Origin: Pontibacter liquoris
Lineage (GTDB): Bacteria; Bacteroidota; Bacteroidia; Cytophagales; Hymenobacteraceae
NCBI RefSeq assembly: GCF_022758235.1
Contig: NZ_JALEBG010000001.1
Coordinates: forward strand, 1,798,001-1,862,000
Length of the DNA: 64,000 nucleotides
Direction of reading: 5' to 3'
Shown here: positions 1-64,000 of the stretch, piece after piece
Layout of the letters: each line of letters starts with the position of its first letter
Numbering within the stretch: the first letter of the stretch is position 1
The notes under the pieces: generated by a model
Databases searched by the model: none
Seen by the model: only the letters and a program-made list of their open reading frames with translations
What the model was told of the DNA's origin: nothing
Made by a program: the position numbers and the translations under genes

Positions 1-38
1 CTCCGGCCGAGCAAAAAGAAGAAGCTTCTGCTGAGTAA
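1..38 (+). CDS. C-terminal tail of a truncated upstream gene
   Basis: The window opens inside a gene. In the frame starting at base 3, eleven codons read PAEQKEEASAE and end in TAA at 36-38. An Ala/Glu/Lys-rich acidic tail like this is common at the C-terminus of Bacteroidota ribosomal and chaperone proteins, but the fragment is too short to name. Another frame stays open to base 57, so the assignment is tentative. A good terminator follows at 120-150. Confidence 0.4.
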   Translation, partial: PAEQKEEASAE

Positions 39-119
39 TCCTTATTCGGGTATGTAAGCCCATCTGCCTGCCGCTGTTGTTTCAGCACACGGCGGCGGCT
101 TACCAGATAAGACTTCAGG

Positions 120-150
120 GTGTGTTTGCCACGGCAGGCACACTTTTTTT
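120..150 (+). terminator. Intrinsic terminator after the truncated gene
   Basis: A stem of about 10 bp (arms at 120-130 and 133-143, two G-T pairs) has a tiny loop and is followed by seven T residues at 144-150. It ends the rightward transcript just before the stop codon of the convergent phosphoesterase gene. Confidence 0.75.
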
Positions 151-646
151 ATGCCCGTTTGCCCAGCTCTATTACCTGCAGGTCGCGCACCTGCCCGCTT
201 TCGATCGAGAACCGCACCATGGTCCGGATCTTGTGAAAGCCATGTTTGCCGGACGCACCGGGGTTTATGTGTAGCAGGCCAGGCAGCTTTTTATCGGGCA
301 TGATCTTGAGTATATGCGAGTGTCCGGTGATATATAATTGCGGCGGATTCGCCTGGATCATCTCGCGTACATCGGGGTGATACTTGCCCGGGTACCCGCC
401 AATATGCGTCATCAGTACATCAAGGTCATTGGCTTCAAACCGCAGCACTTTCGGGTACACCTGCCGGATGTCCTTGCCGTCGATGTTGCCATACACACCG
501 CGCAAAGGGGCTACTTGCTTTAACTGCTCTGCTACGTCCATACTTCCGAAATCGCCAGCATGCCAGATCTCGTCGCGGTCGGCCAGGAGCCGTAGGATCT
601 GATCGTCTACGTAGGAGTGGGTATCGGAGAGAAGGCCTATTTTCAT
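149..646 (-). CDS. YfcE/MJ0936-type metallophosphoesterase
   Basis: This 165-residue cytoplasmic protein has the full two-metal phosphoesterase signature: D8-x-H10, GD at 31-32, GNID at 53-56, H81 and GHSH at 108-111. The family hydrolyses phosphodiesters with Mn2+ or similar metals, and the natural substrate is usually unknown. Its length matches the compact YfcE family and the start ATG is directly followed by the first beta strand and metal motif. It is a single-gene unit converging on the truncated gene at the left edge. The upstream side is the long repeat-rich gap at 647-1667. Confidence 0.9.
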   Translation of the reverse strand: MKIGLLSDTHSYVDDQILRLLADRDEIWHAGDFGSMDVAEQLKQVAPLRGVYGNIDGKDIRQVYPKVLRFEANDLDVLMTHIGGYPGKYHPDVREMIQANPPQLYITGHSHILKIMPDKKLPGLLHINPGASGKHGFHKIRTMVRFSIESGQVRDLQVIELGKRA

Positions 647-1156
647 TTGATCGGTTTTATACTTGGATTTACTGGTGATGGTGAAGGGAGGTTTTCCTTC
701 CGAGTTAAAGGGTAAGCTTACTTTTTAGTTTAGAAGTTTTTTATACTTTATTCTCTGTCATCCCCTAGCTATTTTTCAGCTTAAATTATCTAGCGGTATT
801 TAGTTGTTACAGTTTGATCTTGAGTAAGATATTCCGGCTATACTATGCAGCTTTAGTTTGATGCTCAGTTTAAACTTTGGCTATACTTGGTAGCAGCATT
901 CTCTTCCGCTTTATACTTCTGGCTATACTCACTAGCTTAAGTTTAATGCTCAGTTTTATACTTACCTTGTTTCATCTCATACTTTGGAGCGCTCCAAGCC
1001 CGCGGGGGCTCGTCCTTGGGCATCGCGCTGTGGCGTGAAGCTGCTCCTCGCTTCGCTGCGGGCTGCCCTTCGGGCACCGCAACACACCAAGGCGCTCAAC
1101 CCAAGGACTGGGATCTATTCGATAGCGACTGCTTTTGCTTATGGGTACTCCAGTAG

Positions 1157-1176
1157 GGACAGGTCGCGACCTGTCC
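1157..1176. repeat. Perfect 20-bp palindrome
   Basis: The sequence GGACAGGTCGCGACCTGTCC equals its own reverse complement. It lies in the GC-rich block of the repeat island and would form a cruciform or serve as a symmetric binding site. No gene start is close. Confidence 0.8.
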
Positions 1177-1434
1177 GCGCGATGGCATCTGCTATGTAAG
1201 CAGAGTATAAGTATGAATCTCCTCTCTTTGCTTCCTTCATTTTGTCATCCTGAAAGGATCTTGGTGGAAGGGAGATGAAGGTTTCGCTAAGCAGGTGTTC
1301 TGCTGCTCCTACATCAGCCCAAAGTCCCCCTTTGAAGAGGGTAGGGGGATGGTTTCTTTATCCAAAGCTGCTTTTACTTCAGCTTAGGTATACTTCTGTT
1401 GTTGTATTCTCCCCAGCAAAAACCATAAGCAAAC

Positions 1435-1514
1435 TGTCATTTCGAACAACGTGAGAAATCTGCTACAGACACATGAAGTGTTTTAAACAGATCTCTCCTT
1501 GCGCCGAGATGACA
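1435..1514. repeat. Imperfect inverted repeat, intergenic hairpin element
   Basis: The outer ends TGTCATTTCG (1435-1444) and CGAGATGACA (1505-1514) are inverted with one mismatch. Inner segments (GAGAAATCTG and CAGATCTCTC) also pair. From memory this resembles a widespread extragenic hairpin element of Cytophagales and Flavobacteria genomes, but I could not search for it. Confidence 0.6.
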
Positions 1515-1667
1515 GCAGAGCGTGTGTGACGCTTTTTGCAACTGCTCAGAACATACATCGCTTATACTTCACCAAGCAGCAACAACAAACTCCCCTCCTT
1601 AAACAAAGAGGGGCCAGGGGCAGTTGGAACCGGAACTGTAAACTTATACTTAAGAAATAACCTCCTG

Positions 1668-2306
1668 CTAAACTCCCCAGGTTTCCGGGGATTGCCGCCA
1701 CTGCGCCAGCGTTTCCATAGCCGACTCCGGGATGTAACCGTTGGCTAAGGCCGCTTCGGTCAGCGCATTGTAATCGCTCAGGCAGTGCAGCGCAATACCG
1801 GCTTTTCTGAAATTTTCTTCGGCCAGGGCAAATCCATAGGTAAAGATCGCAGCCATTCCGACCACTTCGGCACCAGCTGCCTTTACGGCTTCGGCGGCTT
1901 TCAGCGAGCTTCCGCCTGTAGAGATCAGATCTTCTACCAGCACCACTTTCTGGCCTGCCAGCAGCTTGCCTTCTATCTGGTTGCCCATGCCGTGCTTCTT
2001 GGGCTCGGGGCGTACGTACAGGAAGGGCATCTCGAGCAGATCGGCTACCAGAGCGCCCTGGGCAATACCGGCCGTGGCTACGCCGGCAATGGCTTCGGCC
2101 GACGGGAAATGCAGTTTTATCAATTCAGCCAACTCCTGTTTGATGTAGCTACGTATGTAGGGGAATGAAAGCGTGACGCGGTTGTCACAGTAGATCGGTG
2201 AATTCCAGCCACTGCTCCATTTAAAGGGCTGTGCCGGGCGTAATTTTACTGCCTCCGTTTCCAGCAGGAACGAGGCGACCTGATGTGCTGTGTTGGTTGA
2301 GTCCAT
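1668..2306 (-). CDS. pyrE: Orotate phosphoribosyltransferase
   Basis: This 212-residue enzyme transfers phosphoribose from PRPP to orotate, giving OMP in pyrimidine synthesis. The PRPP-binding motif VVLVEDLISTGGSS lies near residues 120-133, and the mobile catalytic loop (RPEPKKHGMGNQ) is just ahead of it. Length and ending are normal for the PyrE family. The start ATG lies at 2304-2306. It stands alone, divergent from the NUDIX gene at 2415, with about 108 bases between the two starts. No PyrR or attenuator feature was recognised upstream. Confidence 0.95.
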   Translation of the reverse strand: MDSTNTAHQVASFLLETEAVKLRPAQPFKWSSGWNSPIYCDNRVTLSFPYIRSYIKQELAELIKLHFPSAEAIAGVATAGIAQGALVADLLEMPFLYVRPEPKKHGMGNQIEGKLLAGQKVVLVEDLISTGGSSLKAAEAVKAAGAEVVGMAAIFTYGFALAEENFRKAGIALHCLSDYNALTEAALANGYIPESAMETLAQWRQSPETWGV

Positions 2307-2414
2307 GGCCGAAATTACATAAATATTCGTCCTTTTTCAGCCACCAAGTTTTCATTGCGCCGTTTTATTTATTGATTTGCATTAATTTGGCTACCAACTG
2401 AAGCACCGAATACT

Positions 2415-3095
2415 ATGAACGTTTTTATAAACGACATTCCCCTGATCCTGAAAAGAGCCACGGAAAAGGTATATAAGCACGAATACGACCTGATCCTGAA
2501 AGCATCGGACCATTTTACATCCAAAACGCTAATAGGGGATGTGCTGATAAAAGAAGCTGATCCGCTGCTCGTTGATAGGCTGGTCCGGCTGATGGAGGTG
2601 AAAAAGCTTAAAAAACTGCGCTCGCTGACGCTGGTGACCGATAAAAAGAAGAAACTCATCGCCCACCTCAAAGACCAGTTCAAGATCGTGAAAGCGGCAG
2701 GCGGACTGGTGCTTAAAGATGGAAAGATCCTGATGATCTACCGCCTGGGTGTATGGGACTTGCCCAAGGGCAAGCTAAACCGCAAGGAAGCTGTGCAGGC
2801 GGGCGCGTTGCGCGAAGTAGAGGAGGAGTGCAACATACAGGTAGAAGTAGTAGGGAAGTTGCCTAAAACCTGGCATTCGTATGCCTACAAGGGCAAAAAA
2901 ATATTAAAGAAGACCAGCTGGTATGTGATGGCCTGCACCGACGATAGCCTGATGAAGCCCCAGGCCGAGGAATTTATCGAAGAAGTACGCTGGATGACGC
3001 CTGAAGAAGCTACCAAGGTGCTACCTAAGGCTTATACTTCTATCGCTTTTATTGTGTCGCACTATCTGCAATCTCTGAAAACCGGAAAGGTATAA
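2415..3095 (+). CDS. NUDIX hydrolase with a unique N-terminal region
   Basis: The protein has 226 residues. A Lys-rich region of about 95 residues with no recognised domain precedes a NUDIX fold. The NUDIX box starts at G119, with E125, R133-E134 and E137-E138. The final Gly of the classic box is replaced (EECN instead of EExG), so substrate class cannot be predicted. Its tail overlaps the convergent coaD gene by 47 bp (3049-3095). Known NUDIX enzymes cleave nucleoside diphosphate derivatives. Here the fold is clear and the substrate is unknown. Confidence 0.85.
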   Translation: MNVFINDIPLILKRATEKVYKHEYDLILKASDHFTSKTLIGDVLIKEADPLLVDRLVRLMEVKKLKKLRSLTLVTDKKKKLIAHLKDQFKIVKAAGGLVLKDGKILMIYRLGVWDLPKGKLNRKEAVQAGALREVEEECNIQVEVVGKLPKTWHSYAYKGKKILKKTSWYVMACTDDSLMKPQAEEFIEEVRWMTPEEATKVLPKAYTSIAFIVSHYLQSLKTGKV

Positions 3096-3528
3096 AATCA
3101 TCCACGTTGCCGCCGTATTTATGAATTTCGCGGATAATGGACGAACTGATGGCGGCAAGCGGGGGAGAGGTGATCAGGAACACTGTTTCCAGGTCGTGGT
3201 TTACGTGCCGGTTGGCCTGGGCAATTGTATTTTCATATTCAAAATCGGTGGTGTTGCGCAGGCCGCGCAGCAGAAACCTGGCGCCCGCCTCGCGGGCAAA
3301 CTCAGCGGTTAAGCCTTTAAAAGTCTGCACTTTGATGTTAGACTGATCTTTAAAGATACGTTCAATCACCTCCAGCATCCTGGCTACGGGTATGTAGCGC
3401 TGTTTGCTGCTGTTATTGCCAATGGCAATGATCACCTCGTCGAAAAGTTTTGCTCCCCGCATAGCAATGTCGTAGTGGCCGTTTGTAAACGGATCGAAAG
3501 AACCAGGAAACAGGGCGATACTTTTCAT
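3049..3528 (-). CDS. coaD: Phosphopantetheine adenylyltransferase
   Basis: This 159-residue enzyme catalyses the penultimate step of coenzyme A synthesis (4'-phosphopantetheine plus ATP to dephospho-CoA). The nucleotidyltransferase motif PGSFDPFTNGH lies at residues 8-18, and the second motif ISSSIIRE is near residue 127. Length is typical. The last 47 bases lie on the opposite strand of the NUDIX gene end, a tail-to-tail overlap. A 178-base gap separates it from the DUF3822 gene upstream on the same strand. In many Bacteroidota an rsmD gene sits between the two, and it is absent here. Confidence 0.96.
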   Translation of the reverse strand: MKSIALFPGSFDPFTNGHYDIAMRGAKLFDEVIIAIGNNSSKQRYIPVARMLEVIERIFKDQSNIKVQTFKGLTAEFAREAGARFLLRGLRNTTDFEYENTIAQANRHVNHDLETVFLITSPPLAAISSSIIREIHKYGGNVDDFIPFRFSEIADSATQ

Positions 3529-3706
3529 AGTTTAATTGTTAAATGGCTCGATTGTTAAATTGTTATTATGTACGGGATTGTTCTTACATTCTTGTTTGCC
3601 GCTTATACGTGCGTGTATGATGGAAGGCATGCATCATACTTAAAAGTATATTAGCCATTAAACAAGTTAACCACACAGCTACTACCAATTAACAGCTAGC
3701 AATAAA

Positions 3707-4594
3707 CTAGTCGCAGAGGTTCAGGCTGTAAAGCTCGAAGTAGCGGTGTTCAAACAGATCGTGGAATTTGTAGCTATACTCTACGTCGGCGGGCTTTTTG
3801 CCTAATTTAATGTGCTGGATGTATTTTTTGAGAATGTGAAACAGTGCCGAGTCGTGCGTAATATCGCCCCAGATGGTGATCGTTTCCTGCTCGGGGCTCA
3901 GCTTTTGCTCCTGCATCACAAAAATGATGTAGTAAATAAAATCCTCCGGGCTTAGGTAATGGAAGATATTGCAGAATTCCAGCCCGGCCGGTCCAACCAT
4001 CAGGATCGTTACAAAATCCCGCTCCACAAACGCATACATGCTGCGCTGCGCCGGGCGCTCGGCATAGTGCAGTACACTCCTGATCAGCACACTGGTCTGG
4101 TGCACAAAATGCACCGGCTGCTCCGGAAAGATATCCTGCAGGGCTTGGTACGTTGCCGCATCCACCGAAAAGATATTGATAGCTTCCAGCCCCGGGTGCC
4201 GGTAGGTGCAAACAACTTCCTGTTGCAAATTCAGGTTACTGTGCAGGCGCAGGTAATCGGCCTGGTGGGCAGGGTCGTAGAGGGTTTCGGGCACCAGCGT
4301 AAAGTGCTGGTTGCTGACCGATACGCGTAGTTCCTGCCAGTTTTTGGTTTGCATCAAGGGGTTTTCGGCCGCAATAAGCCGCAGCTGTTCAGCTACCTGC
4401 ATGGGCACCAGGTTACTCAGGAGCTCGTAATCTTCCAGCAGCACAAATTTATTCCGGGCGGTATCTACTACAGCAAAACGGATGGATTTCCTGCTCAGCG
4501 ACAAGTATAACTTGCAGGTGGGTGCCTGCTGGAAGTTAAACGCCTCGTCCTGAATTTTATGCGAAAGCCTGAAATAAGTGCTGGTCGTGTTCAA
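3707..4594 (-). CDS. DUF3822 family protein
   Basis: This 295-residue protein matches from memory the DUF3822 family, which in Bacteroidota lies beside coaD. The N-terminus (YLSLSRKSIRFAVVD) and the middle part with HQTSVLIRS and YAFVERDFVTILMVG resemble an actin-like/ASKHA-type fold. No signal peptide or membrane segment is seen. Function is unknown. Neighbour conservation suggests a housekeeping role. A TATACTT-type element (AAGTATA at 4645) lies upstream in the intergenic space to the next gene. Confidence 0.75.
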   Translation of the reverse strand: MNTTSTYFRLSHKIQDEAFNFQQAPTCKLYLSLSRKSIRFAVVDTARNKFVLLEDYELLSNLVPMQVAEQLRLIAAENPLMQTKNWQELRVSVSNQHFTLVPETLYDPAHQADYLRLHSNLNLQQEVVCTYRHPGLEAINIFSVDAATYQALQDIFPEQPVHFVHQTSVLIRSVLHYAERPAQRSMYAFVERDFVTILMVGPAGLEFCNIFHYLSPEDFIYYIIFVMQEQKLSPEQETITIWGDITHDSALFHILKKYIQHIKLGKKPADVEYSYKFHDLFEHRYFELYSLNLCD

Positions 4595-4682
4595 CGTAGT
4601 ACCGGGTTAAGCGCAGCACCTAACGAAGCGCTGCTTTACTGCAAGTATAAAAAAATTATGGCAAATGGCCGCATAGCGCTGC

Positions 4683-5168
4683 TTATCTCATAAAGTGGTG
4701 GGGCAGTCCCATAAGATCATCGAGGGAGAACAGGTGCTGCAGCGCCCGGTGCTTATCGGCGGTGGGGATGGCCTGCAGTTCTTTGATGGTGAGCCATTGT
4801 ACCTGTTTGATCAGCTGCTGGTTGGGAGCTGCTTCCGGGTCGGTGCCGGTAGTTGCCTGGCCGTTGCTGCAGCTTACTTCAAAAAAGAACTCGACCGCAT
4901 GCAGCGGCGGCTGCACAAACTCATTTACAAACAGGAAGCGGCCCACCTTTACCTCCAAGCCGGTTTCTTCCTGCATTTCGCGGGCCAGCGCCTGTTGCAT
5001 GGTTTCGCCAAAGGCTACACCGCCGCCGGGGGGGGCCCAGAAAGCATTGTTGTTCAGGGTATGGTCGTGCTGCACCAGCAGAAGTTTATTTTCCTGCAGG
5101 CAAACACCGCATACGCGCACGCGCACTTTGCCGGCGTAGGCGGCTGCATTGGGGTTCAGGTCGGTCAT
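4683..5168 (-). CDS. NUDIX hydrolase
   Basis: A 161-residue NUDIX enzyme with the box GGGVAFGETMQQALAREM continuing to QEETG, all catalytic Glu residues present. I chose the start at 5168 (MTDLNPNAA). A longer open frame runs to 5294 but would overlap the divergent thioesterase gene, whose start at 5208 is well supported, and its extra residues do not look like a domain. Related small NUDIX proteins remove damaged or surplus nucleotides or sugar nucleotides. The true substrate is unknown. Confidence 0.85.
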   Translation of the reverse strand: MTDLNPNAAAYAGKVRVRVCGVCLQENKLLLVQHDHTLNNNAFWAPPGGGVAFGETMQQALAREMQEETGLEVKVGRFLFVNEFVQPPLHAVEFFFEVSCSNGQATTGTDPEAAPNQQLIKQVQWLTIKELQAIPTADKHRALQHLFSLDDLMGLPHHFMR

Positions 5169-5207
5169 TTCTTTTGCGGATAAACGGAAGCGTCGTAGTT
5201 TTACAGT

Positions 5208-5663
5208 ATGATAAAAACGTACAATCCCGAATTTGAACAGGATATACGCGAAAAGCTCCAGCGGCAGGGATTTATGAAGCTCCTGGGCTTTCACGTTACA
5301 AAGATAGCAGCTGGAAGCATAGAAGGCGAATTAACCTTGGAGCCGCACCACCGGCAGCACAAAGGCTTTGCGCATGGCGGCCTGATCGCAACGCTGGCCG
5401 ATATTGTGGCCGGCTTTGCCGCGGTAAGCCTGGTGCCCAAAGACCATCACGTGGTAACGGCAGAGATAAAAGTGTCCTATTTTCATCCGGGCGTGGGCGA
5501 CAAATTACTGGTAAAAGGCTATGTGATTAAACAGGGGCGCAAGCTTAATTTCTGCGAAGCCGAAGTATACGATGTGCGGGGCGCAGCGGAGCCTTTGCTC
5601 ATTGCCAAAGCATCGGCCACCATGGCCACCATAACCCCGGAAGAGATCGCGCGTAGAGTATAA
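5208..5663 (+). CDS. PaaI-type hotdog thioesterase
   Basis: This 151-residue hotdog-fold protein has the HGG motif (FAHGG, 54-58) and an Asp at 65 in the following helix, as in PaaI/YdiI acyl-CoA thioesterases. These enzymes release CoA from aryl- or acyl-CoA and usually act as tetramers in the cytoplasm. It starts 39 bases from the divergent NUDIX gene, so the two share a compact promoter region. The substrate cannot be told from sequence. Confidence 0.85.
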   Translation: MIKTYNPEFEQDIREKLQRQGFMKLLGFHVTKIAAGSIEGELTLEPHHRQHKGFAHGGLIATLADIVAGFAAVSLVPKDHHVVTAEIKVSYFHPGVGDKLLVKGYVIKQGRKLNFCEAEVYDVRGAAEPLLIAKASATMATITPEEIARRV

Positions 5664-5706
5664 CATGTTGCCCAAGTGGTTGTAAAAAAGCAGGTTCCGG
5701 TATTTT

Positions 5707-5753
5707 TATACTTGCCTGCCGGCGCATGAATGTGCGCCAAGGCTAACCGGCAG
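5707..5753 (+). promoter_or_regulatory. Candidate promoter element and structured leader of the cold-shock gene
   Basis: TATACTTG at 5707-5714 differs by one base from the Bacteroidota -7 box TAnnTTTG, with a TTG 24 bases upstream at 5680-5682. Just downstream, GGCGCA (5721-5726) pairs with TGCGCC (5733-5738). An outer pairing CTGCC (5716-5720) with GGCAG (5749-5753) competes for or extends it. A structured leader before a csp gene recalls cspA mRNA, but a role here is inference. Confidence 0.35.
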
Positions 5754-5796
5754 CATACACACCGATCAATTATTTCTGGCAAATTAAAATCACAAA

Positions 5797-5991
5797 ATGA
5801 ACAAGGGAGTTGTAAAGTTTTTTAATGAAACCAAAGGATTCGGCTTTATTAAAGATGACGAAACAGGTAAAGAGTATTTCGTACACGTGACCGGCCTGGT
5901 GGATGAAATCCGGGAAAACGACGAAGTGACGTACGAACTGAAAGAAGGGAAAAAAGGGTTGAATGCGGTGAACGTACAACGCGTTCAGTAG
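5797..5991 (+). CDS. Cold-shock domain protein (CspA family)
   Basis: A 64-residue single cold-shock domain. RNP-1 reads KGFGFI (14-19) and RNP-2 reads YFVHVTG (27-33), where the usual FVH is kept. Such proteins bind single-stranded RNA or DNA and loosen mRNA structure. Length is normal. The gene is monocistronic: a strong hairpin terminator follows at 6018-6046 and a structured leader may precede it. The start ATG lies after an A-rich stretch, with no strong Shine-Dalgarno, which is usual in Bacteroidota. Confidence 0.95.
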   Translation: MNKGVVKFFNETKGFGFIKDDETGKEYFVHVTGLVDEIRENDEVTYELKEGKKGLNAVNVQRVQ

Positions 5992-6017
5992 CCGTTTGCT
6001 ACAGGTTTTTCAGCTGT

Positions 6018-6046
6018 AAAGCCTTACCTCCGGGTAAGGCTTTTTT
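6018..6046 (+). terminator. Intrinsic terminator after csp
   Basis: Arms AAGCCTTACC and GGTAAGGCTT form a 10-bp perfect stem around the loop TCCG, followed by a run of T residues ending at 6046. Confidence 0.9.
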
Positions 6047-6081
6047 CTTAAATAAGGCCTGTTTTTAAGTATAAAAGGACG

Positions 6082-6138
6082 TAAATTTGTATTAGCCGTA
6101 GCAAGGCGGTAACATTTGTTTAGCTGCCTTGCCGCCTT
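6082..6138 (+). promoter_or_regulatory. Possible promoter and leader hairpin of the helicase gene
   Basis: TAAATTTG at 6082-6089 fits the -7 box TAnnTTTG exactly, but no clear TTG box lies 19-21 bases upstream. Downstream, AAGGCGGTAA (6103-6112) pairs with TTGCCGCCTT (6129-6138), 10 bp with one G-T pair, inside the presumed 5' leader. Confidence 0.35.
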
Positions 6139-6189
6139 ACCTGATGCGTATTTTGCGCCACGGTTTATTTTATTATTTCAGCATAACGA

Positions 6190-7596
6190 ATGCGCCCATT
6201 AGAAGCCCTCCGCGAGAATTTCCCGTTTGAACCCACCGGAGACCAGGCCATGCTCTTTACCAAACTCGATGCCTTTATACAGGCCAGGCAGGACGAACGG
6301 CAGGTGTTCCTGCTCAAAGGCTATGCCGGTACAGGTAAAACCACGGTGGTAACGGCGCTGGTCAAGATCCTCAACTCCTTCGGTTATAAATATGTACTGC
6401 TGGCACCCACTGGTCGTGCCGCCAAGGTAATGTCCAGCTACAGCGGCAGCCCGGCCTTCACGATCCATAAAAAAATTTATCGCCAGACAGCAAACCCATA
6501 CTCCGAAGGCCTGTCGTTTACGCGCCAGCCCAACAAAGCAGATAATACCTTTTACATTGTGGATGAGGCATCCATGATCTCGGACGACAGTGGCTTCGGA
6601 CAGAACGGCCTGCTGCAGGACCTGCTCAGCTACGTGTTCGATAAAAAGAACAACAAACTGTTGCTGATAGGTGATACAGCGCAGCTGCCGCCGGTAGGTC
6701 AGGCCTTAAGCCCCTCGCTGGAGGCCGAATACCTGCGGCATAACTTCCGATGCCAGGTGCACGAAATTGAGCTCAGGCAGGTAATGCGCCAGGCCGAAAG
6801 CTCCGGCATCCTGATGAACGCCACCAACTTGCGCAACCAGCTGGGGCAGGAGCCGCTCGATATCAAACTGGCCACTAAAGGCTGGCGCGATATTTACCAG
6901 ATGACGGGCGAGAAGCTGGAAGACGGCCTGCGCTATGCCTATGATAAGTTCGGCATTGAAAGCACGACCGTTATCTGCCGCTCCAACAAGTCGGCTAACA
7001 TGTATAATCAGCACATCCGACGCCGCATCTTCTTTGCTGAAGATGAGCTGGGCGTGAGCGATTACCTGATGATTGTGCGCAACAATTATTTCTGGCTGCC
7101 CAAAGATTCGGATATCGGTTTTATGGCTAACGGCGACTTTGTGGAGGTAACCAAGATCATCCGTCACGAGGACATGTATGGCTTCCGGTTTGCCGATGTG
7201 CGCATCCGGTTTGTCGATTACCCTAATGCGCCGGAAGAGGAAGTGAAGATCATGCTCGACACGCTTTACTCCGATGCCCCGGCGCTGCCCGCCGACCAGA
7301 ATAAGAAACTGTATGAAGCCGTACTGCAAGATTACCAGGACATCACAACAAAGCGTGAACGGAGCAAGGAACTGAAAAAGAACCCTTACCTGAATGCGCT
7401 GCAAGTAAAATTTGCCTACGCCCTGACCTGCCACAAAGCGCAGGGTGGGCAGTGGAAGGCAGTATTCGTGGATCAGGGATTTCTGAAGGACGACATGCTG
7501 AACGAGGAATTCGCCCGCTGGCTGTATACGGCCTTAACACGTTCATCAGAAGAGCTTTACTTGCTGAACTTTAATCAACAATTATTGGTTAGCTGA
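6190..7596 (+). CDS. RecD/Pif1-like superfamily 1B helicase
   Basis: A 468-residue ATP-dependent DNA helicase of the RecD2/Pif1 type. Visible motifs: Walker A GYAGTGKTT (44-52), an APTGRAA motif Ia (72-78), Walker B IVDEASM (123-129), motif III GDTAQLPPVG (161-170), a late CHKAQGGQW motif V, and YTALTRS motif VI near the end. There is no N-terminal RecBC-binding domain, so it is probably a stand-alone helicase acting in repair or replication. It is transcribed alone. The nearest downstream gene begins 81 bases later and has its own terminator. Confidence 0.9.
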   Translation: MRPLEALRENFPFEPTGDQAMLFTKLDAFIQARQDERQVFLLKGYAGTGKTTVVTALVKILNSFGYKYVLLAPTGRAAKVMSSYSGSPAFTIHKKIYRQTANPYSEGLSFTRQPNKADNTFYIVDEASMISDDSGFGQNGLLQDLLSYVFDKKNNKLLLIGDTAQLPPVGQALSPSLEAEYLRHNFRCQVHEIELRQVMRQAESSGILMNATNLRNQLGQEPLDIKLATKGWRDIYQMTGEKLEDGLRYAYDKFGIESTTVICRSNKSANMYNQHIRRRIFFAEDELGVSDYLMIVRNNYFWLPKDSDIGFMANGDFVEVTKIIRHEDMYGFRFADVRIRFVDYPNAPEEEVKIMLDTLYSDAPALPADQNKKLYEAVLQDYQDITTKRERSKELKKNPYLNALQVKFAYALTCHKAQGGQWKAVFVDQGFLKDDMLNEEFARWLYTALTRSSEELYLLNFNQQLLVS

Positions 7597-7677
7597 CAAA
7601 TGAATGACTACCTTGTATCGTTTTTAACGTAATTGAAGTATAATAGCGACAGCAATCATTTTAACCCTTTCAATCAG

Positions 7678-8127
7678 ATGAAAAAAGTAATCCTTTCCAT
7701 GGTTTTCGCCGCGCTGGTTGCCGGCGGTGCCAGTGCCCAGACGCAGCCTAAAACGCAGGCTACTGCCCCACAGGAGCAGGCGAAAAACGGCCCGGCTATT
7801 ACGTTTGAAGAAACAGAGCACAACTTCGGCAACATCACCCAAGGCGATGTGGTGGAGTACACGTTCAAGTTTAAGAACACAGGCACCCAGCCACTGGTAA
7901 TTGACCGTGTGGACGTAACCTGCGGCTGCACCACGCCAAACTGGACGAAAGAGCCGGTAGCACCAGGTAAAACCGGTATTGTGAACGCTAAGTTTAACAG
8001 CGCCGGTAAACTGGGCCAGCAGAAGAAAGCGATTACCATACACTCTAACGCCGCCGCCGGCGACGCTTACGTGTACATCGTAACAGACGTAAAAGAGAAA
8101 ACTGCTGCCAGCGCCCAAAAGCAATAA
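7678..8127 (+). CDS. Secreted DUF1573 protein
   Basis: I chose the ATG at 7678 because MKKVILSMVFAALVAGGASA is a clean signal peptide; the frame is open further upstream to 7633. The 149-residue product then has one DUF1573 domain, an Ig-like/ASPM-SPD-2-Hydin-type fold with the motif TCGCTTP followed by WTK. These periplasmic or surface proteins are abundant in Bacteroidota and their function is unknown. A second locus with the same motif, but two domains, is at 61140-61928. A strong terminator follows. Confidence 0.88.
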   Translation: MKKVILSMVFAALVAGGASAQTQPKTQATAPQEQAKNGPAITFEETEHNFGNITQGDVVEYTFKFKNTGTQPLVIDRVDVTCGCTTPNWTKEPVAPGKTGIVNAKFNSAGKLGQQKKAITIHSNAAAGDAYVYIVTDVKEKTAASAQKQ

Positions 8128-8147
8128 CAGCAAGTTTAAAGTATAGG

Positions 8148-8178
8148 AAAGGCCCTTCTGAACGGAGGGCCTTTTTTT
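8148..8178 (+). terminator. Intrinsic terminator after the DUF1573 gene
   Basis: Arms AAAGGCCCT (8148-8156) and AGGGCCTTT (8166-8174) enclose a 9-base loop and run into a T tract ending at 8178. Confidence 0.9.
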
Positions 8179-8286
8179 GTGCGCTCGGCTTATCATTATA
8201 AATAGCGTCAGCCCAATTTTTTTTATTACGGATTTACTATATTCGTTCAGTAAAGCCCAGTTAAATAGAAGCTTACATACAGCGCT

Positions 8287-8895
8287 ATGAACAAACGAAT
8301 CGTATTGATTGCCTGCACCTGCCTGTTAAGCTGCCAGGTGCTGCGAGCGCAGGATGCAGAGCAACCGTTGCCCAAGCAAAAGGTAAAACAGGAACTGCTG
8401 CCCGCGCAAAGTCAGCCGCACGAGGTTTACCTGGGATATGGTATCTTTTCGCTGCCCGTTATGATCCATGGCTTAGGCGACCTTATCCTTGGAGGAAGCA
8501 TTCGCGACATTGATGTCGTAGGACCAGTCATGGCAGGCTATACTTATTTCCCTTCCCGTAGGATTGGTGTTGGGCTGGAGGCAGGCTACACAACGTACAC
8601 CACAAGTTTCAGAAGTGATGGAGAGAAGGAGCGGAACAGCTATCTGGTGGTGATGCCGCACGGGGAACTCTACTGGGCTAGGTTACGGGGTGTGGAGTTC
8701 TTTTCGGGAGTGAAGCTAGGTGCCTGCTTCATTCAGCGCCCAGCTGATTACGGCTCTGGCAGTCAACACAGTATTATACCGGCCTTTCACTTCACCACCA
8801 TCGGCACCAGGGTCGGCAACATACTGGGCTTTTATATGGATTCCGGCATTGGCTTCGATGGCCTGACAAATGCCGGGCTTAGCCTACGCTTTTAA
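8287..8895 (+). CDS. Secreted protein, probable outer-membrane beta-barrel
   Basis: A 202-residue protein with a signal peptide (MNKRIVLIACTCLL then a cleavage region near LRAQD, residues 19-23). From about residue 45 it shows alternating hydrophobic and polar strands rich in Gly and aromatic residues (YLGYG, MAGYTYFPS, GVGLEAGYTTYT), and it ends in LSLRF. A terminal Phe is the usual C-terminal mark of outer-membrane barrels. I do not recognise a named family. Function is unknown. The stop codon lies inside a hairpin shared with the convergent DUF423 gene. Confidence 0.7.
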   Translation: MNKRIVLIACTCLLSCQVLRAQDAEQPLPKQKVKQELLPAQSQPHEVYLGYGIFSLPVMIHGLGDLILGGSIRDIDVVGPVMAGYTYFPSRRIGVGLEAGYTTYTTSFRSDGEKERNSYLVVMPHGELYWARLRGVEFFSGVKLGACFIQRPADYGSGSQHSIIPAFHFTTIGTRVGNILGFYMDSGIGFDGLTNAGLSLRF

Positions 8896-8934
8896 TAAGC
8901 AGCGCCACTCTTTAAAGGAGTGGCGCTGCTTATT
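8894..8934. terminator. Bidirectional terminator containing both stop codons
   Basis: A 17-bp perfect stem (8894-8910 with 8918-8934) closes a 7-base loop. The stop of the rightward gene (8893-8895) and the stop of the leftward gene (8933-8935) sit at the two feet of the stem, so one symmetric hairpin ends both convergent transcripts. Confidence 0.85.
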
Positions 8935-9310
8935 AAAAGGCTTTGGATACGGCATAGAACAAAGCGCCCCAGCCCACGATCAGCAGCAGGCCACCGATAG
9001 GAGTGATGGCGCCAAGCCACGTAACGCCTGTCAGACACAACGTATAGAGCGAGCCGGAGAAAACCACGATGCCAAGTAAAAAGCACCAGGCCGCTACCTG
9101 CAGTGCCGGCTGCTCAACCCGGAAGAGTAATAGCCCCACGGCCAGCAGAGCCAAGGTATGATACATCTGGTATTTCACGGCAGTTTCGTACGTATCGAGG
9201 CGGCCGCTGGCCTGCAGCATGGGCCCCAGGGCATGTGCCCCGAAAGCGCCGAATACAACACTTAGTGCGCCCAGCAAACTCGCTGTCAGAAGGATGATCT
9301 TTTGTGTCAC
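8933..9310 (-). CDS. DUF423 membrane protein (YgdD family)
   Basis: A 125-residue integral membrane protein with about four transmembrane helices. The start (TASLLGALSVVFGAFGAHAL) and the GGLLLIVGW segment near the end are typical for DUF423. Function in the family is not established. It lies 21 bases downstream of the DUF2750 gene on the same strand and probably shares its promoter at 9851-9884. Confidence 0.88.
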   Translation of the reverse strand: MTQKIILLTASLLGALSVVFGAFGAHALGPMLQASGRLDTYETAVKYQMYHTLALLAVGLLLFRVEQPALQVAAWCFLLGIVVFSGSLYTLCLTGVTWLGAITPIGGLLLIVGWGALFYAVSKAF

Positions 9311-9331
9311 AGTATCTTTGGTAAAACGGAA

Positions 9332-9796
9332 TTACATTTCGGTTTCTTCGTCGCCGCCTTCCAACGCCTCGATCACCTGCTCTTCAAAGTCTTCCTGGTT
9401 GTCGTACTGCGTAAAGGTTAGCGTTTTGTTCTGCGCTCTTACTTCTTTGGTTACATCCAGCGCTACCTCCAGCGGTTCTGCTTCTTTGCCGGTCAGGTCG
9501 GTATCCCAGTTAGCACCCATCAGCAGCGCATCGCCATACATGCCTACGCACCAGTTTTCCAAAAACTCTACCAACGTAATCGATTCCGGTACATAATCAG
9601 CCCAGTCGTCTTCGGCACAGGCCTTTGCGCCGGCCTCATCCGACCAGAAAAGGATCACTTCGGTGTCCTCGTATTCGGCCGAGCTGGAAGTAGCCCATGT
9701 TTCATCTTTCGTTAGTCCCCAAACGGCGTTTGTGTCCACAACCTGTCTGATGAAATCCTGATAACGCTTTTCAATGGTTGCCGCATCTTGTGTCAT
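9332..9796 (-). CDS. DUF2750 family protein
   Basis: A 154-residue acidic cytoplasmic protein. The order of features matches DUF2750 from memory: RYQDFIRQVVDTNAVWGL near the N-terminus, VILFWSDEAGAKACA in the middle and SITLVEFLENW after it. The last 30 residues are very acidic (ALEGGDEETEM). Molecular function is unknown. It is the first gene of a two-gene operon with DUF423. Confidence 0.8.
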   Translation of the reverse strand: MTQDAATIEKRYQDFIRQVVDTNAVWGLTKDETWATSSSAEYEDTEVILFWSDEAGAKACAEDDWADYVPESITLVEFLENWCVGMYGDALLMGANWDTDLTGKEAEPLEVALDVTKEVRAQNKTLTFTQYDNQEDFEEQVIEALEGGDEETEM

Positions 9797-9850
9797 AGCT
9801 TGTGTATTGGTTTAAGAGTTTAGAATGGCCTGCAATAAGCAGATTTTTGT

Positions 9851-9884
9851 CAAAGATAGTATTAACTACGATAAACCTACCAAA
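9851..9884 (-). promoter_or_regulatory. Promoter of the DUF2750-DUF423 operon
   Basis: On the minus strand, TATCTTTG (9851-9858 as CAAAGATA) is an exact -7 box TAnnTTTG. A TTTG (CAAA at 9881-9884) lies 22 bases upstream. The expected transcript start is about 50 bases before the DUF2750 ATG. Confidence 0.55.
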
Positions 9885-9897
9885 GGTGCTGCATCCT

Positions 9898-10821
9898 TTA
9901 CCGGAACAGATCGGGATAATCCGTAATTATACCATCCACCCCTTTTTGGCGGAGTTGCCGGATTGTTTCCACGTCATTTACTGTCCACGGGATAACTTTT
10001 ATGCCGCGGGCATGACAGTTTTGAACCAGTTTGCTGGTTACCAAAGTATAAGAGAGGCTGTAGATGGTAGGCGTAAAACCCAGCATGGACAGGTTCTTCT
10101 CCAAACCCGAAAGATTCTCGACCAACAGCGATGTTTTTACTTCAGGATAGTTCCGGTGCAACACCTGCAGCGTGCGCACATCAAACGATTGGATGATGAC
10201 CCAGGGAAGAATCTCTTTTTCGCAGAGCACTGTGAGCAGCCGTTCTACAAATTCCTCCGGAGCCGGGTGGTTTTTGCCATCTGTTTTTGAGGTAGATTTT
10301 GTTTCGATGTTATAGTATACCTGCGGCAGGTTATGCTGCTGCAGGTAGGTTTGCACCGAATCGATCACTTCAGAGAGCAGTGGTTTATAGGTTTTGAATT
10401 TCTGCTGCTTCGGAAAGCGGGGGTAATATTTCGTGCCGACATCGGCTTTCCGGATCGTAGCATAATCCATCTGGTAGAGCACATACTTGCCTTTGTCTTC
10501 TGCCGGAATTTCACTTCCGTACGGCGACAGTTCGTGCTCGGGGTTCAGGTAAGGGTCATGCGAGAGGATCACCTGGCCATCGCGCGTTATGTGAGCATCC
10601 ATTTCCAGGGTTGTCACGCCCAGCTCCAGTGCCTTGAGCATGGCTGGCACGGTATTTTCCGGCATCAGTCCCCGCGTTCCCCGGTGCCCTTCTATGTCAA
10701 AAGCAGGGAAGGCAGTTGGGACCTTTTTTGAAGTAGTGTCAATAGCCATTTTAGAAGGATTGCAGCCTGTGATACAAAGTATAGCAACAAGTAAAAGGGT
10801 AGGAGCGCGCATGGCTGCCAT
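9898..10821 (-). CDS. Glycerophosphodiester phosphodiesterase lipoprotein
   Basis: The GDPD domain shows the motif EGHRGTRGLMPENT, followed by LEMDAHITRDGQVILSHD with the metal-binding Glu, Asp and His. It would hydrolyse glycerophosphodiesters to glycerol-3-phosphate and an alcohol. I chose the ATG at 10821 (MAAMRAP); the ATG at 10812 is equally good, while the open frame to 10863 adds residues unlike a signal peptide. The signal sequence ends in a lipobox (CITGC), so the enzyme is probably anchored in an outer or periplasmic membrane leaflet. It appears to be transcribed alone. Confidence 0.9.
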   Translation of the reverse strand: MAAMRAPTLLLVAILCITGCNPSKMAIDTTSKKVPTAFPAFDIEGHRGTRGLMPENTVPAMLKALELGVTTLEMDAHITRDGQVILSHDPYLNPEHELSPYGSEIPAEDKGKYVLYQMDYATIRKADVGTKYYPRFPKQQKFKTYKPLLSEVIDSVQTYLQQHNLPQVYYNIETKSTSKTDGKNHPAPEEFVERLLTVLCEKEILPWVIIQSFDVRTLQVLHRNYPEVKTSLLVENLSGLEKNLSMLGFTPTIYSLSYTLVTSKLVQNCHARGIKVIPWTVNDVETIRQLRQKGVDGIITDYPDLFR

Positions 10822-10935
10822 TTTTAAGTTATTGTAAAACTGCGATCGGCTCCTAACAAACACCCTCGATTCTTCAAGTCAATCTTTTTCCATCTGCCCT
10901 AAAAAGCGCAAAAGCCGCTGCTATGAAAAACCTGA

Positions 10936-11619
10936 TTACTTGCTATAGTCCCGGGCGCCGAACACGCCGCTGCCTACGCGAAGTAGTGTGCTGCCTTCTT
11001 CCAGCGCAATTTTCCAGTCGGAGGTCATCCCCATGGAGAGCTCGCAAAAATCAAGATTGGCATGAAAAAAAGTATCGCGGAGCTGCTCGAAACAGTAGCG
11101 GAGGTAACGGAACTCCTGGCGCAGCTTGGCCTCGTCGTCGGTATTGGTGGCAATGCCCATTACGCCCACAATGCGGATATACTTCATGGCACGGTATTCT
11201 TCCGACTGCAGCAGGGCGACGGCATCCTCATACGTCATGCCATACTTGGTTTCTTCGTCGGCAATGGCAATCTGCAGCAGGCAATTGATTGGAAGTGTGC
11301 GGCCAAACATTTCGGCACGGCGGTTTATCTCTTCCAGCAGCCTAAGGCTGTCTACCGACTCAATGGTATTGATGAAGCCGGCAATCTGCTTTACTTTGTT
11401 GGTTTGCAGGTGCCCGATCAGGTGCCAGGAAATATCATGTGGCAGCTGCTCATATTTCTCTACCAGTTCCTGCACTTTGTTTTCGCCGAAGAGGCGGTGG
11501 CCGGCATCATAGGCCTCTTGAATAGCGGCTACCGGATGGGTTTTAGAAACGGCAACCAGGCGGCAGGGAGTATTTCGCAGTTGCTCGTCGAAGTATAAAA
11601 TGTTATCGGCTATGGCCAT
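10936..11619 (-). CDS. YggS/PLPBP-type pyridoxal phosphate-binding protein
   Basis: A 227-residue alanine-racemase-like TIM barrel that binds PLP but lacks the racemase C-terminal domain. The PLP lysine is K26 in AVSKTHP. Other family marks are FGENKVQE (44-51), WHLIGHLQTNK (65-75) and the final SMGMTSDW. It manages vitamin B6 balance and amino-acid pools in other bacteria. A pair of 12-base direct repeats lies 33-65 bases upstream of the start, in the promoter region. The convergent-free upstream neighbour is the end of batA. Confidence 0.93.
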   Translation of the reverse strand: MAIADNILYFDEQLRNTPCRLVAVSKTHPVAAIQEAYDAGHRLFGENKVQELVEKYEQLPHDISWHLIGHLQTNKVKQIAGFINTIESVDSLRLLEEINRRAEMFGRTLPINCLLQIAIADEETKYGMTYEDAVALLQSEEYRAMKYIRIVGVMGIATNTDDEAKLRQEFRYLRYCFEQLRDTFFHANLDFCELSMGMTSDWKIALEEGSTLLRVGSGVFGARDYSK

Positions 11620-11651
11620 CGTATCTATTTTTCATTTAGCATTGTTTGTGG

Positions 11652-11684
11652 CGTATCACGACACATGTATCTCGTATCACGACA
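11652..11684. promoter_or_regulatory. Direct repeat, possible operator before yggS-type gene
   Basis: The 12-base word CGTATCACGACA occurs at 11652-11663 and again at 11673-11684. The 21-base spacing equals two helical turns, placing both copies on the same DNA face. They lie just upstream of the leftward gene that starts at 11619. No regulator is identified. Confidence 0.5.
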
Positions 11685-11759
11685 AAGTTGCATGTTTTGT
11701 TCCAGGGTATAAAGCAAGTATGTGTTGCCTTCTAAGCTTTCTATCTTTCGAACTCAACC

Positions 11760-12812
11760 TCAGTCTTCCAGCACGCTGGTAATGAAAGTGTTTTTGAGCA
11801 GCATCCAGCCCAGCAGCAGCAGCAGCGCCCACTTGAGGTATACCTGGTAATAATCACGGGTATCGCGGAAGCGACTTTCTCGGATTTCCGTTTTTTCCAG
11901 CCGGTTGATGTTGGCGAACACCTCCTGCAGGCCCGACTTGTTATCGGCTCTGAAATAGTGGCCCTGGCCGATGTCAGCAATCTGGCGCAGGCTCGATTCG
12001 TCCAGCTTGGTATCCACGTAGAGTGTTTTACCAGCTTCGTCCACATCGTAGGCTACCTGCCCATCTTTACCAATTCCGATGGTATAAAGTTTTATGTTGT
12101 AGCCAAAGGCCAGTCTCGAGGCCATGGCAGGATCCAGGCTGCCGGCCGTGTTTTCGCCGTCGCTGATGAGGATAATAACCTTGCTTTTGGCGTTAGAGTC
12201 GCGTAAGCGGTTGATGGCTACCGCCAGGGCGCTACCGATCGCCGTACCGTCGTTGGGAATCATCTTCAGGGAAATGTTGCCGATACTTTCCCGCAGCAGT
12301 TCATAGTCGGTGGTAAGCGGAGAGAGCGAATAGGCATCGCCGGCAAAAACCACCACGCCTATACGGTCCTGCACCCGCCCGTTTATAAAGTTGGTGGCTA
12401 CTTCCTTGGCTGCCTCGAGGCGGTTAGGTTTAAAATCCTGCAGTTCCATCGAACCCGATACATCCAGCACCAGCACAATGTCAATGCCTTCGGCCGAGAG
12501 CTCCACCTGCTCGTTTACACGCTGTGGGCGGGCCAGTGCCACCAGCACCAGCATCGTAAAAAGGATAAAAACCAAAGTAGGAAGGAAGCGCAGCAGGCTG
12601 CTCCACTGCCAGCGATTTCTGCCTTCAAAAAGGGCCATGTCCAGTTTGTTGCGCGTGTTGCGGCGCACGGTATTCTTGAGCAAGAACAGCAGCGGCACCA
12701 CCGGCAATGCATACAGCACCAGCGGGTAAACCCAGTCGAAGGAGTGAAGGGTGCTGTAGCGGAACCAGTCCAAGCTCAGCCAATCCCAGAGATCATCGGT
12801 TATACCTTGCAT
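11760..12812 (-). CDS. batA: BatA-type VWA membrane protein
   Basis: A 350-residue protein with two N-terminal hydrophobic segments (about 28-46 and 78-95), a von Willebrand A domain and a C-terminal transmembrane helix. The MIDAS motif DVSGS lies at 117-121, with a later LTTD and SDGENT. BatA proteins belong to the Bat aerotolerance cluster of Bacteroidota and Spirochaetes, and act at the inner membrane with MoxR ATPases. It overlaps the preceding gene by 20 bp. No batB, TPR or batD gene follows in this window. Confidence 0.9.
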   Translation of the reverse strand: MQGITDDLWDWLSLDWFRYSTLHSFDWVYPLVLYALPVVPLLFLLKNTVRRNTRNKLDMALFEGRNRWQWSSLLRFLPTLVFILFTMLVLVALARPQRVNEQVELSAEGIDIVLVLDVSGSMELQDFKPNRLEAAKEVATNFINGRVQDRIGVVVFAGDAYSLSPLTTDYELLRESIGNISLKMIPNDGTAIGSALAVAINRLRDSNAKSKVIILISDGENTAGSLDPAMASRLAFGYNIKLYTIGIGKDGQVAYDVDEAGKTLYVDTKLDESSLRQIADIGQGHYFRADNKSGLQEVFANINRLEKTEIRESRFRDTRDYYQVYLKWALLLLLGWMLLKNTFITSVLED

Positions 12813-13707
12813 CTTTAATTAGTTCTCGTCTGATCTTATAGCGGCTTTTGGCAAAGCGCCGCAGCATGCCCAGCGCCAGGTTAGCTTCGCCTTCCGACTC
12901 CGACTGCAGGTTGCCGTAAATGGCCTTGTCCAGAATGCGCAGGGCGGTGTTTACCTCTTCGTCGTCCAGATAAAATTCTACAATTTCTTTGGTGGTAAAC
13001 GAGTTGATGGCGCTGCGCTCCAGCTTGGTCAGGTAATTCTTCCACAGCGAAACGGCTTTTTCTATACTTCCGGAGGCGGCTGTTTTAATAAAACGGTCAG
13101 CATGCGAGCTGTAGCGGGAGGCAAAGTATACATGGTCTTTACGAAGGCGGTAGAGCTTATACTTGGTGCGGATGGCCTGCCCGAATATAAACCAGATCAG
13201 GCTCAGAAATACCGTTCCGGCCACCAGCCATAAAAGCAGTACCGGCCAGTTAAAGCGTTCCTCTACGGGAGCAAGCGTGGTTTCGGCCTGCAGCTGCAGC
13301 GGCTCCGTTACCTGCTGCACCAGTTGCCGGAGCACCACGGCATCAGGCTGCGCATATACCGCCACGGTGTCTTTGCCCTGCAGCACAAATACCGGTAAGG
13401 CCAGCTGCTGCACTGCCGGTGTTTCAAAGGTCCGCAACGTATAAATCACGCTGTCGGTGCTGATGCCGCCCCGGGTAATGGTGGGATAGAAATCCTTGCG
13501 CACAAACTCAAAAGGAGCAAAGGTATAGCCCGAGTCGGGCAGGATCACTTCCTGCGCAGCCGGGTGGCGGTGCACCAGGGTATAGGTGAGCGGCTCACCC
13601 AGGCGCACGGTGTCTACGCCGAAGCGGCCGCTGGGCTTTAACAGTTGCTGGGCATGCACCGGCATAGTGGGCAGCAGGGCAAGTAAGAATAAGAGCAGCC
13701 TAAGCAC
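12793..13707 (-). CDS. Bat-operon membrane protein of unknown function
   Basis: The frame is open to 13929, but the part before 13707 is antisense-like shadow of the DUF58 gene. I chose the GTG at 13707, which overlaps the DUF58 stop by eight bases and starts a good signal peptide (VLRLLLFLLALLPTMPVHAQ). The 304-residue product has an N-terminal beta-rich exported domain, one membrane helix (about residues 160-180) and a cytoplasmic helical tail with basic residues. Proteins of this layout sit between DUF58 and BatA in Bacteroidota. A direct role in the complex is inferred. Confidence 0.75.
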   Translation of the reverse strand: MLRLLLFLLALLPTMPVHAQQLLKPSGRFGVDTVRLGEPLTYTLVHRHPAAQEVILPDSGYTFAPFEFVRKDFYPTITRGGISTDSVIYTLRTFETPAVQQLALPVFVLQGKDTVAVYAQPDAVVLRQLVQQVTEPLQLQAETTLAPVEERFNWPVLLLWLVAGTVFLSLIWFIFGQAIRTKYKLYRLRKDHVYFASRYSSHADRFIKTAASGSIEKAVSLWKNYLTKLERSAINSFTTKEIVEFYLDDEEVNTALRILDKAIYGNLQSESEGEANLALGMLRRFAKSRYKIRRELIKDARYNR

Positions 13708-14581
13708 TTTTTTTGGTTGACTTGTTACGGAGCCTGAACAGGTTGACCAGCTGCGGCACATAATCTTCGTTTGTCTGGATGGCCAGGTAATTGGCCTGGT
13801 ATTTCTGGCAGATCCGCTGCACGCGCGCCTGGTTCTGCGCATATTGCTGCAGGTAATGGCGTTGAAAGGATGCCCCGGACGTATTGAGCCATTGAATTTT
13901 GCCGGTTTCCTTGTCCAGTACCGGCACAATGCCCATGGGTGGCAGCTTTTGCTCGCGCAGGTCCTGCAGTTGCAGCACGATCAGGTCGTGGCGTTTGGCC
14001 AGCATCGCCAGCTCTTTTTCGTAGTGCACATCAATAAAATCAGAGATGAGCAGGATAATGCTCCGCCGCTTAATGATCTCGAGAGTAAGTTTTATACCTG
14101 CGGCCAGGTTGGTTTTGCCAGACCGGGGTTGCAGCTCATGCAGCTCCTTGATAATAGTATAGGCCTGCTGCACTCCTTTACCGGGTTTCAGGTATTTCTC
14201 TTTTTGGTCAGAAAAGCAGATAATGCCGATCTGGCTTTGCTGCCGGGCTGCCGATAAGGCCAGCACGCCGCAGATCTCTTTGCCTACCGAAATTTTTTGC
14301 TGCTTGCCGGTGCCAATCGTTTGTGAAGCACTGACATCGAGCATTAAAAAAACAGATTGTTCTTTCTCCTCGCGGTATGTTTTTACAAACACGCCATGGC
14401 CTTTGGCCGATACGTTCCAGTCGATGGCCCGCACATCGTCGCCATACTGGTAGGCGCGCACGTCGTCAAACTCCAGCCCCGTGCCTTTAAACACCGAGTG
14501 GAAATCGCCCTGCATCTGCGTGGTAATTGCCTTTCTGATTCGTATCTCGTACTTTCGTAGCTTTTGTACAAGCTCCTTCAT
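13700..14581 (-). CDS. DUF58 (MoxR-associated, VWA-like) protein
   Basis: A 293-residue cytoplasmic DUF58 protein. The hallmark segment runs from GDFHSVFKGTGLEFDDVRAY to DDVRAIDWNVSA (residues about 25-60), followed by a VWA-like domain with MLDVSAS and LLISDF. DUF58 proteins are partners of MoxR AAA+ ATPases. No moxR gene is adjacent: the gene begins next to the divergent DUF4296 gene. It heads a three-gene operon with the membrane protein and batA, joined by overlaps of 8 and 20 bp. Confidence 0.92.
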   Translation of the reverse strand: MKELVQKLRKYEIRIRKAITTQMQGDFHSVFKGTGLEFDDVRAYQYGDDVRAIDWNVSAKGHGVFVKTYREEKEQSVFLMLDVSASQTIGTGKQQKISVGKEICGVLALSAARQQSQIGIICFSDQKEKYLKPGKGVQQAYTIIKELHELQPRSGKTNLAAGIKLTLEIIKRRSIILLISDFIDVHYEKELAMLAKRHDLIVLQLQDLREQKLPPMGIVPVLDKETGKIQWLNTSGASFQRHYLQQYAQNQARVQRICQKYQANYLAIQTNEDYVPQLVNLFRLRNKSTKKSA

Positions 14582-14618
14582 AGCTTTGTGCCGTAGCGTC
14601 AGATTTTAAAATTAGCAC

Positions 14619-15035
14619 ATGTTCTCTTATTATACATCCGTGAAAAGATATTTCTGCATACTTTTTTGTCTGAGTCTGCTTGGTTGTCAGTCTGAGAACG
14701 ATGATAAACCGGCAAATATGATTCCGCAGACGACCATGGTGCAAATTTTAGCGGATGTGCATACAGCTGAGGCGCAGATAGAAGGGCAGGAGATCTACCC
14801 GGATACGGCCCTGATGATTTATAACTATGAGCAGGAGCAGCTCCTCAGACAGCATGGTGTTACGCAGAAGCAGTTCCGGGATACTTACCGCTACTACCTG
14901 ACGCACGTGAAGGAGATGGACAAGCTCTACGAGATCATTATTGATACGCTAAGCGTGCGCGAGAGCAAAGCCAAAGCAGCCGATACAGCTGCCGGAAATC
15001 CGACACCCCAGATTAGCCCGGCCCAGATCCCGTAA
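14619..15035 (+). CDS. DUF4296 lipoprotein
   Basis: A 138-residue protein with a signal peptide ending in a lipobox (LSLLGC, Cys at residue 23). The domain body (MVQILADVHTAEAQ, then YYLTHVKEMDKLYEIIID) is typical of DUF4296, a small helical lipoprotein family of Bacteroidota with unknown function. A GTG at 14640 would give a shorter signal sequence and is an alternative start. It is divergent from the DUF58 operon, 37 bases apart. Confidence 0.85.
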   Translation: MFSYYTSVKRYFCILFCLSLLGCQSENDDKPANMIPQTTMVQILADVHTAEAQIEGQEIYPDTALMIYNYEQEQLLRQHGVTQKQFRDTYRYYLTHVKEMDKLYEIIIDTLSVRESKAKAADTAAGNPTPQISPAQIP

Positions 15036-15057
15036 TTATTCTCTGCTGGTAAACGGC

Positions 15058-15414
15058 TTAGATGAGCTTGCTGCCATTGGGCACCTTTGCGGCGGGCTGC
15101 GCCAGCACAATATCGCCGTTCTCATCGGCAAAACCCGTTACCAATACCTCCGACATATACTTGCCGATCTGCTTTTTGCCCAGGTTTACCACGCACAGCA
15201 CCTGCCTGCCGGCAAGCTCCTCTTTCGTATAATGCCGGGTGATCTGCGCACTGGAGCGTTTGATGCCCAAAGGACCCAGGTCTACGGTGAGCTTGTAAGC
15301 CGGGCGGCGTGCTTCCGGAAAATCGGATGCTTCCAGTATTGTTCCTACCCGGATGTCTGTTTGTTCAAACTGCTGCCAGGTAATAGTTTCCATCGGTTCC
15401 GCGGGAGCGTGCAT
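15058..15414 (-). CDS. csaA: CsaA-type tRNA-binding domain protein
   Basis: The protein is a single EMAP II/tRNA-binding OB fold (DIRVGTILEASDFPEARRPA, then VVNLGKKQIGKYMSEVLVTG), about 110 residues as in Bacillus CsaA. It has been linked to protein export and tRNA or peptide binding. Three in-frame ATGs are possible: 15438, 15414 and 15393. The last gives the standard CsaA length, and I chose the middle one without strong evidence. It converges with the DUF4296 gene, 22 bases apart. Confidence 0.85.
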   Translation of the reverse strand: MHAPAEPMETITWQQFEQTDIRVGTILEASDFPEARRPAYKLTVDLGPLGIKRSSAQITRHYTKEELAGRQVLCVVNLGKKQIGKYMSEVLVTGFADENGDIVLAQPAAKVPNGSKLI

Positions 15415-15438
15415 AGCAATATTTAAGTATGATATCAA

Positions 15439-15768
15439 GGTATGAAGCTGAGCTTAGCACCTTTTTAAAAGAGGCTACTGCATGGGTTCGAATGTGCTGC
15501 TGAATTAAAAGGCAGCCATACAAGCTAACTGCAAGTATAACACTTCCGGCATTGTTCAAGCAAGTATAAAAGCTCGGCTGCGGAAAAACACCTGCTATAC
15601 TACTTTAAAGTAGAACTGTTAAGGCAACTTCCTCCACCCGATATGCAGCAAAATCCAACGCTGAGGCGAATAAATTATACTTGCTAAAACAGCTGCTAAC
15701 CCGGGCCATTTACGTATACTATAGCAGGATCTAAATTAATGTTGCTGCGTAGCCTAGTTAATAAAAAA
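15439..15768. other. Intergenic stretch rich in AAGTATA motifs
   Basis: No gene or RNA is supported here. AAGTATA/TATACTT copies lie near 15534, 15563 and 15676. The stretch ends at the candidate promoter of the greA leader RNA. Confidence 0.5.
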
Positions 15769-15772
15769 TTAG

Positions 15773-15970
15773 TATATTTGCCTAAGCACGAAAACGCCAG
15801 GAGTAGCCTGCGGCAATGCTATAAGACTTAAATACCACCTTATGGTATACAACGGGGGCACACCTATCCGTACAGGTTAGTTGCGCGGCCCATTATAGAA
15901 GAGTTAAAATAAATTACATATTTGGCAAAAAGAACGGTTATGCGCGCCATAGCCGTTCTTTTTGTTTTTG
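15773..15970 (+). ncRNA. Candidate structured RNA / greA leader
   Basis: TATATTTG at 15773-15780 fits the -7 box TAnnTTTG, although no good TTG box is correctly spaced. The next 180 bases have no open frame but hold pairable segments: CCAGG with CCTG (around 15797-15810), ATACCA with TGGTAT (around 15832-15848), ACCT with AGGT (around 15866-15881), and CTATAA with TTATAG enclosing the last two. A perfect terminator closes the unit at 15927-15970, only 23 bases before greA. It could be a small RNA or an attenuated leader. I do not recognise a known RNA family. Confidence 0.45.
15927..15970 (+). terminator. Strong terminator directly upstream of greA
   Basis: A 16-bp stem (15927-15942 with 15948-15963, one G-T pair) closes the loop CGCGC and is followed by T-rich sequence to 15970. 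It lies 23 bases before the greA ATG. It therefore ends the candidate RNA and would attenuate any greA transcript starting further upstream. Confidence 0.85.
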
Positions 15971-15993
15971 TGTTTTAAACGTGAAAACCGACT

Positions 15994-16467
15994 ATGAGCA
16001 ACATTTCGTATTACACAGCAGAGGGTTTACAGAAACTCAAGGATGAATTAGCTGAGCTCAAAACAAAAGGCCGTGCGGAAGTGGCACGCCAGTTAGCAGA
16101 GGCCCGCGATAAAGGCGACCTAAGCGAAAACGCCGAGTATGATGCCGCCAAAGACGCGCAGGGGCACCTGGAGCTGAAGATCTCTAAGATGGAAGAGATT
16201 GTGGGCAACGCCCGCCTTATTGATGAGTCGAACCTGGATGCGAGCAAGGCGCTCATCCTGTCGAAGGTGAAGATCAAGAACCTGAAAAATAACATGGTGC
16301 TCGATTATACCCTGGTAGCTGAAGAAGAGGCTAACCTGGCGGCGGGCAAGATCTCTGTGAAATCGCCTATCGGTAAAGGCCTGTTAGGCAAATCAGTGGG
16401 TGATGTAGCCGATATAACGGTACCGGCCGGCAAACTGCAGTTCGAGATCCTGGACATTAGCCGCTAA
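15994..16467 (+). CDS. greA: Transcription elongation factor GreA
   Basis: A 157-residue GreA with the N-terminal coiled coil (YYTAEGLQKLKDELAEL to about residue 75) carrying the acidic tip GDLSENAEYDAAKD (about 42-55), and a C-terminal FKBP-like domain with SPIGKGLLGKSVGD. It enters the secondary channel of RNA polymerase and triggers cleavage of backtracked RNA. Length is standard. It is followed after four bases by the HIT gene, an apparent operon, and preceded by a strong terminator that may control it. Confidence 0.96.
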   Translation: MSNISYYTAEGLQKLKDELAELKTKGRAEVARQLAEARDKGDLSENAEYDAAKDAQGHLELKISKMEEIVGNARLIDESNLDASKALILSKVKIKNLKNNMVLDYTLVAEEEANLAAGKISVKSPIGKGLLGKSVGDVADITVPAGKLQFEILDISR

Positions 16468-16471
16468 GCCC

Positions 16472-16870
16472 ATGGAAGCTTCGCTATTTTCAAAGATCGT
16501 AACCGGCGACATTCCCGCGTACAAAGTGGCGGAGAGCGATGACTTTCTGGCTTTCCTGGACGTATTCCCGACGGCTAAAGGCCATACGCTGGTAATACCC
16601 AAGCAGCAGGTCGATTATATTTTTGACCTGGATGATGCCCTGTACCTGGGCCTGATGGCTTTCGCCAAAAAAGTAGCGCATGCTGTAGAAGCAGCGGTAG
16701 ATTGCAAGCGCATCGGAGTGGCGGTGGTTGGCCTGGAAGTGCCCCATGCGCATGTGCACTTGATTCCCATCAACAGCATGCAGGATATGAACTTCAGCAA
16801 CAAAAAGCAGTTCAGCAAAGAGGAGTTCGAAAAAGTAGCCGCCAGCATTCGCGCTGCTTACCAGGACTAG
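16472..16870 (+). CDS. HIT family nucleotide hydrolase
   Basis: A 132-residue histidine triad protein with the active-site motif PHAHVHLIP, in which the central His forms the nucleotidyl intermediate. The N-terminus SLFSKIVTGDIPAYKV is the usual HINT/Fhit-related opening. Such enzymes hydrolyse adenosine phosphoramidates or dinucleoside polyphosphates. It lies four bases after greA and is very likely co-transcribed. A bidirectional terminator follows at 16934-16982. Confidence 0.93.
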   Translation: MEASLFSKIVTGDIPAYKVAESDDFLAFLDVFPTAKGHTLVIPKQQVDYIFDLDDALYLGLMAFAKKVAHAVEAAVDCKRIGVAVVGLEVPHAHVHLIPINSMQDMNFSNKKQFSKEEFEKVAASIRAAYQD

Positions 16871-16933
16871 CGCATGCTCCCGCAGTAAGCCATACTTGTA
16901 GTGAGAATTACCAAAGTATAAAGTAATAAAATT

Positions 16934-16982
16934 AAAAGGTCGGGGCCGCTGAAATCATCTTCAGTGGCCCCGACCTTTTTTC
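16934..16982. terminator. Bidirectional terminator between HIT and MCE genes
   Basis: A long stem of about 20 bp (arms at 16934-16953 and 16960-16980, with one G-T pair) has A residues on the left and T residues on the right, so it works for both convergent transcripts. Confidence 0.9.
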
Positions 16983-17000
16983 AGGTATGTATACCTGCCC

Positions 17001-17993
17001 TTATTTTATACTATCTGGTAGGGCTTCTTCTTTTTTCTTGTTCTCCTTTTTAAAGAATCCGCGCAGCAGGAAGTTGTGCTGAAGTGCTTCCATGTTGCGG
17101 TCAAACTTCTCGGTGCTGGTTTCCAGGTTTTTCATGGTGCTTTGCAGCTGGTTTGCAAAGTTAGGATCGTTGAGCAGTACGCCCACGGCACTGGACTGTC
17201 CTTTTAACTGGCCGGAGGCCTGCTGTAGGTTGTTTGCCATCTGGGTGGCTGATGCGGTAGCCTGTTGCAACTGGGCCACAGAAGCCTGCAGCTTATTAAA
17301 TACGGTGGTATCGGTAAGCAGCTCGCTGGCCAGACCGTTCTCGGTATTCAGTTTGGCAGTGAAGCGGGTGAGGGCCGATGAGGCGCGTACCGTGTTGGCC
17401 GAGGTTTGCTGCAAGCTAGCCACCATAGACGAGAAGTTTTTCGCCAGCGTAGTGTCCGAGATCAAAGCGCCCATCGTGCCTTTGCCCTGCACCAGTTGCG
17501 AAGTAATTTCTTTTAAGTCGCCGGTGATGCTCACGAAGTTTTTGTTGTTCTCCTGCAGTGTCTTCATAATATCGTCGGTGTTCAGGTTGGGTACCGACTT
17601 CAGCATGTCGCCATTTTCTACAGCAGGCGACTGCTGGGTGCCATGCAGGATCTCGATTATCTGGTTTCCAATCAGGCTTTCGGAGCTGATCCGGGCAATG
17701 GCATCTTTGCGGATATACTTCTTGGAGCTTTCTTCAATATTCATGATCACCTGCACCTGTGAGGTTCCATAGAATTTAATCTCCTTTACATTTCCGATTT
17801 TTACTCCCGAGAACCACACATTATTACCTGGTTTAAGGCCTTCCACATCATCAAAAACGGTGCTGATACTGATACTTTGAATAAATCTTTTTTGCTGACC
17901 TCCGAGCGTCAGCACGGCGGCAACAAATATGATAAGGGCGAGGACTACGAAAATCCCCACTATAACGGAACGTCTGTTTTCTGCAGTACCCAT
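17001..17993 (-). CDS. MCE-domain (MlaD-like) lipid transport protein
   Basis: A 330-residue periplasmic protein anchored by one N-terminal helix (VGIFVVLALIIFVAAVLTL, about 12-30). It is followed by an MCE domain (VFDDVEGLKPGNNVWFSGVKIG, about 42-64 onward) and a long helical C-terminal half with Gln/Ala/Ser heptad-like sequence (about 150-300). MCE proteins form hexameric rings that carry phospholipids between membranes. It is the third gene of the permease-ATPase-MCE operon and follows the ATPase directly, with adjacent stop and start. Confidence 0.92.
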   Translation of the reverse strand: MGTAENRRSVIVGIFVVLALIIFVAAVLTLGGQQKRFIQSISISTVFDDVEGLKPGNNVWFSGVKIGNVKEIKFYGTSQVQVIMNIEESSKKYIRKDAIARISSESLIGNQIIEILHGTQQSPAVENGDMLKSVPNLNTDDIMKTLQENNKNFVSITGDLKEITSQLVQGKGTMGALISDTTLAKNFSSMVASLQQTSANTVRASSALTRFTAKLNTENGLASELLTDTTVFNKLQASVAQLQQATASATQMANNLQQASGQLKGQSSAVGVLLNDPNFANQLQSTMKNLETSTEKFDRNMEALQHNFLLRGFFKKENKKKEEALPDSIK

Positions 17994-18767
17994 CTAGTCT
18001 ATAAAGTTGTAGTTGTAAAACGATTTTACGCGTTCATCATCCGTGTTAAACACTTCTTCAAACGTGCCCTGGCGCTGAAACTGGCCGTCCAGCAGCATCG
18101 CAATCCTGTCGCCCGTTTGCCGGGCGCAGGTCAGGTCGTGGGTGATGATGATGGAAGAAGTGTTAAACCTGCGTTGCACGTCGTTTATAAGCTTGTTTAT
18201 TTCAATACTTGTAATCGGGTCCAGACCGGCCGTTGGCTCATCGTAGAGCATAATTTCGGGCCGCAGGATCAGGGTGCGGGCAATGCCGATGCGCTTGCGC
18301 TGGCCGCCGGATAATTCGGAAGGCATCTGGTTAATGGTTTGCGAAAGGCCCACAGCATCCAATACAACCTCCACAATCCGGTTGATGTCGCTGCGGCTCA
18401 TGTCGCGCGAGTTGCGTACCAGCGGAAACTCCAGGTTTTCGCGAATGGTCATACTATCGTAGAGTGCGCTGTTCTGAAACGAAAAACCAATTTTAAGGCG
18501 CAGCGCCTGCAGTTCTTTAGGCGAGAGTAATTCCACCTCTTTGCCCAGCACATTCACGCGTCCTTCGTCTGGTTTCAGCAAACCCGAAATAATTTTGATC
18601 AGCACGGATTTACCGGTTCCGGAACGGCCCAGTACCACCAGGTTTTCCCCTTGATAGAGGTCCAGGTCCACGCCCCGCAGAATGTCAAGCTCGTCAAAAG
18701 ACTTTTCCAGCCCCCTGATTTCGATGACTTTGTTGCTATAATCAATTTTCGGTTTTTCTTTTTTCAT
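17994..18767 (-). CDS. mlaF: ABC transporter ATPase, MlaF type
   Basis: A 257-residue ABC ATPase with Walker A GRSGTGKS (47-54), signature LSGGQRKRIGIART (near 147-160), Walker B MLYDEPTAGLDP and the switch His in IIITHD. It powers the Mla lipid transporter with the permease upstream (gap of three bases) and the MCE protein downstream (abutting). Length and neighbours match MlaF rather than a drug exporter. Confidence 0.94.
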   Translation of the reverse strand: MKKEKPKIDYSNKVIEIRGLEKSFDELDILRGVDLDLYQGENLVVLGRSGTGKSVLIKIISGLLKPDEGRVNVLGKEVELLSPKELQALRLKIGFSFQNSALYDSMTIRENLEFPLVRNSRDMSRSDINRIVEVVLDAVGLSQTINQMPSELSGGQRKRIGIARTLILRPEIMLYDEPTAGLDPITSIEINKLINDVQRRFNTSSIIITHDLTCARQTGDRIAMLLDGQFQRQGTFEEVFNTDDERVKSFYNYNFID

Positions 18768-18770
18768 AGT

Positions 18771-19550
18771 TTAAATGGCGCGAATTGCATTGATGATCTG
18801 CATGGTTAGCAGCTCCTCAATAAAAATAAGGAACATCGCCGTTACCACAGCCGAGTTAGCCGCTTTTCCCACGCCTTCAGTGCCTTTAGAAGAGTGATAT
18901 CCTTTGTAGCACCCCACCATGCCAACGGTGAAACCGAAGAGGAATGATTTGATGACCGACGCAAAAATATCCAGAAACGAAATAGCACTGAATACCTGCA
19001 CAAAATAAGTAGTCATGCTGGTCAGCTCGTTCTGGTGCACGCTCAGGTAGGCGCCCATCAGGGCTACAAACATGGTATACATCGTCAGGGCAGGCACCAT
19101 CAGCGTGGTGGCCAGCACCCGGCTCACTACCAAGAATTTAAAGGGGTTTGTGGCCGATACCTCCATGGCATCGATCTGTTCAGTCACTTTCATAGAGCCC
19201 AGTTCGGCACCGATACTGGAAGCTACCCGGCCAGCCGCAATAATAGCCGTAACCAGTGGGGCAAGCGCGCGCACAATAGCAATAGAGATAAGGGAAGGCA
19301 GCCAGGAGGTGGCCCCGAACTCAGCAAGGGAAGGGCGCGACTGATTGGTAAAAACAATGCCGATGATAAAGCCTGTCAGTGAGATAAGCGGCAGCGAGCG
19401 TACGCCCACTTCGTAGCACTGGGTGATGATCTCTTTTACCTCATAAGGCGGGAAAAAAACCTCTTTAAAAAATCGAATTACAAAAGTATAGATTCTGTAT
19501 ATTTCAAGAAAAACACGATCCAGCCTTCTTGTAGTTACATAGTTACGCAT
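18771..19550 (-). CDS. mlaE: MlaE-type ABC permease
   Basis: A 259-residue permease of the MlaE/YrbE family with an amphipathic start and about five to six membrane helices. Family segments include PLISLTGFIIGIVFTNQSRP, AAGRVASSIGAELGSMKVTEQIDA and the late GCYKGYHSSKGTEGVG. It forms the membrane core of the phospholipid transporter with MlaF and the MCE protein. It is the first gene of the operon, and its promoter must lie in the gap at 19551-19891, where no exact TAnnTTTG box was found. Confidence 0.94.
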   Translation of the reverse strand: MRNYVTTRRLDRVFLEIYRIYTFVIRFFKEVFFPPYEVKEIITQCYEVGVRSLPLISLTGFIIGIVFTNQSRPSLAEFGATSWLPSLISIAIVRALAPLVTAIIAAGRVASSIGAELGSMKVTEQIDAMEVSATNPFKFLVVSRVLATTLMVPALTMYTMFVALMGAYLSVHQNELTSMTTYFVQVFSAISFLDIFASVIKSFLFGFTVGMVGCYKGYHSSKGTEGVGKAANSAVVTAMFLIFIEELLTMQIINAIRAI

Positions 19551-19891
19551 CTGGTATGGTCAGTTTTATAAGGGCACCTTATTTATGCACGCAAATGCCC
19601 TTTGAACCTGTAAAGTTATAGGTAAAGTTGGCATTTGAGATACTTTTTAATCAAATAGATGCTAACATTTGCATACGGCAGCAGCCTGCCACTAGATGCT
19701 GGCACCTGCTTTTTTAGCTTATCAGGATAAGGGACCCGCCTACCGGAAGGTAATAAAGGGGATTTGTTCGGGATTGATTCTGAGGAAGTAAGCAGCAACC
19801 TGCGCTACAGGGCCAGCCGGTTATTTACAGTGCATTTTTCTTGAAAATCCTGCTGATAAAGCACTTTTTAGTGGCGCTACATGGCTGTAAC
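19551..19891. other. Intergenic region between mlaE and ruvC
   Basis: Nothing is supported in this 341-base gap. It must hold the mlaE promoter and the end of the ruvC transcript, but no clear promoter box, RNA or strong hairpin was seen. Confidence 0.4.
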
Positions 19892-20461
19892 TTATTGCGC
19901 CAGTCGGTCCGGGTTATCGGTCAGGAAGCTCTTCCAGGACTTGCCGCCTTGCTTGGCATTGTTGCCTTTCTGATAGTGGTGGCACAGGGCTACCCCCAGG
20001 GCGTCGGTAGCATCGAGCAGTTTGGGCGCTTCTTTGATCTTGAGCTGCTGCATGAGCATGCTGGCTACCTGCTCTTTGGAGGCATTACCGTTGCCAGTAA
20101 TGGATTGCTTGATCTTTTTAGGCGCATATTCCACATACGGAATATCGCGGGAGAGGGCAGCGGCAATGGCCACGCCCTGCGCCCGGCCGAGCTTTAGCAT
20201 ACTTTGCACGTTGGTGCCGTAAAAAGGCGACTCAATTGCCAGTTCATCGGGCAGGTATTCGTCGATGAGCTGGATCATGCGGTCAAAGATTTTCTTTAAC
20301 TTAATGGCGTGGTTGCTGTAGCTTTTGAGGTGAATGACGCCATACTGTACTACCTGCACCTTGGAGCCGGTCACCTCGATTAGGCCATAGCCCATGATCT
20401 GGGTGCCGGGATCGATGCCAAGTATAAGTTTATGCGGGGGAAGGGCAGATGTAAAAACCAT
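19892..20461 (-). CDS. ruvC: Holliday junction resolvase RuvC
   Basis: A 189-residue endonuclease that cuts Holliday junctions. Catalytic acidic residues sit in LGIDPGT (D17), LAIESPFYG, and [15 protein letters not shown] near residues 140-155. I chose the ATG at 20461 ([11 protein letters not shown]); a TTG at 20470 is the other option. A minus-strand TAnnTTTG box at 20468-20475 lies so close that the transcript may be nearly leaderless from this ATG. ruvA and ruvB are not in the window. Confidence 0.95.
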
Positions 20462-20467
20462 AAGCGG

Positions 20468-20507
20468 CAAATTTACATTTTTCGGGCTGCCTTAAAAAGT
20501 ATATTTG
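20468..20507. promoter_or_regulatory. Back-to-back candidate -7 boxes between ruvC and the glycosyltransferase
   Basis: CAAATTTA at 20468-20475 reads TAAATTTG on the minus strand (towards ruvC). TATATTTG at 20500-20507 points right. Both match TAnnTTTG, but neither has a clear TTG box at the right distance, so these are candidates only. Confidence 0.35.
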
Positions 20508-20592
20508 TGCCGTGCTTCGAATTTTAAATTGCAAATGGCTATAAATGCCCTTGCTTTATACTTTATACTCGTCTCATACTTGGGATAGCAAC

Positions 20593-20724
20593 ATGAACCA
20601 AATTCCCGCTAAAACCCTGCAGCAGCTCAGCGCCCATCCTAATTTATGTCTGCTAAATGTGGCGCTACCCTGCCGAAGGTTTGTGCTGCGCCTGTGTGTT
20701 GCCCCAACCCGAACAGGCGTATGA
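20593..20724 (+). CDS. Possible 43-residue upstream ORF coupled to the glycosyltransferase
   Basis: An ATG at 20593 opens 43 codons (MNQIPAKTLQQLSAHPNLCL to RTGV). It ends in TGA at 20722-20724, overlapping the glycosyltransferase ATG at 20721 as ATGA. The overlap is the kind seen in translational coupling. The peptide has no signal or domain, so it may be a regulatory upstream ORF or chance. Confidence 0.3.
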   Translation: MNQIPAKTLQQLSAHPNLCLLNVALPCRRFVLRLCVAPTRTGV

Positions 20725-21854
20725 TGTGGCTCTTGCTTTTTTCCGTTGGCGCCTATAGCTGGTTGATTTTGCGGCGCTGGCATGCCTGGCAACGGATGGA
20801 CAGCAGCTATGCACCGGAAAGTTTCCAGCCTGCTACTGCCATTACCGTGATCATACCGGTGCGCAACGAAGCCCAGCACATAGGCGCTTTGTTGCAGGAC
20901 CTGGAGGCGCAGCAATATCCCCAGCACTTACTCGAAGTGCTGCTGGTAGATGATCATTCCGAGGATGCTACAACGGCAGTGGCAGCAGAATTTATACTTG
21001 CCACTACTATAGATGTTAAAATTATCCGGTTGGATAGTTATGTTAACCTGGTGGGCAAGAAAGCTGCTGTAAGGAAAGGGGTGGAGTTGGCAACGGGCGA
21101 GCTGCTGGTCTTTACCGATGGCGACTGCCGGATAGGGCCGGAATGGCTACGCCAGTTTGCTTTTCTCTACCAAACCCGGCAGCCATACTTTATCAGCGGT
21201 CCGGTCTGCTTTCAGCATACCAACACCTTGTTTGAGCGCATGCAGCTGGTAGAGTTTGCCAGCCTGATAGGGGTAGGAGGCGCTTCGCTGCAACTTCAAA
21301 AACCCAATATGTGTAATGGCGCCAACCTGGCTTATACCAAAACTATTTTTGAGGAAGTAGGCGGCTTTGCCGGAAATGAAGCCATTGCCAGCGGCGACGA
21401 TGAGTTCCTGCTCCATAAGATAAGCAAGTGCTACCCTGATAAAGTTGCATTCCTGAAAAGCCAGAAAGCCATTGTTTATACTATGGCTCCTAAAAGCTTA
21501 CCAGCCTTTATTTTGCAGCGCGTCCGGTGGGCCAGTAAATGGAAGTCTTATCAGAACAGGCAAGTGCAGGCTGTGGCCGTAGTGGTGTTTGCCGCAAACC
21601 TGTTCCTGTTTCTGGCCATTCCTGCAGCAGGGCTCGGGTTGCTGCACTGGCAAGCGTTTCTGCCGGCCTATGCTGTTAAATGTGCGATCGATTTCTTATT
21701 TTTAAACCGTATACTTTCCTTTTTGCGGAAGCAGCGCTACCTGGTATACATGCTGCCGTTGCAGTTCGTATATATTCCGTATGTAGTATGTATAGCGCTG
21801 GCAGGACTTTTTGGCCGCTATCACTGGAAAGGAAGAATGATCCGAAATTTATGA
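20721..21854 (+). CDS. Membrane-bound family 2 glycosyltransferase
   Basis: A 377-residue GT2 enzyme with an N-terminal membrane helix (MMWLLLFSVGAYSWLIL) and two or three C-terminal helices. The GT-A core shows VIIPVRNEAQHI, VDDHSED, FTDGDC as the DxD-like motif, a SGDDEF acceptor motif and QRVRW. This layout is that of processive or lipid-linked surface polysaccharide synthases. I chose the ATG at 20721 because it starts the membrane helix; the frame is open from 20646. The next small gene overlaps its stop as ATGA. Confidence 0.88.
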   Translation: MMWLLLFSVGAYSWLILRRWHAWQRMDSSYAPESFQPATAITVIIPVRNEAQHIGALLQDLEAQQYPQHLLEVLLVDDHSEDATTAVAAEFILATTIDVKIIRLDSYVNLVGKKAAVRKGVELATGELLVFTDGDCRIGPEWLRQFAFLYQTRQPYFISGPVCFQHTNTLFERMQLVEFASLIGVGGASLQLQKPNMCNGANLAYTKTIFEEVGGFAGNEAIASGDDEFLLHKISKCYPDKVAFLKSQKAIVYTMAPKSLPAFILQRVRWASKWKSYQNRQVQAVAVVVFAANLFLFLAIPAAGLGLLHWQAFLPAYAVKCAIDFLFLNRILSFLRKQRYLVYMLPLQFVYIPYVVCIALAGLFGRYHWKGRMIRNL

Positions 21855-22108
21855 GCGAAAACGAATTTGATATCCTCGACGAACTATACTTTGTAACGTC
21901 GTATGCGGACCTGAAGAGGACGCTTTCTTTGTCCGACACTGAAATATGCGCCGCTCTGCACTCTCTCATCAGGCAAGGGTATGTCAAAATTCTGTACCCA
22001 GATCAGGACACAGAGCATCCTTTCGAAGAAGCGACCTTTGGCAAGCACTGCCAGGATTTCTTTTTCCTTGCTACCAAAGCTGGCCTGGTCGTGCATAATT
22101 CCATTTAG
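21851..22108 (+). CDS. Small conserved-looking protein coupled to the glycosyltransferase
   Basis: An 85-residue protein starting MSENEFDILDELYF at an ATG that overlaps the glycosyltransferase stop (ATGA at 21851-21854). A longer frame from 21680 only shadows the upstream gene. The middle (YADLKRTLSLSDTEICAALHSLIRQG) looks like a winged-helix-type helix-turn-helix with a following beta pair (YVKILY). It may be a small DNA-binding or scaffold protein, but no family was recognised. Confidence 0.6.
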   Translation: MSENEFDILDELYFVTSYADLKRTLSLSDTEICAALHSLIRQGYVKILYPDQDTEHPFEEATFGKHCQDFFFLATKAGLVVHNSI

Positions 22109-22532
22109 CATCCTCCAGTTGACATTTCGTTTTACAGAAGAGCCGCTTACAAGCTAGGTGGTATTTTTATTTTGATGTTAGCTTGAATTCAAAGCATTAA
22201 TGTTCCTGTAAATCAACGTGGTAATATTAGTACAATAGTGCTGAGTGATTCAGGCGGAGCAGGGCATTTAAACAATATATAGCATATCTTGTTTATCGTA
22301 TCATTCAGACGGAGGGTAGCTCTTTGAACAGATGCGGAACGGCGGTGAAACCTAGCTATGTACCGTATCAGAAACCTTTAATTTCCCACCAATCGGGCAA
22401 AGGTTTTTCATGTATTTCGTACCTGCACTGGCTTTTTTTAGTACTTTTACCCCGTATTTGATTGCGAAAGCAGGAGCGGAAACCTTTCGTCTGAAGACCG
22501 ACAAATGCCTGCGACTCTAAAACCGATTTAGA
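22109..22532. other. Intergenic region upstream of the SpoIIE phosphatase
   Basis: No gene is supported in 424 bases. The segment is moderately AT-rich and contains no AAGTATA copy. No exact TAnnTTTG box was found, so the phosphatase promoter is not assigned. Confidence 0.4.
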
Positions 22533-23756
22533 ATGCCCGACACTATTTTAACGAATATACAACAGGAGCTAAACCTCAAAAAGCTAGAGTTATCGGCGTT
22601 GCTTGAAATAACACGCGCCATTAACGATAACTTACCGGAGAGCGCCCTGTATAAAATTTACCGGTTCACACTTCTGGCTCAGCTGCAGATCAGCCGCCTG
22701 ACGCTTTTTGTGCACGACGAGGAGTGGGAGTGCAAGGTATGTTATGGTACGGAGCAGGATTTTACCAAACAGGTAATTCCGGAGCAGATTCAGGCGCTGA
22801 CTGAAATTACGCGCACCTCTAAAATGCTGGTCGATAAAAAGTGGCGTGCCTTCGAGATCATTATTCCCATCCTGCACAATGGCAAAGTGCTGGCTTTTGT
22901 AATGATCGGCAAGATTCAGCCCAACTACCACAACATGGATGCGCTCAACTTTGTGCAGACGGTGAGTAATATCATGCTGGTAGCCATTGAGAACCATAAG
23001 ATGGCGCGCCAACGATTGGCCCAGGAATCGATTAGGCGCGAAATTGAAATTGCCCGCGAGGTGCAGTCGATGCTGTTCCCCAAGAGCCTGCCCAATAATA
23101 AAGACGTCTCCATTCATGCCAGTTATATCCCGCATTCCTCAATCGGCGGCGATTACTACGATTTTATTGAAATAGACCAGGACCAGTTCCTGTTCTGCGT
23201 GGCCGACGTGTCGGGCAAAGGGGTGCCGGCTTCCCTGCTGATGTCGAACTTCCAGGCGGGACTGCGGACTATTTTGCGGCAGACATCTGATCTGAACACG
23301 GTTGTTTCGGAGCTTAACCACCTGATCTACCGCAATGCGATCGCTGAAAAGTTTATCACTACTTTTCTGGCCCTCTACAACCGCCAGACGCGCGAACTCA
23401 CCTATGTGAACGCGGGCCACAATGCCCCAATTCTGCTGCACGAGAGCGGTGCACATGAGCTGCTCAATGATGGCTGCACCATGCTGGGCGTGTTTGATGT
23501 GCTGCCCTTTATGCAGGTAACCAAACTGACCATTCCGCATAAATCTGTGCTGCTGTGCTACACCGATGGTCTGACCGAGGTGTTTGATGAAGATGAAGCC
23601 GAGTTTGGTGTTGAAAACACGATCAAGTTTCTGCAACGCAGTCGTTACCTGAGCTCGCGGATGCTGCACCTGCAGTTGCTCCGCGAAATAAACCTCTACA
23701 ACGAAGAAGCCACGCTAAACGACGATATCACCCTGCTATCCTGCCGGTTTAAGTAA
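22533..23756 (+). CDS. GAF-SpoIIE (RsbU-like) protein phosphatase
   Basis: A 407-residue protein. Residues about 10-160 form a GAF-like sensor, a linker helix follows (QESIRREIEIAREVQSMLFP, 167-186), and the C-terminal half is a PP2C/SpoIIE phosphatase with GGDYYDF, VADVSGKGVPASL, YVNAGHNAP and YTDGLTE carrying the metal-binding Asp residues. RsbU-type phosphatases dephosphorylate STAS-domain antagonists in partner switching. No anti-sigma kinase is adjacent, but STAS-like proteins occur at 41127 and 44401. The gene stands alone. Confidence 0.92.
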   Translation: MPDTILTNIQQELNLKKLELSALLEITRAINDNLPESALYKIYRFTLLAQLQISRLTLFVHDEEWECKVCYGTEQDFTKQVIPEQIQALTEITRTSKMLVDKKWRAFEIIIPILHNGKVLAFVMIGKIQPNYHNMDALNFVQTVSNIMLVAIENHKMARQRLAQESIRREIEIAREVQSMLFPKSLPNNKDVSIHASYIPHSSIGGDYYDFIEIDQDQFLFCVADVSGKGVPASLLMSNFQAGLRTILRQTSDLNTVVSELNHLIYRNAIAEKFITTFLALYNRQTRELTYVNAGHNAPILLHESGAHELLNDGCTMLGVFDVLPFMQVTKLTIPHKSVLLCYTDGLTEVFDEDEAEFGVENTIKFLQRSRYLSSRMLHLQLLREINLYNEEATLNDDITLLSCRFK

Positions 23757-23761
23757 GTATA

Positions 23762-23834
23762 AATTTGAAGATGTGGGGTAGTCAAAATCAGGTACTTTGA
23801 TACTTCTGCATAATCATCAGCACATTTTCAAATT
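23762..23834. repeat. Imperfect inverted repeat after the phosphatase gene
   Basis: AATTTGAAGATGTG (23762-23775) and CACATTTTCAAATT (23821-23834) are inverted with one mismatch and 45 bases between. There is no T tract, so it is not a classical terminator. Confidence 0.4.
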
Positions 23835-23861
23835 GTCACATCTGCACATCTCCCAATTCTT

Positions 23862-24494
23862 TTGATCCGCCTTTACAAAACGCCCGCGCTGCTGAAAAAG
23901 CTGTTGCCTGCCTATACCTGGCAGCGGGAGGCACAGGCAAAAACCATCTACCTGACCTTTGATGACGGCCCTATTCCGGAAGTGACGCCATGGGTGGTGG
24001 AGCAGCTCGCAGGCTATGGGGCAAAAGCAACCTTCTTTTGCGTGGGAGATAACCTCCGGAAGCACCCGGAAGTGGCCCGACTTACCCTGGCGGAGGGTCA
24101 TTTGCTAGCTAATCATACTTATCATCACCTCAAAGGCTGGCAAACGCCTTTACCGGAATACCTACAGAATGTAGCCCGCTGTCAAGCTACCCTGGATGCG
24201 TTACAGCCCGGGCAAAAGCCCGCGCTTTTCCGGCCGCCTTATGGGCGCATCACACCCCGCCAGGGAGCGGCGCTGGGGCAACAGTATGAGCTCATTATGT
24301 GGGACATCCTCACCAATGATTATGACCGCACGTTGGTCCCGGAAAAATGCCTTCAGAAAGCGCTGCAGCATACCCAAAGCGGCAGCATTGTCGTATTTCA
24401 TGACAGCCTGAAGGCCCAACAGAATATGATGTATGCGCTTCCGCGTTTTCTGGATCATTTTTCAGGGCTCGGCTACTCTTTCAAAACCCTATGA
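23862..24494 (+). CDS. Polysaccharide deacetylase (NodB domain)
   Basis: A 210-residue carbohydrate esterase family 4 enzyme. Motifs are TFDDGP (metal-binding and catalytic Asp), HTYHH, RPPYGR, WDILTNDYD and VFHDS. It removes acetyl groups from N-acetyl sugars in peptidoglycan or exopolysaccharide. The apparent start is TTG at 23862, directly followed by IRLYKTPALL. No signal peptide is seen, so it may act in the cytoplasm or use an unusual export route. It overlaps the next glycosyltransferase gene by four bases (ATGA), implying tight coupling. Confidence 0.88.
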   Translation: MIRLYKTPALLKKLLPAYTWQREAQAKTIYLTFDDGPIPEVTPWVVEQLAGYGAKATFFCVGDNLRKHPEVARLTLAEGHLLANHTYHHLKGWQTPLPEYLQNVARCQATLDALQPGQKPALFRPPYGRITPRQGAALGQQYELIMWDILTNDYDRTLVPEKCLQKALQHTQSGSIVVFHDSLKAQQNMMYALPRFLDHFSGLGYSFKTL

Positions 24495-25582
24495 TCATTT
24501 CGGTAGCCTATTTTATACTTTACTTTCTGCTATTTTTGGCCTTGCTGGCACTGCTGCTTTTTAACCGGAAGCGCTATACTCTCTCCCTGGAAAATACCCC
24601 TTACATCAGCATTCTCATTGCTGCCCGGAACGAAGAACATACGATCATAAGATGCTTGCAGGCAATAGAACAGCTGCGATACCCGAAAGAAAAAATTGAA
24701 GTACTGATCGGCGACGATGCCTCTACCGACGCCACCCGAGCTGTAGTGGAAGCCTTTATCCGGGACAAACCCAACTATAGCTGCCTGCCCATTACACAAA
24801 CCGTGGGTATTACACGTGGCAAAGCCAATGTGCTGGCGCAACTTGCCCGGAAAGCCACCTCGGAATTCTTTTTTTACACCGATGCCGACATTGCAGTGCC
24901 GGCTTATTGGGTACAGGCTATGCTGGAGCAACTGCAGGAGGGGGTATGCGTGGTAACAGGCATTACCACCACCACTACCGAACGGCTTTTTGACCGGATT
25001 CAGATGCTGGACTGGCTATATTCGTTGGGGCTGATGCAGGTCGTTTCGGATGTTGGTTATCCGGTATCCACGATGGGCAATAACATGCTGCTGCGAAGGG
25101 AAGCCTATGAGCAGGCGGGAGGATACGAAAACATCGCATTTCCCATTACCGAAGATGTCGCCATTTTTAATAAAGTGATGGAGCATGGCTGGAAGGCCCG
25201 CAACATTTACGACCGATCGGTGCTGGCCATCTCAACGCCTGCCGGCTCCTTTGCCCAATTCCTTAGCCAGCGCCGCCGCTGGATGCGCGCTTCCATGCAC
25301 CTCCCGTTCTACATGGTCATCATTTTTTTACTTCATGGTGCGTATTACCCGGTGCTGCTGCCTTTCTTTATCTATACGTCGGTTAAAGTGGCGCTTGCAA
25401 TATTTGCCAGCAAGTTGCTTTTGCAGAGTGTATTTGCCGCTATTTGTCTGCGCCGCCTTGGCCTGCGTGTGCCATGGTGGCTTTACATTTTGTTCGAGCT
25501 GTACCTGATCCTGTCCACTCTGATCCTGATCGTGCTTTTCTTCCTGCCTCTCAAAATATCCTGGAAAGGGCGGCAATATTAA
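24491..25582 (+). CDS. Membrane-bound family 2 glycosyltransferase
   Basis: A 363-residue GT2 enzyme with one N-terminal helix (ISVAYFILYFLLFLALLAL) and several C-terminal helices. The core has IAARNEEHTI, GDDASTD, YTDADIAVP (DxD), ITEDVAI and QRRRWMRAS. It resembles the first glycosyltransferase at 20721, suggesting an old duplication. It overlaps the deacetylase by four bases, so sugar transfer and deacetylation are probably parts of one surface-polysaccharide pathway. Confidence 0.9.
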   Translation: MIISVAYFILYFLLFLALLALLLFNRKRYTLSLENTPYISILIAARNEEHTIIRCLQAIEQLRYPKEKIEVLIGDDASTDATRAVVEAFIRDKPNYSCLPITQTVGITRGKANVLAQLARKATSEFFFYTDADIAVPAYWVQAMLEQLQEGVCVVTGITTTTTERLFDRIQMLDWLYSLGLMQVVSDVGYPVSTMGNNMLLRREAYEQAGGYENIAFPITEDVAIFNKVMEHGWKARNIYDRSVLAISTPAGSFAQFLSQRRRWMRASMHLPFYMVIIFLLHGAYYPVLLPFFIYTSVKVALAIFASKLLLQSVFAAICLRRLGLRVPWWLYILFELYLILSTLILIVLFFLPLKISWKGRQY

Positions 25583-25892
25583 AGTAGTTCTGAGTTCTGA
25601 ATCCTGATTTATTGGTAGGGTTGTTATACTTGCTGCGTATTTTACAGGCCCGGTTTGCTGAAGTATAAATCAGGGGGGCGTCCTGTTCTTACCAAGGATG
25701 ATAGTATCGACATTCAACTATACGCCGTTATATCCCAGCCAAGTATATCCATTTTGGTGAGCAAAGTATAAAGGCAGCTGTAGCAAAGAGGTGGACTTTG
25801 CGTGTTCAAGCTTTCTGGCTTTCGGGAAATAACTATTAATTTGCAGCCTGCTGCAGAGCAATCTTATTTAGTAGTATAAATTAAACTGGCTT
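25583..25892. other. Intergenic region with AAGTATA copies
   Basis: No gene is supported. Four copies of the AAGTATA/TATACTT word lie in 310 bases (near 25626, 25662, 25741 and 25764). The tatD-type gene promoter must be here but no exact box was found. Confidence 0.5.
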
Positions 25893-26660
25893 ATGGAGTT
25901 CATTGATTCGCATGCGCATATTTATTCCGAACAATTTAATGACGACAGGGAACAGGCCGTAGCACAAGCTTCTGCCGAAGGAGTAGGCAAAATTTACATG
26001 CCCAATATCGATCATACTTCTATTGATGCCATGCTGGCGGCGGAGGAGAAATTTCCCGGCCAGTGTATTCCGATGATGGGGTTGCACCCGACTTCTGTTA
26101 ACCGGGATTTTGAGCGTGAGTTATACCTGGTGGAAGAGTGGCTAAATAAAAGGGAATTTGCCGCTATCGGCGAGTGTGGCATTGACCTGTACTGGGATAA
26201 AACATTGCTGCAGGAGCAGCAGGAAGCGCTGAAAGTGCAGGTTGCATTGGCCAAAAAGCACCAACTGCCCCTGGTGCTGCACACGCGCGATTCGTTTGAA
26301 GAAACATATGCAATCTTGGCCGAAGCACAGGACGGCAGTCTGCAGGGTATCTTCCATTGTTTTTCCGGCACCGTGGAGCAGGCTGAAAAAGTGAAGGAAC
26401 TGGGTTTCCTAATGGGAATTGGGGGAGTGGCTACCTTCAAGAACGGAGGCCTTGATAAAATACTGCCGCATGTGCAGCTTTCGGACCTGGTGCTGGAGAC
26501 CGACTGCCCTTACTTGGCGCCGGTGCCGCACCGGGGCAAACGCAACCAACCGGCTTACCTGCCGCTGGTAGGCAGGCGAGTGGCTGAACTGATGAACAAA
26601 CCAGTGGGGGAAGTAGCCGCAGTGACCTCCCAAAACGCCCTCCGACTATTTAAGCTATAG
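25893..26660 (+). CDS. TatD family metal-dependent hydrolase
   Basis: A 255-residue TIM-barrel deoxyribonuclease-like enzyme. Metal ligands appear in FIDSHAHIYS (H7, H9), IGECGID, VLHTRDS, FHCFSGT and LETDCPYLAP. TatD proteins have 3'-5' exonuclease or DNA-repair-related activity in other bacteria. It is followed after two bases by the asparaginase gene, an apparent operon. Confidence 0.93.
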   Translation: MEFIDSHAHIYSEQFNDDREQAVAQASAEGVGKIYMPNIDHTSIDAMLAAEEKFPGQCIPMMGLHPTSVNRDFERELYLVEEWLNKREFAAIGECGIDLYWDKTLLQEQQEALKVQVALAKKHQLPLVLHTRDSFEETYAILAEAQDGSLQGIFHCFSGTVEQAEKVKELGFLMGIGGVATFKNGGLDKILPHVQLSDLVLETDCPYLAPVPHRGKRNQPAYLPLVGRRVAELMNKPVGEVAAVTSQNALRLFKL

Positions 26661-26662
26661 GT

Positions 26663-27730
26663 ATGCAGGTAGTTAAAGTAGACATCGACACGGCCACGCC
26701 GTTGCACCCCGAGGCCGCCATACTGATCATTTACACGGGCGGCACTGTCGGGATGGTATTTGACGAAGCTGAGCAGCATTTGGTGCCCTTCAACTTTACC
26801 CAGATCCTGGACCATGTACCCGAACTGCGGCAATTTCATTACCTGCTCACGGTACTCAGCATCGAACCCGCCATCGATTCCTCTAACATGGGGGTAGCAG
26901 ACTGGCTGCTGCTGTCTCGGCTGATAGGAGAGAACTATGAAAGTTATGATGGCTTTGTGGTGCTGCATGGCACCGATACCATGGCCTACAGCGCTTCGGC
27001 TATGAGCTACCTGCTGGAGAACCTGCAGAAGCCTGTAATTTTTACCGGGGCGCAGGTGCCCATCGGCCGCATCCGGACCGATGCCCGTGAGAACCTGATC
27101 ACCGCGGTGCAGATAGCCGCAACCAGGCAGGAGGGCACGAGCAGGGTGCCGGAAGTATGCATCTATTTCCGTAATCTGCTGCTGCGCGGCAACCGCTCCA
27201 AAAAAGTGGAGAGTAGCCATTTCGATGCCTTTAAATCCGATAATTACCCGCCCCTTGCTGAAACGGGGATAGAGATCGACTACAATGCCGAGCATGTCCT
27301 GCCATATCCTACCCGCCCTTTTCGGGCACACGGCCAGCTGGACGACCGGGTAGTGGTGCTGAAGTTATTTCCGGGCATCACGGCTGCGGTAGTGCAAAGT
27401 ATCCTGCAAACACCTGAGCTGCGAGGTGTGGTACTGGAAACCTTCGGCTCAGGCAATGCGCCCACTGCTTCGTGGTTTCTGGCTTTGCTGCGGGAGGCGT
27501 TGGCTAAAGGTATTGTGATCCTGAATGTTTCTCAGTGCGATGAGGGACACGTGGACCAGGGGCGCTACGAAACGAGCAAGCATTTGCTGGACATGGGCGT
27601 AGTGGGTGGAGCTGATATCACCACGGAAGCGGCCGTTAGCAAATTAATGTATGTGCTGGGCCTGGAGCTAAGCCTGGTACAAACAACTGAGCTGCTGCGC
27701 CAAAACTTACGCGGCGAAATAACCATCTAG
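26663..27730 (+). CDS. ansA: Type I L-asparaginase
   Basis: A 355-residue cytoplasmic asparaginase. The two catalytic threonine motifs are YTGGTVGM near residue 24 and VLHGTDTMAYSA near residue 107, followed by IFTGAQVPIG. It hydrolyses asparagine to aspartate and ammonia. No signal peptide precedes the domain, which fits the type I enzyme. It starts two bases after the TatD gene, and the region contains no AAGTATA copies. Confidence 0.93.
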   Translation: MQVVKVDIDTATPLHPEAAILIIYTGGTVGMVFDEAEQHLVPFNFTQILDHVPELRQFHYLLTVLSIEPAIDSSNMGVADWLLLSRLIGENYESYDGFVVLHGTDTMAYSASAMSYLLENLQKPVIFTGAQVPIGRIRTDARENLITAVQIAATRQEGTSRVPEVCIYFRNLLLRGNRSKKVESSHFDAFKSDNYPPLAETGIEIDYNAEHVLPYPTRPFRAHGQLDDRVVVLKLFPGITAAVVQSILQTPELRGVVLETFGSGNAPTASWFLALLREALAKGIVILNVSQCDEGHVDQGRYETSKHLLDMGVVGGADITTEAAVSKLMYVLGLELSLVQTTELLRQNLRGEITI

Positions 27731-27759
27731 AAGTATTTAAAGTAAGAGGAAAGGTTTGC

Positions 27760-27791
27760 TTGCAAGTATGCGAGTTTATCACTTATCTTTG
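27760..27791 (+). promoter_or_regulatory. Promoter of tRNA-Ser
   Basis: A TTG at 27760-27762 and TATCTTTG at 27784-27791 (exact TAnnTTTG) are spaced by 21 bases, matching the Bacteroidota housekeeping promoter. The tRNA begins 11 bases after the -7 box. Confidence 0.7.
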
Positions 27792-27801
27792 CACCACAAA
27801 C

Positions 27802-27889
27802 AGAGAGTTGTCCGAGTGGTTGAAGGAGCACGCCTGGAAAGTGTGTATACCTCAAAAGGGTATCGAGGGTTCGAATCCCTCACTCTCTG
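27802..27889 (+). tRNA. tRNA-Ser (anticodon GGA)
   Basis: An 88-base class II tRNA. The acceptor arms AGAGAGT (27802-27808) and ACTCTCT (27882-27888) pair perfectly and the discriminator is G27889. The anticodon stem CACGC/GTGTG holds the loop CTGGAAA, giving anticodon GGA, which reads UCC and UCU. A long variable arm and the TTCGAAT T-loop are present. CCA is not encoded. A terminator follows. Confidence 0.93.
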
Positions 27890-27911
27890 CCGGTAGTAAT
27901 ACTAGATTGTT

Positions 27912-27950
27912 AAAAGCCTGCAAATCATATCTTTGCAGGCTTTTTGTTTT
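27912..27950 (+). terminator. Intrinsic terminator after tRNA-Ser
   Basis: Arms AAAAGCCTGCAAA and TTTGCAGGCTTTT form a 13-bp perfect stem with a short loop, followed by T-rich sequence to 27950. Confidence 0.9.
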
Positions 27951-28500
27951 CATATCCTGTCAGGCTTTATCACCATCTCTTTCCTTGTAGTACTTGTATA
28001 TCCGGCAAAAACCACTCGGAATTTTGCGGGCAGCTCTGAAATTCTCAGGTGGAAAGCAAAGGCTACGATGCACATGCTTTGCCCCACACCTGCTGGGTCA
28101 TTCACGATCTGCCAGATCCAGTCGGTGCCGGGCCATAGGAGCAGCACGACCACCAAAAGCTTTTCCCACATCAATAGCCAGGCTTTGAACGTATCGTGAG
28201 TTTGCTTGATGCTTTATAAGAATTTCATATATTAGCTTAAGAATATGCTATGTAAGCTGGTGCGACGGGAAGCTGGAAGAATTATGCCGAACGGAATCGT
28301 ATTGCAACTTCAAAACGGCAAAACTCAAAAGCTTAAAACAATCGTTTTCAGAAGAAAAAGCTTTATCAGTTACAGTTAAGCCAAACAGCACAATAAGTTG
28401 AGTTTAAGCAAAACGTTTGATTCCATCACAGCACAAGCAGTATGTTCGGCTAAGCCTCACTTATTGCCTGTACAAACCGTTTACATTCATAGTAAACCCA
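27951..28500. other. Junction zone between tRNA-Ser and the AT-rich islet
   Basis: The first part (27951-28200) is GC-balanced. On the minus strand, 27950-28219 stays open for about 85 codons, reading through WPGTDWIWQIVNDP without an ATG near its beginning, which might be a decayed gene remnant. From about 28200 base composition drops to AT-rich. No confident gene, RNA or repeat is seen, and no second copy of the tRNA 3' end was found. Confidence 0.4.
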
Positions 28501-29235
28501 ATGCAATACAAAGAAACAAAACCTTGTAATGCGTTAGAACCCTTTATTCATTCCTATTGGGAATTGAAAGGGGACGAACATGACAGACAATGGGAGCGAA
28601 ATTTCCCTGATGGATGTGCAGGCTTGGTGATGAATTTGGCAGATACCTGTCTGACGGATAATGGCAGGGTTTCTATGGCATTTGGAAAAACGTATGTAGT
28701 GGGGGCAACGACTTCTTTTAAAGATAGTTTTATCGATAGCAATACACATTTAGTAGGCGTTTGCCTTAAACCAGCAGCTTTTGCAAATTTCTATACCTAT
28801 GCAGCACAAAATGAGCTGACCGAGCTCACGGTTGAGTTTGAGAAGGCCAACTCATTTAAGATTGACAATATTATGAAAGACTCTGCTGCTTATTTAAATC
28901 AATTTTTTACAGACAGAATCAAAACTACAATCAACCCGCTACAATCCATCATCAAGGATATACATGCTTCTCATGGACAATTGCGTATTAAAGAACTTTC
29001 AAAACAGTATAACACCACAGTAAGGCAATTAGAACGAAGTTTTAAAAAGCATGTAGGAATTTCACCCAAAGAATATGCAAACATTATTCGCTTTCAACAT
29101 ACTTTAGGTATTATAAAGAACTCAGGTGAAAACCGGAGCTTGTTAGATATTGCTTATGAGTGTGGCTATTACGACCATGCGCATCTTACCAACGAAATTA
29201 AACGGAATACGGGACTTTCCCCTTCGCAACTTTAA
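28501..29235 (+). CDS. AraC-family transcriptional regulator
   Basis: A 244-residue regulator. The N-terminal sensor part starts MQYKETKPCNALEPFIHSYW, as in DUF6597-type AraC proteins, and the C-terminal double helix-turn-helix includes LRIKELSKQYNTTVRQLERS and SLLDIAYECGYYDHAHLTNE. I chose the ATG at 28501 because the domain begins there; the frame is open from 28417. The gene is clearly more AT-rich than most of the window. It probably controls itself or the following two genes, which lie on the same strand. Confidence 0.9.
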   Translation: MQYKETKPCNALEPFIHSYWELKGDEHDRQWERNFPDGCAGLVMNLADTCLTDNGRVSMAFGKTYVVGATTSFKDSFIDSNTHLVGVCLKPAAFANFYTYAAQNELTELTVEFEKANSFKIDNIMKDSAAYLNQFFTDRIKTTINPLQSIIKDIHASHGQLRIKELSKQYNTTVRQLERSFKKHVGISPKEYANIIRFQHTLGIIKNSGENRSLLDIAYECGYYDHAHLTNEIKRNTGLSPSQL

Positions 29236-29306
29236 TTTGTCGTTTTTTTCCAAAGTAGCCATGCCGGCTCTACCTTAACATTGCAGAAACTGTAAACGAA
29301 AGACAA

Positions 29307-29840
29307 ATGCGAAAATTATCACTTTTCATTGCGACAAGTTTGGACGGCTACATTGCAAAGCCAAATGATGATCTCAGTTTCTTAGAAGTAGTTGAAAAAG
29401 AAGGTGAAGATTATGGCTATGAAATATTTAACGAAACTATTGACACCATCATCATTGGTAGGAAAACTTTTGATTGGGTTGAAAGAGAAATCGGTTCTTC
29501 TCATTATGATAATGGGGAAAGAGACGTGTATGTGATCACAAGAACCGAAAGACCAGATGCTGGTAAAATAAAATTCTACACTGGAAGTTTACCTGAATTA
29601 GTGCATCGATTAAAAAGTGAGAAAGGGAAAAATATTTATTGTGATGGAGGGGCAGAAATAATAAACGAGCTATTAAAATATGACTTGATTGATGAACTCA
29701 TTATCTCAATCATTCCGATTTTGGTAGGTAATGGAACAAGGCTATTTAAAGACGGGAGGCCTGAACAAATGCTTGATTTCGTGACGGCAAAAACATTTGA
29801 TACCGGCTTAACGCAATTACATTACAAACGAAAAAGATAA
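29307..29840 (+). CDS. Dihydrofolate reductase / RibD C-terminal-like protein
   Basis: A 177-residue protein of the DHFR-like RibD C-terminal fold. The opening KLSLFIATSLDGYIAKPNDD and the later IIIGRKTFDW, NIYCDGGAEIINELL and IPILVGNGTRLF are typical of YwjB/YyaP-type reductases common as single genes. The substrate is unknown, and true folate reductase activity is not implied. It follows the AraC gene by 71 bases, within the AT-rich islet. Confidence 0.88.
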   Translation: MRKLSLFIATSLDGYIAKPNDDLSFLEVVEKEGEDYGYEIFNETIDTIIIGRKTFDWVEREIGSSHYDNGERDVYVITRTERPDAGKIKFYTGSLPELVHRLKSEKGKNIYCDGGAEIINELLKYDLIDELIISIIPILVGNGTRLFKDGRPEQMLDFVTAKTFDTGLTQLHYKRKR

Positions 29841-30042
29841 ACAGCGAAGCACCAACAAAGAGCATAAAATAGAGAGTGTGCAGTGGTTTTCACTATTTTG
29901 CTGGTCTTATAGCATTAATCATGTTAAACACGTAAACAGCGCCGATATGCTCTCTGTTTTATTCCCTAATTTAGCCTATCTTTTATAGCGACACTTTCAC
30001 ACAGGTATTTAAGATAATAAACAACTTTCATAACCACGCAAT

Positions 30043-30480
30043 ATGGCACTTATCAACCCGCACATTAACTTCAACGGAAATGCCGAAGAAGCTTTCAATT
30101 TTTACAGATCAGTATTTGGCGGAGAGTTCGCCATGATCTTACGCTTCAAAGATATGGCTAGCTCCGAATTTTCGGCAGCAGAAAAGGATGCAGATAAGAT
30201 CATGCACATTGCTTTACCAATTGGTAAAAACATTTTAATGGCTAATGACATTCCGGAAAGAATGGGCCGGGTAAATGAAAACGAAAACAGGTCTAAGATA
30301 GCCATTAGTGCGGAAAGTCGGGAGGAGGCTGACAAACTATTCAACGGACTTTCAGCTGGCGGAAGTATAGAAATGCCTATTGGTGATAGTCCCTGGGGCT
30401 CCTATTTTGGCATGTTTCGGGATAAATTCGGTATTGAATGGATGGTGGATTATGACCCAAAGTATAACGGACAAGTATAA
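30043..30480 (+). CDS. VOC (PhnB-like) family protein
   Basis: A 145-residue vicinal-oxygen-chelate protein of the PhnB/YjdN type: INPHINFNGNAEEAFNFYRSV at the start, ALPIGKNILMANDIPE in the middle, and WGSYFGMFRDKFGIEWMVDY at the end. Such proteins are often single-domain dimers with no defined substrate. It is the last gene of the AT-rich islet. AAGTATA copies reappear in its final codons (30363, 30460 and 30471), after none for about 4.6 kb. Confidence 0.88.
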   Translation: MALINPHINFNGNAEEAFNFYRSVFGGEFAMILRFKDMASSEFSAAEKDADKIMHIALPIGKNILMANDIPERMGRVNENENRSKIAISAESREEADKLFNGLSAGGSIEMPIGDSPWGSYFGMFRDKFGIEWMVDYDPKYNGQV

Positions 30481-30642
30481 GCAAATTCCTACTAGCGCCT
30501 GCTCCCCGTTTTGCAACAGGCGGGTTGCTGTGACTGGTATGTGCTATAATGCTGCAGTTGCGACCTTTCGCCAAGCCGCTTGCCTTTAGCGATAAACCGA
30601 AAATACGAAATAGTTTCCCCTTAAATGATCGCAGGAACCTGC

Positions 30643-32187
30643 CTACTTCATACCTAAAAACTTGCGCTGCATCACTTCCTGCACCGGCATGTTATCGATT
30701 TTGCTTTCCAGCCACGAGATAATATCCAGGTACAGGAAAGGGCGGCGCTCGTAGGGATTGGCGGCAATTTCCATGAGCTTGTCTTTCAGGTTCCGGAAAG
30801 CATCTTTCAGGTCTGGCGGAGTAATGCCACCAAGGTTGCGCAAGAACCTGAAGATAGCCACCTGCATTTGCTGCTGATCATTCATCTTGCCTAAAAACCG
30901 GTACACCGATCGGATCTGGTGCTCCAGCTCATAGTCATCGCCCGCCTCGTAATAGGCAATAAGCCGCAGAATACGCGCAAAGCACTGGATATCTTCCCGC
31001 AGGTTAGGGGCGGCCGTGTTAATGATCTTGTTCAGGTATTTTATGGCCGTCTGGTTATCCCCGCTTCCGAAGTATAAACTGGCTATTTTAAAGTAAAAGA
31101 CCAGCATCCGGTGCGGGTCCAGGTGTGGCTGGAAGTAGTCAAGTTTTTCCAGCAGTTCAGGCACTTCTTCGACTCCTTCCGAAAAAGCTCCCCGCATAAA
31201 ATAAGCATTTAACCGGTTGGTATAGATGTATAGAAAAAGCAACACCTCTATATTCAGGCTGCTGCGCCGGTCCGGGTCAGCGGCAAAGGCCTCCAGGGTA
31301 CGCAGCACCTCTTCGAACCGGGAATAATACTGCAGGTTAAAAAGGCTTAACAATAGGTTGTGCAAGCCCTTGATGTAGAGCGTTATCTGGCTGTTTTTCA
31401 TCGCCGGATTCGCCTCAAACAAATTTACCCATTTACGGGCATAACGGTAGCAGGCCTTAAAATCCTGGATCAGGTAATTATACCACACCTGCGCTTGGTA
31501 GTAGTATAGCTTTTCCATAAATCCTGCCGTCGAAAGGTCCAGCAGTGGGAGGTTTTCCTTGAAAAAAGTGCGGGCAAGTTCGTACTCTTCCTGGTTGCGG
31601 GCATGCCCTATTTTAATGTATAAACCATACATGCGCAGGGCCACATTCGAGAGCGCATGCATTTGCGACACATGGAAAGTCAGGCCCAGTGCTTCTTCCG
31701 AAAGGGCTTCGGCCCGGCCGGTGATGCTCCGGGTGATATACTGCGATTCGATTTGTTTCTCAAAGTCTATTGCCGAAAGTGCGATGTGGTGCAGTTCCCC
31801 TTGTTTGGCAACAGTTTTGATTTTATCCAGCATTTTCAAACACTGCTGATACAAGCCTTTGTTGTAAAGCACTCGGGCATGGCCCAGTTGTTCCTGTAGC
31901 TGGATGTCGAGGTTCTGGCTGGCCTGGTAAAGGCGCAAACTGGAGAGAAGCTGCTTGTATAAATTTGCTTTCAGGTTGGCAAGTTGTACGCGTTTTATAC
32001 TTGGTACCTGTTCCAGAATTTTCTCATCATCATACTGCGCCTGGTTATCAAGGGCATCAAAGAGCTGCAGAAACTTTAAGCCATCGCGCGAACCCTGGCG
32101 GTTGGTATATAACCGGAAGTGCCGCTTCTCGGAAGCTGTCAGCAATTTAATCAACTGGAAAACCGGATCTGAGGACACGTTAGGCAT
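30643..32187 (-). CDS. Helical-repeat (TPR-like) protein of unknown function
   Basis: A 514-residue cytoplasmic protein without signal or membrane segment. The N-terminus (KLLTASEKRHFRLYTNRQ, then a conserved-looking LKANLYKQLLSSLRLY around residues 73-88) is followed by about 400 residues of paired helices rich in Leu, Tyr and Ala, as in degenerate TPR or solenoid proteins. Its layout (N-terminal module, LKxxL helix near residue 75, long solenoid) resembles the two tandem proteins at 50203 and 51759. It is divergent from leuA, 165 bases apart. Function is unknown. Confidence 0.75.
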   Translation of the reverse strand: MPNVSSDPVFQLIKLLTASEKRHFRLYTNRQGSRDGLKFLQLFDALDNQAQYDDEKILEQVPSIKRVQLANLKANLYKQLLSSLRLYQASQNLDIQLQEQLGHARVLYNKGLYQQCLKMLDKIKTVAKQGELHHIALSAIDFEKQIESQYITRSITGRAEALSEEALGLTFHVSQMHALSNVALRMYGLYIKIGHARNQEEYELARTFFKENLPLLDLSTAGFMEKLYYYQAQVWYNYLIQDFKACYRYARKWVNLFEANPAMKNSQITLYIKGLHNLLLSLFNLQYYSRFEEVLRTLEAFAADPDRRSSLNIEVLLFLYIYTNRLNAYFMRGAFSEGVEEVPELLEKLDYFQPHLDPHRMLVFYFKIASLYFGSGDNQTAIKYLNKIINTAAPNLREDIQCFARILRLIAYYEAGDDYELEHQIRSVYRFLGKMNDQQQMQVAIFRFLRNLGGITPPDLKDAFRNLKDKLMEIAANPYERRPFLYLDIISWLESKIDNMPVQEVMQRKFLGMK

Positions 32188-32352
32188 TGTAAAAGCAAAT
32201 TAGTTAAAACGTTGAAAAAGAGCAATGTAAGCTAAAGGTGCAGGCTTTTGGAAATAGTAGCCCTGCCGGATATTTGTTTCAACAGCAACGATCTGTTCCT
32301 GATATTGGAAACAGTTTCAACGAATGTTTCTGCTATAAAGACCAAAGTAAGG

Positions 32353-33519
32353 ATGTCAACTCAGAAAATACAAATATTTGATACGACGTTGCGGGACGGG
32401 GAACAGGTACCGGGCTGTAAACTGAACATGCAGGAGAAGTTGGTCATTGCCCGGCAACTGGAGCAACTGGGCGTGGACGTGATCGAGGCCGGTTTCCCGG
32501 TATCGAGTCCGGGTGATTTTGAAGCTGTAAAAGCCATTGCAGCCCAGACGAAAGAAGCCACTGTGTGCGGGCTTTCCCGGGCTGTTGCCAACGATATTCT
32601 GACAGCCGCAGAAGCACTGAAAGGAGCCAAACGGCCCCGTATTCATACAGGAATCGGCACCTCCGACCTGCATGTAACCTACAAGCTGCGCATTACGCGT
32701 GACGAGGTGATCGCCCGTGCTGTGGAGGCTGTGAAGCTCGCCAAACGCTACGTGGAGGATGTGGAGTTTTATGCCGAAGATGCTGGTCGTACCGATAACG
32801 TATTTCTGGCGCGCGTCTGCGAAGCGGCCGTTGCAGCAGGAGCGACCGTGCTCAACATCCCAGATACCACAGGCTATTGCCTGCCCGAGGAATACGGCGC
32901 CAAGATCAAATACCTCTATGAGAATGTGAAAGGCATTGATAAAGTATGCCTCTCCACGCATTGCCATAACGACCTGGGCTTGGCAACAGCCAACTCAGTG
33001 GCCGGTGTGATAAATGGTGCCCGCCAGATCGAGTGTACCATTAACGGGGTAGGGGAACGTGCCGGCAACACCGCTTTGGAAGAAGTTGTGATGATCTTAC
33101 GCCAGCATCCCTACCTGAACCTGACGACCGGCATTAATAGCCGCATGCTGACCGAAACCTCGGCTTTGGTATCGCACATGATGCGCATGCCGGTGCAACC
33201 GAATAAAGCCATTGTTGGCGCCAATGCGTTCTCGCATTCCAGCGGTATTCACCAGGATGGCATGATCAAGCACCGCGAAACCTACGAGATCATTGATCCA
33301 CGCGAGGTGGGCGTCGACCAGTCTTCTATCGTGCTCACCGCCCGTTCCGGCCGCGCAGCCCTGGCTTACCGCCTGCAGAAACTCGGGTATAAGTTCGATA
33401 AACCCACGATAGACAAAGCCTATACTTCTTTTCTGCATGTAGCGGACGTGAAGAAGGAAGTTGTGGATGAAGATCTGCATGTATTGGTGGAACAACAAAA
33501 TTTAGTTGCAGCAAACTAG
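32353..33519 (+). CDS. leuA: 2-isopropylmalate synthase, short form
   Basis: A 388-residue enzyme that condenses acetyl-CoA with 2-ketoisovalerate, the first step of leucine synthesis. The DRE-TIM barrel motif is [10 protein letters not shown] (9-18), with [13 protein letters not shown] and NGVGERAGN for metal and substrate binding. I chose the ATG at 32353 (MSTQKIQIF); the frame is open from 32248 with a TTG. The usual C-terminal leucine-binding regulatory domain of about 120 residues is missing, so classic feedback inhibition is unlikely. It heads the leuACDB operon. Confidence 0.93.
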
Positions 33520-33520
33520 T

Positions 33521-34927
33521 ATGGGAAAAACCTTATTCGACAAAGTATGGGATGCCCATGTGGTGCGCTCCATTGCCGGAGGGCAGGATGTCTTTTACAT
33601 CGACAAACACCTGATTCATGAAGTGACCAGCCCCCAGGCATTTGAAGAACTCGAAACCCGCGGGCTGCCTTTGTTCCGGCGTGAACAGATCGTAGCGACT
33701 GCCGACCACAACGTGCCTACCAAAAACCAGCACCTGCCTATCCAAGATCCGCTATCGCGCTTCCAGGTTGACAAGCTGACGGAAAATAGTGCGAAACATG
33801 CCATTGAACTCTACGGCCTGGGGCACGAACACCAAGGCATTGTACACGTGATCGGGCCGGAACTGGGCATTACGCAGCCGGGCATGACGATCGTGTGCGG
33901 CGACAGCCATACGTCTACGCACGGTGCTTTTGGGGCAATCGCATTTGGCATTGGCACCAGCCAGGTAGCCCAGGTAATGGCCACGCAATGCCTGTTGCTC
34001 AGCCGCCCCAAACGCATGCGCCTGACCATTGAGGGCGAGCTGCAACCGGGTGTAACGGCCAAGGACCTGATCCTGTATGTGATCGCTGCCCTGGGTACCG
34101 GTGGTGCCACCGGGTATTTTGTGGAATATGCCGGCAGTGCCATCCGATCTTTAAGTATGGAAGGACGCATGACGGTTTGCAACATGAGCATCGAAATGGG
34201 CGCCCGCGGTGGTATGATAGCGCCGGACGAGGTGACTTTTGAATATTTGAAAGGCCGCCCGTTTGCCCCGCAGAATGACCGTTGGGAGCAGGCGCTTGCC
34301 TACTGGCAAACTTTGTACTCCGATCAGGATGCCACTTTCGACAAAGAGTACCGCTTTAAAGCCAATGCGGTTCCGCCTATGATCACGTATGGCACCAACC
34401 CGGGCATGGGCATCGCCCTGAATGCCACCATTCCGCTACAGGCAGGAGAGGGGGAAGGCACAAGCTTTGCCAAATCGTTGCACTACATGGGATTCGAGGC
34501 CGGCGAGTCGTTGCTCGGCAAACAGATCGATTATGTATTTATTGGCAGCTGCACCAATTCGCGCATTGAGGATTTGCGCCAGGTGGCCGATGTGGTAAAG
34601 GGTAGGAAAAAAGCGCCTCATCTGGAAGCCATTATTGTGCCCGGTTCCAAACAGGTAGAAAAGCAGGCAAAGGCCGAAGGACTCGACAAGATACTGGCGG
34701 ATGCGGGTTTTGAGCTGCGGGAGCCTGGTTGCAGTGCCTGTCTGGCCATGAACGAAGATAAAATACCGGTAGGCGCATACTGCGTTTCTACCTCCAACCG
34801 CAACTTTGAAGGCCGCCAGGGACCGGGCTCCCGAACATTGCTGGCCAGCCCGCTGGTTGCTGCTATTACAGCCGTAGAAGGAAAGATTGTAGATGTAAGC
34901 CACTATCTCACGCATGGAAAAATTTGA
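33521..34927 (+). CDS. leuC: 3-isopropylmalate dehydratase large subunit
   Basis: A 468-residue aconitase-family subunit carrying the 4Fe-4S cluster. Motifs include [14 protein letters not shown] (about 126-139), [12 protein letters not shown] and the cluster cysteines in [11 protein letters not shown]. With LeuD it isomerises 2-isopropylmalate to 3-isopropylmalate. The start ATG at 33521 is directly behind the leuA stop. It overlaps leuD by 14 bp. No AAGTATA copy occurs in leuC, leuD or leuB. Confidence 0.96.
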
Positions 34928-35510
34928 AGTAATCCGATCGACAGCTGTGCCGCTGCCGATTGAAAATGTCGATACAGATCAGATCATACCTGCCCGTTTC
35001 CTGAAAGCTACCTCGCGGGAGGGTTTCGGGGAAAATCTGTTCCGCGACTGGCGCTACGACGGCCAAGGCAACCTGAAAGCCGAGTTTGTGCTGAATCAGG
35101 CGCAACAACAGGGCAGCATTTTAGTGGCCGGCAAAAACTTTGGCTGCGGCTCCAGCAGAGAGCATGCCGCCTGGGCGCTTTATGATGCCGGGTTCAGGGT
35201 GGTAGTATCCAGCTACTTTGCGGATATCTTTTGCGGCAACGCCTTAAACAACGGCCTGCTTCCGCTACAGGTTACCGACGAGGTATTGGGTCGGTTGTTC
35301 CGGCTGTTGGAGAAAGATCCGCAGGCTACCTTTATAGTAGACCTGCCGGAGCAGGTGTTACGGGTACCGGCCTGGGAGGAAAACATTCCCTTCAGCATTG
35401 ATGCCTATAAAAAAGAATGCCTTTTGAACGGGTATGATGATATTGATTTTTTAGTTAGTCAGAAAGCGGCCATTGAGGCCTATGAAAATAACAGGATATG
35501 GGTGTATTAA
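34914..35510 (+). CDS. leuD: 3-isopropylmalate dehydratase small subunit
   Basis: A 198-residue swivel-domain partner of LeuC. The family motif [14 protein letters not shown] (about 76-89) and the start [19 protein letters not shown] are present. It overlaps leuC by 14 bp and leuB by 13 bp, so the three are translated as a coupled set. Confidence 0.96.
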
Positions 35511-36619
35511 CGAAAAAGATTGCCGTGCTCCCCGGAGATGGCATTGGACCGGAAGTGTGCCAGGAAGCCATTCGTGTGCTGGAGGCTGTTTGTGAAAAAT
35601 TTGGGCACCAGTTTACGTTCGATACGCAGCTGATGGGCGCCTGTGCTATAGATGCCACCGGCGAGCCGCTGCCCGCACAAAGTTTACAGGCCTGCCTCGA
35701 AGCAGATGCCATCTTGTTAGGTGCCATCGGAGACCCTAAGTATGATCACGATCCTACGGCTACAGTGCGGCCCGAGCAGGGTTTGCTGAAGCTCCGGAAA
35801 TCGCTTGGATTGTTTGCCAACATCAGGCCGGTTACGGCATACGACGTGTTGCTTCCATATTCGCCTTTAAAAGAAGCGCGTATTGCCGGGGCCGACATGT
35901 TGTTCTTCCGGGAACTTACAGGAGGCATTTATTTTGGCGAAAAAGGCCGGCAAGGCAATACCGCCTACGACCACTGTACCTATAGCCGGATTGAAATTTT
36001 ACGGATTGCCCGATTGGCCTTTGAGGCAGCCGAAAGCAGGCGCAAAAAACTAACGCTGGTTGACAAAGCCAATGTGCTGGAAACCTCGCGTTTATGGCGC
36101 GAAGTGGTACAGGAAATAGCAGGGGATTATCCTGGCGTAGCCGTGGACTACCTGTATGTCGATAATGCCGCCATGCAACTGATCCTCAATCCAAAGCAGT
36201 TCGATGTGATCCTGACTGAGAACATGTTCGGGGATATTCTCTCGGATGAAGCTTCCGTGATCGCCGGTTCGCTGGGGCTGTTGCCCTCTGCGTCTGTCGG
36301 GGAGAAGGCCGCGCTTTTTGAACCCATCCATGGCTCATACCCACAGGCCAAAGGGCGCAATATTGCAAACCCCATCGCCACTATTTTATCTGCCGCCATG
36401 ATGCTGGAGCATTTTGGCTTGCAAACCGAAGCCGACCTGGTGAAGAAAGCCGTGCAACAGGCGCTGGATAAAAAGATACTCACACCTGACCTGACTTCGC
36501 CCGCCGAAGCTTACACAACGGAGCAGGTAGGGACCTTTATCGCTTATTTTGTACAGGAAGGAGCGGATGATCTGCCACACAAAGAGAACATAGAGGTAGG
36601 AATGAGCACAATTATTTAA
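35498..36619 (+). CDS. leuB: 3-isopropylmalate dehydrogenase
   Basis: A 373-residue NAD-dependent enzyme that oxidises and decarboxylates 3-isopropylmalate. Motifs include [11 protein letters not shown], the Arg-rich substrate region with [28 protein letters not shown], and [12 protein letters not shown], which supplies metal-binding Asp residues. Length is normal. It is the last gene of the leucine operon and is followed by a very strong hairpin at 36639-36697. Confidence 0.96.
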
Positions 36620-36638
36620 TCGGGCAGAAATTTCCGCT

Positions 36639-36697
36639 ATAAAACAGGCAAGGGCCGGAAAGGAATATACTTCTTTCCCGGCCCTTGCCTGTTTTAT
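36639..36697 (+). terminator. Strong hairpin terminator after leuB
   Basis: A perfect 20-bp stem (36639-36658 with 36678-36697) encloses a 19-base loop whose own ends (AAAG and CTTT) can pair further. The loop contains a TATACTT copy. The following T tract is short (GTTTTAT), and the symmetric stem may act in either direction. Confidence 0.8.
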
Positions 36698-37010
36698 AAA
36701 CTTCACTTTAAGTATAAGGAATGCATTTCGTCTTTTTCTATTTTCCTTTTCTGCCCCTTAAAGCAGAGCATACTTTCGGCAGATCAGCAGGCGTTTTTCA
36801 CACTCTCCAACTCCCTTGTTTCAGGTCACCCCGAATTAAAATACTACCTTGCAGACGAACAGTTGCCAGTTCCTCTAGAACGATAGTCAAATACAGTCAT
36901 TTTAAAGTATAGCTGAAGAAAGCAGTCGTAGAATTGATTTGGTGATCAGCGCAAAGTCCGCCTTGCGCATTAAAAGAAGAAAAGCAACGCCTTATCCATT
37001 GAACAAGAAC
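36698..37010. other. Intergenic region upstream of the glycosidase-like gene
   Basis: No gene is supported in 313 bases. AAGTATA copies lie near 36710 and 36904. An open frame at 36721-36912 has no coding character. No exact TAnnTTTG box was found. Confidence 0.4.
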
Positions 37011-39746
37011 ATGAATCCCATACCTGTTAAAACCACTTTTATACTTTCGCTGCTGCTGCTTGGCGCCTGCCAGACACCTAAACCGGCTGCCGGTACTGTA
37101 GCTATGGCCGAGCACAGCACCACCGCCCCGGCTAAAGCCTTGTGGCAATCTCCTGCTTATGCCATATACCCGGATAGCGTGGTTCAGGGCAACTTCGTCG
37201 CCCGAGTGCTGTCTCCTACCGAGATGACCTCTAATTACAAGAGTCCGGCCAATGCGTTCCTCAGCCCCAAAGTCACCTTCAAATTCAGTATCAATGGCAA
37301 AGACAATGAAATGCTCTCGGGCAAGGATCACCAGTTCGTTTGCCTGGCTGGCGGCGGCTCCTGCCAGACGCCGCTCCTCACGTTTGGCCAGCAGTACGTG
37401 GATACCACTGCGGTTCCGGCCAACACCTACTTGGCCCCCAACACCGAATTGAAGATCCGGCTGGACATGCGTCCGGTGCTGGCGGCATTTAAAAAGCAGG
37501 GCTATTATACTACCTTTAATGGCGATAAGCTCTACAAAGAGGATTTCAAGGGTGTGTTTGTGGCCGGTAGTACCAGTCCGTTGATCTGGGATTTCGATAA
37601 CCTAGCTAACCATCAGGAACTGGCTCTTAAGGACCCGGACGCTGACGGCATCTATGAAACCACACTCAAAATGAACGCGCCGCAGGATGATAAGACCACA
37701 GCCTCGCACTGGCAGCTTTCAAAAGACATTGCTGCTTTCCCGCAGTATACTTCGCCGTACCCGGTGGCTGACGCGATTTACAACCTTTCGCTGGAGGAAA
37801 TGATCCGGGCTGTGGAGCCCGACAGCACCTTCCGCACAGGAAAAGAGTGGGCGGGTGTATGGACGCGCGACATCAGCTACAGCATTATCCTTTCCATGGC
37901 TGCGCTGCAGCCCCGCGTGGCCCGCTATAGCCTAATGTGCAAGGTCAAAGACGGGCACATTATTCAGGATACTGGCACCGGCGGCGCATATCCGGTTTCC
38001 ACCGATCGTATTATCTGGGCCACCGCTGCCTGGGAGCTCTACAAGGTAACGGGCGATGCGGACTGGCTGAAGGAAGCTTACCAGATCATCCGGAACTCGA
38101 TGGAAGCCGATGTAAAGAATGCTTACGATGCGACTACCGGCCTGGTCCGCGGCGAATCCTCTTTCCTGGACTGGCGCGAGCAAACGTACCCGGAATGGAT
38201 GCAGCCCGTGGATATCTACGAGTCAGAGAACCTGGGCACCAACGCCGTGCATTACCAGGCCAACGTAATCCTGGCGCAGATGGCAAAGCTGTTAAATGAT
38301 AAGGAGGCCGCTGCCAAGTATAACCAGGTAGCCGAAAAGATCAAAACAAGTATGAACGAGCACCTGTGGCTCGCCGACAAAGGGTACTATAGCCAATATC
38401 GTTACGGGCGTAATTTTAAAACAATCTCGCCTAAAGCTGAAGCACTGGGCGAGGCACTGACTATCCTGTTTGGCATAGCGGACGCTGAGAAACAGGCTCA
38501 GCTTGTCGCCAGCACGCCCATTACAGCTTTTGGCATTCCGTGCATCTCTCCGCAAATACCGGGTATTCCGCCGTACCACAACAATGCCGTGTGGCCCTTT
38601 GTGCAAGCCTACTGGACAATGGCCTCGGCCAAAGCCGGCAACGAAGCAGCGGTGGTGGAAAGTATAGGCGCCATTTACCGCCCTACGGCCCTGTGGCTCA
38701 CCAACAAGGAAAACTTTGTAGCCGCCAACGGCGATTATGCCGGTACGCAGATCAACTCGAGCAACATGCTCTGGAGCTTGTCAGGAAACCTTGGCCTAGT
38801 GTATAAGGTGCTTTTCGGGATGGAGTTTCAGGCCAGCAGCCTCGTGTTTAAACCTTTTGTGCCAGAAATTTATGGCGGCGCACGTAAGCTGACCAACTTC
38901 AAGTATAGGGGCGCGGTGCTGAACGTAGAGATGAATGGCTATGGAAATGAGATCCGCTCTATTACGATGGATGGTAAGCCGTTGGCTGACGCAGAAGTGC
39001 CAGCCTCGCTTACGGGAAGCCATACGATCAAAATAGAGCTGGCAAATAACACCATCGGCGGAGAAGTGAACAAACAGGAAGTGCAGTTTGCCCCCCTGAC
39101 GCCTGCGGTAACTTATACTTCCGATTCCCTGCAATGGAAGCCGGTTGATGGCGCAGTGAAGTATAGCTTGCTGCAAAATGGCCAGCAGTTGCTCACCACC
39201 GCTGCCTCTGAAGCTAAGCTGCCTATCTCCGCTACTTATGCTGCCTTCCAGGTTATTGCCATGGATGAGAAAGGGCTGGAGTCCTTTGCAAGCGAGCCGG
39301 TGGTGGTACTGGGCAAGGTGCGCCAGGTATACGAGCTGGAAAAGATGACCAAAAAAGCCAGCCAGCAGTATAAAGGCTATTCGGGTAGCGGCTTTGTGGA
39401 GATCAGCAAAACGCGCAACAAGAAGCTAACAATGAAAGTATCCGTGCCCGAAGCCGGGGTGTATGCCCTGGATTTCCGATATGCAAATGGCAACGGACCG
39501 ATCAACACCAGCAACAAATGCGCTATCCGTACACTCCGAAACGGCAATACCTTCGTGGGTACGGTGGTGATGCCGCAACGCGGCGAAGGCGAGTGGTCGG
39601 ACTGGGGCTTTACGAATGCCGTGCAGGTGCCGCTGGAAAAAGGAACCCATACTTTGACGCTATCCCTGGAGGCAGCCAACGAGAACATGAACGGCGAAGT
39701 AAATCAGGCTATGCTCGACTATCTTCGGGTCTATAAAATAAACTAA
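37011..39746 (+). CDS. Secreted six-hairpin glycosidase-like lipoprotein with C-terminal carbohydrate-binding-like domain
   Basis: A 911-residue lipoprotein. I chose the ATG at 37011 because it starts a signal peptide with lipobox (LLLGAC). After an N-terminal beta domain comes an (alpha/alpha)6-barrel catalytic part from about residue 250 with GVWTRDISYSIILSMA, YPVSTDRIIWATAAWELY, SSFLDWREQTYPEW and IPPYHNNAVWPFVQAYW. This resembles glycogen-debranching or MGH1/GH63-like glycosidases. A beta domain follows, and residues from about 770 (VYELEKMTKKA to MLDYLRVYKIN) look like a CBM6/35 module. The substrate is unknown. At least six AAGTATA copies lie inside the gene in different frames. Confidence 0.78.
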   Translation: MNPIPVKTTFILSLLLLGACQTPKPAAGTVAMAEHSTTAPAKALWQSPAYAIYPDSVVQGNFVARVLSPTEMTSNYKSPANAFLSPKVTFKFSINGKDNEMLSGKDHQFVCLAGGGSCQTPLLTFGQQYVDTTAVPANTYLAPNTELKIRLDMRPVLAAFKKQGYYTTFNGDKLYKEDFKGVFVAGSTSPLIWDFDNLANHQELALKDPDADGIYETTLKMNAPQDDKTTASHWQLSKDIAAFPQYTSPYPVADAIYNLSLEEMIRAVEPDSTFRTGKEWAGVWTRDISYSIILSMAALQPRVARYSLMCKVKDGHIIQDTGTGGAYPVSTDRIIWATAAWELYKVTGDADWLKEAYQIIRNSMEADVKNAYDATTGLVRGESSFLDWREQTYPEWMQPVDIYESENLGTNAVHYQANVILAQMAKLLNDKEAAAKYNQVAEKIKTSMNEHLWLADKGYYSQYRYGRNFKTISPKAEALGEALTILFGIADAEKQAQLVASTPITAFGIPCISPQIPGIPPYHNNAVWPFVQAYWTMASAKAGNEAAVVESIGAIYRPTALWLTNKENFVAANGDYAGTQINSSNMLWSLSGNLGLVYKVLFGMEFQASSLVFKPFVPEIYGGARKLTNFKYRGAVLNVEMNGYGNEIRSITMDGKPLADAEVPASLTGSHTIKIELANNTIGGEVNKQEVQFAPLTPAVTYTSDSLQWKPVDGAVKYSLLQNGQQLLTTAASEAKLPISATYAAFQVIAMDEKGLESFASEPVVVLGKVRQVYELEKMTKKASQQYKGYSGSGFVEISKTRNKKLTMKVSVPEAGVYALDFRYANGNGPINTSNKCAIRTLRNGNTFVGTVVMPQRGEGEWSDWGFTNAVQVPLEKGTHTLTLSLEAANENMNGEVNQAMLDYLRVYKIN

Positions 39747-39812
39747 CCCAAACTTGCTGGGCAAGATGTCAGTTGTCTTCTCAATTGATTAGGAGTCCAA
39801 GAGATCATCAGA

Positions 39813-39854
39813 AAAGCCAGTGGGCAGCACCAAACGGTGCTGCCCACTGGCTTT
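39813..39854. terminator. Bidirectional terminator-like hairpin
   Basis: A perfect 19-bp stem (39813-39831 with 39836-39854) with the loop AAAC lies between the convergent glycosidase-like and EEP genes. T tracts are short on both sides. Confidence 0.75.
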
Positions 39855-39905
39855 CTGGTTTATACTTGATGTAAATTATGTTAGCGGGAATTCCGCTCTC
39901 GGGTG

Positions 39906-40760
39906 CTACTTTTTAGCAGCAAAGCTTAACTCTACCAGTACCGGGAAATGGTCGGATGGAAATTTGCCAAAGTAGGTATCTGTCAGTAAGCCCCACTTGT
40001 TTACGCCGAAGCCTTGCGTAACAAACACATGATCGATGATGCCTTTTTCATGAAAGGCCGGATCAAACCCGTTAAATGAGCCATTCAGGGCATAAGGCTT
40101 TGCCGTTAGTTTGTAGGTGTCCTGTAAAAGGCCAGAGTTAGCCAGGGCCTGGTACCAATTGCTTTCATGATCGCCATTCAGGTCTCCGGTAAGAATAACC
40201 GGCTCTTTTCCGGCTATTTCTTTTATCCTGTGCAGGATGAGTTTGCTGCTCTCATTTCGAGCCTGCACGCCCTGGTGATCGAAGTGGGTGTTGAAGAAAT
40301 AGAACTTCTTTTTTGTATTCAGGTCCTGCAAGTATACCCAGGAGGTGATGCGGTTACAGCAAGTCGCATCCCAACCGAGCGAGGGTTTATCCGGTGTTTC
40401 AGAGAGCCAGAAGTCCCCTTTATTCAACAGCTTGAAGCGGTCCTTTTTAAAGAAAATAGCCGCATGCTCTCCTTTCTCTTTTCCATCGTCCCGGCCTTTT
40501 CCATAGCGCTCATACCCGGGCAAAGTCTTGCTTAGATCATCCAGCTGGTTCTTCAAGCCTTCCTGTGTTCCGAAAACATCAAAGTCATGATAGCGGATTA
40601 ATGCTGTGATAGCTGGCGCCCTGTTTACCCATAGGTTACCAGTATCTGACTGGTTGTCGAACCGAATGTTGTAGGAGCCAACGGTTAGCTTTTGTGCATT
40701 GCTTATACCAGCGCAATAGCAAAATAATATTAGGGAAAGAAGAAAGCATCTGACGATCAT
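39906..40760 (-). CDS. Secreted endonuclease/exonuclease/phosphatase (EEP) family hydrolase
   Basis: A 284-residue protein with signal peptide (MIVRCFLLSLILFCYCAGIS, cleavage near NAQ) and one EEP domain. Motifs: SYNIRFDN, GTQEGL (catalytic Glu), NTHFDHQG, TGDLNGD, and the final SDHFPV. The family includes DNases, sphingomyelinases and inositol phosphatases. Closest in style to secreted Bacteroidota phosphodiesterases acting outside the cytoplasm. Its partner or substrate is not known. It converges with the glycosidase-like gene. Confidence 0.9.
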   Translation of the reverse strand: MIVRCFLLSLILFCYCAGISNAQKLTVGSYNIRFDNQSDTGNLWVNRAPAITALIRYHDFDVFGTQEGLKNQLDDLSKTLPGYERYGKGRDDGKEKGEHAAIFFKKDRFKLLNKGDFWLSETPDKPSLGWDATCCNRITSWVYLQDLNTKKKFYFFNTHFDHQGVQARNESSKLILHRIKEIAGKEPVILTGDLNGDHESNWYQALANSGLLQDTYKLTAKPYALNGSFNGFDPAFHEKGIIDHVFVTQGFGVNKWGLLTDTYFGKFPSDHFPVLVELSFAAKK

Positions 40761-41086
40761 AGGTTTTATCGAATAGGGTTTAAAAAAACAATTGACCTTG
40801 CTATACTGAAAGATAAGATCAAATTAAGTGTTTACCCCGGTATTCCAAAGCAGGTGGCGGTAGAAAGTCAAGTTATTTGCCCTCCGCCTAGGCGCAAAAA
40901 AAATTGATGGCTAAACTTCTGCCATGCGTTATACCTTAGTTGTGGAGCACAGTTACAGGTATTACTTGATGATCAGGAGTGCCATAAAAGTTAAGTATAA
41001 GCTATGCAGTGGAAACGATAAGTGGAAGTAGATTAGCAACATCGAATAGCCAATAGCCTGAGGAGGGTATTAATAGTAAAAAAAAT
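40761..41086. other. Intergenic region
   Basis: No gene is supported. One AAGTATA copy lies near 40993. No promoter box was identified for the EEP gene. Confidence 0.4.
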
Positions 41087-41119
41087 CCGCTGCTCCGGCC
41101 ATCAGGCATTAGCAGCGGA
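41079..41119 (-). terminator. Intrinsic terminator after the STAS-like gene
   Basis: On the minus strand, TCCGCTGCT and AGCAGCGGA form a 9-bp stem followed by a run of T residues (A run at 41079-41086 on the plus strand), just behind the stop at 41127. Confidence 0.85.
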
Positions 41120-41126
41120 AATGAAT

Positions 41127-41513
41127 TTAAGCGTACTCCCCGGTTGCTTCAGCAGCTCTGCCGATTAAGGCTTTGTTTAGGAGGGTGTATGCCTCGTCGA
41201 GGGTGGGGGCGAAGTACAGGATGTGATCTAAGCGGAGTAATTTGGTGAGCCGTAATACCTGCGGATTATTGCCAAACAAGATGATACTGGTCTTCTTTGC
41301 GTGCAGGTGCAGCAGGTTGTTTATATACCCGCTGAAGCCGTAATTATTCTTTATCAGGTGCCTGATGCTGGCACAATCCACTAAAACATACTTGTCTTCA
41401 GTAAAGGGGAGTTTTTCAATTTCATCGGCGAGAAGTTGGAAATCAGCTTCCAGAATGGTACCCTCTGCTAGCAGCAGATTAGCACCTTGTTGGTGTGTTA
41501 TGGTCAGGTTCAT
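41127..41513 (-). CDS. Small STAS-like protein
   Basis: A 128-residue cytoplasmic protein. I chose the ATG at 41513 (MNLTITHQQG); the frame is open to 41549. The pattern beta-beta-helix-beta (YVLVDCASIRHLI), helix, beta (TSIILFGN), helix and a final DEAYTLLNKAL resembles STAS or SpoIIAA-like folds used in regulation. The usual phosphorylated Ser of RsbV/SpoIIAA is not clearly present. It stands alone with its own terminator. It may be a partner of signalling proteins such as the phosphatase at 22533, which is inference. Confidence 0.6.
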   Translation of the reverse strand: MNLTITHQQGANLLLAEGTILEADFQLLADEIEKLPFTEDKYVLVDCASIRHLIKNNYGFSGYINNLLHLHAKKTSIILFGNNPQVLRLTKLLRLDHILYFAPTLDEAYTLLNKALIGRAAEATGEYA

Positions 41514-42514
41514 GGGGAGAAATATAGCGTTGAAAAAAGGCTGCAGCACATTAAACTGCTTCCTTTATTTTGTACTATAATGTTGCCCGAAAGTTGGCTA
41601 AGTACCCCGGTGGTATTGATGTTTGGTAGTATATTCCATGCGTGATGTGGTAACTACGCAGCAGCTGTATTTGTACGTAACCCGGGTTGTTTTATGGCGT
41701 CAATCATACGGCAGGCACGATAATTTACTTTCCTTACGTTGCCTCCAGCCGATGTTCCTCCGGTTGCCTTCAATAGTGTTGACAGCAACTATATGGTTGC
41801 TGTCATATCATAAAATCCGTTTGCTTACTTCCTGAAAGAGGGTGTGGAATCTATTGGCTGGATGGAACTGAAGCGCAACCATAGCCTGTTGTAAATACGT
41901 AGTTTAGGCGCGTAAAACCTGTATTTATTAGCTTAAAGACTGATTATACTTCAGGCAGTTTGACCTGCTGCCTGCAGGGGTGTATCTTTAACATAATAAT
42001 AGATTATTTTTTAAGAAACAGTCCTATTTCCGGCGCTGTCCTGATCTATAAAATTTGCGTGCAGCCATCCCTTTGCTGTGTGTTGGCTGGCTTTACATTG
42101 CTGCTGTATTATTACCTGCTAGTAATATTAAACCTGTTTTTATGCATCAAAGAACAAGTTACGTATACCAACAGGATTGCTTTTAGTAGGTATAAGTAGG
42201 TAAGTATAAACCTGCTGCAATCCAAACGAAGCGTTGTAACATGTGCTGTTTCCGGGCGCATGTATAGGTTATGTTAGCTAAACATGCCCTTGCTGTTGTT
42301 TATAGTTGACCAATAGCCGGAATTGCCCGTTATAGGTTGTGCTGGAGTGTTAACCTTTCGTCTTAAGGTTGGTTGCTTATCCAGCAGCAGAATGGCTGCC
42401 CTTTCCTGTCATCTTTGTAGTAAAGGGAAGAAAGTGGAGCGGCAGCAACACGGCCTGCACCAGCCGTAAAAAAACAGGTGCAATGCGAACTAAGTGCGAG
42501 ATGGTACTTTATTT
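41514..42514. other. 1-kb gene-poor region
   Basis: No convincing gene. Short open frames at 41623-41835 and 41960-42199 have no coding character. A perfect inverted repeat TGACAGCAAC/GTTGCTGTCA with a 6-base spacer lies at 41780-41805. AAGTATA copies lie near 41945 and 42201. CATCTTTG at 42410-42417 differs by one base from a -7 box and could serve the response regulator gene. Confidence 0.5.
41780..41805. repeat. Perfect inverted repeat, possible operator or hairpin
   Basis: Two 10-base arms (41780-41789 and 41796-41805) with a 6-base centre TATATG. No T tract follows, so a binding site is as likely as a hairpin. Confidence 0.6.
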
Positions 42515-43192
42515 ATGAAAAAACCCGAAGTGATCAAAGTTATACTTGCCGAAGACCATATGATTCTACGACAGGGCCTGCGGCTGCTGTTGGAACAAGA
42601 CCCCGAAATTGAAGTAATAGGAGAAGCCGGAAATGGCGAAGAATTGCTGGACCTGCTTGCACAAACGCCGGCTGACGTGGTGCTGATGGATATCCATATG
42701 CCTGTGATGGATGGCTTTGAAGCAACCGAGCAGGTATGCGAGCGCTATCCGCAAACCAAGGTCATTGCCCTTTCGATGCTGGATAATGTGCCTTATGTGC
42801 AGAAAATGCTGGCTTGTGGCGCAACAGGTTACCTGCTCAAGACTACGGGGCGCGAAGAACTGAGCGCGGCCATTAAGCTGGTGGCCAGCGGAAACAGCTA
42901 TATCTGCAGTGAGCTTTCCATTAAAGTGCTCACCAAAGAAGCCAATCTGAAAGAAGTTAGGCCGCAGGAGAGCGGCGAGAAAGCCGGCCTTTCCAGGCGC
43001 GAGATAGAAGTGCTCACGCTGATTGCCGAAGGTTTTACAAACGCTGAGATTGCCGATAAGCTGTTTACCAGTAAACGCACCATCGAAACGCACCGCCAGA
43101 ACATTTTGGAGAAAACGCAGGCAAAAAATTCGGCTAACCTCATCAAGTATGCGATCGAGCATAAGATCATCGCCATGGATGACCCGGGCTAA
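42515..43192 (+). CDS. NarL/FixJ-type response regulator
   Basis: A 225-residue two-component regulator. The receiver domain has acidic pocket AEDH near residue 12, the phosphorylated Asp in VVLMDIHMP (about residue 55), and the Lys in LLKTTG. The LuxR helix-turn-helix is LSRREIEVLTLIAEGFTNAE followed by TSKRTIETHRQN (about 155-195). I chose the ATG at 42515 (MKKPEVIKV). No histidine kinase is nearby, so it is an orphan in this window. Genes around it are small signalling-like or unknown proteins. Confidence 0.94.
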   Translation: MKKPEVIKVILAEDHMILRQGLRLLLEQDPEIEVIGEAGNGEELLDLLAQTPADVVLMDIHMPVMDGFEATEQVCERYPQTKVIALSMLDNVPYVQKMLACGATGYLLKTTGREELSAAIKLVASGNSYICSELSIKVLTKEANLKEVRPQESGEKAGLSRREIEVLTLIAEGFTNAEIADKLFTSKRTIETHRQNILEKTQAKNSANLIKYAIEHKIIAMDDPG

Positions 43193-43293
43193 GTATAATG
43201 GCTAGTTAGGAAGTAAAGGGGCCGGTTTGCTGCTTTTAACAAAAGGGAGGAGAAAATTATCAACTATAAGGTAGTGCACCAATCTGTAGCATT

Positions 43294-43596
43294 TTACTGC
43301 TCGTTATGATTTTTGCCTGCTTGCAGGGCCATTCTTTCAAGGCTGGCATGGGCATTCATCAGGCTTCTGAAGGTGCTGTAATCCGTTGAGCCGTAGGTGA
43401 CAGAGTTGTTGTCATAAAAAAAGATCAGCAAGGTATCCTGGAGTTTTTGCAGCAAATGAATTTCGTGCCCTTTTTCCGAACCGGCAGGTATCACCTCTAT
43501 ACTATGTGCCCGGAAGCAAACAGTAAAAGTTGTTATTTTCCTATCAGAAACCCTCTGTTCATAGTCCTGGAGCACGTTAATAATTTCGTTTATCAT
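43294..43596 (-). CDS. Small protein of unknown function
   Basis: A 100-residue cytoplasmic protein (MINEIINVLQDYEQRVSDRK). It alternates helix, beta hairpin (ITTFTVCFRAHSIEVIPAG), and helix, and ends in a hydrophilic tail KNHNEQ. I do not recognise a family. Size and fold pattern recall small STAS or PAS-like partners but there is no firm motif. It converges with the response regulator gene, about 100 bases away. Confidence 0.5.
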   Translation of the reverse strand: MINEIINVLQDYEQRVSDRKITTFTVCFRAHSIEVIPAGSEKGHEIHLLQKLQDTLLIFFYDNNSVTYGSTDYSTFRSLMNAHASLERMALQAGKNHNEQ

Positions 43597-44400
43597 ACAG
43601 GTTTTTTAAAGGGCACCTAATTTATGCCTAGCCCAATAATGCGGCTACCACACGGTAATTACAGGAAAGTACGCTGCATTTGCCTCAGTAGCTTTACCTA
43701 ATTTCCGGTACGTATATTTTACGTTTTACTCTTTAAAACGTCTGTTGCACCCCTATAAAACGATAGCAGAACCGAATTAGGTATAAATGCTATTTCTCTT
43801 CTCTTTTATTCAGGCCCATTTATTCCTGCTGCGCTACCTAAGCCAACCAAATCAAAGGAAGTAATTATGCCTAGGTTCAGGCTTCCGGAAATACCGCCTT
43901 CCACCTAACAAACTAATAGTAGGGAAGCATGGCTGCATAATAAGTAGCAGTTTGAAAAGTTTGTCGGTCTGGTAAGCGCCAGCCAGCATAGGTACTGTTT
44001 TTGAATTAGGAGAATAATGCCGGTTCTTCTTATATCCATTAAGTTGACTTGAGGCTATGTCGATGGCGAGGAGATGCTGATCATGAGCTGCCATATACTT
44101 GTTTGGAAATGACTGAGTGTAGGCTTGAAGTATTTTGATATTAATATATATAGTTATATTTCAATGCAAGTCATAATCATACCTTTTTCGCAGTATTGTT
44201 ACAGGTTTCAGGTATTAGATTAATGCCTTTTACTACCTTTTTTATAAAGTATAAAATTCTTAATCAATTGTTAGTCAATAGATACCATCATTTGCAAGGA
44301 TTAAAAAGGATGCTTCACATAACTTTACTTATTCATTGTAGGAAACAGGAAAACATTTTCTTAATTCTTCGTATAAGTCAAAGGTTTCTGAGTAGTGTTT
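43597..44400. other. Gene-poor AT-rich region
   Basis: No gene is supported in 800 bases. An open frame at 43852-44094 on the minus strand lacks coding character. AAGTATA/TATACTT copies lie near 44095 and 44247. The region upstream of 44401 is AT-rich and may hold its promoter. Confidence 0.4.
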
Positions 44401-44811
44401 ATGGTAAATGTGGATACGCCCCAGTATGCAATCAGGTATAGTGAGGCTTTAAGCTTGGTAGAAGTAAATTGGTATTGCCATGTAACAACTGAGCAGTTGC
44501 AAGGTATTTTCTATCAGGTACTTGATGTGCTGCGGGAGTATAAACCCAGCTATTTCCTAGCCGACACCTGCCATCTGGGTGGATTCCTGCTATCTGACCA
44601 GCTCTGGCTTAAGATCAAGATCTTTCCGGAATTAGAAAAGACTAATGTACAGGGGTTCGCCCGCATCACAGCGCCCGATATCCTGGCCGAAGCCATTAAT
44701 AATACGTTCGAGGATCCTACCCAGACAGATAAGCAATTTAAATTCAACATGCAGTGCTTCCATCACCGAAATGAAGCACTGGAATGGTTGTTTCAGCAGG
44801 CGCAGGCCTGA
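44401..44811 (+). CDS. SpoIIAA/STAS-like protein
   Basis: A 136-residue cytoplasmic protein (MVNVDTPQYAIRYSEALSLV). The order of elements (beta pair with EVNWYCHVTTEQLQGIF, helix, YFLADTCHLGGFLLSDQLW, later helix ALEWLFQQ) fits the SpoIIAA-like family PF11964, seen as single-domain proteins in Bacteroidota. No phosphorylatable Ser motif is obvious. It resembles the protein at 41127 in size and layout, and the two flank the orphan response regulator. Function unknown. Confidence 0.6.
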   Translation: MVNVDTPQYAIRYSEALSLVEVNWYCHVTTEQLQGIFYQVLDVLREYKPSYFLADTCHLGGFLLSDQLWLKIKIFPELEKTNVQGFARITAPDILAEAINNTFEDPTQTDKQFKFNMQCFHHRNEALEWLFQQAQA

Positions 44812-44934
44812 AAAGCAAAAGCCCTGTAGTGGGGGGCTACAGGACTTCTGAATACTAAACACAAACAACCAACAATCTAACTTAATTAATCTTGTATAAT
44901 CTATCGCGGGGTATAAACTTGACGCTGCGCCTCT

Positions 44935-45195
44935 TTAATACCGGATATAGGCGGGCGTATTAATCATATGAAAATGCTCTGCCACCCCTACAAAATAATC
45001 GCCAATAAAAATGCCTGCTCCGCTGCTTACCGCCTTTGTACCCGCATTATAGGTTATTACGCCACCATCAATCGTTGAAAAATCCGTCATCTCTTCCTCC
45101 TGATAATAAAACTTTCTGGCACTTTGAGGTGCGCTGGTGCCTTTGTAGGTACTCTCTGTTACCTTCTGGTGCTTTTTAAGTAAGGCTACATTCAT
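44935..45195 (-). CDS. Small hypothetical protein
   Basis: An 86-residue product from the ATG at 45195 (MNVALLKKHQKVTEST); a GTG at 45222 is possible. The C-terminal half is Gly and aromatic rich (ITYNAGTKAVSSGAGIFIGD). No signal peptide or known family is seen. Coding status is uncertain. Confidence 0.4.
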   Translation of the reverse strand: MNVALLKKHQKVTESTYKGTSAPQSARKFYYQEEEMTDFSTIDGGVITYNAGTKAVSSGAGIFIGDYFVGVAEHFHMINTPAYIRY

Positions 45196-45446
45196 GTGGC
45201 GATGGGTTTTAGGTTCTAACACATGACAAGTTTAATCATTGCTTAGTCCGCGAAGTAGGAATATTTATTTGCATAAGTAACATGAGCGGCGCAGCTGAAA
45301 TATTTAAAATTCGCTATGATTACCCCAGGAATATAGCTCAATTTAGATATTTAGTTCCTGTTTAACGCCTTATATGTCATAATAACGTACCTATGCTGGC
45401 TTTTAGCTTTTAAATCGTGCGTCAAAAAGACTAAAAAGTAACATGT

Positions 45447-46532
45447 TTATAGCTTCTTTTTGCGGAGAATACTTTGAAGCGAGTAGCTGAAAATTTGCAG
45501 GGCAAGCACTGTTAGCGCTAAAAAGCCACCGGGAAAGGCTACTAACCACCAGGCTGCCGTATTGGAGCGTATGCCTGTAATTGTGCGGCCCCAACTCACT
45601 ACAGTAGGCGGTAAACCTATACTTAAGAACGATAAGGTAGATTCAAGGGTCAGCAGGCCCGCTATTCCGTAACTGACCGCGATTAAAACAGGCCCCAGCA
45701 GGTTAGGTAAGGCTTCTTTTAGTAACAACCGGGCCTTGGTGAAGCCCATACTATAGCCTGCTTCCATGTAAGGCATTGCTTTGATCCGTAGCATTTCTGC
45801 GCGCGCTAGCCGTGCCGTTGTGGTCCAATAGGTGAGTATTAAAATAGTTGAAAGTAACATAACGGAAGAGGGCATAAAGGAAGCCAGCACTAATACCAGG
45901 ATCAGCCACGGAACACTCGAAACAATCTCGATCAGCCGCATGACCACCATATCGAGGGGAAACGTTTTTTTGTGACTGAACCAGGAAACCTTCTGTAACA
46001 GGGGTCGCAGCCCTAGCAGCATAACGGACGTTATGACAAGTAGCATAGCCCAGCATAGCACGATATCATTTCTATCCAGTTCATACTTGCGGATTTGTAA
46101 GGGCAGATAAATACCGAGATAAAATAACAGGCTCAGCAAAAGAGGCAATAGCAACAAGGTCGCTCTGCTTGTTTTCAGCCGGGTATCGCCGTAAAAACCT
46201 GCGGCTGCGCCCAGCACCAGGCCAATAGCAGTTGCCAGTACAACAACCGGTATACTTATAAAAAGGCCAGTGCGTGCCCCGTACAGCATTTCGGTTAGTA
46301 CATCCCGCCCTAGCACATCGGTTCCAAGCCAATGGGTTGCTTCTGAGGTATTTGCACCGGGAAAAGGGGGCGAAAAAAGGTGGTCCAGATCAAGGTGATT
46401 TGGAGCGAAAGGTAGGGGTAACCAAGGAAGTATAAGCACCAGCAGCAGCAGTAATAGCAGGAAGGAAGCTGCCATTTTAAAAGATAGCTTCGTTTGCCAG
46501 AGGTGATGCATATCATGGAGCATCTGCTTCAT
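45447..46532 (-). CDS. Peptide-type ABC transporter permease (DppC/OppC)
   Basis: A 361-residue membrane permease with an N-terminal helix (LLLLLLVLILPWLPLPF), a periplasmic loop containing HWLGTDVLGRDVL, and about five further helices. The EAA-type loop is EAGYSMGFTKARLLLKEALP. It imports peptides or similar solutes with its partner permease at 46529, which it overlaps by four bases. It is longer than most OppC proteins because of an extra segment around residues 120-190. No ATPase gene adjoins. Confidence 0.9.
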   Translation of the reverse strand: MKQMLHDMHHLWQTKLSFKMAASFLLLLLLLVLILPWLPLPFAPNHLDLDHLFSPPFPGANTSEATHWLGTDVLGRDVLTEMLYGARTGLFISIPVVVLATAIGLVLGAAAGFYGDTRLKTSRATLLLLPLLLSLLFYLGIYLPLQIRKYELDRNDIVLCWAMLLVITSVMLLGLRPLLQKVSWFSHKKTFPLDMVVMRLIEIVSSVPWLILVLVLASFMPSSVMLLSTILILTYWTTTARLARAEMLRIKAMPYMEAGYSMGFTKARLLLKEALPNLLGPVLIAVSYGIAGLLTLESTLSFLSIGLPPTVVSWGRTITGIRSNTAAWWLVAFPGGFLALTVLALQIFSYSLQSILRKKKL

Positions 46533-47908
46533 GAGGTTTGGGAGCGAATGCGCGGATCTGAAAGCGCGTAAAAAAGATCGGCCAGTAAATGAGAGAGCAC
46601 CTTAGCAAGTGCTACGATCAGCACAATGGCCACGATTACAGGATAATCCCTAGCCTGCACAGCGCTTACCAGCAACCTGCCCATGCCGGGTATGGCAAAG
46701 ATGGCTTCAATCACCACAGTGCCTGCAATTAAAGCAGGTAAAAAATCTGAGAGCAACGTAATTATGGGAAGCAGGGCATTCCGAAGCACATGCCGCCATA
46801 TGATCTTTTCTTCACTTAGTCCTTTGGCTTTTGCAGTGCGGGTAAAGTCCATCGCCTTTGCTTCGGTTAAAGCCCTAAGAAATTGGCTGACCAGGTAGGG
46901 GAGGTGCGCCAAAGAAAGGCAAAGTATAGGTAATAGCAGGTAAGGCAATACCTGCTGTAGTTGCTCTAGCCACGATTGTCCCACCCGGCCATAGCCTAAT
47001 CCATAAACCGGGAACAACTGCAAAAATTCGGGACTGGCAAACAAGACCAGCAAACATAAGGCAAGCACAAACAACGGAATGCTATCGGTCAGAAAAAGCA
47101 AGGACATCAGAATCCTGCGCCATGTGTTATACTTTGACTGTAGAAGCTTTATACTTAGCAATAAAGCAGCCAGCGTGGTCAGCAGCATACTTATTAACGT
47201 AATCCAAAGCGTATTAAAACAAGCCTCCAGCAGTACTTCTGTTACCGGACGGCTGTCGCGGTAGGAATTGCCAAAATCGCCAGTAAAGAGCTTTGTGATC
47301 CAGTGGTGATACTGATTGTCTTTTCCGTGCCAATGAAAGGAGGGAAGCAGATACGAATAGGTGAATTGTTGCTTCTGAAGACCTTTGAAGGCCTGCTGCA
47401 GACAGTTGATTTCTGGCTTCGTAGGGAATTGCTGCGCTAATGCCTGGAGAGCGACATGTTTTTGTGAAATAGCGCCGCCAGATAGCAGCACCTGCACCGA
47501 TGGCCCTGTTTTTTTTAACTGCGCAGGTGTTAGGGTGTGTTGAAGCTGGTTGATGCTTTGCCAGAACCTATAAGCGCTTTGCCAGTTGCCAGTGCGCCAG
47601 GCTAGTTGCTGCACGTCCCGCTGCTCTGCTTCCGGAATGCGTTGCAAAACCGAATCAGGCATAGCTGCGCGCGAGGTAATGCTGAAATAAAACAGGGGCA
47701 GGTGCTGGCCTGTTCGTTGCAGGTATGCCTGGTAGGCCTGCTGCCTGTCAGATGCGGCACTTTTTGCGTAATAGCCGTTGCCTTCCTGCAAAATGCTCTC
47801 CGAGCCATAAGCACCCGGTAATAACCTGCTTAGTAAAAAAATGCCCGTTGCCAGCAACCATAAAACAGGCAGTGCCAGCAAAAGGCGCTTAAGCAGATAA
47901 GTGGCCAT
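46529..47908 (-). CDS. Peptide-type ABC transporter permease (DppB/OppB) with large insert
   Basis: A 459-residue permease, about 130 residues longer than typical DppB. The first helix (about 8-28) is followed by a periplasmic insert rich in Gln and Ala (about 35-190). The normal part begins near FTGDFGNSYRDSRPV and includes the cytoplasmic loop KAMDFTRTAKAKGLSEEKII. It sits eight bases after the binding-protein gene and overlaps the second permease by four bases. The insert may interact with the binding protein at the membrane. Confidence 0.9.
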   Translation of the reverse strand: MATYLLKRLLLALPVLWLLATGIFLLSRLLPGAYGSESILQEGNGYYAKSAASDRQQAYQAYLQRTGQHLPLFYFSITSRAAMPDSVLQRIPEAEQRDVQQLAWRTGNWQSAYRFWQSINQLQHTLTPAQLKKTGPSVQVLLSGGAISQKHVALQALAQQFPTKPEINCLQQAFKGLQKQQFTYSYLLPSFHWHGKDNQYHHWITKLFTGDFGNSYRDSRPVTEVLLEACFNTLWITLISMLLTTLAALLLSIKLLQSKYNTWRRILMSLLFLTDSIPLFVLALCLLVLFASPEFLQLFPVYGLGYGRVGQSWLEQLQQVLPYLLLPILCLSLAHLPYLVSQFLRALTEAKAMDFTRTAKAKGLSEEKIIWRHVLRNALLPIITLLSDFLPALIAGTVVIEAIFAIPGMGRLLVSAVQARDYPVIVAIVLIVALAKVLSHLLADLFYALSDPRIRSQTS

Positions 47909-47916
47909 CAGGTGCT

Positions 47917-49635
47917 TTACTGTTTTAGCGTAAAAGCACTCACATCATAGTTGGGCGACAGGCCGGATATCTTCAGGTTGCTGAAGCGCCGGTGCACAGC
48001 CAGCCGGTCTTTCTGGTAGTATAAGGCGATGAATGCTGCTTCGCTATGTAGGATTTCCTGCAGCCTTTTGAGTAGACGCGCTTTTTCTGCTTCACTACCG
48101 GCATGGGTATAGTCATCCAGGATCTTATCACTTTCAGGGGTTCCGAAGCCTGTGTAGTTAGGACCCTCAGTGGCAAAGGAGGAGTGGAATAGCGGCTTGA
48201 AGTTGAATACAAAAGGATTGCCTGACAATGATCTGAAAAACATACTGAACTCCCGGGCCTTAGCATTTTGGCTAAACAAGCTTCCCTCCTGAGCCTGCAC
48301 AGTCACCGGAATACCCGCCTTGGCGGCTCCCTGCTGAAAAATAAGCGCTGCGTTTTCGAAGGCCGTATTACCGGCTTTGTAACTCAGTTCCAGGGTTAAC
48401 TGCTGCTGCTCTCCATTAATTAACTTGAACCAGCCATTAGCCTTCCGATCCCAACCCGCTGCTTTTAACAGTTCTGTTGCTTTCTGCAGGTTATAAGTAT
48501 AAGGCTTGAGGCTGCCGTTATAGTACGGCTTGATAGCAGGAGGAACCGGACCCACCGTAGGGGTGGCATACGATTGCTGCGATACTTTTATAAAGCTGTT
48601 GATGTCCAGTAAGTATGCGATCGCCTGCCTCGTACGCTTATCGGATAGTTTCGGATGCCGACTGTTTAGCCCGATATAAGCAAACTCATAGGAGTCGGGC
48701 GTATACAGGGCATAATCTTTTGTAAAAGCGCTATCTGTTTTCAGCTTGTTAAATTCTGCTGCGGGAATGTTCTCCAACACATCCAGTTGGCGGTTCTTTA
48801 ACGCAAGCAGAGCCGTTGTATTATCGGGGATAACCTGAAAGCTAATTTGCAGCGGGTTAGCAGTTAGGGAATGTGTGTCAGAACCTAAATTGTTGCCCCA
48901 CCAGTTTTCTTTGCGCATTAGCGTCAGGTATCGCCCGGATTCCCAAGTTTGCAGCACATAACCGCCACTACCCTGCAGCACCTCTTTATTGCGGGCATAG
49001 GCAGCGCTGTTGAAGCGTGCAGCAAAACGTGTTAGATTTTCATTGCTTTCATAGGGGGTAAGGTCACCTGAAAAATCAGAAACCTTAAAGGATTGTAGGG
49101 AGTGTTCCGGGTCAAATAGATAAGCCGGCAGAATAAAGAAGTCTCCTGTAAGCAACTCCATTTCCGGCGAAAAGCCATCACATACCAAGGTAAATTTTTT
49201 ATTATCCGTTTTATCCAGCACAATATCGCGAATGAATTCCACCTGGGGTTTCATACGTTCGTTGTTAAGCAATGGCGCTTTTAAAACTTTTAAGGTAAAA
49301 GCAACATCCTCTGCCGTTACCGGGCTACCGTTGGTCCATTGTGCTTCTTTCCTTAGCGAGTAAGTAAAGTATGTCAGCGAATCGTGGCGTTCTACTACTG
49401 GCATAGACTCTACCAAAGCAGGTTTTAGCTTGTCATCTGCCAGATCTACTGTTAGGAGACTTTGAAAAAGCAGGTTAATAACCTGCAACGAACCTGCAGA
49501 AGTATAGCTTACAGGATTTAATGTTTCCGGGTCTTCCGTTAGCCGCACGCGCACCTCCTCGGGCAGGCGTTTTGGCTGGCTGCAAAACGTTAAAGAAAAC
49601 AGTAAACTATAAACCAGTACATGTAATTTCCTCAT
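47917..49635 (-). CDS. Family 5 extracellular solute-binding protein
   Basis: A 572-residue binding protein (SBP_bac_5) with signal sequence ending at a Cys (SLTFCSQP, a non-classical lipobox), so it is probably lipid-anchored. Family marks are RLTEDPETLNPVSYTSAG, WTNGSPVTAEDVAFTLKVL, and LDINSFIK. It would bind peptides, nickel complexes or other solutes for the two permeases that follow in the same operon. No substrate can be inferred. Confidence 0.9.
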   Translation of the reverse strand: MRKLHVLVYSLLFSLTFCSQPKRLPEEVRVRLTEDPETLNPVSYTSAGSLQVINLLFQSLLTVDLADDKLKPALVESMPVVERHDSLTYFTYSLRKEAQWTNGSPVTAEDVAFTLKVLKAPLLNNERMKPQVEFIRDIVLDKTDNKKFTLVCDGFSPEMELLTGDFFILPAYLFDPEHSLQSFKVSDFSGDLTPYESNENLTRFAARFNSAAYARNKEVLQGSGGYVLQTWESGRYLTLMRKENWWGNNLGSDTHSLTANPLQISFQVIPDNTTALLALKNRQLDVLENIPAAEFNKLKTDSAFTKDYALYTPDSYEFAYIGLNSRHPKLSDKRTRQAIAYLLDINSFIKVSQQSYATPTVGPVPPAIKPYYNGSLKPYTYNLQKATELLKAAGWDRKANGWFKLINGEQQQLTLELSYKAGNTAFENAALIFQQGAAKAGIPVTVQAQEGSLFSQNAKAREFSMFFRSLSGNPFVFNFKPLFHSSFATEGPNYTGFGTPESDKILDDYTHAGSEAEKARLLKRLQEILHSEAAFIALYYQKDRLAVHRRFSNLKISGLSPNYDVSAFTLKQ

Positions 49636-49714
49636 CAGATGATCCCTTTTGGCAAATGGCTTTTAAGGGGCAAGATAGGAAAAATAAATACTTGTACTTC
49701 CAATCCAAAACAGA

Positions 49715-49864
49715 TTATTCGTGCTCGTTCCAGGTTGTAGTGCCTCCGAATGTAGTTATCGTTTCGGAAGATTCAGTAGATTTTTTCTTGCTATCCTGTT
49801 GCTGTGTTGCAGGGGTGAACCCGGAAGCAATACTTAAAATGAGGGCTATAATTGCTGTTATCAT
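49715..49864 (-). CDS. Small secreted peptide candidate
   Basis: A 49-residue product starting at ATG 49864 with a good Shine-Dalgarno-like AAGGAAA directly upstream. Residues 2-16 (ITAIIALILSIASGF) form a signal-like or membrane helix, followed by a short Ser/Thr/Lys-rich hydrophilic part (QQQDSKKKSTESSETITTFG) ending TTWNEHE. The mature part would be about 30 residues. Small size and clear layout suggest a real gene. Function is unknown. Confidence 0.45.
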   Translation of the reverse strand: MITAIIALILSIASGFTPATQQQDSKKKSTESSETITTFGGTTTWNEHE

Positions 49865-50202
49865 TTTCCTTGTGTTTAAATTATAAGACAAATATGAACG
49901 CTTGCGCAGCAAATTAAAAGGAAGGTTCTAAATGAAAAGTAACTATAATTTATATAATTAAAATCATATTGTTTCTAAGGGTATAATTGTAAATCTTATA
50001 CCAGAAGGCTTATTATATTTTAATATTAGAAATTTAAAGCCAAAGGTAACTTCATCCTTCCATTGTGATGTAACTAAAGTATTTGTTTAAATTGTTAAGT
50101 GAAAAGAAGATATTTTCCAAAAAGTAACATGGGTTTTTAAATAAAACAATTTCATTTAAATTGGGTCATACATTGCTGGAAGTATAATTTACCATATATA
50201 AA
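49865..50202. other. AT-rich intergenic region before the tandem repeat-protein genes
   Basis: 338 bases of strongly AT-rich DNA with no gene. One AAGTATA copy lies near 50182, shortly before the start of the 50203 gene. The composition shift begins here and continues through that gene. Confidence 0.5.
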
Positions 50203-51693
50203 ATGGAAGAACTCAAAGCTCTTGCCGGTTTAGTAACATATCGGCTTAGTAATAAAACAACTTTAATCTCTGAGATTGAACAACAAACCAGAGAAAGCGA
50301 TTTTATAAAAAAAATCTCTACAGGTTTATTTACTAATGATGCTGAGGCTTCATACGGGTTATATAATTCAAACCCAAATGATGCGAGATATAAGATGCTT
50401 AAGTATAGGTTAAAGCATAAGCTTTATAATAATTTGTTTTTCTTAGATTATGAAAAGCTTAAACTTAAGTTGATTTATCAGAAAGAGCTGGAGTGTTTGC
50501 AATTACTTCACCATGCTAATCTCTTATTTAGAAAGAATGAATACACTATTGCTATCTCCTTAGCAAATAAAATTCTAAAGATCTCCGAGCGCTATGACCT
50601 GCTTAATGTAACAATTTCAGCTTTAGAAATTCTACTGAAATGTTACTTCGACGAAGGCAACATCAAATTATATCAGAATATCGATAAGAAACTGATTCAA
50701 CTGATTCAAATTAAAAATTATGAAGCACAGGCACTTTCCTTATTTGGCTTAATCCGGCTTCAACTTAAAAAGACTATCAAGATCAGAAAGGAATTAATCG
50801 AAAAATTACCTCCTTCACTTCAAAGGCTTGATCAACTTTGGAGTTTGGCAAAGACCTTCGAAGCTTTTAATTCCTATTACAAAGCACACATGATTTATTT
50901 CGAGATGGTTGGTGATTTTAATGGCATTGTAGATCTTACTATTTTATCAGAGCAGTGGCTTCAGCAAAAGAAGATTAATGCCTTACGATTTGATGCCAAT
51001 TACAATAAGTTTATTTTAGTATATGCACATTTAAGAGCAAAGCGATATAATGATGGGCTGGCTTATGCGCAGCAATTCTTACCGGTTTTCCAGGCGAATT
51101 CTACTAACTGGTTTGCCTTTCACGAGAATTATTTCCTATTAGCTGTGCATTCAAAGAATATAGAACTGGCAGAAGCTATTATCCTCAAGATAGCAAATAA
51201 CACGGCTTTTGAAAAGATCAGCAGTACTTCTAAAGAACGTTGGAAATTATATAAGACATATTTCTATACCCTTTTCCCGAGTACTTATTATGAAAGTAGT
51301 GGTATAGGAAACAATAATCCTTATTTACTTTCTCTACCTGAGTACAGCAAAGACAAGCAAGGTTTCAATGTTGCCATCCTTATACTTCAATTCATTTATT
51401 TTTTAAAGAAAAACGATTCAGAAGCGCTGCTTTATAGAATTGAAAGTCTCAAAAAATATATTCTTACACATTTAAAAGATACTTTTAGCCAGCGAAGTAA
51501 AATATTTTTAAAGCTTCTAATCCTAACTGTTGTTGAAGATTTTGATGCGGAGGCTTGTAGTAAAAAAGGGCAAAAGTTGTATCAAAAGCTTATTGAAACG
51601 CCAACTCCAGGCGATGCCTATGCTGAAATCGAAATTGTGCCCTATGAACATCTTTGGGAACTAATTCTATCGATTTTAATAAATAAAAATTAG
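50203..51693 (+). CDS. Helical-repeat protein of unknown function, paralog 1
   Basis: A 496-residue AT-rich gene product without signal peptide. Residues 1-60 form an acidic-basic N-terminal module, followed by YKMLKYRLKHKLYNNLFFLD (about 67-86), then a long helical solenoid. Late conserved blocks are NWFAFHENY, a hydrophobic ILILQFIYFL stretch and EIVPYEHLWELIL near the end. The same blocks occur in the next gene, so the two are paralogs from a tandem duplication. The protein at 30643 has a similar layout. No known domain can be named. Confidence 0.75.
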   Translation: MEELKALAGLVTYRLSNKTTLISEIEQQTRESDFIKKISTGLFTNDAEASYGLYNSNPNDARYKMLKYRLKHKLYNNLFFLDYEKLKLKLIYQKELECLQLLHHANLLFRKNEYTIAISLANKILKISERYDLLNVTISALEILLKCYFDEGNIKLYQNIDKKLIQLIQIKNYEAQALSLFGLIRLQLKKTIKIRKELIEKLPPSLQRLDQLWSLAKTFEAFNSYYKAHMIYFEMVGDFNGIVDLTILSEQWLQQKKINALRFDANYNKFILVYAHLRAKRYNDGLAYAQQFLPVFQANSTNWFAFHENYFLLAVHSKNIELAEAIILKIANNTAFEKISSTSKERWKLYKTYFYTLFPSTYYESSGIGNNNPYLLSLPEYSKDKQGFNVAILILQFIYFLKKNDSEALLYRIESLKKYILTHLKDTFSQRSKIFLKLLILTVVEDFDAEACSKKGQKLYQKLIETPTPGDAYAEIEIVPYEHLWELILSILINKN

Positions 51694-51758
51694 TAAGATG
51701 GTAATTCAACTAGTGTTACCCAGACTATAATATGCCTTTCAGCCTTTAAGAAGTAATA

Positions 51759-53270
51759 ATGAATGAATTGAAGCGCCTGGTAAAACTTGTGGCAGAAAAA
51801 ACTGGCCGAGGATTACCTGTTATTAATCAACAGGATGAAACAAGCCTGGAAGGGAAGTTTTATCATGCAATTAAAAATGGTGCAGTTACAACTGATGAGG
51901 AAGCCGCAGCTTACTTGTATAGTGATGGTAAAATAAGTACGACCTATCGGATGTTGAAGCATCGATTACGGAAAAAGGTCTTAAATAGTGTCCTTTTTCT
52001 GGAGCACAGCGAATCGCATAAAAATAGATTATGTTTTCAGGAAACAAACGATTGTCAGTTTTTACTTCATCAGGCACGAAAGCTTTACTATTTCGGTGAG
52101 TATCAGACCGCCGCAAAGTTAACGGAACAAGCCCTTATTATTGCTCATTCTGCTGAACTGACAGAGTTTATAGTTAAAGGTCTTGAGCTACAGCGAGAAG
52201 CTAGTTTACTGGTATACAATAAAAAAGCTTTTACTTTAGCTGACCAGAAGCTTCAAACCTACTATAAACTAGCAGTAGCGGAGCAGAAAGCAGAAACAAT
52301 TTATTTAAATGCCCGCTGTCAGGTTATGGGAGGCTCTACTGCAGATAGAAACCGTTTCCTGCCGCAGTTACCTTCCATTATTGAGGAACTAAAGGATACA
52401 TGGACAAGGTATCCTATACCAAGGATCTATAGTTTTTACCATCTGTTATCTATTACCTGGTTAGAGTTATCAGGGGATTTCCTGGGCATCTTTAATGTCA
52501 TTCAGCAAGGAGAAGAACTAGTTGCAAAAGGTATACTTAATGCAAAGTGGTTTAATACCCGATTTAATAATTATATTAAAATATATTCTCTGATCAGGAT
52601 CAATGAATATGAACGTGGATTAGAGCTTGCTAAAAAGCATATTAGTGATTATGATACTAATAATGTAAACTGGTTTGCCTTTATAGAAAATTATATTGTT
52701 TTATCCATCTACAGCAGAAAATATTCATTGGCAATTGAACTGCTAGGGCAGGTTTTTGATAATGAATATTTCCCTAATTTATATAGAAATAAAAAAGAGC
52801 TTTGGGAATTATACCGGCGGTTTATCTTGCTTGTCTGCGATCCGAAATTAACCAGGACGACGAGTTTTATCCAGAGGCCGGTTTGTGAATTAAAGGTGCT
52901 CAGCACCGATAAAGAAGGGTATAACCTTCCCATCCTTATACTTCATTTTGTGGAGTCGCTTGCTGATATGTCGGAAGAGACCCTGGAAACCTATATAGAT
53001 CGTATTTCAAAGTATATTTCCAAGTACCTGAAAGGTGATAAAGTGGAGCGCGTTCGAACCTTTATGCGCCTGCTGCTGCTGGTGGCCAAAGAAGGGGGCA
53101 ATAGAGAAAGGGTGCAGGCAAAAAGTAAGTTGTTATTAAAGAAGCTTTCGGCATCGAAAAATGGTAAAGATACACTGGCCGAGCTGGAGTTTGTCCCATA
53201 TGAACACCTTTGGGAAGTAGTACTTGGCATGCTGCAGCGACGAAAAACCTCATTTAATTATTATCGCTAG
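51759..53270 (+). CDS. Helical-repeat protein of unknown function, paralog 2
   Basis: A 503-residue paralog of the preceding protein, 65 bases downstream on the same strand. Shared blocks are MNELKRLVKLV versus MEELKALAGLV, TYRMLKHRLRKKVLNSVLFL, NWFAFIENY, ILILHFVESL and EFVPYEHLWEVVLGML. The gene is somewhat less AT-rich, especially towards its 3' end, which may reflect different ages of transfer or drift. A basic tail ends in NYYR. Probably co-transcribed with paralog 1. Function unknown. Confidence 0.75.
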   Translation: MNELKRLVKLVAEKTGRGLPVINQQDETSLEGKFYHAIKNGAVTTDEEAAAYLYSDGKISTTYRMLKHRLRKKVLNSVLFLEHSESHKNRLCFQETNDCQFLLHQARKLYYFGEYQTAAKLTEQALIIAHSAELTEFIVKGLELQREASLLVYNKKAFTLADQKLQTYYKLAVAEQKAETIYLNARCQVMGGSTADRNRFLPQLPSIIEELKDTWTRYPIPRIYSFYHLLSITWLELSGDFLGIFNVIQQGEELVAKGILNAKWFNTRFNNYIKIYSLIRINEYERGLELAKKHISDYDTNNVNWFAFIENYIVLSIYSRKYSLAIELLGQVFDNEYFPNLYRNKKELWELYRRFILLVCDPKLTRTTSFIQRPVCELKVLSTDKEGYNLPILILHFVESLADMSEETLETYIDRISKYISKYLKGDKVERVRTFMRLLLLVAKEGGNRERVQAKSKLLLKKLSASKNGKDTLAELEFVPYEHLWEVVLGMLQRRKTSFNYYR

Positions 53271-53316
53271 GGAGGGCAGCAGGTAGGTGCAAAGGTAGTT
53301 TTTGCTAAATTACCGG

Positions 53317-54645
53317 ATGCAAAAAAACAACCCTACCACTACCCGGGCCTGGTGCTTTTATGATTGGGCGAATTCCGTGTATTCGCTGGTCATAACCTCC
53401 ACGATCTTTCCGATCTATTATAGTGCCGTGGCGCATAATACTGATGGCACGACGCTGGTCAATTTCATGGCTTTCCGGCTGGAAAGTGCCGTGCTGTTTT
53501 CCTATGCTGTTTCTGCCTCTTTCCTGATCATTGCTTCTTTAAGCCCTTTTTTAACGGCCATGGCAGATTTCAGCGGGCGTAAGAAACTGTTTATGCAGTT
53601 GTTTTGCTACCTGGGTTCACTGTCCTGCGTGTTGTTATACTTCTTTACCAAAGAAACCTTTACTTTCTCGGTTATACTTTTTGTGCTGGCCTCTATCGGG
53701 TATAGCGGCAGTATTGTGTTCTATAATGCCTACCTGCCCGAGATCGCTACTGAAGATCAGTTTGACAGGCTGAGTGCGCGGGGCTTTGCTATGGGTTATA
53801 TAGGGAGCGTGCTGCTGCTGATCTTTAACCTGGCCATGATCTTAAAGCCGATTTGGTTCGGTATTGCGGCCACCAATACAAGCCTGCCGCCCCGCATTGC
53901 ATTTCTGACGACGGGCCTGTGGTGGTTTGGCTTTGCGCAGTATACGTTCTATCATCTGCCCGGCAATGTTTATCATCGCAAGCCGGAAGGCAGCTGGGTA
54001 CTGAATGGTTTCCGGGAACTGAAGAAAGTGCTTCAGCAGGTACAGCAACTGCCCCTATTAAAGCGTTTTCTACTGGCCTATTTCTTTTATAACATGGGCG
54101 TGCAAACCGTGATGTATGTGGCTACGATTTTTGGTATTGAAGAATTAAAGCTGCCCGATGAAGCCCTGATCCTAACCATCCTCATCATTCAATTGGTGGC
54201 CATTGGCGGCGCGTATGGTTTTGCCGCTCTTTCAAATAAAATTGGCAATGTACGCGCGCTCATCGTGGCCGTCATTATCTGGATTGGGGTGTGTATCGGC
54301 GCCTATTTCATCCGCGGACAATTTGATTTTTATGTGCTGGCTGCTGTCGTGGGCTCTGTGATGGGAGGGGTGCAGTCGCTCTCGCGCTCTACTTATTCCA
54401 AGCTGATCCCTGCTACCACAATTGATCACGCCTCCTTTTTTAGCTTTTATGATGTTACGGAGAAGATTTCAATTGTACTAGGTACGCTGGCGTATGGCGC
54501 CATTGCACAGGCTACAGGATCGATGCGCAATAGTATCCTGGCTTTGATGCTGTTTTTTATGATTGGACTAATATTTTTGACGATGGTGCGCTGGAATAAG
54601 AACATGCGCCCAAATGGTTTAGAAAAGGCTGCAACAACCCATTGA
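53317..54645 (+). CDS. MFS transporter of the UMF1 / Atg22-like family
   Basis: A 442-residue membrane protein with about 12 helices. The N-terminus TRAWCFYDWANSVYSLVITS and the segment ADFSGRKKLFM are typical for the UMF1 (vacuolar Atg22-like) transporters, thought to export amino acids or similar solutes. GVQSLSRSTYSKLIP in the second half is another family mark. I chose the ATG at 53317 (MQKNNPTT); a TTG at 53302 extends the frame. A bidirectional terminator follows. Confidence 0.9.
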   Translation: MQKNNPTTTRAWCFYDWANSVYSLVITSTIFPIYYSAVAHNTDGTTLVNFMAFRLESAVLFSYAVSASFLIIASLSPFLTAMADFSGRKKLFMQLFCYLGSLSCVLLYFFTKETFTFSVILFVLASIGYSGSIVFYNAYLPEIATEDQFDRLSARGFAMGYIGSVLLLIFNLAMILKPIWFGIAATNTSLPPRIAFLTTGLWWFGFAQYTFYHLPGNVYHRKPEGSWVLNGFRELKKVLQQVQQLPLLKRFLLAYFFYNMGVQTVMYVATIFGIEELKLPDEALILTILIIQLVAIGGAYGFAALSNKIGNVRALIVAVIIWIGVCIGAYFIRGQFDFYVLAAVVGSVMGGVQSLSRSTYSKLIPATTIDHASFFSFYDVTEKISIVLGTLAYGAIAQATGSMRNSILALMLFFMIGLIFLTMVRWNKNMRPNGLEKAATTH

Positions 54646-54717
54646 TTTAAAAAATAGCTATAGCGCTTATGCATATAAGTGCGCAACTTTACCTGCAAAT
54701 AGTTGCTGCTATAAATC

Positions 54718-54760
54718 AAAAAGGGAGCCACTGTACCGTACAGTGACTCCCTTTTTCTTT
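54718..54760. terminator. Bidirectional terminator
   Basis: AAAAAGGGAG plus CACTG pair with CAGTG plus CTCCCTTTTT around a 7-base loop, with one mismatch. It lies between the convergent MFS and amidohydrolase genes and has A and T tracts on the two sides. Confidence 0.88.
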
Positions 54761-54778
54761 AAATGCTTGAAGAAAACC

Positions 54779-56428
54779 TTACTTTTTATAGACCAGCTTG
54801 CCGTTTACATAGGTGCGCAGCACCTGCGTTTCGCGCATTTGTTCAGGCGCAACCTCCATCAGGTCACTGTCAACAAGTATAAAGTCGGCAACTTTCCCTT
54901 TTTCTATACTTCCCTTTTCCTTTTCCTCAAAGTTAGATTTGGCTGCCCAGATCGTCATGCCTCGTAAGGTCTGCTCGCGTGTGAGGGCATTTTCCATCTG
55001 AAAACCACCGGAAGGGTAATTTTTGGCATCCTGCCGGGCTACAGCTGAATGGAAAGTATAAAAAGGATTTATACTTTCTACCGGAAAGTCGGTGCCCAGA
55101 GCTAGGTAGCCATTTTGCTTTAGCAACTCCTCATACGGATAGGCATGCTTGAGGCGTTCGCTTCCCAATCTTTCGCCGGCCCAGTACATGTCGGAGGTGG
55201 CATGTGTGGGCTGTACCGATGGCACGATGTTATACTTACCGAATTTAGCCATATCCGCAGGGTCTACGATCTGGGCATGTTCAATGCGCCAGCGCCTGTC
55301 GTTCTTGCCTCCTAATACTTCCCCATAAATGTCGAGCAGCAGACGGTTAGCCGAGTCGCCAATAGCATGCGTATTCATCTGAAATCCGTGCGCATACATT
55401 TGTTTGGCTACTTCCCGGAATTCCTTTTCTGAAGAAAGCAGAAACCCATAATGGCCTGCACGATCCGCGTAGGGCTTCAGCAGGTTTGCTCCTCTGGAGC
55501 CGAGTGCGCCATCGGCATAGATCTTGAACGAGGTTACATGCAGCCTGTCGGTTTTCAGCGGGCCTTTCGCAAAGAAGTGGTCTTTATTTTCCTGAGTTGG
55601 GTTTAACATGGCGTATACGCGCATTTGCAGCTCTCCCTTTTGCTGCATGGCGTCCAGCAGCTCCACGGTGGCTTTGTCCAGCCCGGCATCATCCACCGTG
55701 GTAAGGCCGACGGCAAAGCAGTTTTTCTCCGCTGTCAGAAGTGCTGCGCGTTGTTCAGCTTCCGTGGGCTCCGGTACCTTAGCCCATACCAGGTCTACGG
55801 CATTGTCTACTAAAATGCCGGTCATGCGGCCATCTTTCACTTCCACAATGCCTCCAACCATCTTGGTTTGGGGCGTAATACCGGCAAGATCAAGCGCTTT
55901 CTGGTTTACCAGGGCAGCATGACCATCCACACGGGTAAGTATAACCGGTGTGTCGGGGAAGAGCAGGTCGAGGGTATCTTTAGAAGGAAATTCCTGTACG
56001 GCCCAATCGTTCTGGTCCCAGCCGCGGCCGGTGAGCCAAGGGGTGGTAGGATATTTCTTTCGCTGAGCCACAACCTGCTGCACTACTTCTTTAAAGGAGC
56101 CTGTGCCATCCAGGTCTGCCGATTGCAGCCCCAGCCCATACCTGTAGAAGTGCGTGTGCGCATCAATCAGGCCCGGGTATATGGTTTTGCCACCTGCATC
56201 CAGCTCTTCCGCTGGTTTATACTTCTTACGCAATTCGGCCGTGGTGCCTACCTCTAGTATTTTGCCATCTTTTACGGCAAAAGCTTCAGCCTTATCGAAT
56301 GCCTCATTTACCGTATACACCTTGCCGTTGTATACCAGCAGGTCAGCAGGTTGGGTGCTGGTGCAGCCGCTAACAAAGCTGCCGCTCAAGAGGAGGGCGG
56401 CAGCATAGCGTTTAAATGTTTTTTTCAT
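54779..56428 (-). CDS. YtcJ-like amidohydrolase lipoprotein
   Basis: A 549-residue metal-dependent hydrolase. The signal peptide ends in a lipobox (FVSGC, Cys 22). The amidohydrolase core shows GKTIYPGLIDAHTHF with the HxH metal pair, MNTHAIGDSANR, and LGTDFPVESINPF. The family includes N-substituted formamide deformylases and other amidases; the substrate is unknown. It follows the AMP nucleosidase gene by nine bases and is probably co-transcribed. Several AAGTATA copies lie inside. Confidence 0.9.
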   Translation of the reverse strand: MKKTFKRYAAALLLSGSFVSGCTSTQPADLLVYNGKVYTVNEAFDKAEAFAVKDGKILEVGTTAELRKKYKPAEELDAGGKTIYPGLIDAHTHFYRYGLGLQSADLDGTGSFKEVVQQVVAQRKKYPTTPWLTGRGWDQNDWAVQEFPSKDTLDLLFPDTPVILTRVDGHAALVNQKALDLAGITPQTKMVGGIVEVKDGRMTGILVDNAVDLVWAKVPEPTEAEQRAALLTAEKNCFAVGLTTVDDAGLDKATVELLDAMQQKGELQMRVYAMLNPTQENKDHFFAKGPLKTDRLHVTSFKIYADGALGSRGANLLKPYADRAGHYGFLLSSEKEFREVAKQMYAHGFQMNTHAIGDSANRLLLDIYGEVLGGKNDRRWRIEHAQIVDPADMAKFGKYNIVPSVQPTHATSDMYWAGERLGSERLKHAYPYEELLKQNGYLALGTDFPVESINPFYTFHSAVARQDAKNYPSGGFQMENALTREQTLRGMTIWAAKSNFEEKEKGSIEKGKVADFILVDSDLMEVAPEQMRETQVLRTYVNGKLVYKK

Positions 56429-56437
56429 GTATAGCTA

Positions 56438-57211
56438 TTATTCAAAGCGCATGTGTTTCACGGATTCCCCGGAGTTGATCAGTTCCAGCAACGAGTCGAT
56501 GCCGATGCTGAGGTGTTTCTCCACGTAGGTGGATGTCACTAATTTATCGCTTTCCGAGGTTTTCACACCTTCCGGAATCATCGGGTTGTCTGATACGAGC
56601 AGGAGCGCGCCATGCGGTATTTCGTTGATGAAGCCTACCGTAAAGATCGTAGCAGTTTCCATGTCCACGCCCATGGCCCGGATCTGGCGCAGATACTCTT
56701 TAAATTCTTCGTCATGCTCCCACACCCGGCGGTTGGTAGTATAAACAGTGCCGGTCCAGTAATCCATTTCGTGCTTTTTGATCATGGATGAAACGGCGCG
56801 CTGCAGGCGGAAGGACGGAAGCGCCGGAATTTCAGCCGGCATGTAATCGTCCGATGTGCCTTCTCCGCGGATGGCGGCAATCGGCAGGATCAGATCCCCG
56901 ATCTGCGTTTTCTTTTTAAGGCCTCCACACTTGCCCAGGAACAGCGCGGCTTTGGGCTTAATGGCTGAGAGCAAATCCATTACGGTAGCAGCCATGGCGC
57001 TGCCCATTCCAAAGTTAATGATGGTGATGTTATTGGCCGTGGCTGTTTGCATGGGTTTATCCAGTCCTCTTATTTCTACGCCGAAGCGGTCGGCAAACAT
57101 GCGTACGTAGGTGATAAAATTGGTCAGCAGAATATACTCTCCAAACTCATTCAGCGGAACGCCTGTGTAGCGGGGCAGCCAGTCGTTTACTATTTCTTCT
57201 TTCGTCTTCAT
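56438..57211 (-). CDS. amn: AMP nucleosidase, short form
   Basis: A 257-residue phosphorylase-superfamily enzyme that cleaves AMP to adenine and ribose-5-phosphate. Marks include NITIINFGMGSAMAATVMDLL, ALFLGKCGGLKKK, and VDMETATIF, which carries the base-binding and catalytic acidic residues. It lacks the extra N-terminal domain of the E. coli enzyme, as is usual in Bacteroidota. It heads a two-gene operon with the amidohydrolase and is divergent from the HsdR-N-like gene. Confidence 0.9.
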   Translation of the reverse strand: MKTKEEIVNDWLPRYTGVPLNEFGEYILLTNFITYVRMFADRFGVEIRGLDKPMQTATANNITIINFGMGSAMAATVMDLLSAIKPKAALFLGKCGGLKKKTQIGDLILPIAAIRGEGTSDDYMPAEIPALPSFRLQRAVSSMIKKHEMDYWTGTVYTTNRRVWEHDEEFKEYLRQIRAMGVDMETATIFTVGFINEIPHGALLLVSDNPMIPEGVKTSESDKLVTSTYVEKHLSIGIDSLLELINSGESVKHMRFE

Positions 57212-57301
57212 GGGGATAATGATTCGTAATCAGGTATAAAAAAGCCGCCGTGGCAGCAGGTACTACTAGGGCGGAGCAGCGGAAAAGGTTAATTTAGCGG
57301 T

Positions 57302-57760
57302 ATGGATAGGTTGAATCTGCCACCTTTTGCTTACAAAGTTAAAAAATCTGAAGCCAATTCATTGATTTTTGATGCGCTTCGGAAAAAATATGTCGTTTTA
57401 ACGCCCGAGGAATGGGTGCGGCAACATGTGGTGCATTACCTGCTCCAGGAACTCCGCTACCCCAAAAGCCTGATCAGCATTGAGCGTGGCACCAGCTATA
57501 ACAAGCTGCAGAAACGCACGGACCTGTGCGTGTATAATTCTGATGGCAAACCCCACCTGCTCATCGAGTGCAAGGCAGCCCATATACCCATTACGCAGGA
57601 AGTCGTGAAGCAGGTTTCGGTGTATAACCAGGCCTTACAGGCCCGCTATGTCGTGATCACCAATGGTTTGCAGCATTACTGCTGGCAAGTGGACTTTGAC
57701 ACGAAGCGCTACCAACCGCTGCAGGAAATTCCTCCTTTTAAGGCTGAAGAACAAGTATAA
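57302..57760 (+). CDS. Stand-alone HsdR N-terminal-like (PD-D/ExK) protein
   Basis: A 152-residue protein resembling the nuclease domain of type I restriction HsdR (HSDR_N_2). The catalytic pattern is TDLCVYNSDGKPHLLIECKA, with D around 78 and E-C-K around 93-95, then helix and beta strands QVSVYNQALQARYVVITNG. No helicase, methylase or specificity gene adjoins, so it is not a restriction system here. In Bacteroidota such genes often lie near DNA polymerase III delta or AMP nucleosidase genes, and the latter is the divergent neighbour. Function unknown. Confidence 0.85.
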   Translation: MDRLNLPPFAYKVKKSEANSLIFDALRKKYVVLTPEEWVRQHVVHYLLQELRYPKSLISIERGTSYNKLQKRTDLCVYNSDGKPHLLIECKAAHIPITQEVVKQVSVYNQALQARYVVITNGLQHYCWQVDFDTKRYQPLQEIPPFKAEEQV

Positions 57761-57789
57761 ATTGATACGGCTTTCCTTTTCTTTCAGCG

Positions 57790-59658
57790 TTACTTCTGCA
57801 GGTATAGCTTGTTGTTAATTAAGCCATTTCGGTAATACTGTACATACCCTTTCAACCGTTCTTCCTGGTCTTTTGCTGCGGGAGCAGGCGCTAAATCCGG
57901 GAAAGTATAAAAGTGCAGTTCATCCGTCGCGGTCAGTTCAGTAACGCCCTGCTGTTCTACCATAAAATAGGAGTTGCCATTGTAAAAGAGTGCGCGCCCT
58001 GTGCTGCTCGTATCCAGTACCGACTGGCCGAAGGGCAGCACCTTATCTGTCGCAATATTCAAATAATCGAGTACTGTCGGGTAGATATCGGCTTGTTGCA
58101 CCACACGATCCGGATCAATCCCTGTAAAAGGCTGATCAGGCTGAAACAGCAACAACGGCACCCGGTATGCACCTAATTCGTTCTGGTAAGCGGGCGCTAT
58201 ACTTTTCTGTGTATGGTCAGCAGTAAGGATAAACAGCGTTTGGTTATACCAAGGCTGTTTGGAAGCTGTTTTGAAAAACTCTCGCAAGGCAAAATCAGCA
58301 TAGCCAATCGACTCCTGTATTTCCAGTTCTCCTTTCGGGAAGCGCCCTTTATACTTCTCCGGCACCGTATAGGGCTGGTGTGAGCTCAGCGTGAAGATGG
58401 TTGCCATAAACGGTTGCTGAAAGCTGCTGAGCTGCCGGGCAACATACTGCAGGTAAGGCTCATCGAAAATGCCCCACTGGCCGTCATAGTCTGATTTCCG
58501 TAAAGCGGGCGGATATTCATCCAGCCCATAATACTCCTGTATGCCTGCCAGTCTGGCAAAGTTGTTAAAGCCCATGGTACCATTAGCTGCCCCATGAAAA
58601 AAGGCCGTATGGTAGCCGGCTTTCTGTAGGATCGAGCCCAGGCCATAGAGGGTGTTGGACTGGTATGCAGAGGTAATATAGGGCTGCTGCATGAGCGAAG
58701 GCAACCCGGCCAGTACCGAAGGTACTGCCTCGATGGATTTGCGTCCGTTGGCAAAAGCGTTGCGAAACAGCAGCCCATTACTAGCCAGCGAATCCAGGAA
58801 TGGCGTGTAGCCTCTCCCGTTGTTCAGCTCACCCACGTACTCGGCTGCAAAACTTTCCAGAATGATGATCACCACATTCTGATGCCGAGGTGGCCCGTCC
58901 GGCTGCAGATAGGTTTGCAGGTTAAAAGGCAGGGCTTTCCTTACTTCGGCATCTGTAGCAAAGTAATGCTTTGGCTCCAGTTTCGGCTGCCCGATACTTT
59001 TGATAAAGGTAAACGGGCTGTTGAGTGTAAGGTGGCCAAGCGCAGCCGGCTGCAGTGTAAAAGCATGGCTGACACGGAGGGGTTTGAGTTGCAGACCGCC
59101 ACGGATGGCCAGCACAGCCAGAGCGGCTACTACCACCAGCCGGAGCGAGCGCCAGAGAAGCTTATTTTTAACTAGCGCTGCTACCGGCGCCGAAGGGTAT
59201 ACTTTGGCCAGTAACCAAAGCAGAAGTATAAAGCCCACGACCATGTACCAGTAGTAGCCCAGGAGCTGCCCCGCCTGTTCGGCAATATCACCACCGATGG
59301 TAAAAATCTCGTTTGTAGAACGCTTCCCAATGAATTTAAAGAACTCCACATCTACCAGGTTCAGGGCAATAAAGGGCGCATTCGTAACGAGGTACAGAAT
59401 GCGAAGCAGCCGCTGGTAGGTGCTGTGCAGGGTATTGCCAATGGGCCACAATGAGAATAGCACGAAGGGAATGTTGATGATCGTCAAGGCCGACAGATCG
59501 AAGCGGAGGCCATGCAGAAAAGCGAGCACCGTCTGGTCTGGCGCTGCGCCGGCAAAGGTGCTGTAATTAAAAGCATAGAATACCAGCCGCAGCAGCGTAT
59601 ACAGCACCAGCAGCAGGCCCATTCTTTTCAACAACAGTTTCAGGGTGATATCAATCAT
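57790..59658 (-). CDS. LtaS-like membrane sulfatase / phosphoglycerol transferase
   Basis: A 622-residue protein with five N-terminal membrane helices (to about residue 200) and a large extracellular alkaline-phosphatase-like domain. Metal and catalytic motifs are VIIILESFAAE, GRKSIEAVPSVLAG (the Ser is the likely nucleophile in place of Thr), HGAANGT and TADHT. The family transfers phosphoglycerol or phosphoethanolamine groups on the cell surface. The acceptor cannot be told. It has no operon partner. Confidence 0.9.
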   Translation of the reverse strand: MIDITLKLLLKRMGLLLVLYTLLRLVFYAFNYSTFAGAAPDQTVLAFLHGLRFDLSALTIINIPFVLFSLWPIGNTLHSTYQRLLRILYLVTNAPFIALNLVDVEFFKFIGKRSTNEIFTIGGDIAEQAGQLLGYYWYMVVGFILLLWLLAKVYPSAPVAALVKNKLLWRSLRLVVVAALAVLAIRGGLQLKPLRVSHAFTLQPAALGHLTLNSPFTFIKSIGQPKLEPKHYFATDAEVRKALPFNLQTYLQPDGPPRHQNVVIIILESFAAEYVGELNNGRGYTPFLDSLASNGLLFRNAFANGRKSIEAVPSVLAGLPSLMQQPYITSAYQSNTLYGLGSILQKAGYHTAFFHGAANGTMGFNNFARLAGIQEYYGLDEYPPALRKSDYDGQWGIFDEPYLQYVARQLSSFQQPFMATIFTLSSHQPYTVPEKYKGRFPKGELEIQESIGYADFALREFFKTASKQPWYNQTLFILTADHTQKSIAPAYQNELGAYRVPLLLFQPDQPFTGIDPDRVVQQADIYPTVLDYLNIATDKVLPFGQSVLDTSSTGRALFYNGNSYFMVEQQGVTELTATDELHFYTFPDLAPAPAAKDQEERLKGYVQYYRNGLINNKLYLQK

Positions 59659-59745
59659 GAAAGGACAGGCAGTTAAAGCAGTGACAGGTAGTATAATCTG
59701 TCTTGCGCTTGGATGTAAAGATACGGCTAAATACGCATAAACAGA

Positions 59746-59782
59746 AAAGCGCCTTTCCGACAGTACGTCAGAAAGGCGCTTT
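59746..59782 (-). terminator. Intrinsic terminator after ald
   Basis: AAAGCGCCTTTC (59746-59757) and GAAAGGCGCTTT (59771-59782) form a 12-bp perfect stem, with GAC/GTC pairing inside the loop, downstream of the ald stop at 59803 on the minus strand. Confidence 0.88.
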
Positions 59783-59802
59783 ATATAAATCAGCTCAACT
59801 TC

Positions 59803-60915
59803 TTACAGCACGTTTTCTACAGGCGTGTAAGGCAGGTTAAATGCTTCGGCTACCCCTTTATACACTACTTTTCCGTTCACCACGTTCAGCCCTTTTCTGA
59901 GCTCCTCGTTTTCAGCACAGGCTTTCTTCCAGCCTTTGTTGGCCAGTTGGATGGCGTACGGCATGGTGGCATTGTTCAGGGCCAGCGTAGAAGTATAAGG
60001 AACCGCTCCGGGCATGTTGGCTACGCAGTAATGCACCACATCATCAATAATAAAGGTTGGGTTCTCATGGGTAGTAGGCTTGCATGTTTCAATACAACCG
60101 CCCTGGTCTACGGCCACGTCCACAAGCACGGTGCCCGGACGCATTTCCTTCAGCATATCGCGTGTGATCAGGTGTGGGGCTTTTGCACCCGGGATCAGCA
60201 CCGCTCCAATAATAAGATCATGAGTTGGCAGCAACTCACGGATGTTATATTCATTCGACATAAACGTGTTAACGTTGGCCGGCATAATATCATCCAGATA
60301 GCGCAGACGCGCCAGGTTTGTGTCCATAATGGTTACATCCGCACCCATACCTGCAGCAATTTTAGCAGCATTGGTACCTACCACACCACCACCAAGTATA
60401 AGTACTTTAGCAGGACGAACGCCGGGAACCCCACCTAAAAGTATACCACGGCCTTTCAGTGGTTTCTCCAGGTATTTAGCACCTTCCTGTATCGACATAC
60501 GGCCGGCAACTTCCGACATCGGAACCAGCAGGGGCAGGCTTCTATCCGCTTTTTCAACTGTTTCGTAAGCCAGACAAACAGCGTTCCGCTCGATCATAGC
60601 GTTGGTGAGCGGCTCATAAGAAGCAAAGTGGAAGTAGGTGAACAACAGTTGGTTGTCCTTGATCAGATTATACTCAGACGCGATCGGCTCTTTAACCTTG
60701 ATGATCATATCGGCGATGGCGTATACTTCTTCGATGCTTGGAAGAATCGTAGCTCCCGCCTTTACATAATCTTCGTCGGCAAAGCCGCTGCCTTCACCGG
60801 CAGACGTCTGTACATACACGGTATGTCCGTTACGAACCAACTCAATTACCCCGGAAGGCGTTGTGCCTACGCGGTTTTCGTTATTTTTGATCTCCTTTGG
60901 AACACCAATTATCAT
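59803..60915 (-). CDS. ald: Alanine dehydrogenase
   Basis: A 370-residue NAD-dependent enzyme that interconverts alanine with pyruvate and ammonia. Marks are [19 protein letters not shown], the catalytic His region [27 protein letters not shown] for NAD binding, and [12 protein letters not shown] with the catalytic Asp. I chose the ATG at 60915 because it matches the family start; the frame is open to 61032. A minus-strand TAnnTTTG box lies at 60947-60954. A strong terminator follows at 59746-59782. Confidence 0.96.
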
Positions 60916-60946
60916 AATGTTGTGTGTTTTGATTTGAAAAGCTGCG

Positions 60947-60954
60947 CAAAGATA
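60947..60954 (-). promoter_or_regulatory. -7 promoter box of ald
   Basis: CAAAGATA reads TATCTTTG on the minus strand, an exact TAnnTTTG, about 32 bases before the ald ATG. The nearest TTTG-like box is 25 bases upstream, slightly far. Confidence 0.5.
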
Positions 60955-61083
60955 GTGCTTCTTAGATGAAATAAAAGCCCAAAAACTGAAGCCTTTCGAA
61001 GGATTCCGAAAGCAGGAAAGGGATGCCTGCAAAATGATGCAAAACGTACTGGAAACCTGCCTGTTAGAGTAGGGCCTGAAATG

Positions 61084-61110
61084 AAAAAAGGCAGTGATAA
61101 AATCACTGCC
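61084..61110 (-). terminator. Intrinsic terminator after the double DUF1573 gene
   Basis: On the minus strand GGCAGTGAT and ATCACTGCC form a 9-bp stem with a 3-base centre, followed by six T residues, downstream of the stop at 61140. Confidence 0.85.
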
Positions 61111-61139
61111 ATTAGTACAAAATAAAACTATGAAAAAAA

Positions 61140-61928
61140 CTATCTGAAAGGAATGGGCTGTTTACCCTCCTTTACCATATTTTCAGAAACCAGGCTCTCT
61201 ACTACCGTTGCTTTAAGCGTTAGTCTGAGTGCTGGCATCACGATATCATTCGAAATTATCGTTACAACTTCGTTCTGTTCTGATAACATTGCGGGCACAT
61301 ACGTAAGTTCCAAAGTAGCTGTCTGTCCGGGTTTTATCGCCGGGTCCGACACTTTGTAGCTCACGCAATTGCAAGCCGAACGTACGCCCTGTATCTGCAG
61401 GTCCTGCCGACCCGTGTTCTTTATCTGGAATTTAGCCACAGCTTTTTGTCCTTTTTCAAGTTTCCCAAAGCTGTAAGTGGTTCTTCCAACTGCCAAACGC
61501 GGTGACAATGTTTTTTGTTCCTGCGTGTGAATAGTTTTCAGATCAGCCGGTCCAACTTCGCCTTTTATGTACAAAACATGCGTTGGCGATACACCGTTAG
61601 AAGTAACAGTAATGGATTTATTGAACGGGCCCGGCCGGCCTGTGCTATTATAAATGGCTCTGATGAAACCGATTTTACCAGGCAGAATAGGTGTTTTTGT
61701 CCATTCCGGCGTGGTGCACCCACAGGAGGGCTGAACATTTGTGATCACAACGGGTTGATTCCCTTTGTTGCGTACCCTGAAATTAAAAACAGCCTTTGTG
61801 CCCTCGGCAATTGTACCAAAGTCATGCGTGTCAAATTCATACTCCAGCTCGCCTTGTGCCTGCGCATTAAACCAAAATAGCATGCAACTAAGCAGCGTCA
61901 AGAAGTAAAGCTTTTGTTTCATAAACAA
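61140..61928 (-). CDS. Secreted protein with two DUF1573 domains
   Basis: A 262-residue exported protein (signal [20 protein letters not shown]; an alternative ATG lies two codons in). The first domain has [14 protein letters not shown] and the block [12 protein letters not shown], almost the same as in the protein at 7678. The second has [16 protein letters not shown] and ACNCVSYK, in which the CGCT motif has become CNCV. Both are Ig-like beta folds. The role is unknown, probably extracytoplasmic structural or binding. A minus-strand TATCTTTG (61980-61987) lies about 50 bases upstream. Confidence 0.85.
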
Positions 61929-62052
61929 GAAAAAGCAAAAAAATATGTTTTTGGATTATCAGTCAAGCGCAGACCGCCTCAAAGATAAAGATTCTTTTTA
62001 CAAAATGATACACGCCAACCACTGGCGAAGGGGAGCACGGCAGGCTGCCGGA

Positions 62053-62083
62053 TTTGAATTTCAGGGATAGTTCTGTACTTTTG
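62053..62083 (+). promoter_or_regulatory. Canonical promoter of the E1 dehydrogenase gene
   Basis: TTTG at 62053-62056 and TACTTTTG at 62076-62083 are separated by 19 bases, an exact match to the Bacteroidota consensus TTTG-N19-21-TAnnTTTG. The start codon lies 36 bases after the -7 box. Confidence 0.75.
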
Positions 62084-62119
62084 ATCGTAAAATACACTTA
62101 TTGATTATACTGAGAAGAC

Positions 62120-64000
62120 ATGCAAACTGCTGAAGCATCTATCACTCATAAACTAACAACCGAGGAGATCCTGAACGATTACCGCATTGGGTGGGAGAGC
62201 CGTCATGCCAGCCTGGCAGGCCGTAAGGAGGTCTTTATGGGCAAAGCAAAATTCGGCATCTTCGGCGATGGCAAGGAAGTAGCGCAGCTGGCAATGGCCC
62301 GTTTCTTTCTTCCCGGCGATTTTCGGTCCGGCTATTACCGCGACCAGACCTTCATGTTTGCCATCGGTGAGCTTACCTTGCAGCAATATTTTGCACAATT
62401 ATATGCCCATACAAATGTAGAAGCAGATCCTTCTACTGCAGGCCGGGCCATGAACGGCCATTTTGGAACCCGTTTGCTCGACGACGAAGGCAACTGGAAA
62501 GATCTGACCAAGCAGCGTAATTCCAGTGCGGACGTATCGCCTACGGCAGCCCAGATGCCGCGTTTGGTTGGCTTGGCATATGCTTCCAAACTTTACCGCC
62601 AGAACCCCGCTCTGCAGCAGCTGCATACATTTTCGGTTAACGGAAATGAGGTGGCTTTTGGCACGATTGGCAATGCTTCTACTTCGGAGGGGATGTTTTT
62701 TGAAGCCATAAATGCTGCTGGAGTGCTGCAGATACCCATGCTGGTTTCTGTCTGGGATGATAACTATGGTATTTCGGTTCCGGCCGAGTACCAGACCACC
62801 AAAGGTAGCATTTCCGAGATTCTGGCCGGTTTCCAGCGTAACGCTGAAGGGGAGCAGGGCTATGAGATATTTAAAGTGAAGGGCTGGGATTATGCTGCCC
62901 TCTGCGAAACCTACGAAGCTGCCGTGCGCGTGTGCCGCGAGCAACATGTGCCGGTGCTGGTACATGTAGAGGAAATGACGCAGCCACAGGGCCATTCTAC
63001 TTCCGGCTCGCATGAGCGCTATAAATCAAAAGAGCGACTGGAGTGGGAAGCAGACTTTGATTGCCTGAAAAAAATGCGGGAGTGGCTGCTCGATAATGAA
63101 CTGGCTACCGCCGGGCAACTGGACCAGATAGAGGCGGAAGCGAAAGAAACGGTCCGTCTTGCGCGAGGCGCTGCCTGGAGTGAATTCTCCAGTGGCATCA
63201 AAGCGGACCACGAGGAAGCCCTGCGCCTGTTAGACAACCTGGCTGAAGCAAGTGAGCACATCACCAAACTGGCTTCGATTTCAGATGAGCTGCGCAAAAC
63301 AGCCAGCCCCATCCGTAGCGACGCTGTTCGGGCCGTGCGCAAAGCCCTGCGTTATGTTCGCGATGAACGGAATACGGCCAAACGTGAGCTGATTGGCTGG
63401 CTGGAACAAACGTTTGGTGAAAATGCCGATCGGTTTAATTCCTACCTGTATAGCCAGTCCGAGCAATCTGCCTTGCTGGTGGAAGAAGTGAAACCCGAAT
63501 TTGATGAAAACTCTCCGGTGGTGGATGGCCGCGAAGTACTACAGGCTTGTTTTGATGCCATGCTGGCGCGCGACCCCCGCGTGTTTGCCATTGGCGAGGA
63601 TGTCGGAAAAATAGGGGATGTGAACCAGGCCTTTGCTGGCCTGCAAGATAAGTATGGTGAACTGCGGGTAACGGATACCGGCATCCGCGAGTGCACTATT
63701 ATCGGACAGGGCATCGGAGCTGCTTTGCGTGGCCTGCGCCCCATCACCGAGATCCAGTACCTCGACTACCTATTATATGCCATCCAGATACTTTCCGATG
63801 ACCTGGCTAGTTTGCAATATCGCACTAAGGGCGGCCAGAAAGCCCCGCTGATTGTACGCACCCGCGGTCATCGCCTGGAAGGTATCTGGCATTCTGGTTC
63901 GCCCATTGGCATGATCCTGAATGCAATAAGAGGCATGCACGTGCTCGTGCCGCGTGATATGACACAGGCCGCAGGATTCTATAATACGTTGCTGAAAGCA
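62120..64000 (+). CDS. Fused alpha/beta 2-oxoacid dehydrogenase E1 (truncated by the window end)
   Basis: The frame opens at ATG 62120 and stays open for 627 codons to the edge. The E1-alpha part covers about residues 1-450 (EILNDYRIGWESRHASLAG, FGIFGDGKEVAQLAMARFF, YYRDQTFMFAIGEL). The E1-beta part starts near residue 468 (VVDGREVLQACFDAMLARDP, IGEDVGKIGDVNQAF, TDTGIRECTIIGQGIGAA). It uses thiamine diphosphate to decarboxylate a 2-oxoacid, probably branched-chain keto acids. The thiamine motif reads GNASTSEG and later WDDNYGIS in place of GDG and NN. It has a clean promoter upstream. Confidence 0.92.
   Translation, partial: MQTAEASITHKLTTEEILNDYRIGWESRHASLAGRKEVFMGKAKFGIFGDGKEVAQLAMARFFLPGDFRSGYYRDQTFMFAIGELTLQQYFAQLYAHTNVEADPSTAGRAMNGHFGTRLLDDEGNWKDLTKQRNSSADVSPTAAQMPRLVGLAYASKLYRQNPALQQLHTFSVNGNEVAFGTIGNASTSEGMFFEAINAAGVLQIPMLVSVWDDNYGISVPAEYQTTKGSISEILAGFQRNAEGEQGYEIFKVKGWDYAALCETYEAAVRVCREQHVPVLVHVEEMTQPQGHSTSGSHERYKSKERLEWEADFDCLKKMREWLLDNELATAGQLDQIEAEAKETVRLARGAAWSEFSSGIKADHEEALRLLDNLAEASEHITKLASISDELRKTASPIRSDAVRAVRKALRYVRDERNTAKRELIGWLEQTFGENADRFNSYLYSQSEQSALLVEEVKPEFDENSPVVDGREVLQACFDAMLARDPRVFAIGEDVGKIGDVNQAFAGLQDKYGELRVTDTGIRECTIIGQGIGAALRGLRPITEIQYLDYLLYAIQILSDDLASLQYRTKGGQKAPLIVRTRGHRLEGIWHSGSPIGMILNAIRGMHVLVPRDMTQAAGFYNTLLKA

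Follow-up and report, generated by a model that had tools for sequence, protein, structure and literature searches.

A short genome word of Pontibacter with clade-specific spellings resembles a DNA-uptake sequence

Why does one heptamer recur so often in a 64,000-nucleotide stretch of the Pontibacter liquoris genome (the window, meaning the whole of the DNA analysed here)? AAGTATA occurs 102 times between positions 658 and 60728, 52 times on the + strand and 50 on the −, where 100 dinucleotide shuffles gave a mean of 6.9 and a maximum of 16. An order-2 Markov model predicts 11.8 copies, an 8.6-fold excess that makes it the highest-ranked 7-mer of the window. The base 3′ of the heptamer is A in 63 of the 102 copies, and these 63 copies of AAGTATAA, against 3.3 under the same model, form the highest-ranked 8-mer. 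T is rare as the second base after the heptamer (11/102), and the remaining 20 bases on each side are near-flat. A sequence-only reading of this DNA had estimated about 100 copies against about 8 expected, with A next in over half, and our counts bear it out. Its eight example copies, at 658–664 (−), 4503–4509 (+), 25741–25747 (+, one of four in 25625–25770), 33421–33427 (−), 42541–42547 (−), 50401–50407 (+), 54875–54881 (+) and 60394–60400 (+), are all among the counted positions, and the three long AAGTATA-free gaps that it described, 25.8–30.4 kb, 33.4–36.7 kb across leuC-leuD-leuB (gene names from that reading) and 60.7–64 kb, lie where it placed them. It erred in putting the near-variant AAGTATG at chance level, since there are 32 copies against 10.7 in the window and 211 against 53.7 in 364 kb, a roughly three- to fourfold excess.

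The enrichment extends over the genome. The complete-genome count that the same reading had called for gave 4,036 copies of AAGTATAA in 4.9 Mb (2,023 + and 2,013 −) against 126 of a reversed-word control (51 + and 75 −). In 364 kb of the same genome, the ratio of observed to expected copies falls from 22.1 for the exact word to 2.2, 1.09 and 0.98 with one, two and three mismatches.

A survey of 50 genomes of Pontibacter, a genus of Bacteroidota, showed that the word has several spellings. With cut-offs for a strong word chosen after the counts were known, AAGTATAA is strong in 23 genomes (2,125–7,030 copies; after another wide gap the next genome, G131, has 1,201), AGGTATAG is strong in 12 (2,823–5,222 copies, likewise followed across a wide gap by 833 in G058 and 751 in G115), AACTATAG is the main word in four (6,292–8,208 copies), and 11 have no strong word. 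Four of the 23 also have AACTATAG, whose counts are graded across these two-spelling genomes. Among cultured environmental species, P. anaerobius and P. oryzae are of the AAGTATAA type and P. roseus is of the AGGTATAG type. The spellings differ between congeners of similar G+C and track clades on two gene trees. The AGGTATAG group is a single clade on both, with support of 96/99 (11 genomes) and 99/99 (nine genomes). Three two-spelling genomes, G018, G033 and G058, fall inside the AACTATAG clade, and the fourth, G043, is the first branch on the opposite side of the root branch. Weak words are present in G002 and G115. The word-poor genomes show a residual two- to threefold excess, which we do not read as meaningful because ratios of at least 2 also occur in another genus of the same family.

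At matching codons, orthologous genes carry the spelling of their own genome. Across 61 AAGTATA columns in two genes, genomes of the AGGTATAG type have AGGTATA in 50 of 641 cells, with the next one-base neighbour at 5, and AACTATAG genomes have AACTATA in 11 of 117, with the next neighbour at 2. The glycoside hydrolase gene at 37011–39743 on the + strand (Pfam Bac_rhamnosid6H / MGH1-like) has eight words from 37040 to 39159, and its AGGTATAG-type orthologues carry AGGTATA at some of the matching codons.

A mobilizable island (L089) in a AGGTATAG genome has no copy of that word against 16.7 expected at its genome's density, and is the sole locus with three or fewer of its genome's own words among 172 overlapping 10-kb windows. 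A 10-kb stretch read as a prophage has no AAGTATAA and six AAGTATA against 2.0 by composition, and is not clearly depleted. Within P. liquoris, the word-free stretch at 27901–30200, which adjoins a tRNA-Ser gene (27802–27891), has no words against 3.4 at genome density and 0.5 by its own composition. With a G+C of 0.395 over 27800–30500 and open reading frames named by eye as an AraC-type regulator and reductase-like, it is probably acquired DNA.

Genome-wide enrichment, dialects that follow phylogeny, conversion in place, decay with mismatches and absence from the mobile island together support reading the word as an uptake word. From these sequence patterns we think it probable that the word serves self-recognition in the manner of DNA-uptake sequences, with a biased uptake of self DNA through a pilus-independent reader.

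The main rival is a system like HIP1 of cyanobacteria, in which a DNA methyltransferase would recognise the word, methylation-dependent repair or conversion would make and keep its sites, and a new methyltransferase would bring a new spelling. The parts of Elhai 2015 drawn on here (PMC4390886) describe alternative HIPs with matching methyltransferases; there, as in Pontibacter, a genome-wide word is swapped for others in relatives. Elsewhere in the family, genome G080 is extreme for a palindromic word, ACCTAGGT, with 3,262 sites against 16 for its control, and the family therefore has another genome word, HIP-like in shape. HIPs, as portrayed in that source, are G+C-rich palindromes linked to methyltransferases, whereas AAGTATA, AGGTATA and AACTATA are all non-palindromic and A+T-rich, with near-flat flanks. 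The mobilizable island holds one AGGTATA in 20 kb, that is, 0 or 1 per 10-kb window against 0.9–1.4 by composition; the word is neither enriched nor clearly avoided there, as both models would allow for DNA that arrived recently. Overall, we hold a methyltransferase origin to be unlikely.

A cytoplasmic protein might instead bind the word in recombination or chromosome organisation, as with Chi, KOPS or a nucleoid-protein site. The spread of words over the sampled chromosome stretches, with one word-poor locus in the 172 windows, would suit such a role. Chi and KOPS, however, are strand-skewed, and the Pontibacter word has no overall skew: besides the 52/50 split in the window, 16 segments sum to 263 + and 269 −, a balance of the pooled counts. 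This makes it unlikely that the word signals segregation or acts like Chi. That 11 congeners do without a strong word also counts against the wider class, to which we give a low probability. The sequence-only reading had likened the pattern to uptake words or to recombination and segregation signals; the uptake half of that suggestion is supported by the sequence patterns and the segregation half is unlikely.

A transcription signal, whether a sigma-factor −7 box, a terminator or a regulator site, is very improbable. The resemblance of TATACTTG to the −7 box had been raised in the sequence-only reading as a link to be excluded, and density is 2.6-fold higher between genes (2.70/kb) than within them (1.05/kb). 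Even so, of 603 copies placed, 317 are coding, 278 intergenic and eight at an edge, and the coding copies, 164 sense and 153 antisense, occupy every frame. They exceed a codon-shuffle null of 38.0 (sd 5.9) about eightfold, which upholds that reading's view that codon bias does not explain the copies, and no second conserved element lies within 20 bases on either side. Sigma-factor binding is thus excluded as the main cause. Hairpin terminators were considered and rejected; in Neisseria terminators close uptake-word pairs are inverted, and 65 of 93 close pairs here are direct and only 28 inverted. Mutational or codon bias, or an artefact of assembly or composition, has nothing beyond the A+T-richness of the word in its favour and is scarcely credible against the shuffles, the Markov model, the reversed-word and codon-shuffle controls and the differing spellings at similar G+C.

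The search for competence genes, another of the earlier proposals, found ComEC, DprA and HHH_3 matches in all 50 Pontibacter genomes, the last being a ComEA-like protein with three HHH. G087, in which the ComEC, DprA and HHH genes are all broken, has the lowest word-to-control ratio (12.9) among the 23 AAGTATAA genomes. Against the Markov expectation its ratio is 11.5, and among ten samples uncultured isolate 4-1420 lies lower, at 11.0; decay of its words, sought as a raised one-mismatch share, was not seen (1.23, where nine other AAGTATAA samples span 0.86–1.76). In G046 both ComEC and DprA are broken, yet the genome has 5,041 words, and G119 has a split ComEC yet the highest AACTATAG count, 8,208. 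In the 11 genomes with no strong word, ComEC and DprA are retained with no inner stop reported, and HHH_3 matches are present as well; competence genes alone therefore do not predict the word. The pilus machine was judged from its ATPase alone (PF00437), for which the 50 genomes gave no convincing match: hits of 19–26 bits over about 40–65 residues, exceeding the cut-off of 24.9 in three genomes by at most 1 bit. A pilin receptor, and with it a ComP-type pilin reader in Pontibacter, is therefore unlikely.

Two surface-protein domains known from Riemerella were considered as receptors and rejected, as neither shows a pattern that matches the dialects. DUF5689 (PF18942), a lead from a Riemerella screen, is found in 22 of 50 genomes with a distribution that does not follow spelling: 12 matches are in proteins of 413–450 aa, with SusD- or SusC-like neighbours at the six loci inspected by eye, and 10 in proteins of 1,099–1,299 aa, of which the four inspected by eye are secreted nuclease-like. 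DUF5017 (PF16409) occurs in seven of 50 genomes without pattern. No obvious outer-membrane partner was seen by eye near comEC in four genomes or near the HHH gene in two.

Under the uptake explanation, competent Pontibacter cells would bind word-carrying DNA better than other DNA, and recombination followed by this bias would slowly spread the word, along with close variants of it, across the genome. A changed receptor would shift the spelling from AAGTATAA to AGGTATAG or AACTATAG, after which resident sites would be converted base by base. We infer both uptake as the driving force and the direction of these changes. The putative reader would be a protein of the outer membrane or cell surface with no relation to type IV pilins, and perhaps belongs to the pilus-free kind that genetic work revealed in Riemerella. 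We see an even chance that this is sequence-specific uptake without type IV pili, in which words of the NNNTATA type are read by a surface receptor of a new kind that has changed specificity in the genus at least twice (before TATA, from AAG to AGG and from AAG to AAC), with the two-word genomes caught mid-switch.

To our knowledge, uptake words with shown function are confined to two families of Proteobacteria, both with an established or presumed pilin as reader. Among the matches listed from the open-access literature, no title or abstract reports a Bacteroidota uptake word. The closest likeness is to the DUS dialects of Neisseriaceae, for which the relevant parts of Frye et al. 2013 (PMC3630211) describe a short word present in thousands of copies, few-base spelling differences along the phylogeny, a common core (CTG there, TATA in Pontibacter), one genome with two dialects and some relatives with none. 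The Pontibacter word differs in belonging to Bacteroidota and not Proteobacteria, in being 7–8 bases long and A+T-rich, in its mostly direct close pairs, in the lack of a convincing type IV pilus ATPase, with no ComP-type reader expected, and in being known from sequence rather than uptake. Pasteurellaceae USS, in the portions of PMC1626085, PMC12616744 and PMC1939737 used here, likewise have subtypes among relatives and an excess that declines with mismatch load, a fall described for both DUS and USS (PMC1939737). Their word is a different one, longer in H. influenzae, and the reader proposed is a type IV minor pilin. Riemerella, in the same phylum, transforms with no pili found and requires ComEC, DprA and an HHH-domain protein (three HHH in a model legend), all with counterparts in Pontibacter; R. 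columbina favours its own DNA. Riemerella differs in that the top k-mers shown for it are A-rich, and the excerpts of these reports that we draw on establish no uptake word there (PMC8459023, PMC7965970).

The Pontibacter word thus looks like a 'self' label for DNA uptake outside the groups with known labels. If so, preference for self DNA would have arisen independently and be read by a different machine, and a single genus would display spelling change, genomes in mid-switch and loss. The word would then offer a genomic starting point for identifying the reader in pilus-free competence, relevant to Riemerella too.

The sequence-only reading had put AAGTATA at about 100 copies in the window, and the count is 102; an order-2 Markov model predicts 11.8 and dinucleotide shuffles give 6.9. 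It is the top 7-mer. The top 8-mer is AAGTATAA, with 63 copies against 3.3 expected under the same order of model. As that reading also held, the next base is A in more than half of the copies (63/102); T follows at +2 in only 11/102, and there is little other conservation within 20 bases on each side of the 102. AAGTATG, which it had placed near chance level, is instead 3-4-fold enriched. AGATCAT/ATGATCT (30 versus 7.0) and CAGCAC-type words are also enriched in the window, far less than AAGTATA. When the count was extended to the whole P. liquoris genome (4,917,612 bases in 4 contigs), as had been proposed, the excess held, with 4,036 copies of AAGTATAA versus 126 of the same word reversed, our control.

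Across 364 kb of this genome, the observed/expected ratio is 22.1 for exact AAGTATAA and 2.2, 1.09 and 0.98 for one, two and three mismatches, a fall with mismatch load like that which PMC1939737 describes for the Haemophilus and Neisseria uptake words. Copies are balanced between strands, a symmetry proposed earlier as a check: 52 forward and 50 reverse for AAGTATA in the window, and 263 and 269 summed over 16 segments of the genome. Over 404 kb (18 segments, with genes called by a codon-score script), 317 copies are intragenic, 278 intergenic and 8 at edges, giving 2.70/kb between genes versus 1.05/kb within them. Within genes, 164 copies lie in the sense and 153 in the antisense orientation, in all six frames, and their number far exceeds the 38.0 expected from synonymous-codon shuffling (60 shuffles; sd 5.9, maximum 52), so protein sequence, codon use and promoters fail to explain the word; codon bias had rightly been judged insufficient, and a link with sigma-factor binding is excluded as the main cause.

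In a survey of 150 genomes from six genera of the Hymenobacteraceae, 50 of them Pontibacter, AAGTATAA is high in Pontibacter only. Most of the closest named loci come from Pontibacter. Among 80 named Bacteroidota loci retained from the same scan, a 7-mer with z ≥ 12 occurs in 13 from Pontibacter and one from Hymenobacter (L017); the next-ranked are a G+C-rich repeat in L050 (z 11) and AAGTATA in the Pontibacter locus L006 (z 10). At the level of the order (291 genomes of 115 genera), ARSTATAR reaches 5.7 to 16 times control in four of the six Pontibacter genomes drawn, and outside the genus its top ratio is about 2.4 (genome G185).

Within Pontibacter the word has three spellings. Twenty-kb samples (16 stretches) from members low in AAGTATAA hold equally strong alternatives, AGGTATAG in some and AACTATAG in others, which differ mostly in the three bases preceding TATA (AAG, AGG or AAC). 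Exact-word counts in 50 whole genomes, one per species, gave 2,125-7,030 copies of AAGTATAA in 23, 2,823-5,222 of AGGTATAG in 12, and 6,288-8,208 of AACTATAG in five; G018 counts in both the first and the last of these sets. Four mixed genomes bear both AAGTATAA and AACTATAG: 2,125 and 6,288 copies, respectively, in G018, 3,911 and 2,617 in G033, 4,476 and 2,002 in G058, and 6,128 and 907 in G043. Among named loci, AAGTATAA is found in P. anaerobius, P. oryzae, P. sp. 172403-2 and the uncultured isolate 4-1420; those with AGGTATAG include P. roseus, P. amylolyticus, P. lucknowensis, P. ramchanderi, P. aquaedesilientis and P. virosus; and the 22-kb loci of P. ummariensis, P. qinzhouensis and P. 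beigongshangensis have none of these words. A strong word is absent from 11 of the 50 genomes (G002, G013, G028, G075, G095, G109, G113, G115, G125, G127 and G131), a word-poor status defined by spellings known from the 20-kb samples, which a rarer word could escape. Two of these 11 contain weak words, perhaps relaxed or fading spellings: NGGTATA in G115 (L095, L200, L201), about 4.4-fold when the first base is C, A or G, and TATATA-type words in G002 (L083, L189-L191), 3-6-fold. In the AAGTATAA genome G073, the other spelling, AGGTATAG, sits in a tandem or CRISPR-like array (G073:C1:1944098-1946633) with at least 39 copies on one strand, 64-69 bases apart.

In a ComEC phylogeny covering 48 of the genomes, all but G046 and G087, the 11 AGGTATAG genomes form a single clade (96/99). 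A second clade (100/100) joins the four AACTATAG genomes to the mixed genomes G018, G033 and G058; the remaining mixed genome, G043, is the first branch among the 41 others. The AAGTATAA genomes are scattered over the remainder, with word-poor genomes in several places, and judged by this spread AAGTATAA is likely the ancestral spelling. An independent gene, encoding an HHH_3 protein of ~770 aa (30 genomes), recovers both groupings (99/99, 9 genomes; 99/96, 5 genomes). In codon alignments, AAGTATA and AGGTATA sites of the two groups coincide 76/1,672 times in comEC (47 genomes; G046, G087 and G119 left out) versus 2.5 under frame-kept shifts, and 51/410 versus 0.7 in the glycoside hydrolase gene at 37011-39743 of the window (18 loci). 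Counting genomes rather than independent events, AGGTATAG genomes have AGGTATA in 50/641 cells at 61 AAGTATA columns (runner-up one-base neighbour, 5), AACTATAG genomes have AACTATA in 11/117 (comEC only; runner-up, 2), and word-poor genomes have AAGTATA in 8/492 and AGGTATA in 5/492. The majority of AAGTATA columns have no word in the other group; since coincidence exceeds the shifts and each group favours its own spelling, part of the sites appear to have been inherited and then re-spelled in place. Own-word density in comEC is 3.98, 4.30 and 5.31 per kb in the three spelling groups, and AAGTATA stands at 0.42 per kb in the word-poor group. At about 4 words/kb in word-bearing genomes, comEC (L136-L185) is almost fourfold denser than the average coding sequence of the P. 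liquoris genome; the 37011-39743 gene is likewise rich (2.97/kb), so this richness may not be special to comEC.

Competence genes, whose presence had been raised as a question, were found throughout: all 50 genomes have ComEC (PF03772), DprA (PF02481) and HHH_3 matches. PF00437, the pilus and type II secretion ATPase, gave only weak matches in the 50 (about 40-65 residues, 19-26 bits), and 13 of 14 control genomes run alongside passed its cut-off. Known pilin receptors are those of Neisseria (ComP) and Pasteurellaceae; because the PF00437 matches are weak, such receptors are unlikely readers of the Pontibacter word. The P. liquoris HHH protein (317 aa) has three HHH_3 stretches and an N-terminal start resembling a membrane anchor, and it resembles a periplasmic protein that Riemerella needs (PMC8459023). 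In the Pontibacter genome G087 (L236-L238, L184), the ComEC, DprA and three-HHH genes are all broken, among long open frames, which looks like a natural loss of the competence genes. Its word/control counts (2,537/196) give the lowest ratio among the 23 AAGTATAA genomes, followed by G018, mainly a AACTATAG genome (2,125/133), and G073 (2,246/102). This single lineage, with all three genes broken and the lowest ratio, suggests that the genes cooperate and that the word may fade without them. Several observations speak against this. By Markov observed/expected ratio in the samples, isolate 4-1420 (11.0) ranks below G087 (11.5); G046, with ComEC and DprA broken, retains 5,041 words, and G119, with ComEC split, has 8,208; and for the 11 word-poor genomes no inner stop is reported in either ComEC or DprA.

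Word-bearing loci other than those of G087 were divided into 172 overlapping ten-kb windows at a step of 5 kb; only the three from L089, a mobilizable island, have ≤3 own words. L089 encodes a relaxase, YhcG nuclease, ThiF and JAB proteins, a P-type ATPase and an efflux pump, and contains no AGGTATAG versus 16.7 predicted from its genome's density; AGGTATA is near the level of the island's own composition, with no clear avoidance of the word. Nor is a stretch of L122, prophage by eye, clearly depleted (6 AAGTATA versus 2.0 by composition; 0 AAGTATAA versus 0.6). The L255 contig (rRNA by eye) has no words in 5.9 kb, and 27.9-30.2 kb of the window has none, where genome density predicts 3.4 and composition 0.5.

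The main rival, in our view, is a HIP1-like word tied to methylation. At least one further genome word exists in the family, the palindrome ACCTAGGT, whose shape fits that explanation better. It occurs in L270 (G080), L271 (G137), L261 (G004) and L017 (Hymenobacter cavernae), with 3,262 sites in G080 (control 16), and 492 in G137 (control 0); three genomes of genus g4 have 242, 138 and 106 (controls 7, 7 and 2), and it is far rarer in the other 145 family genomes. Taken together, the signs in Pontibacter are those of uptake-sequence dialects, and the word probably acts like one. Both known DUS/USS families use a pilus machine; such a machine was looked for in Pontibacter and not found, and since a role in uptake is a prediction from sequence, we do not assign the word to the DUS/USS class. 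The nearest model would be Riemerella, where pili were looked for and not found and where R. columbina favours its own DNA, according to PMC8459023 and PMC7965970. On this reading, word-poor genomes that keep competence genes would be competent without preference or would have lost the reader alone, and that reader would have to be a surface protein of a new type.
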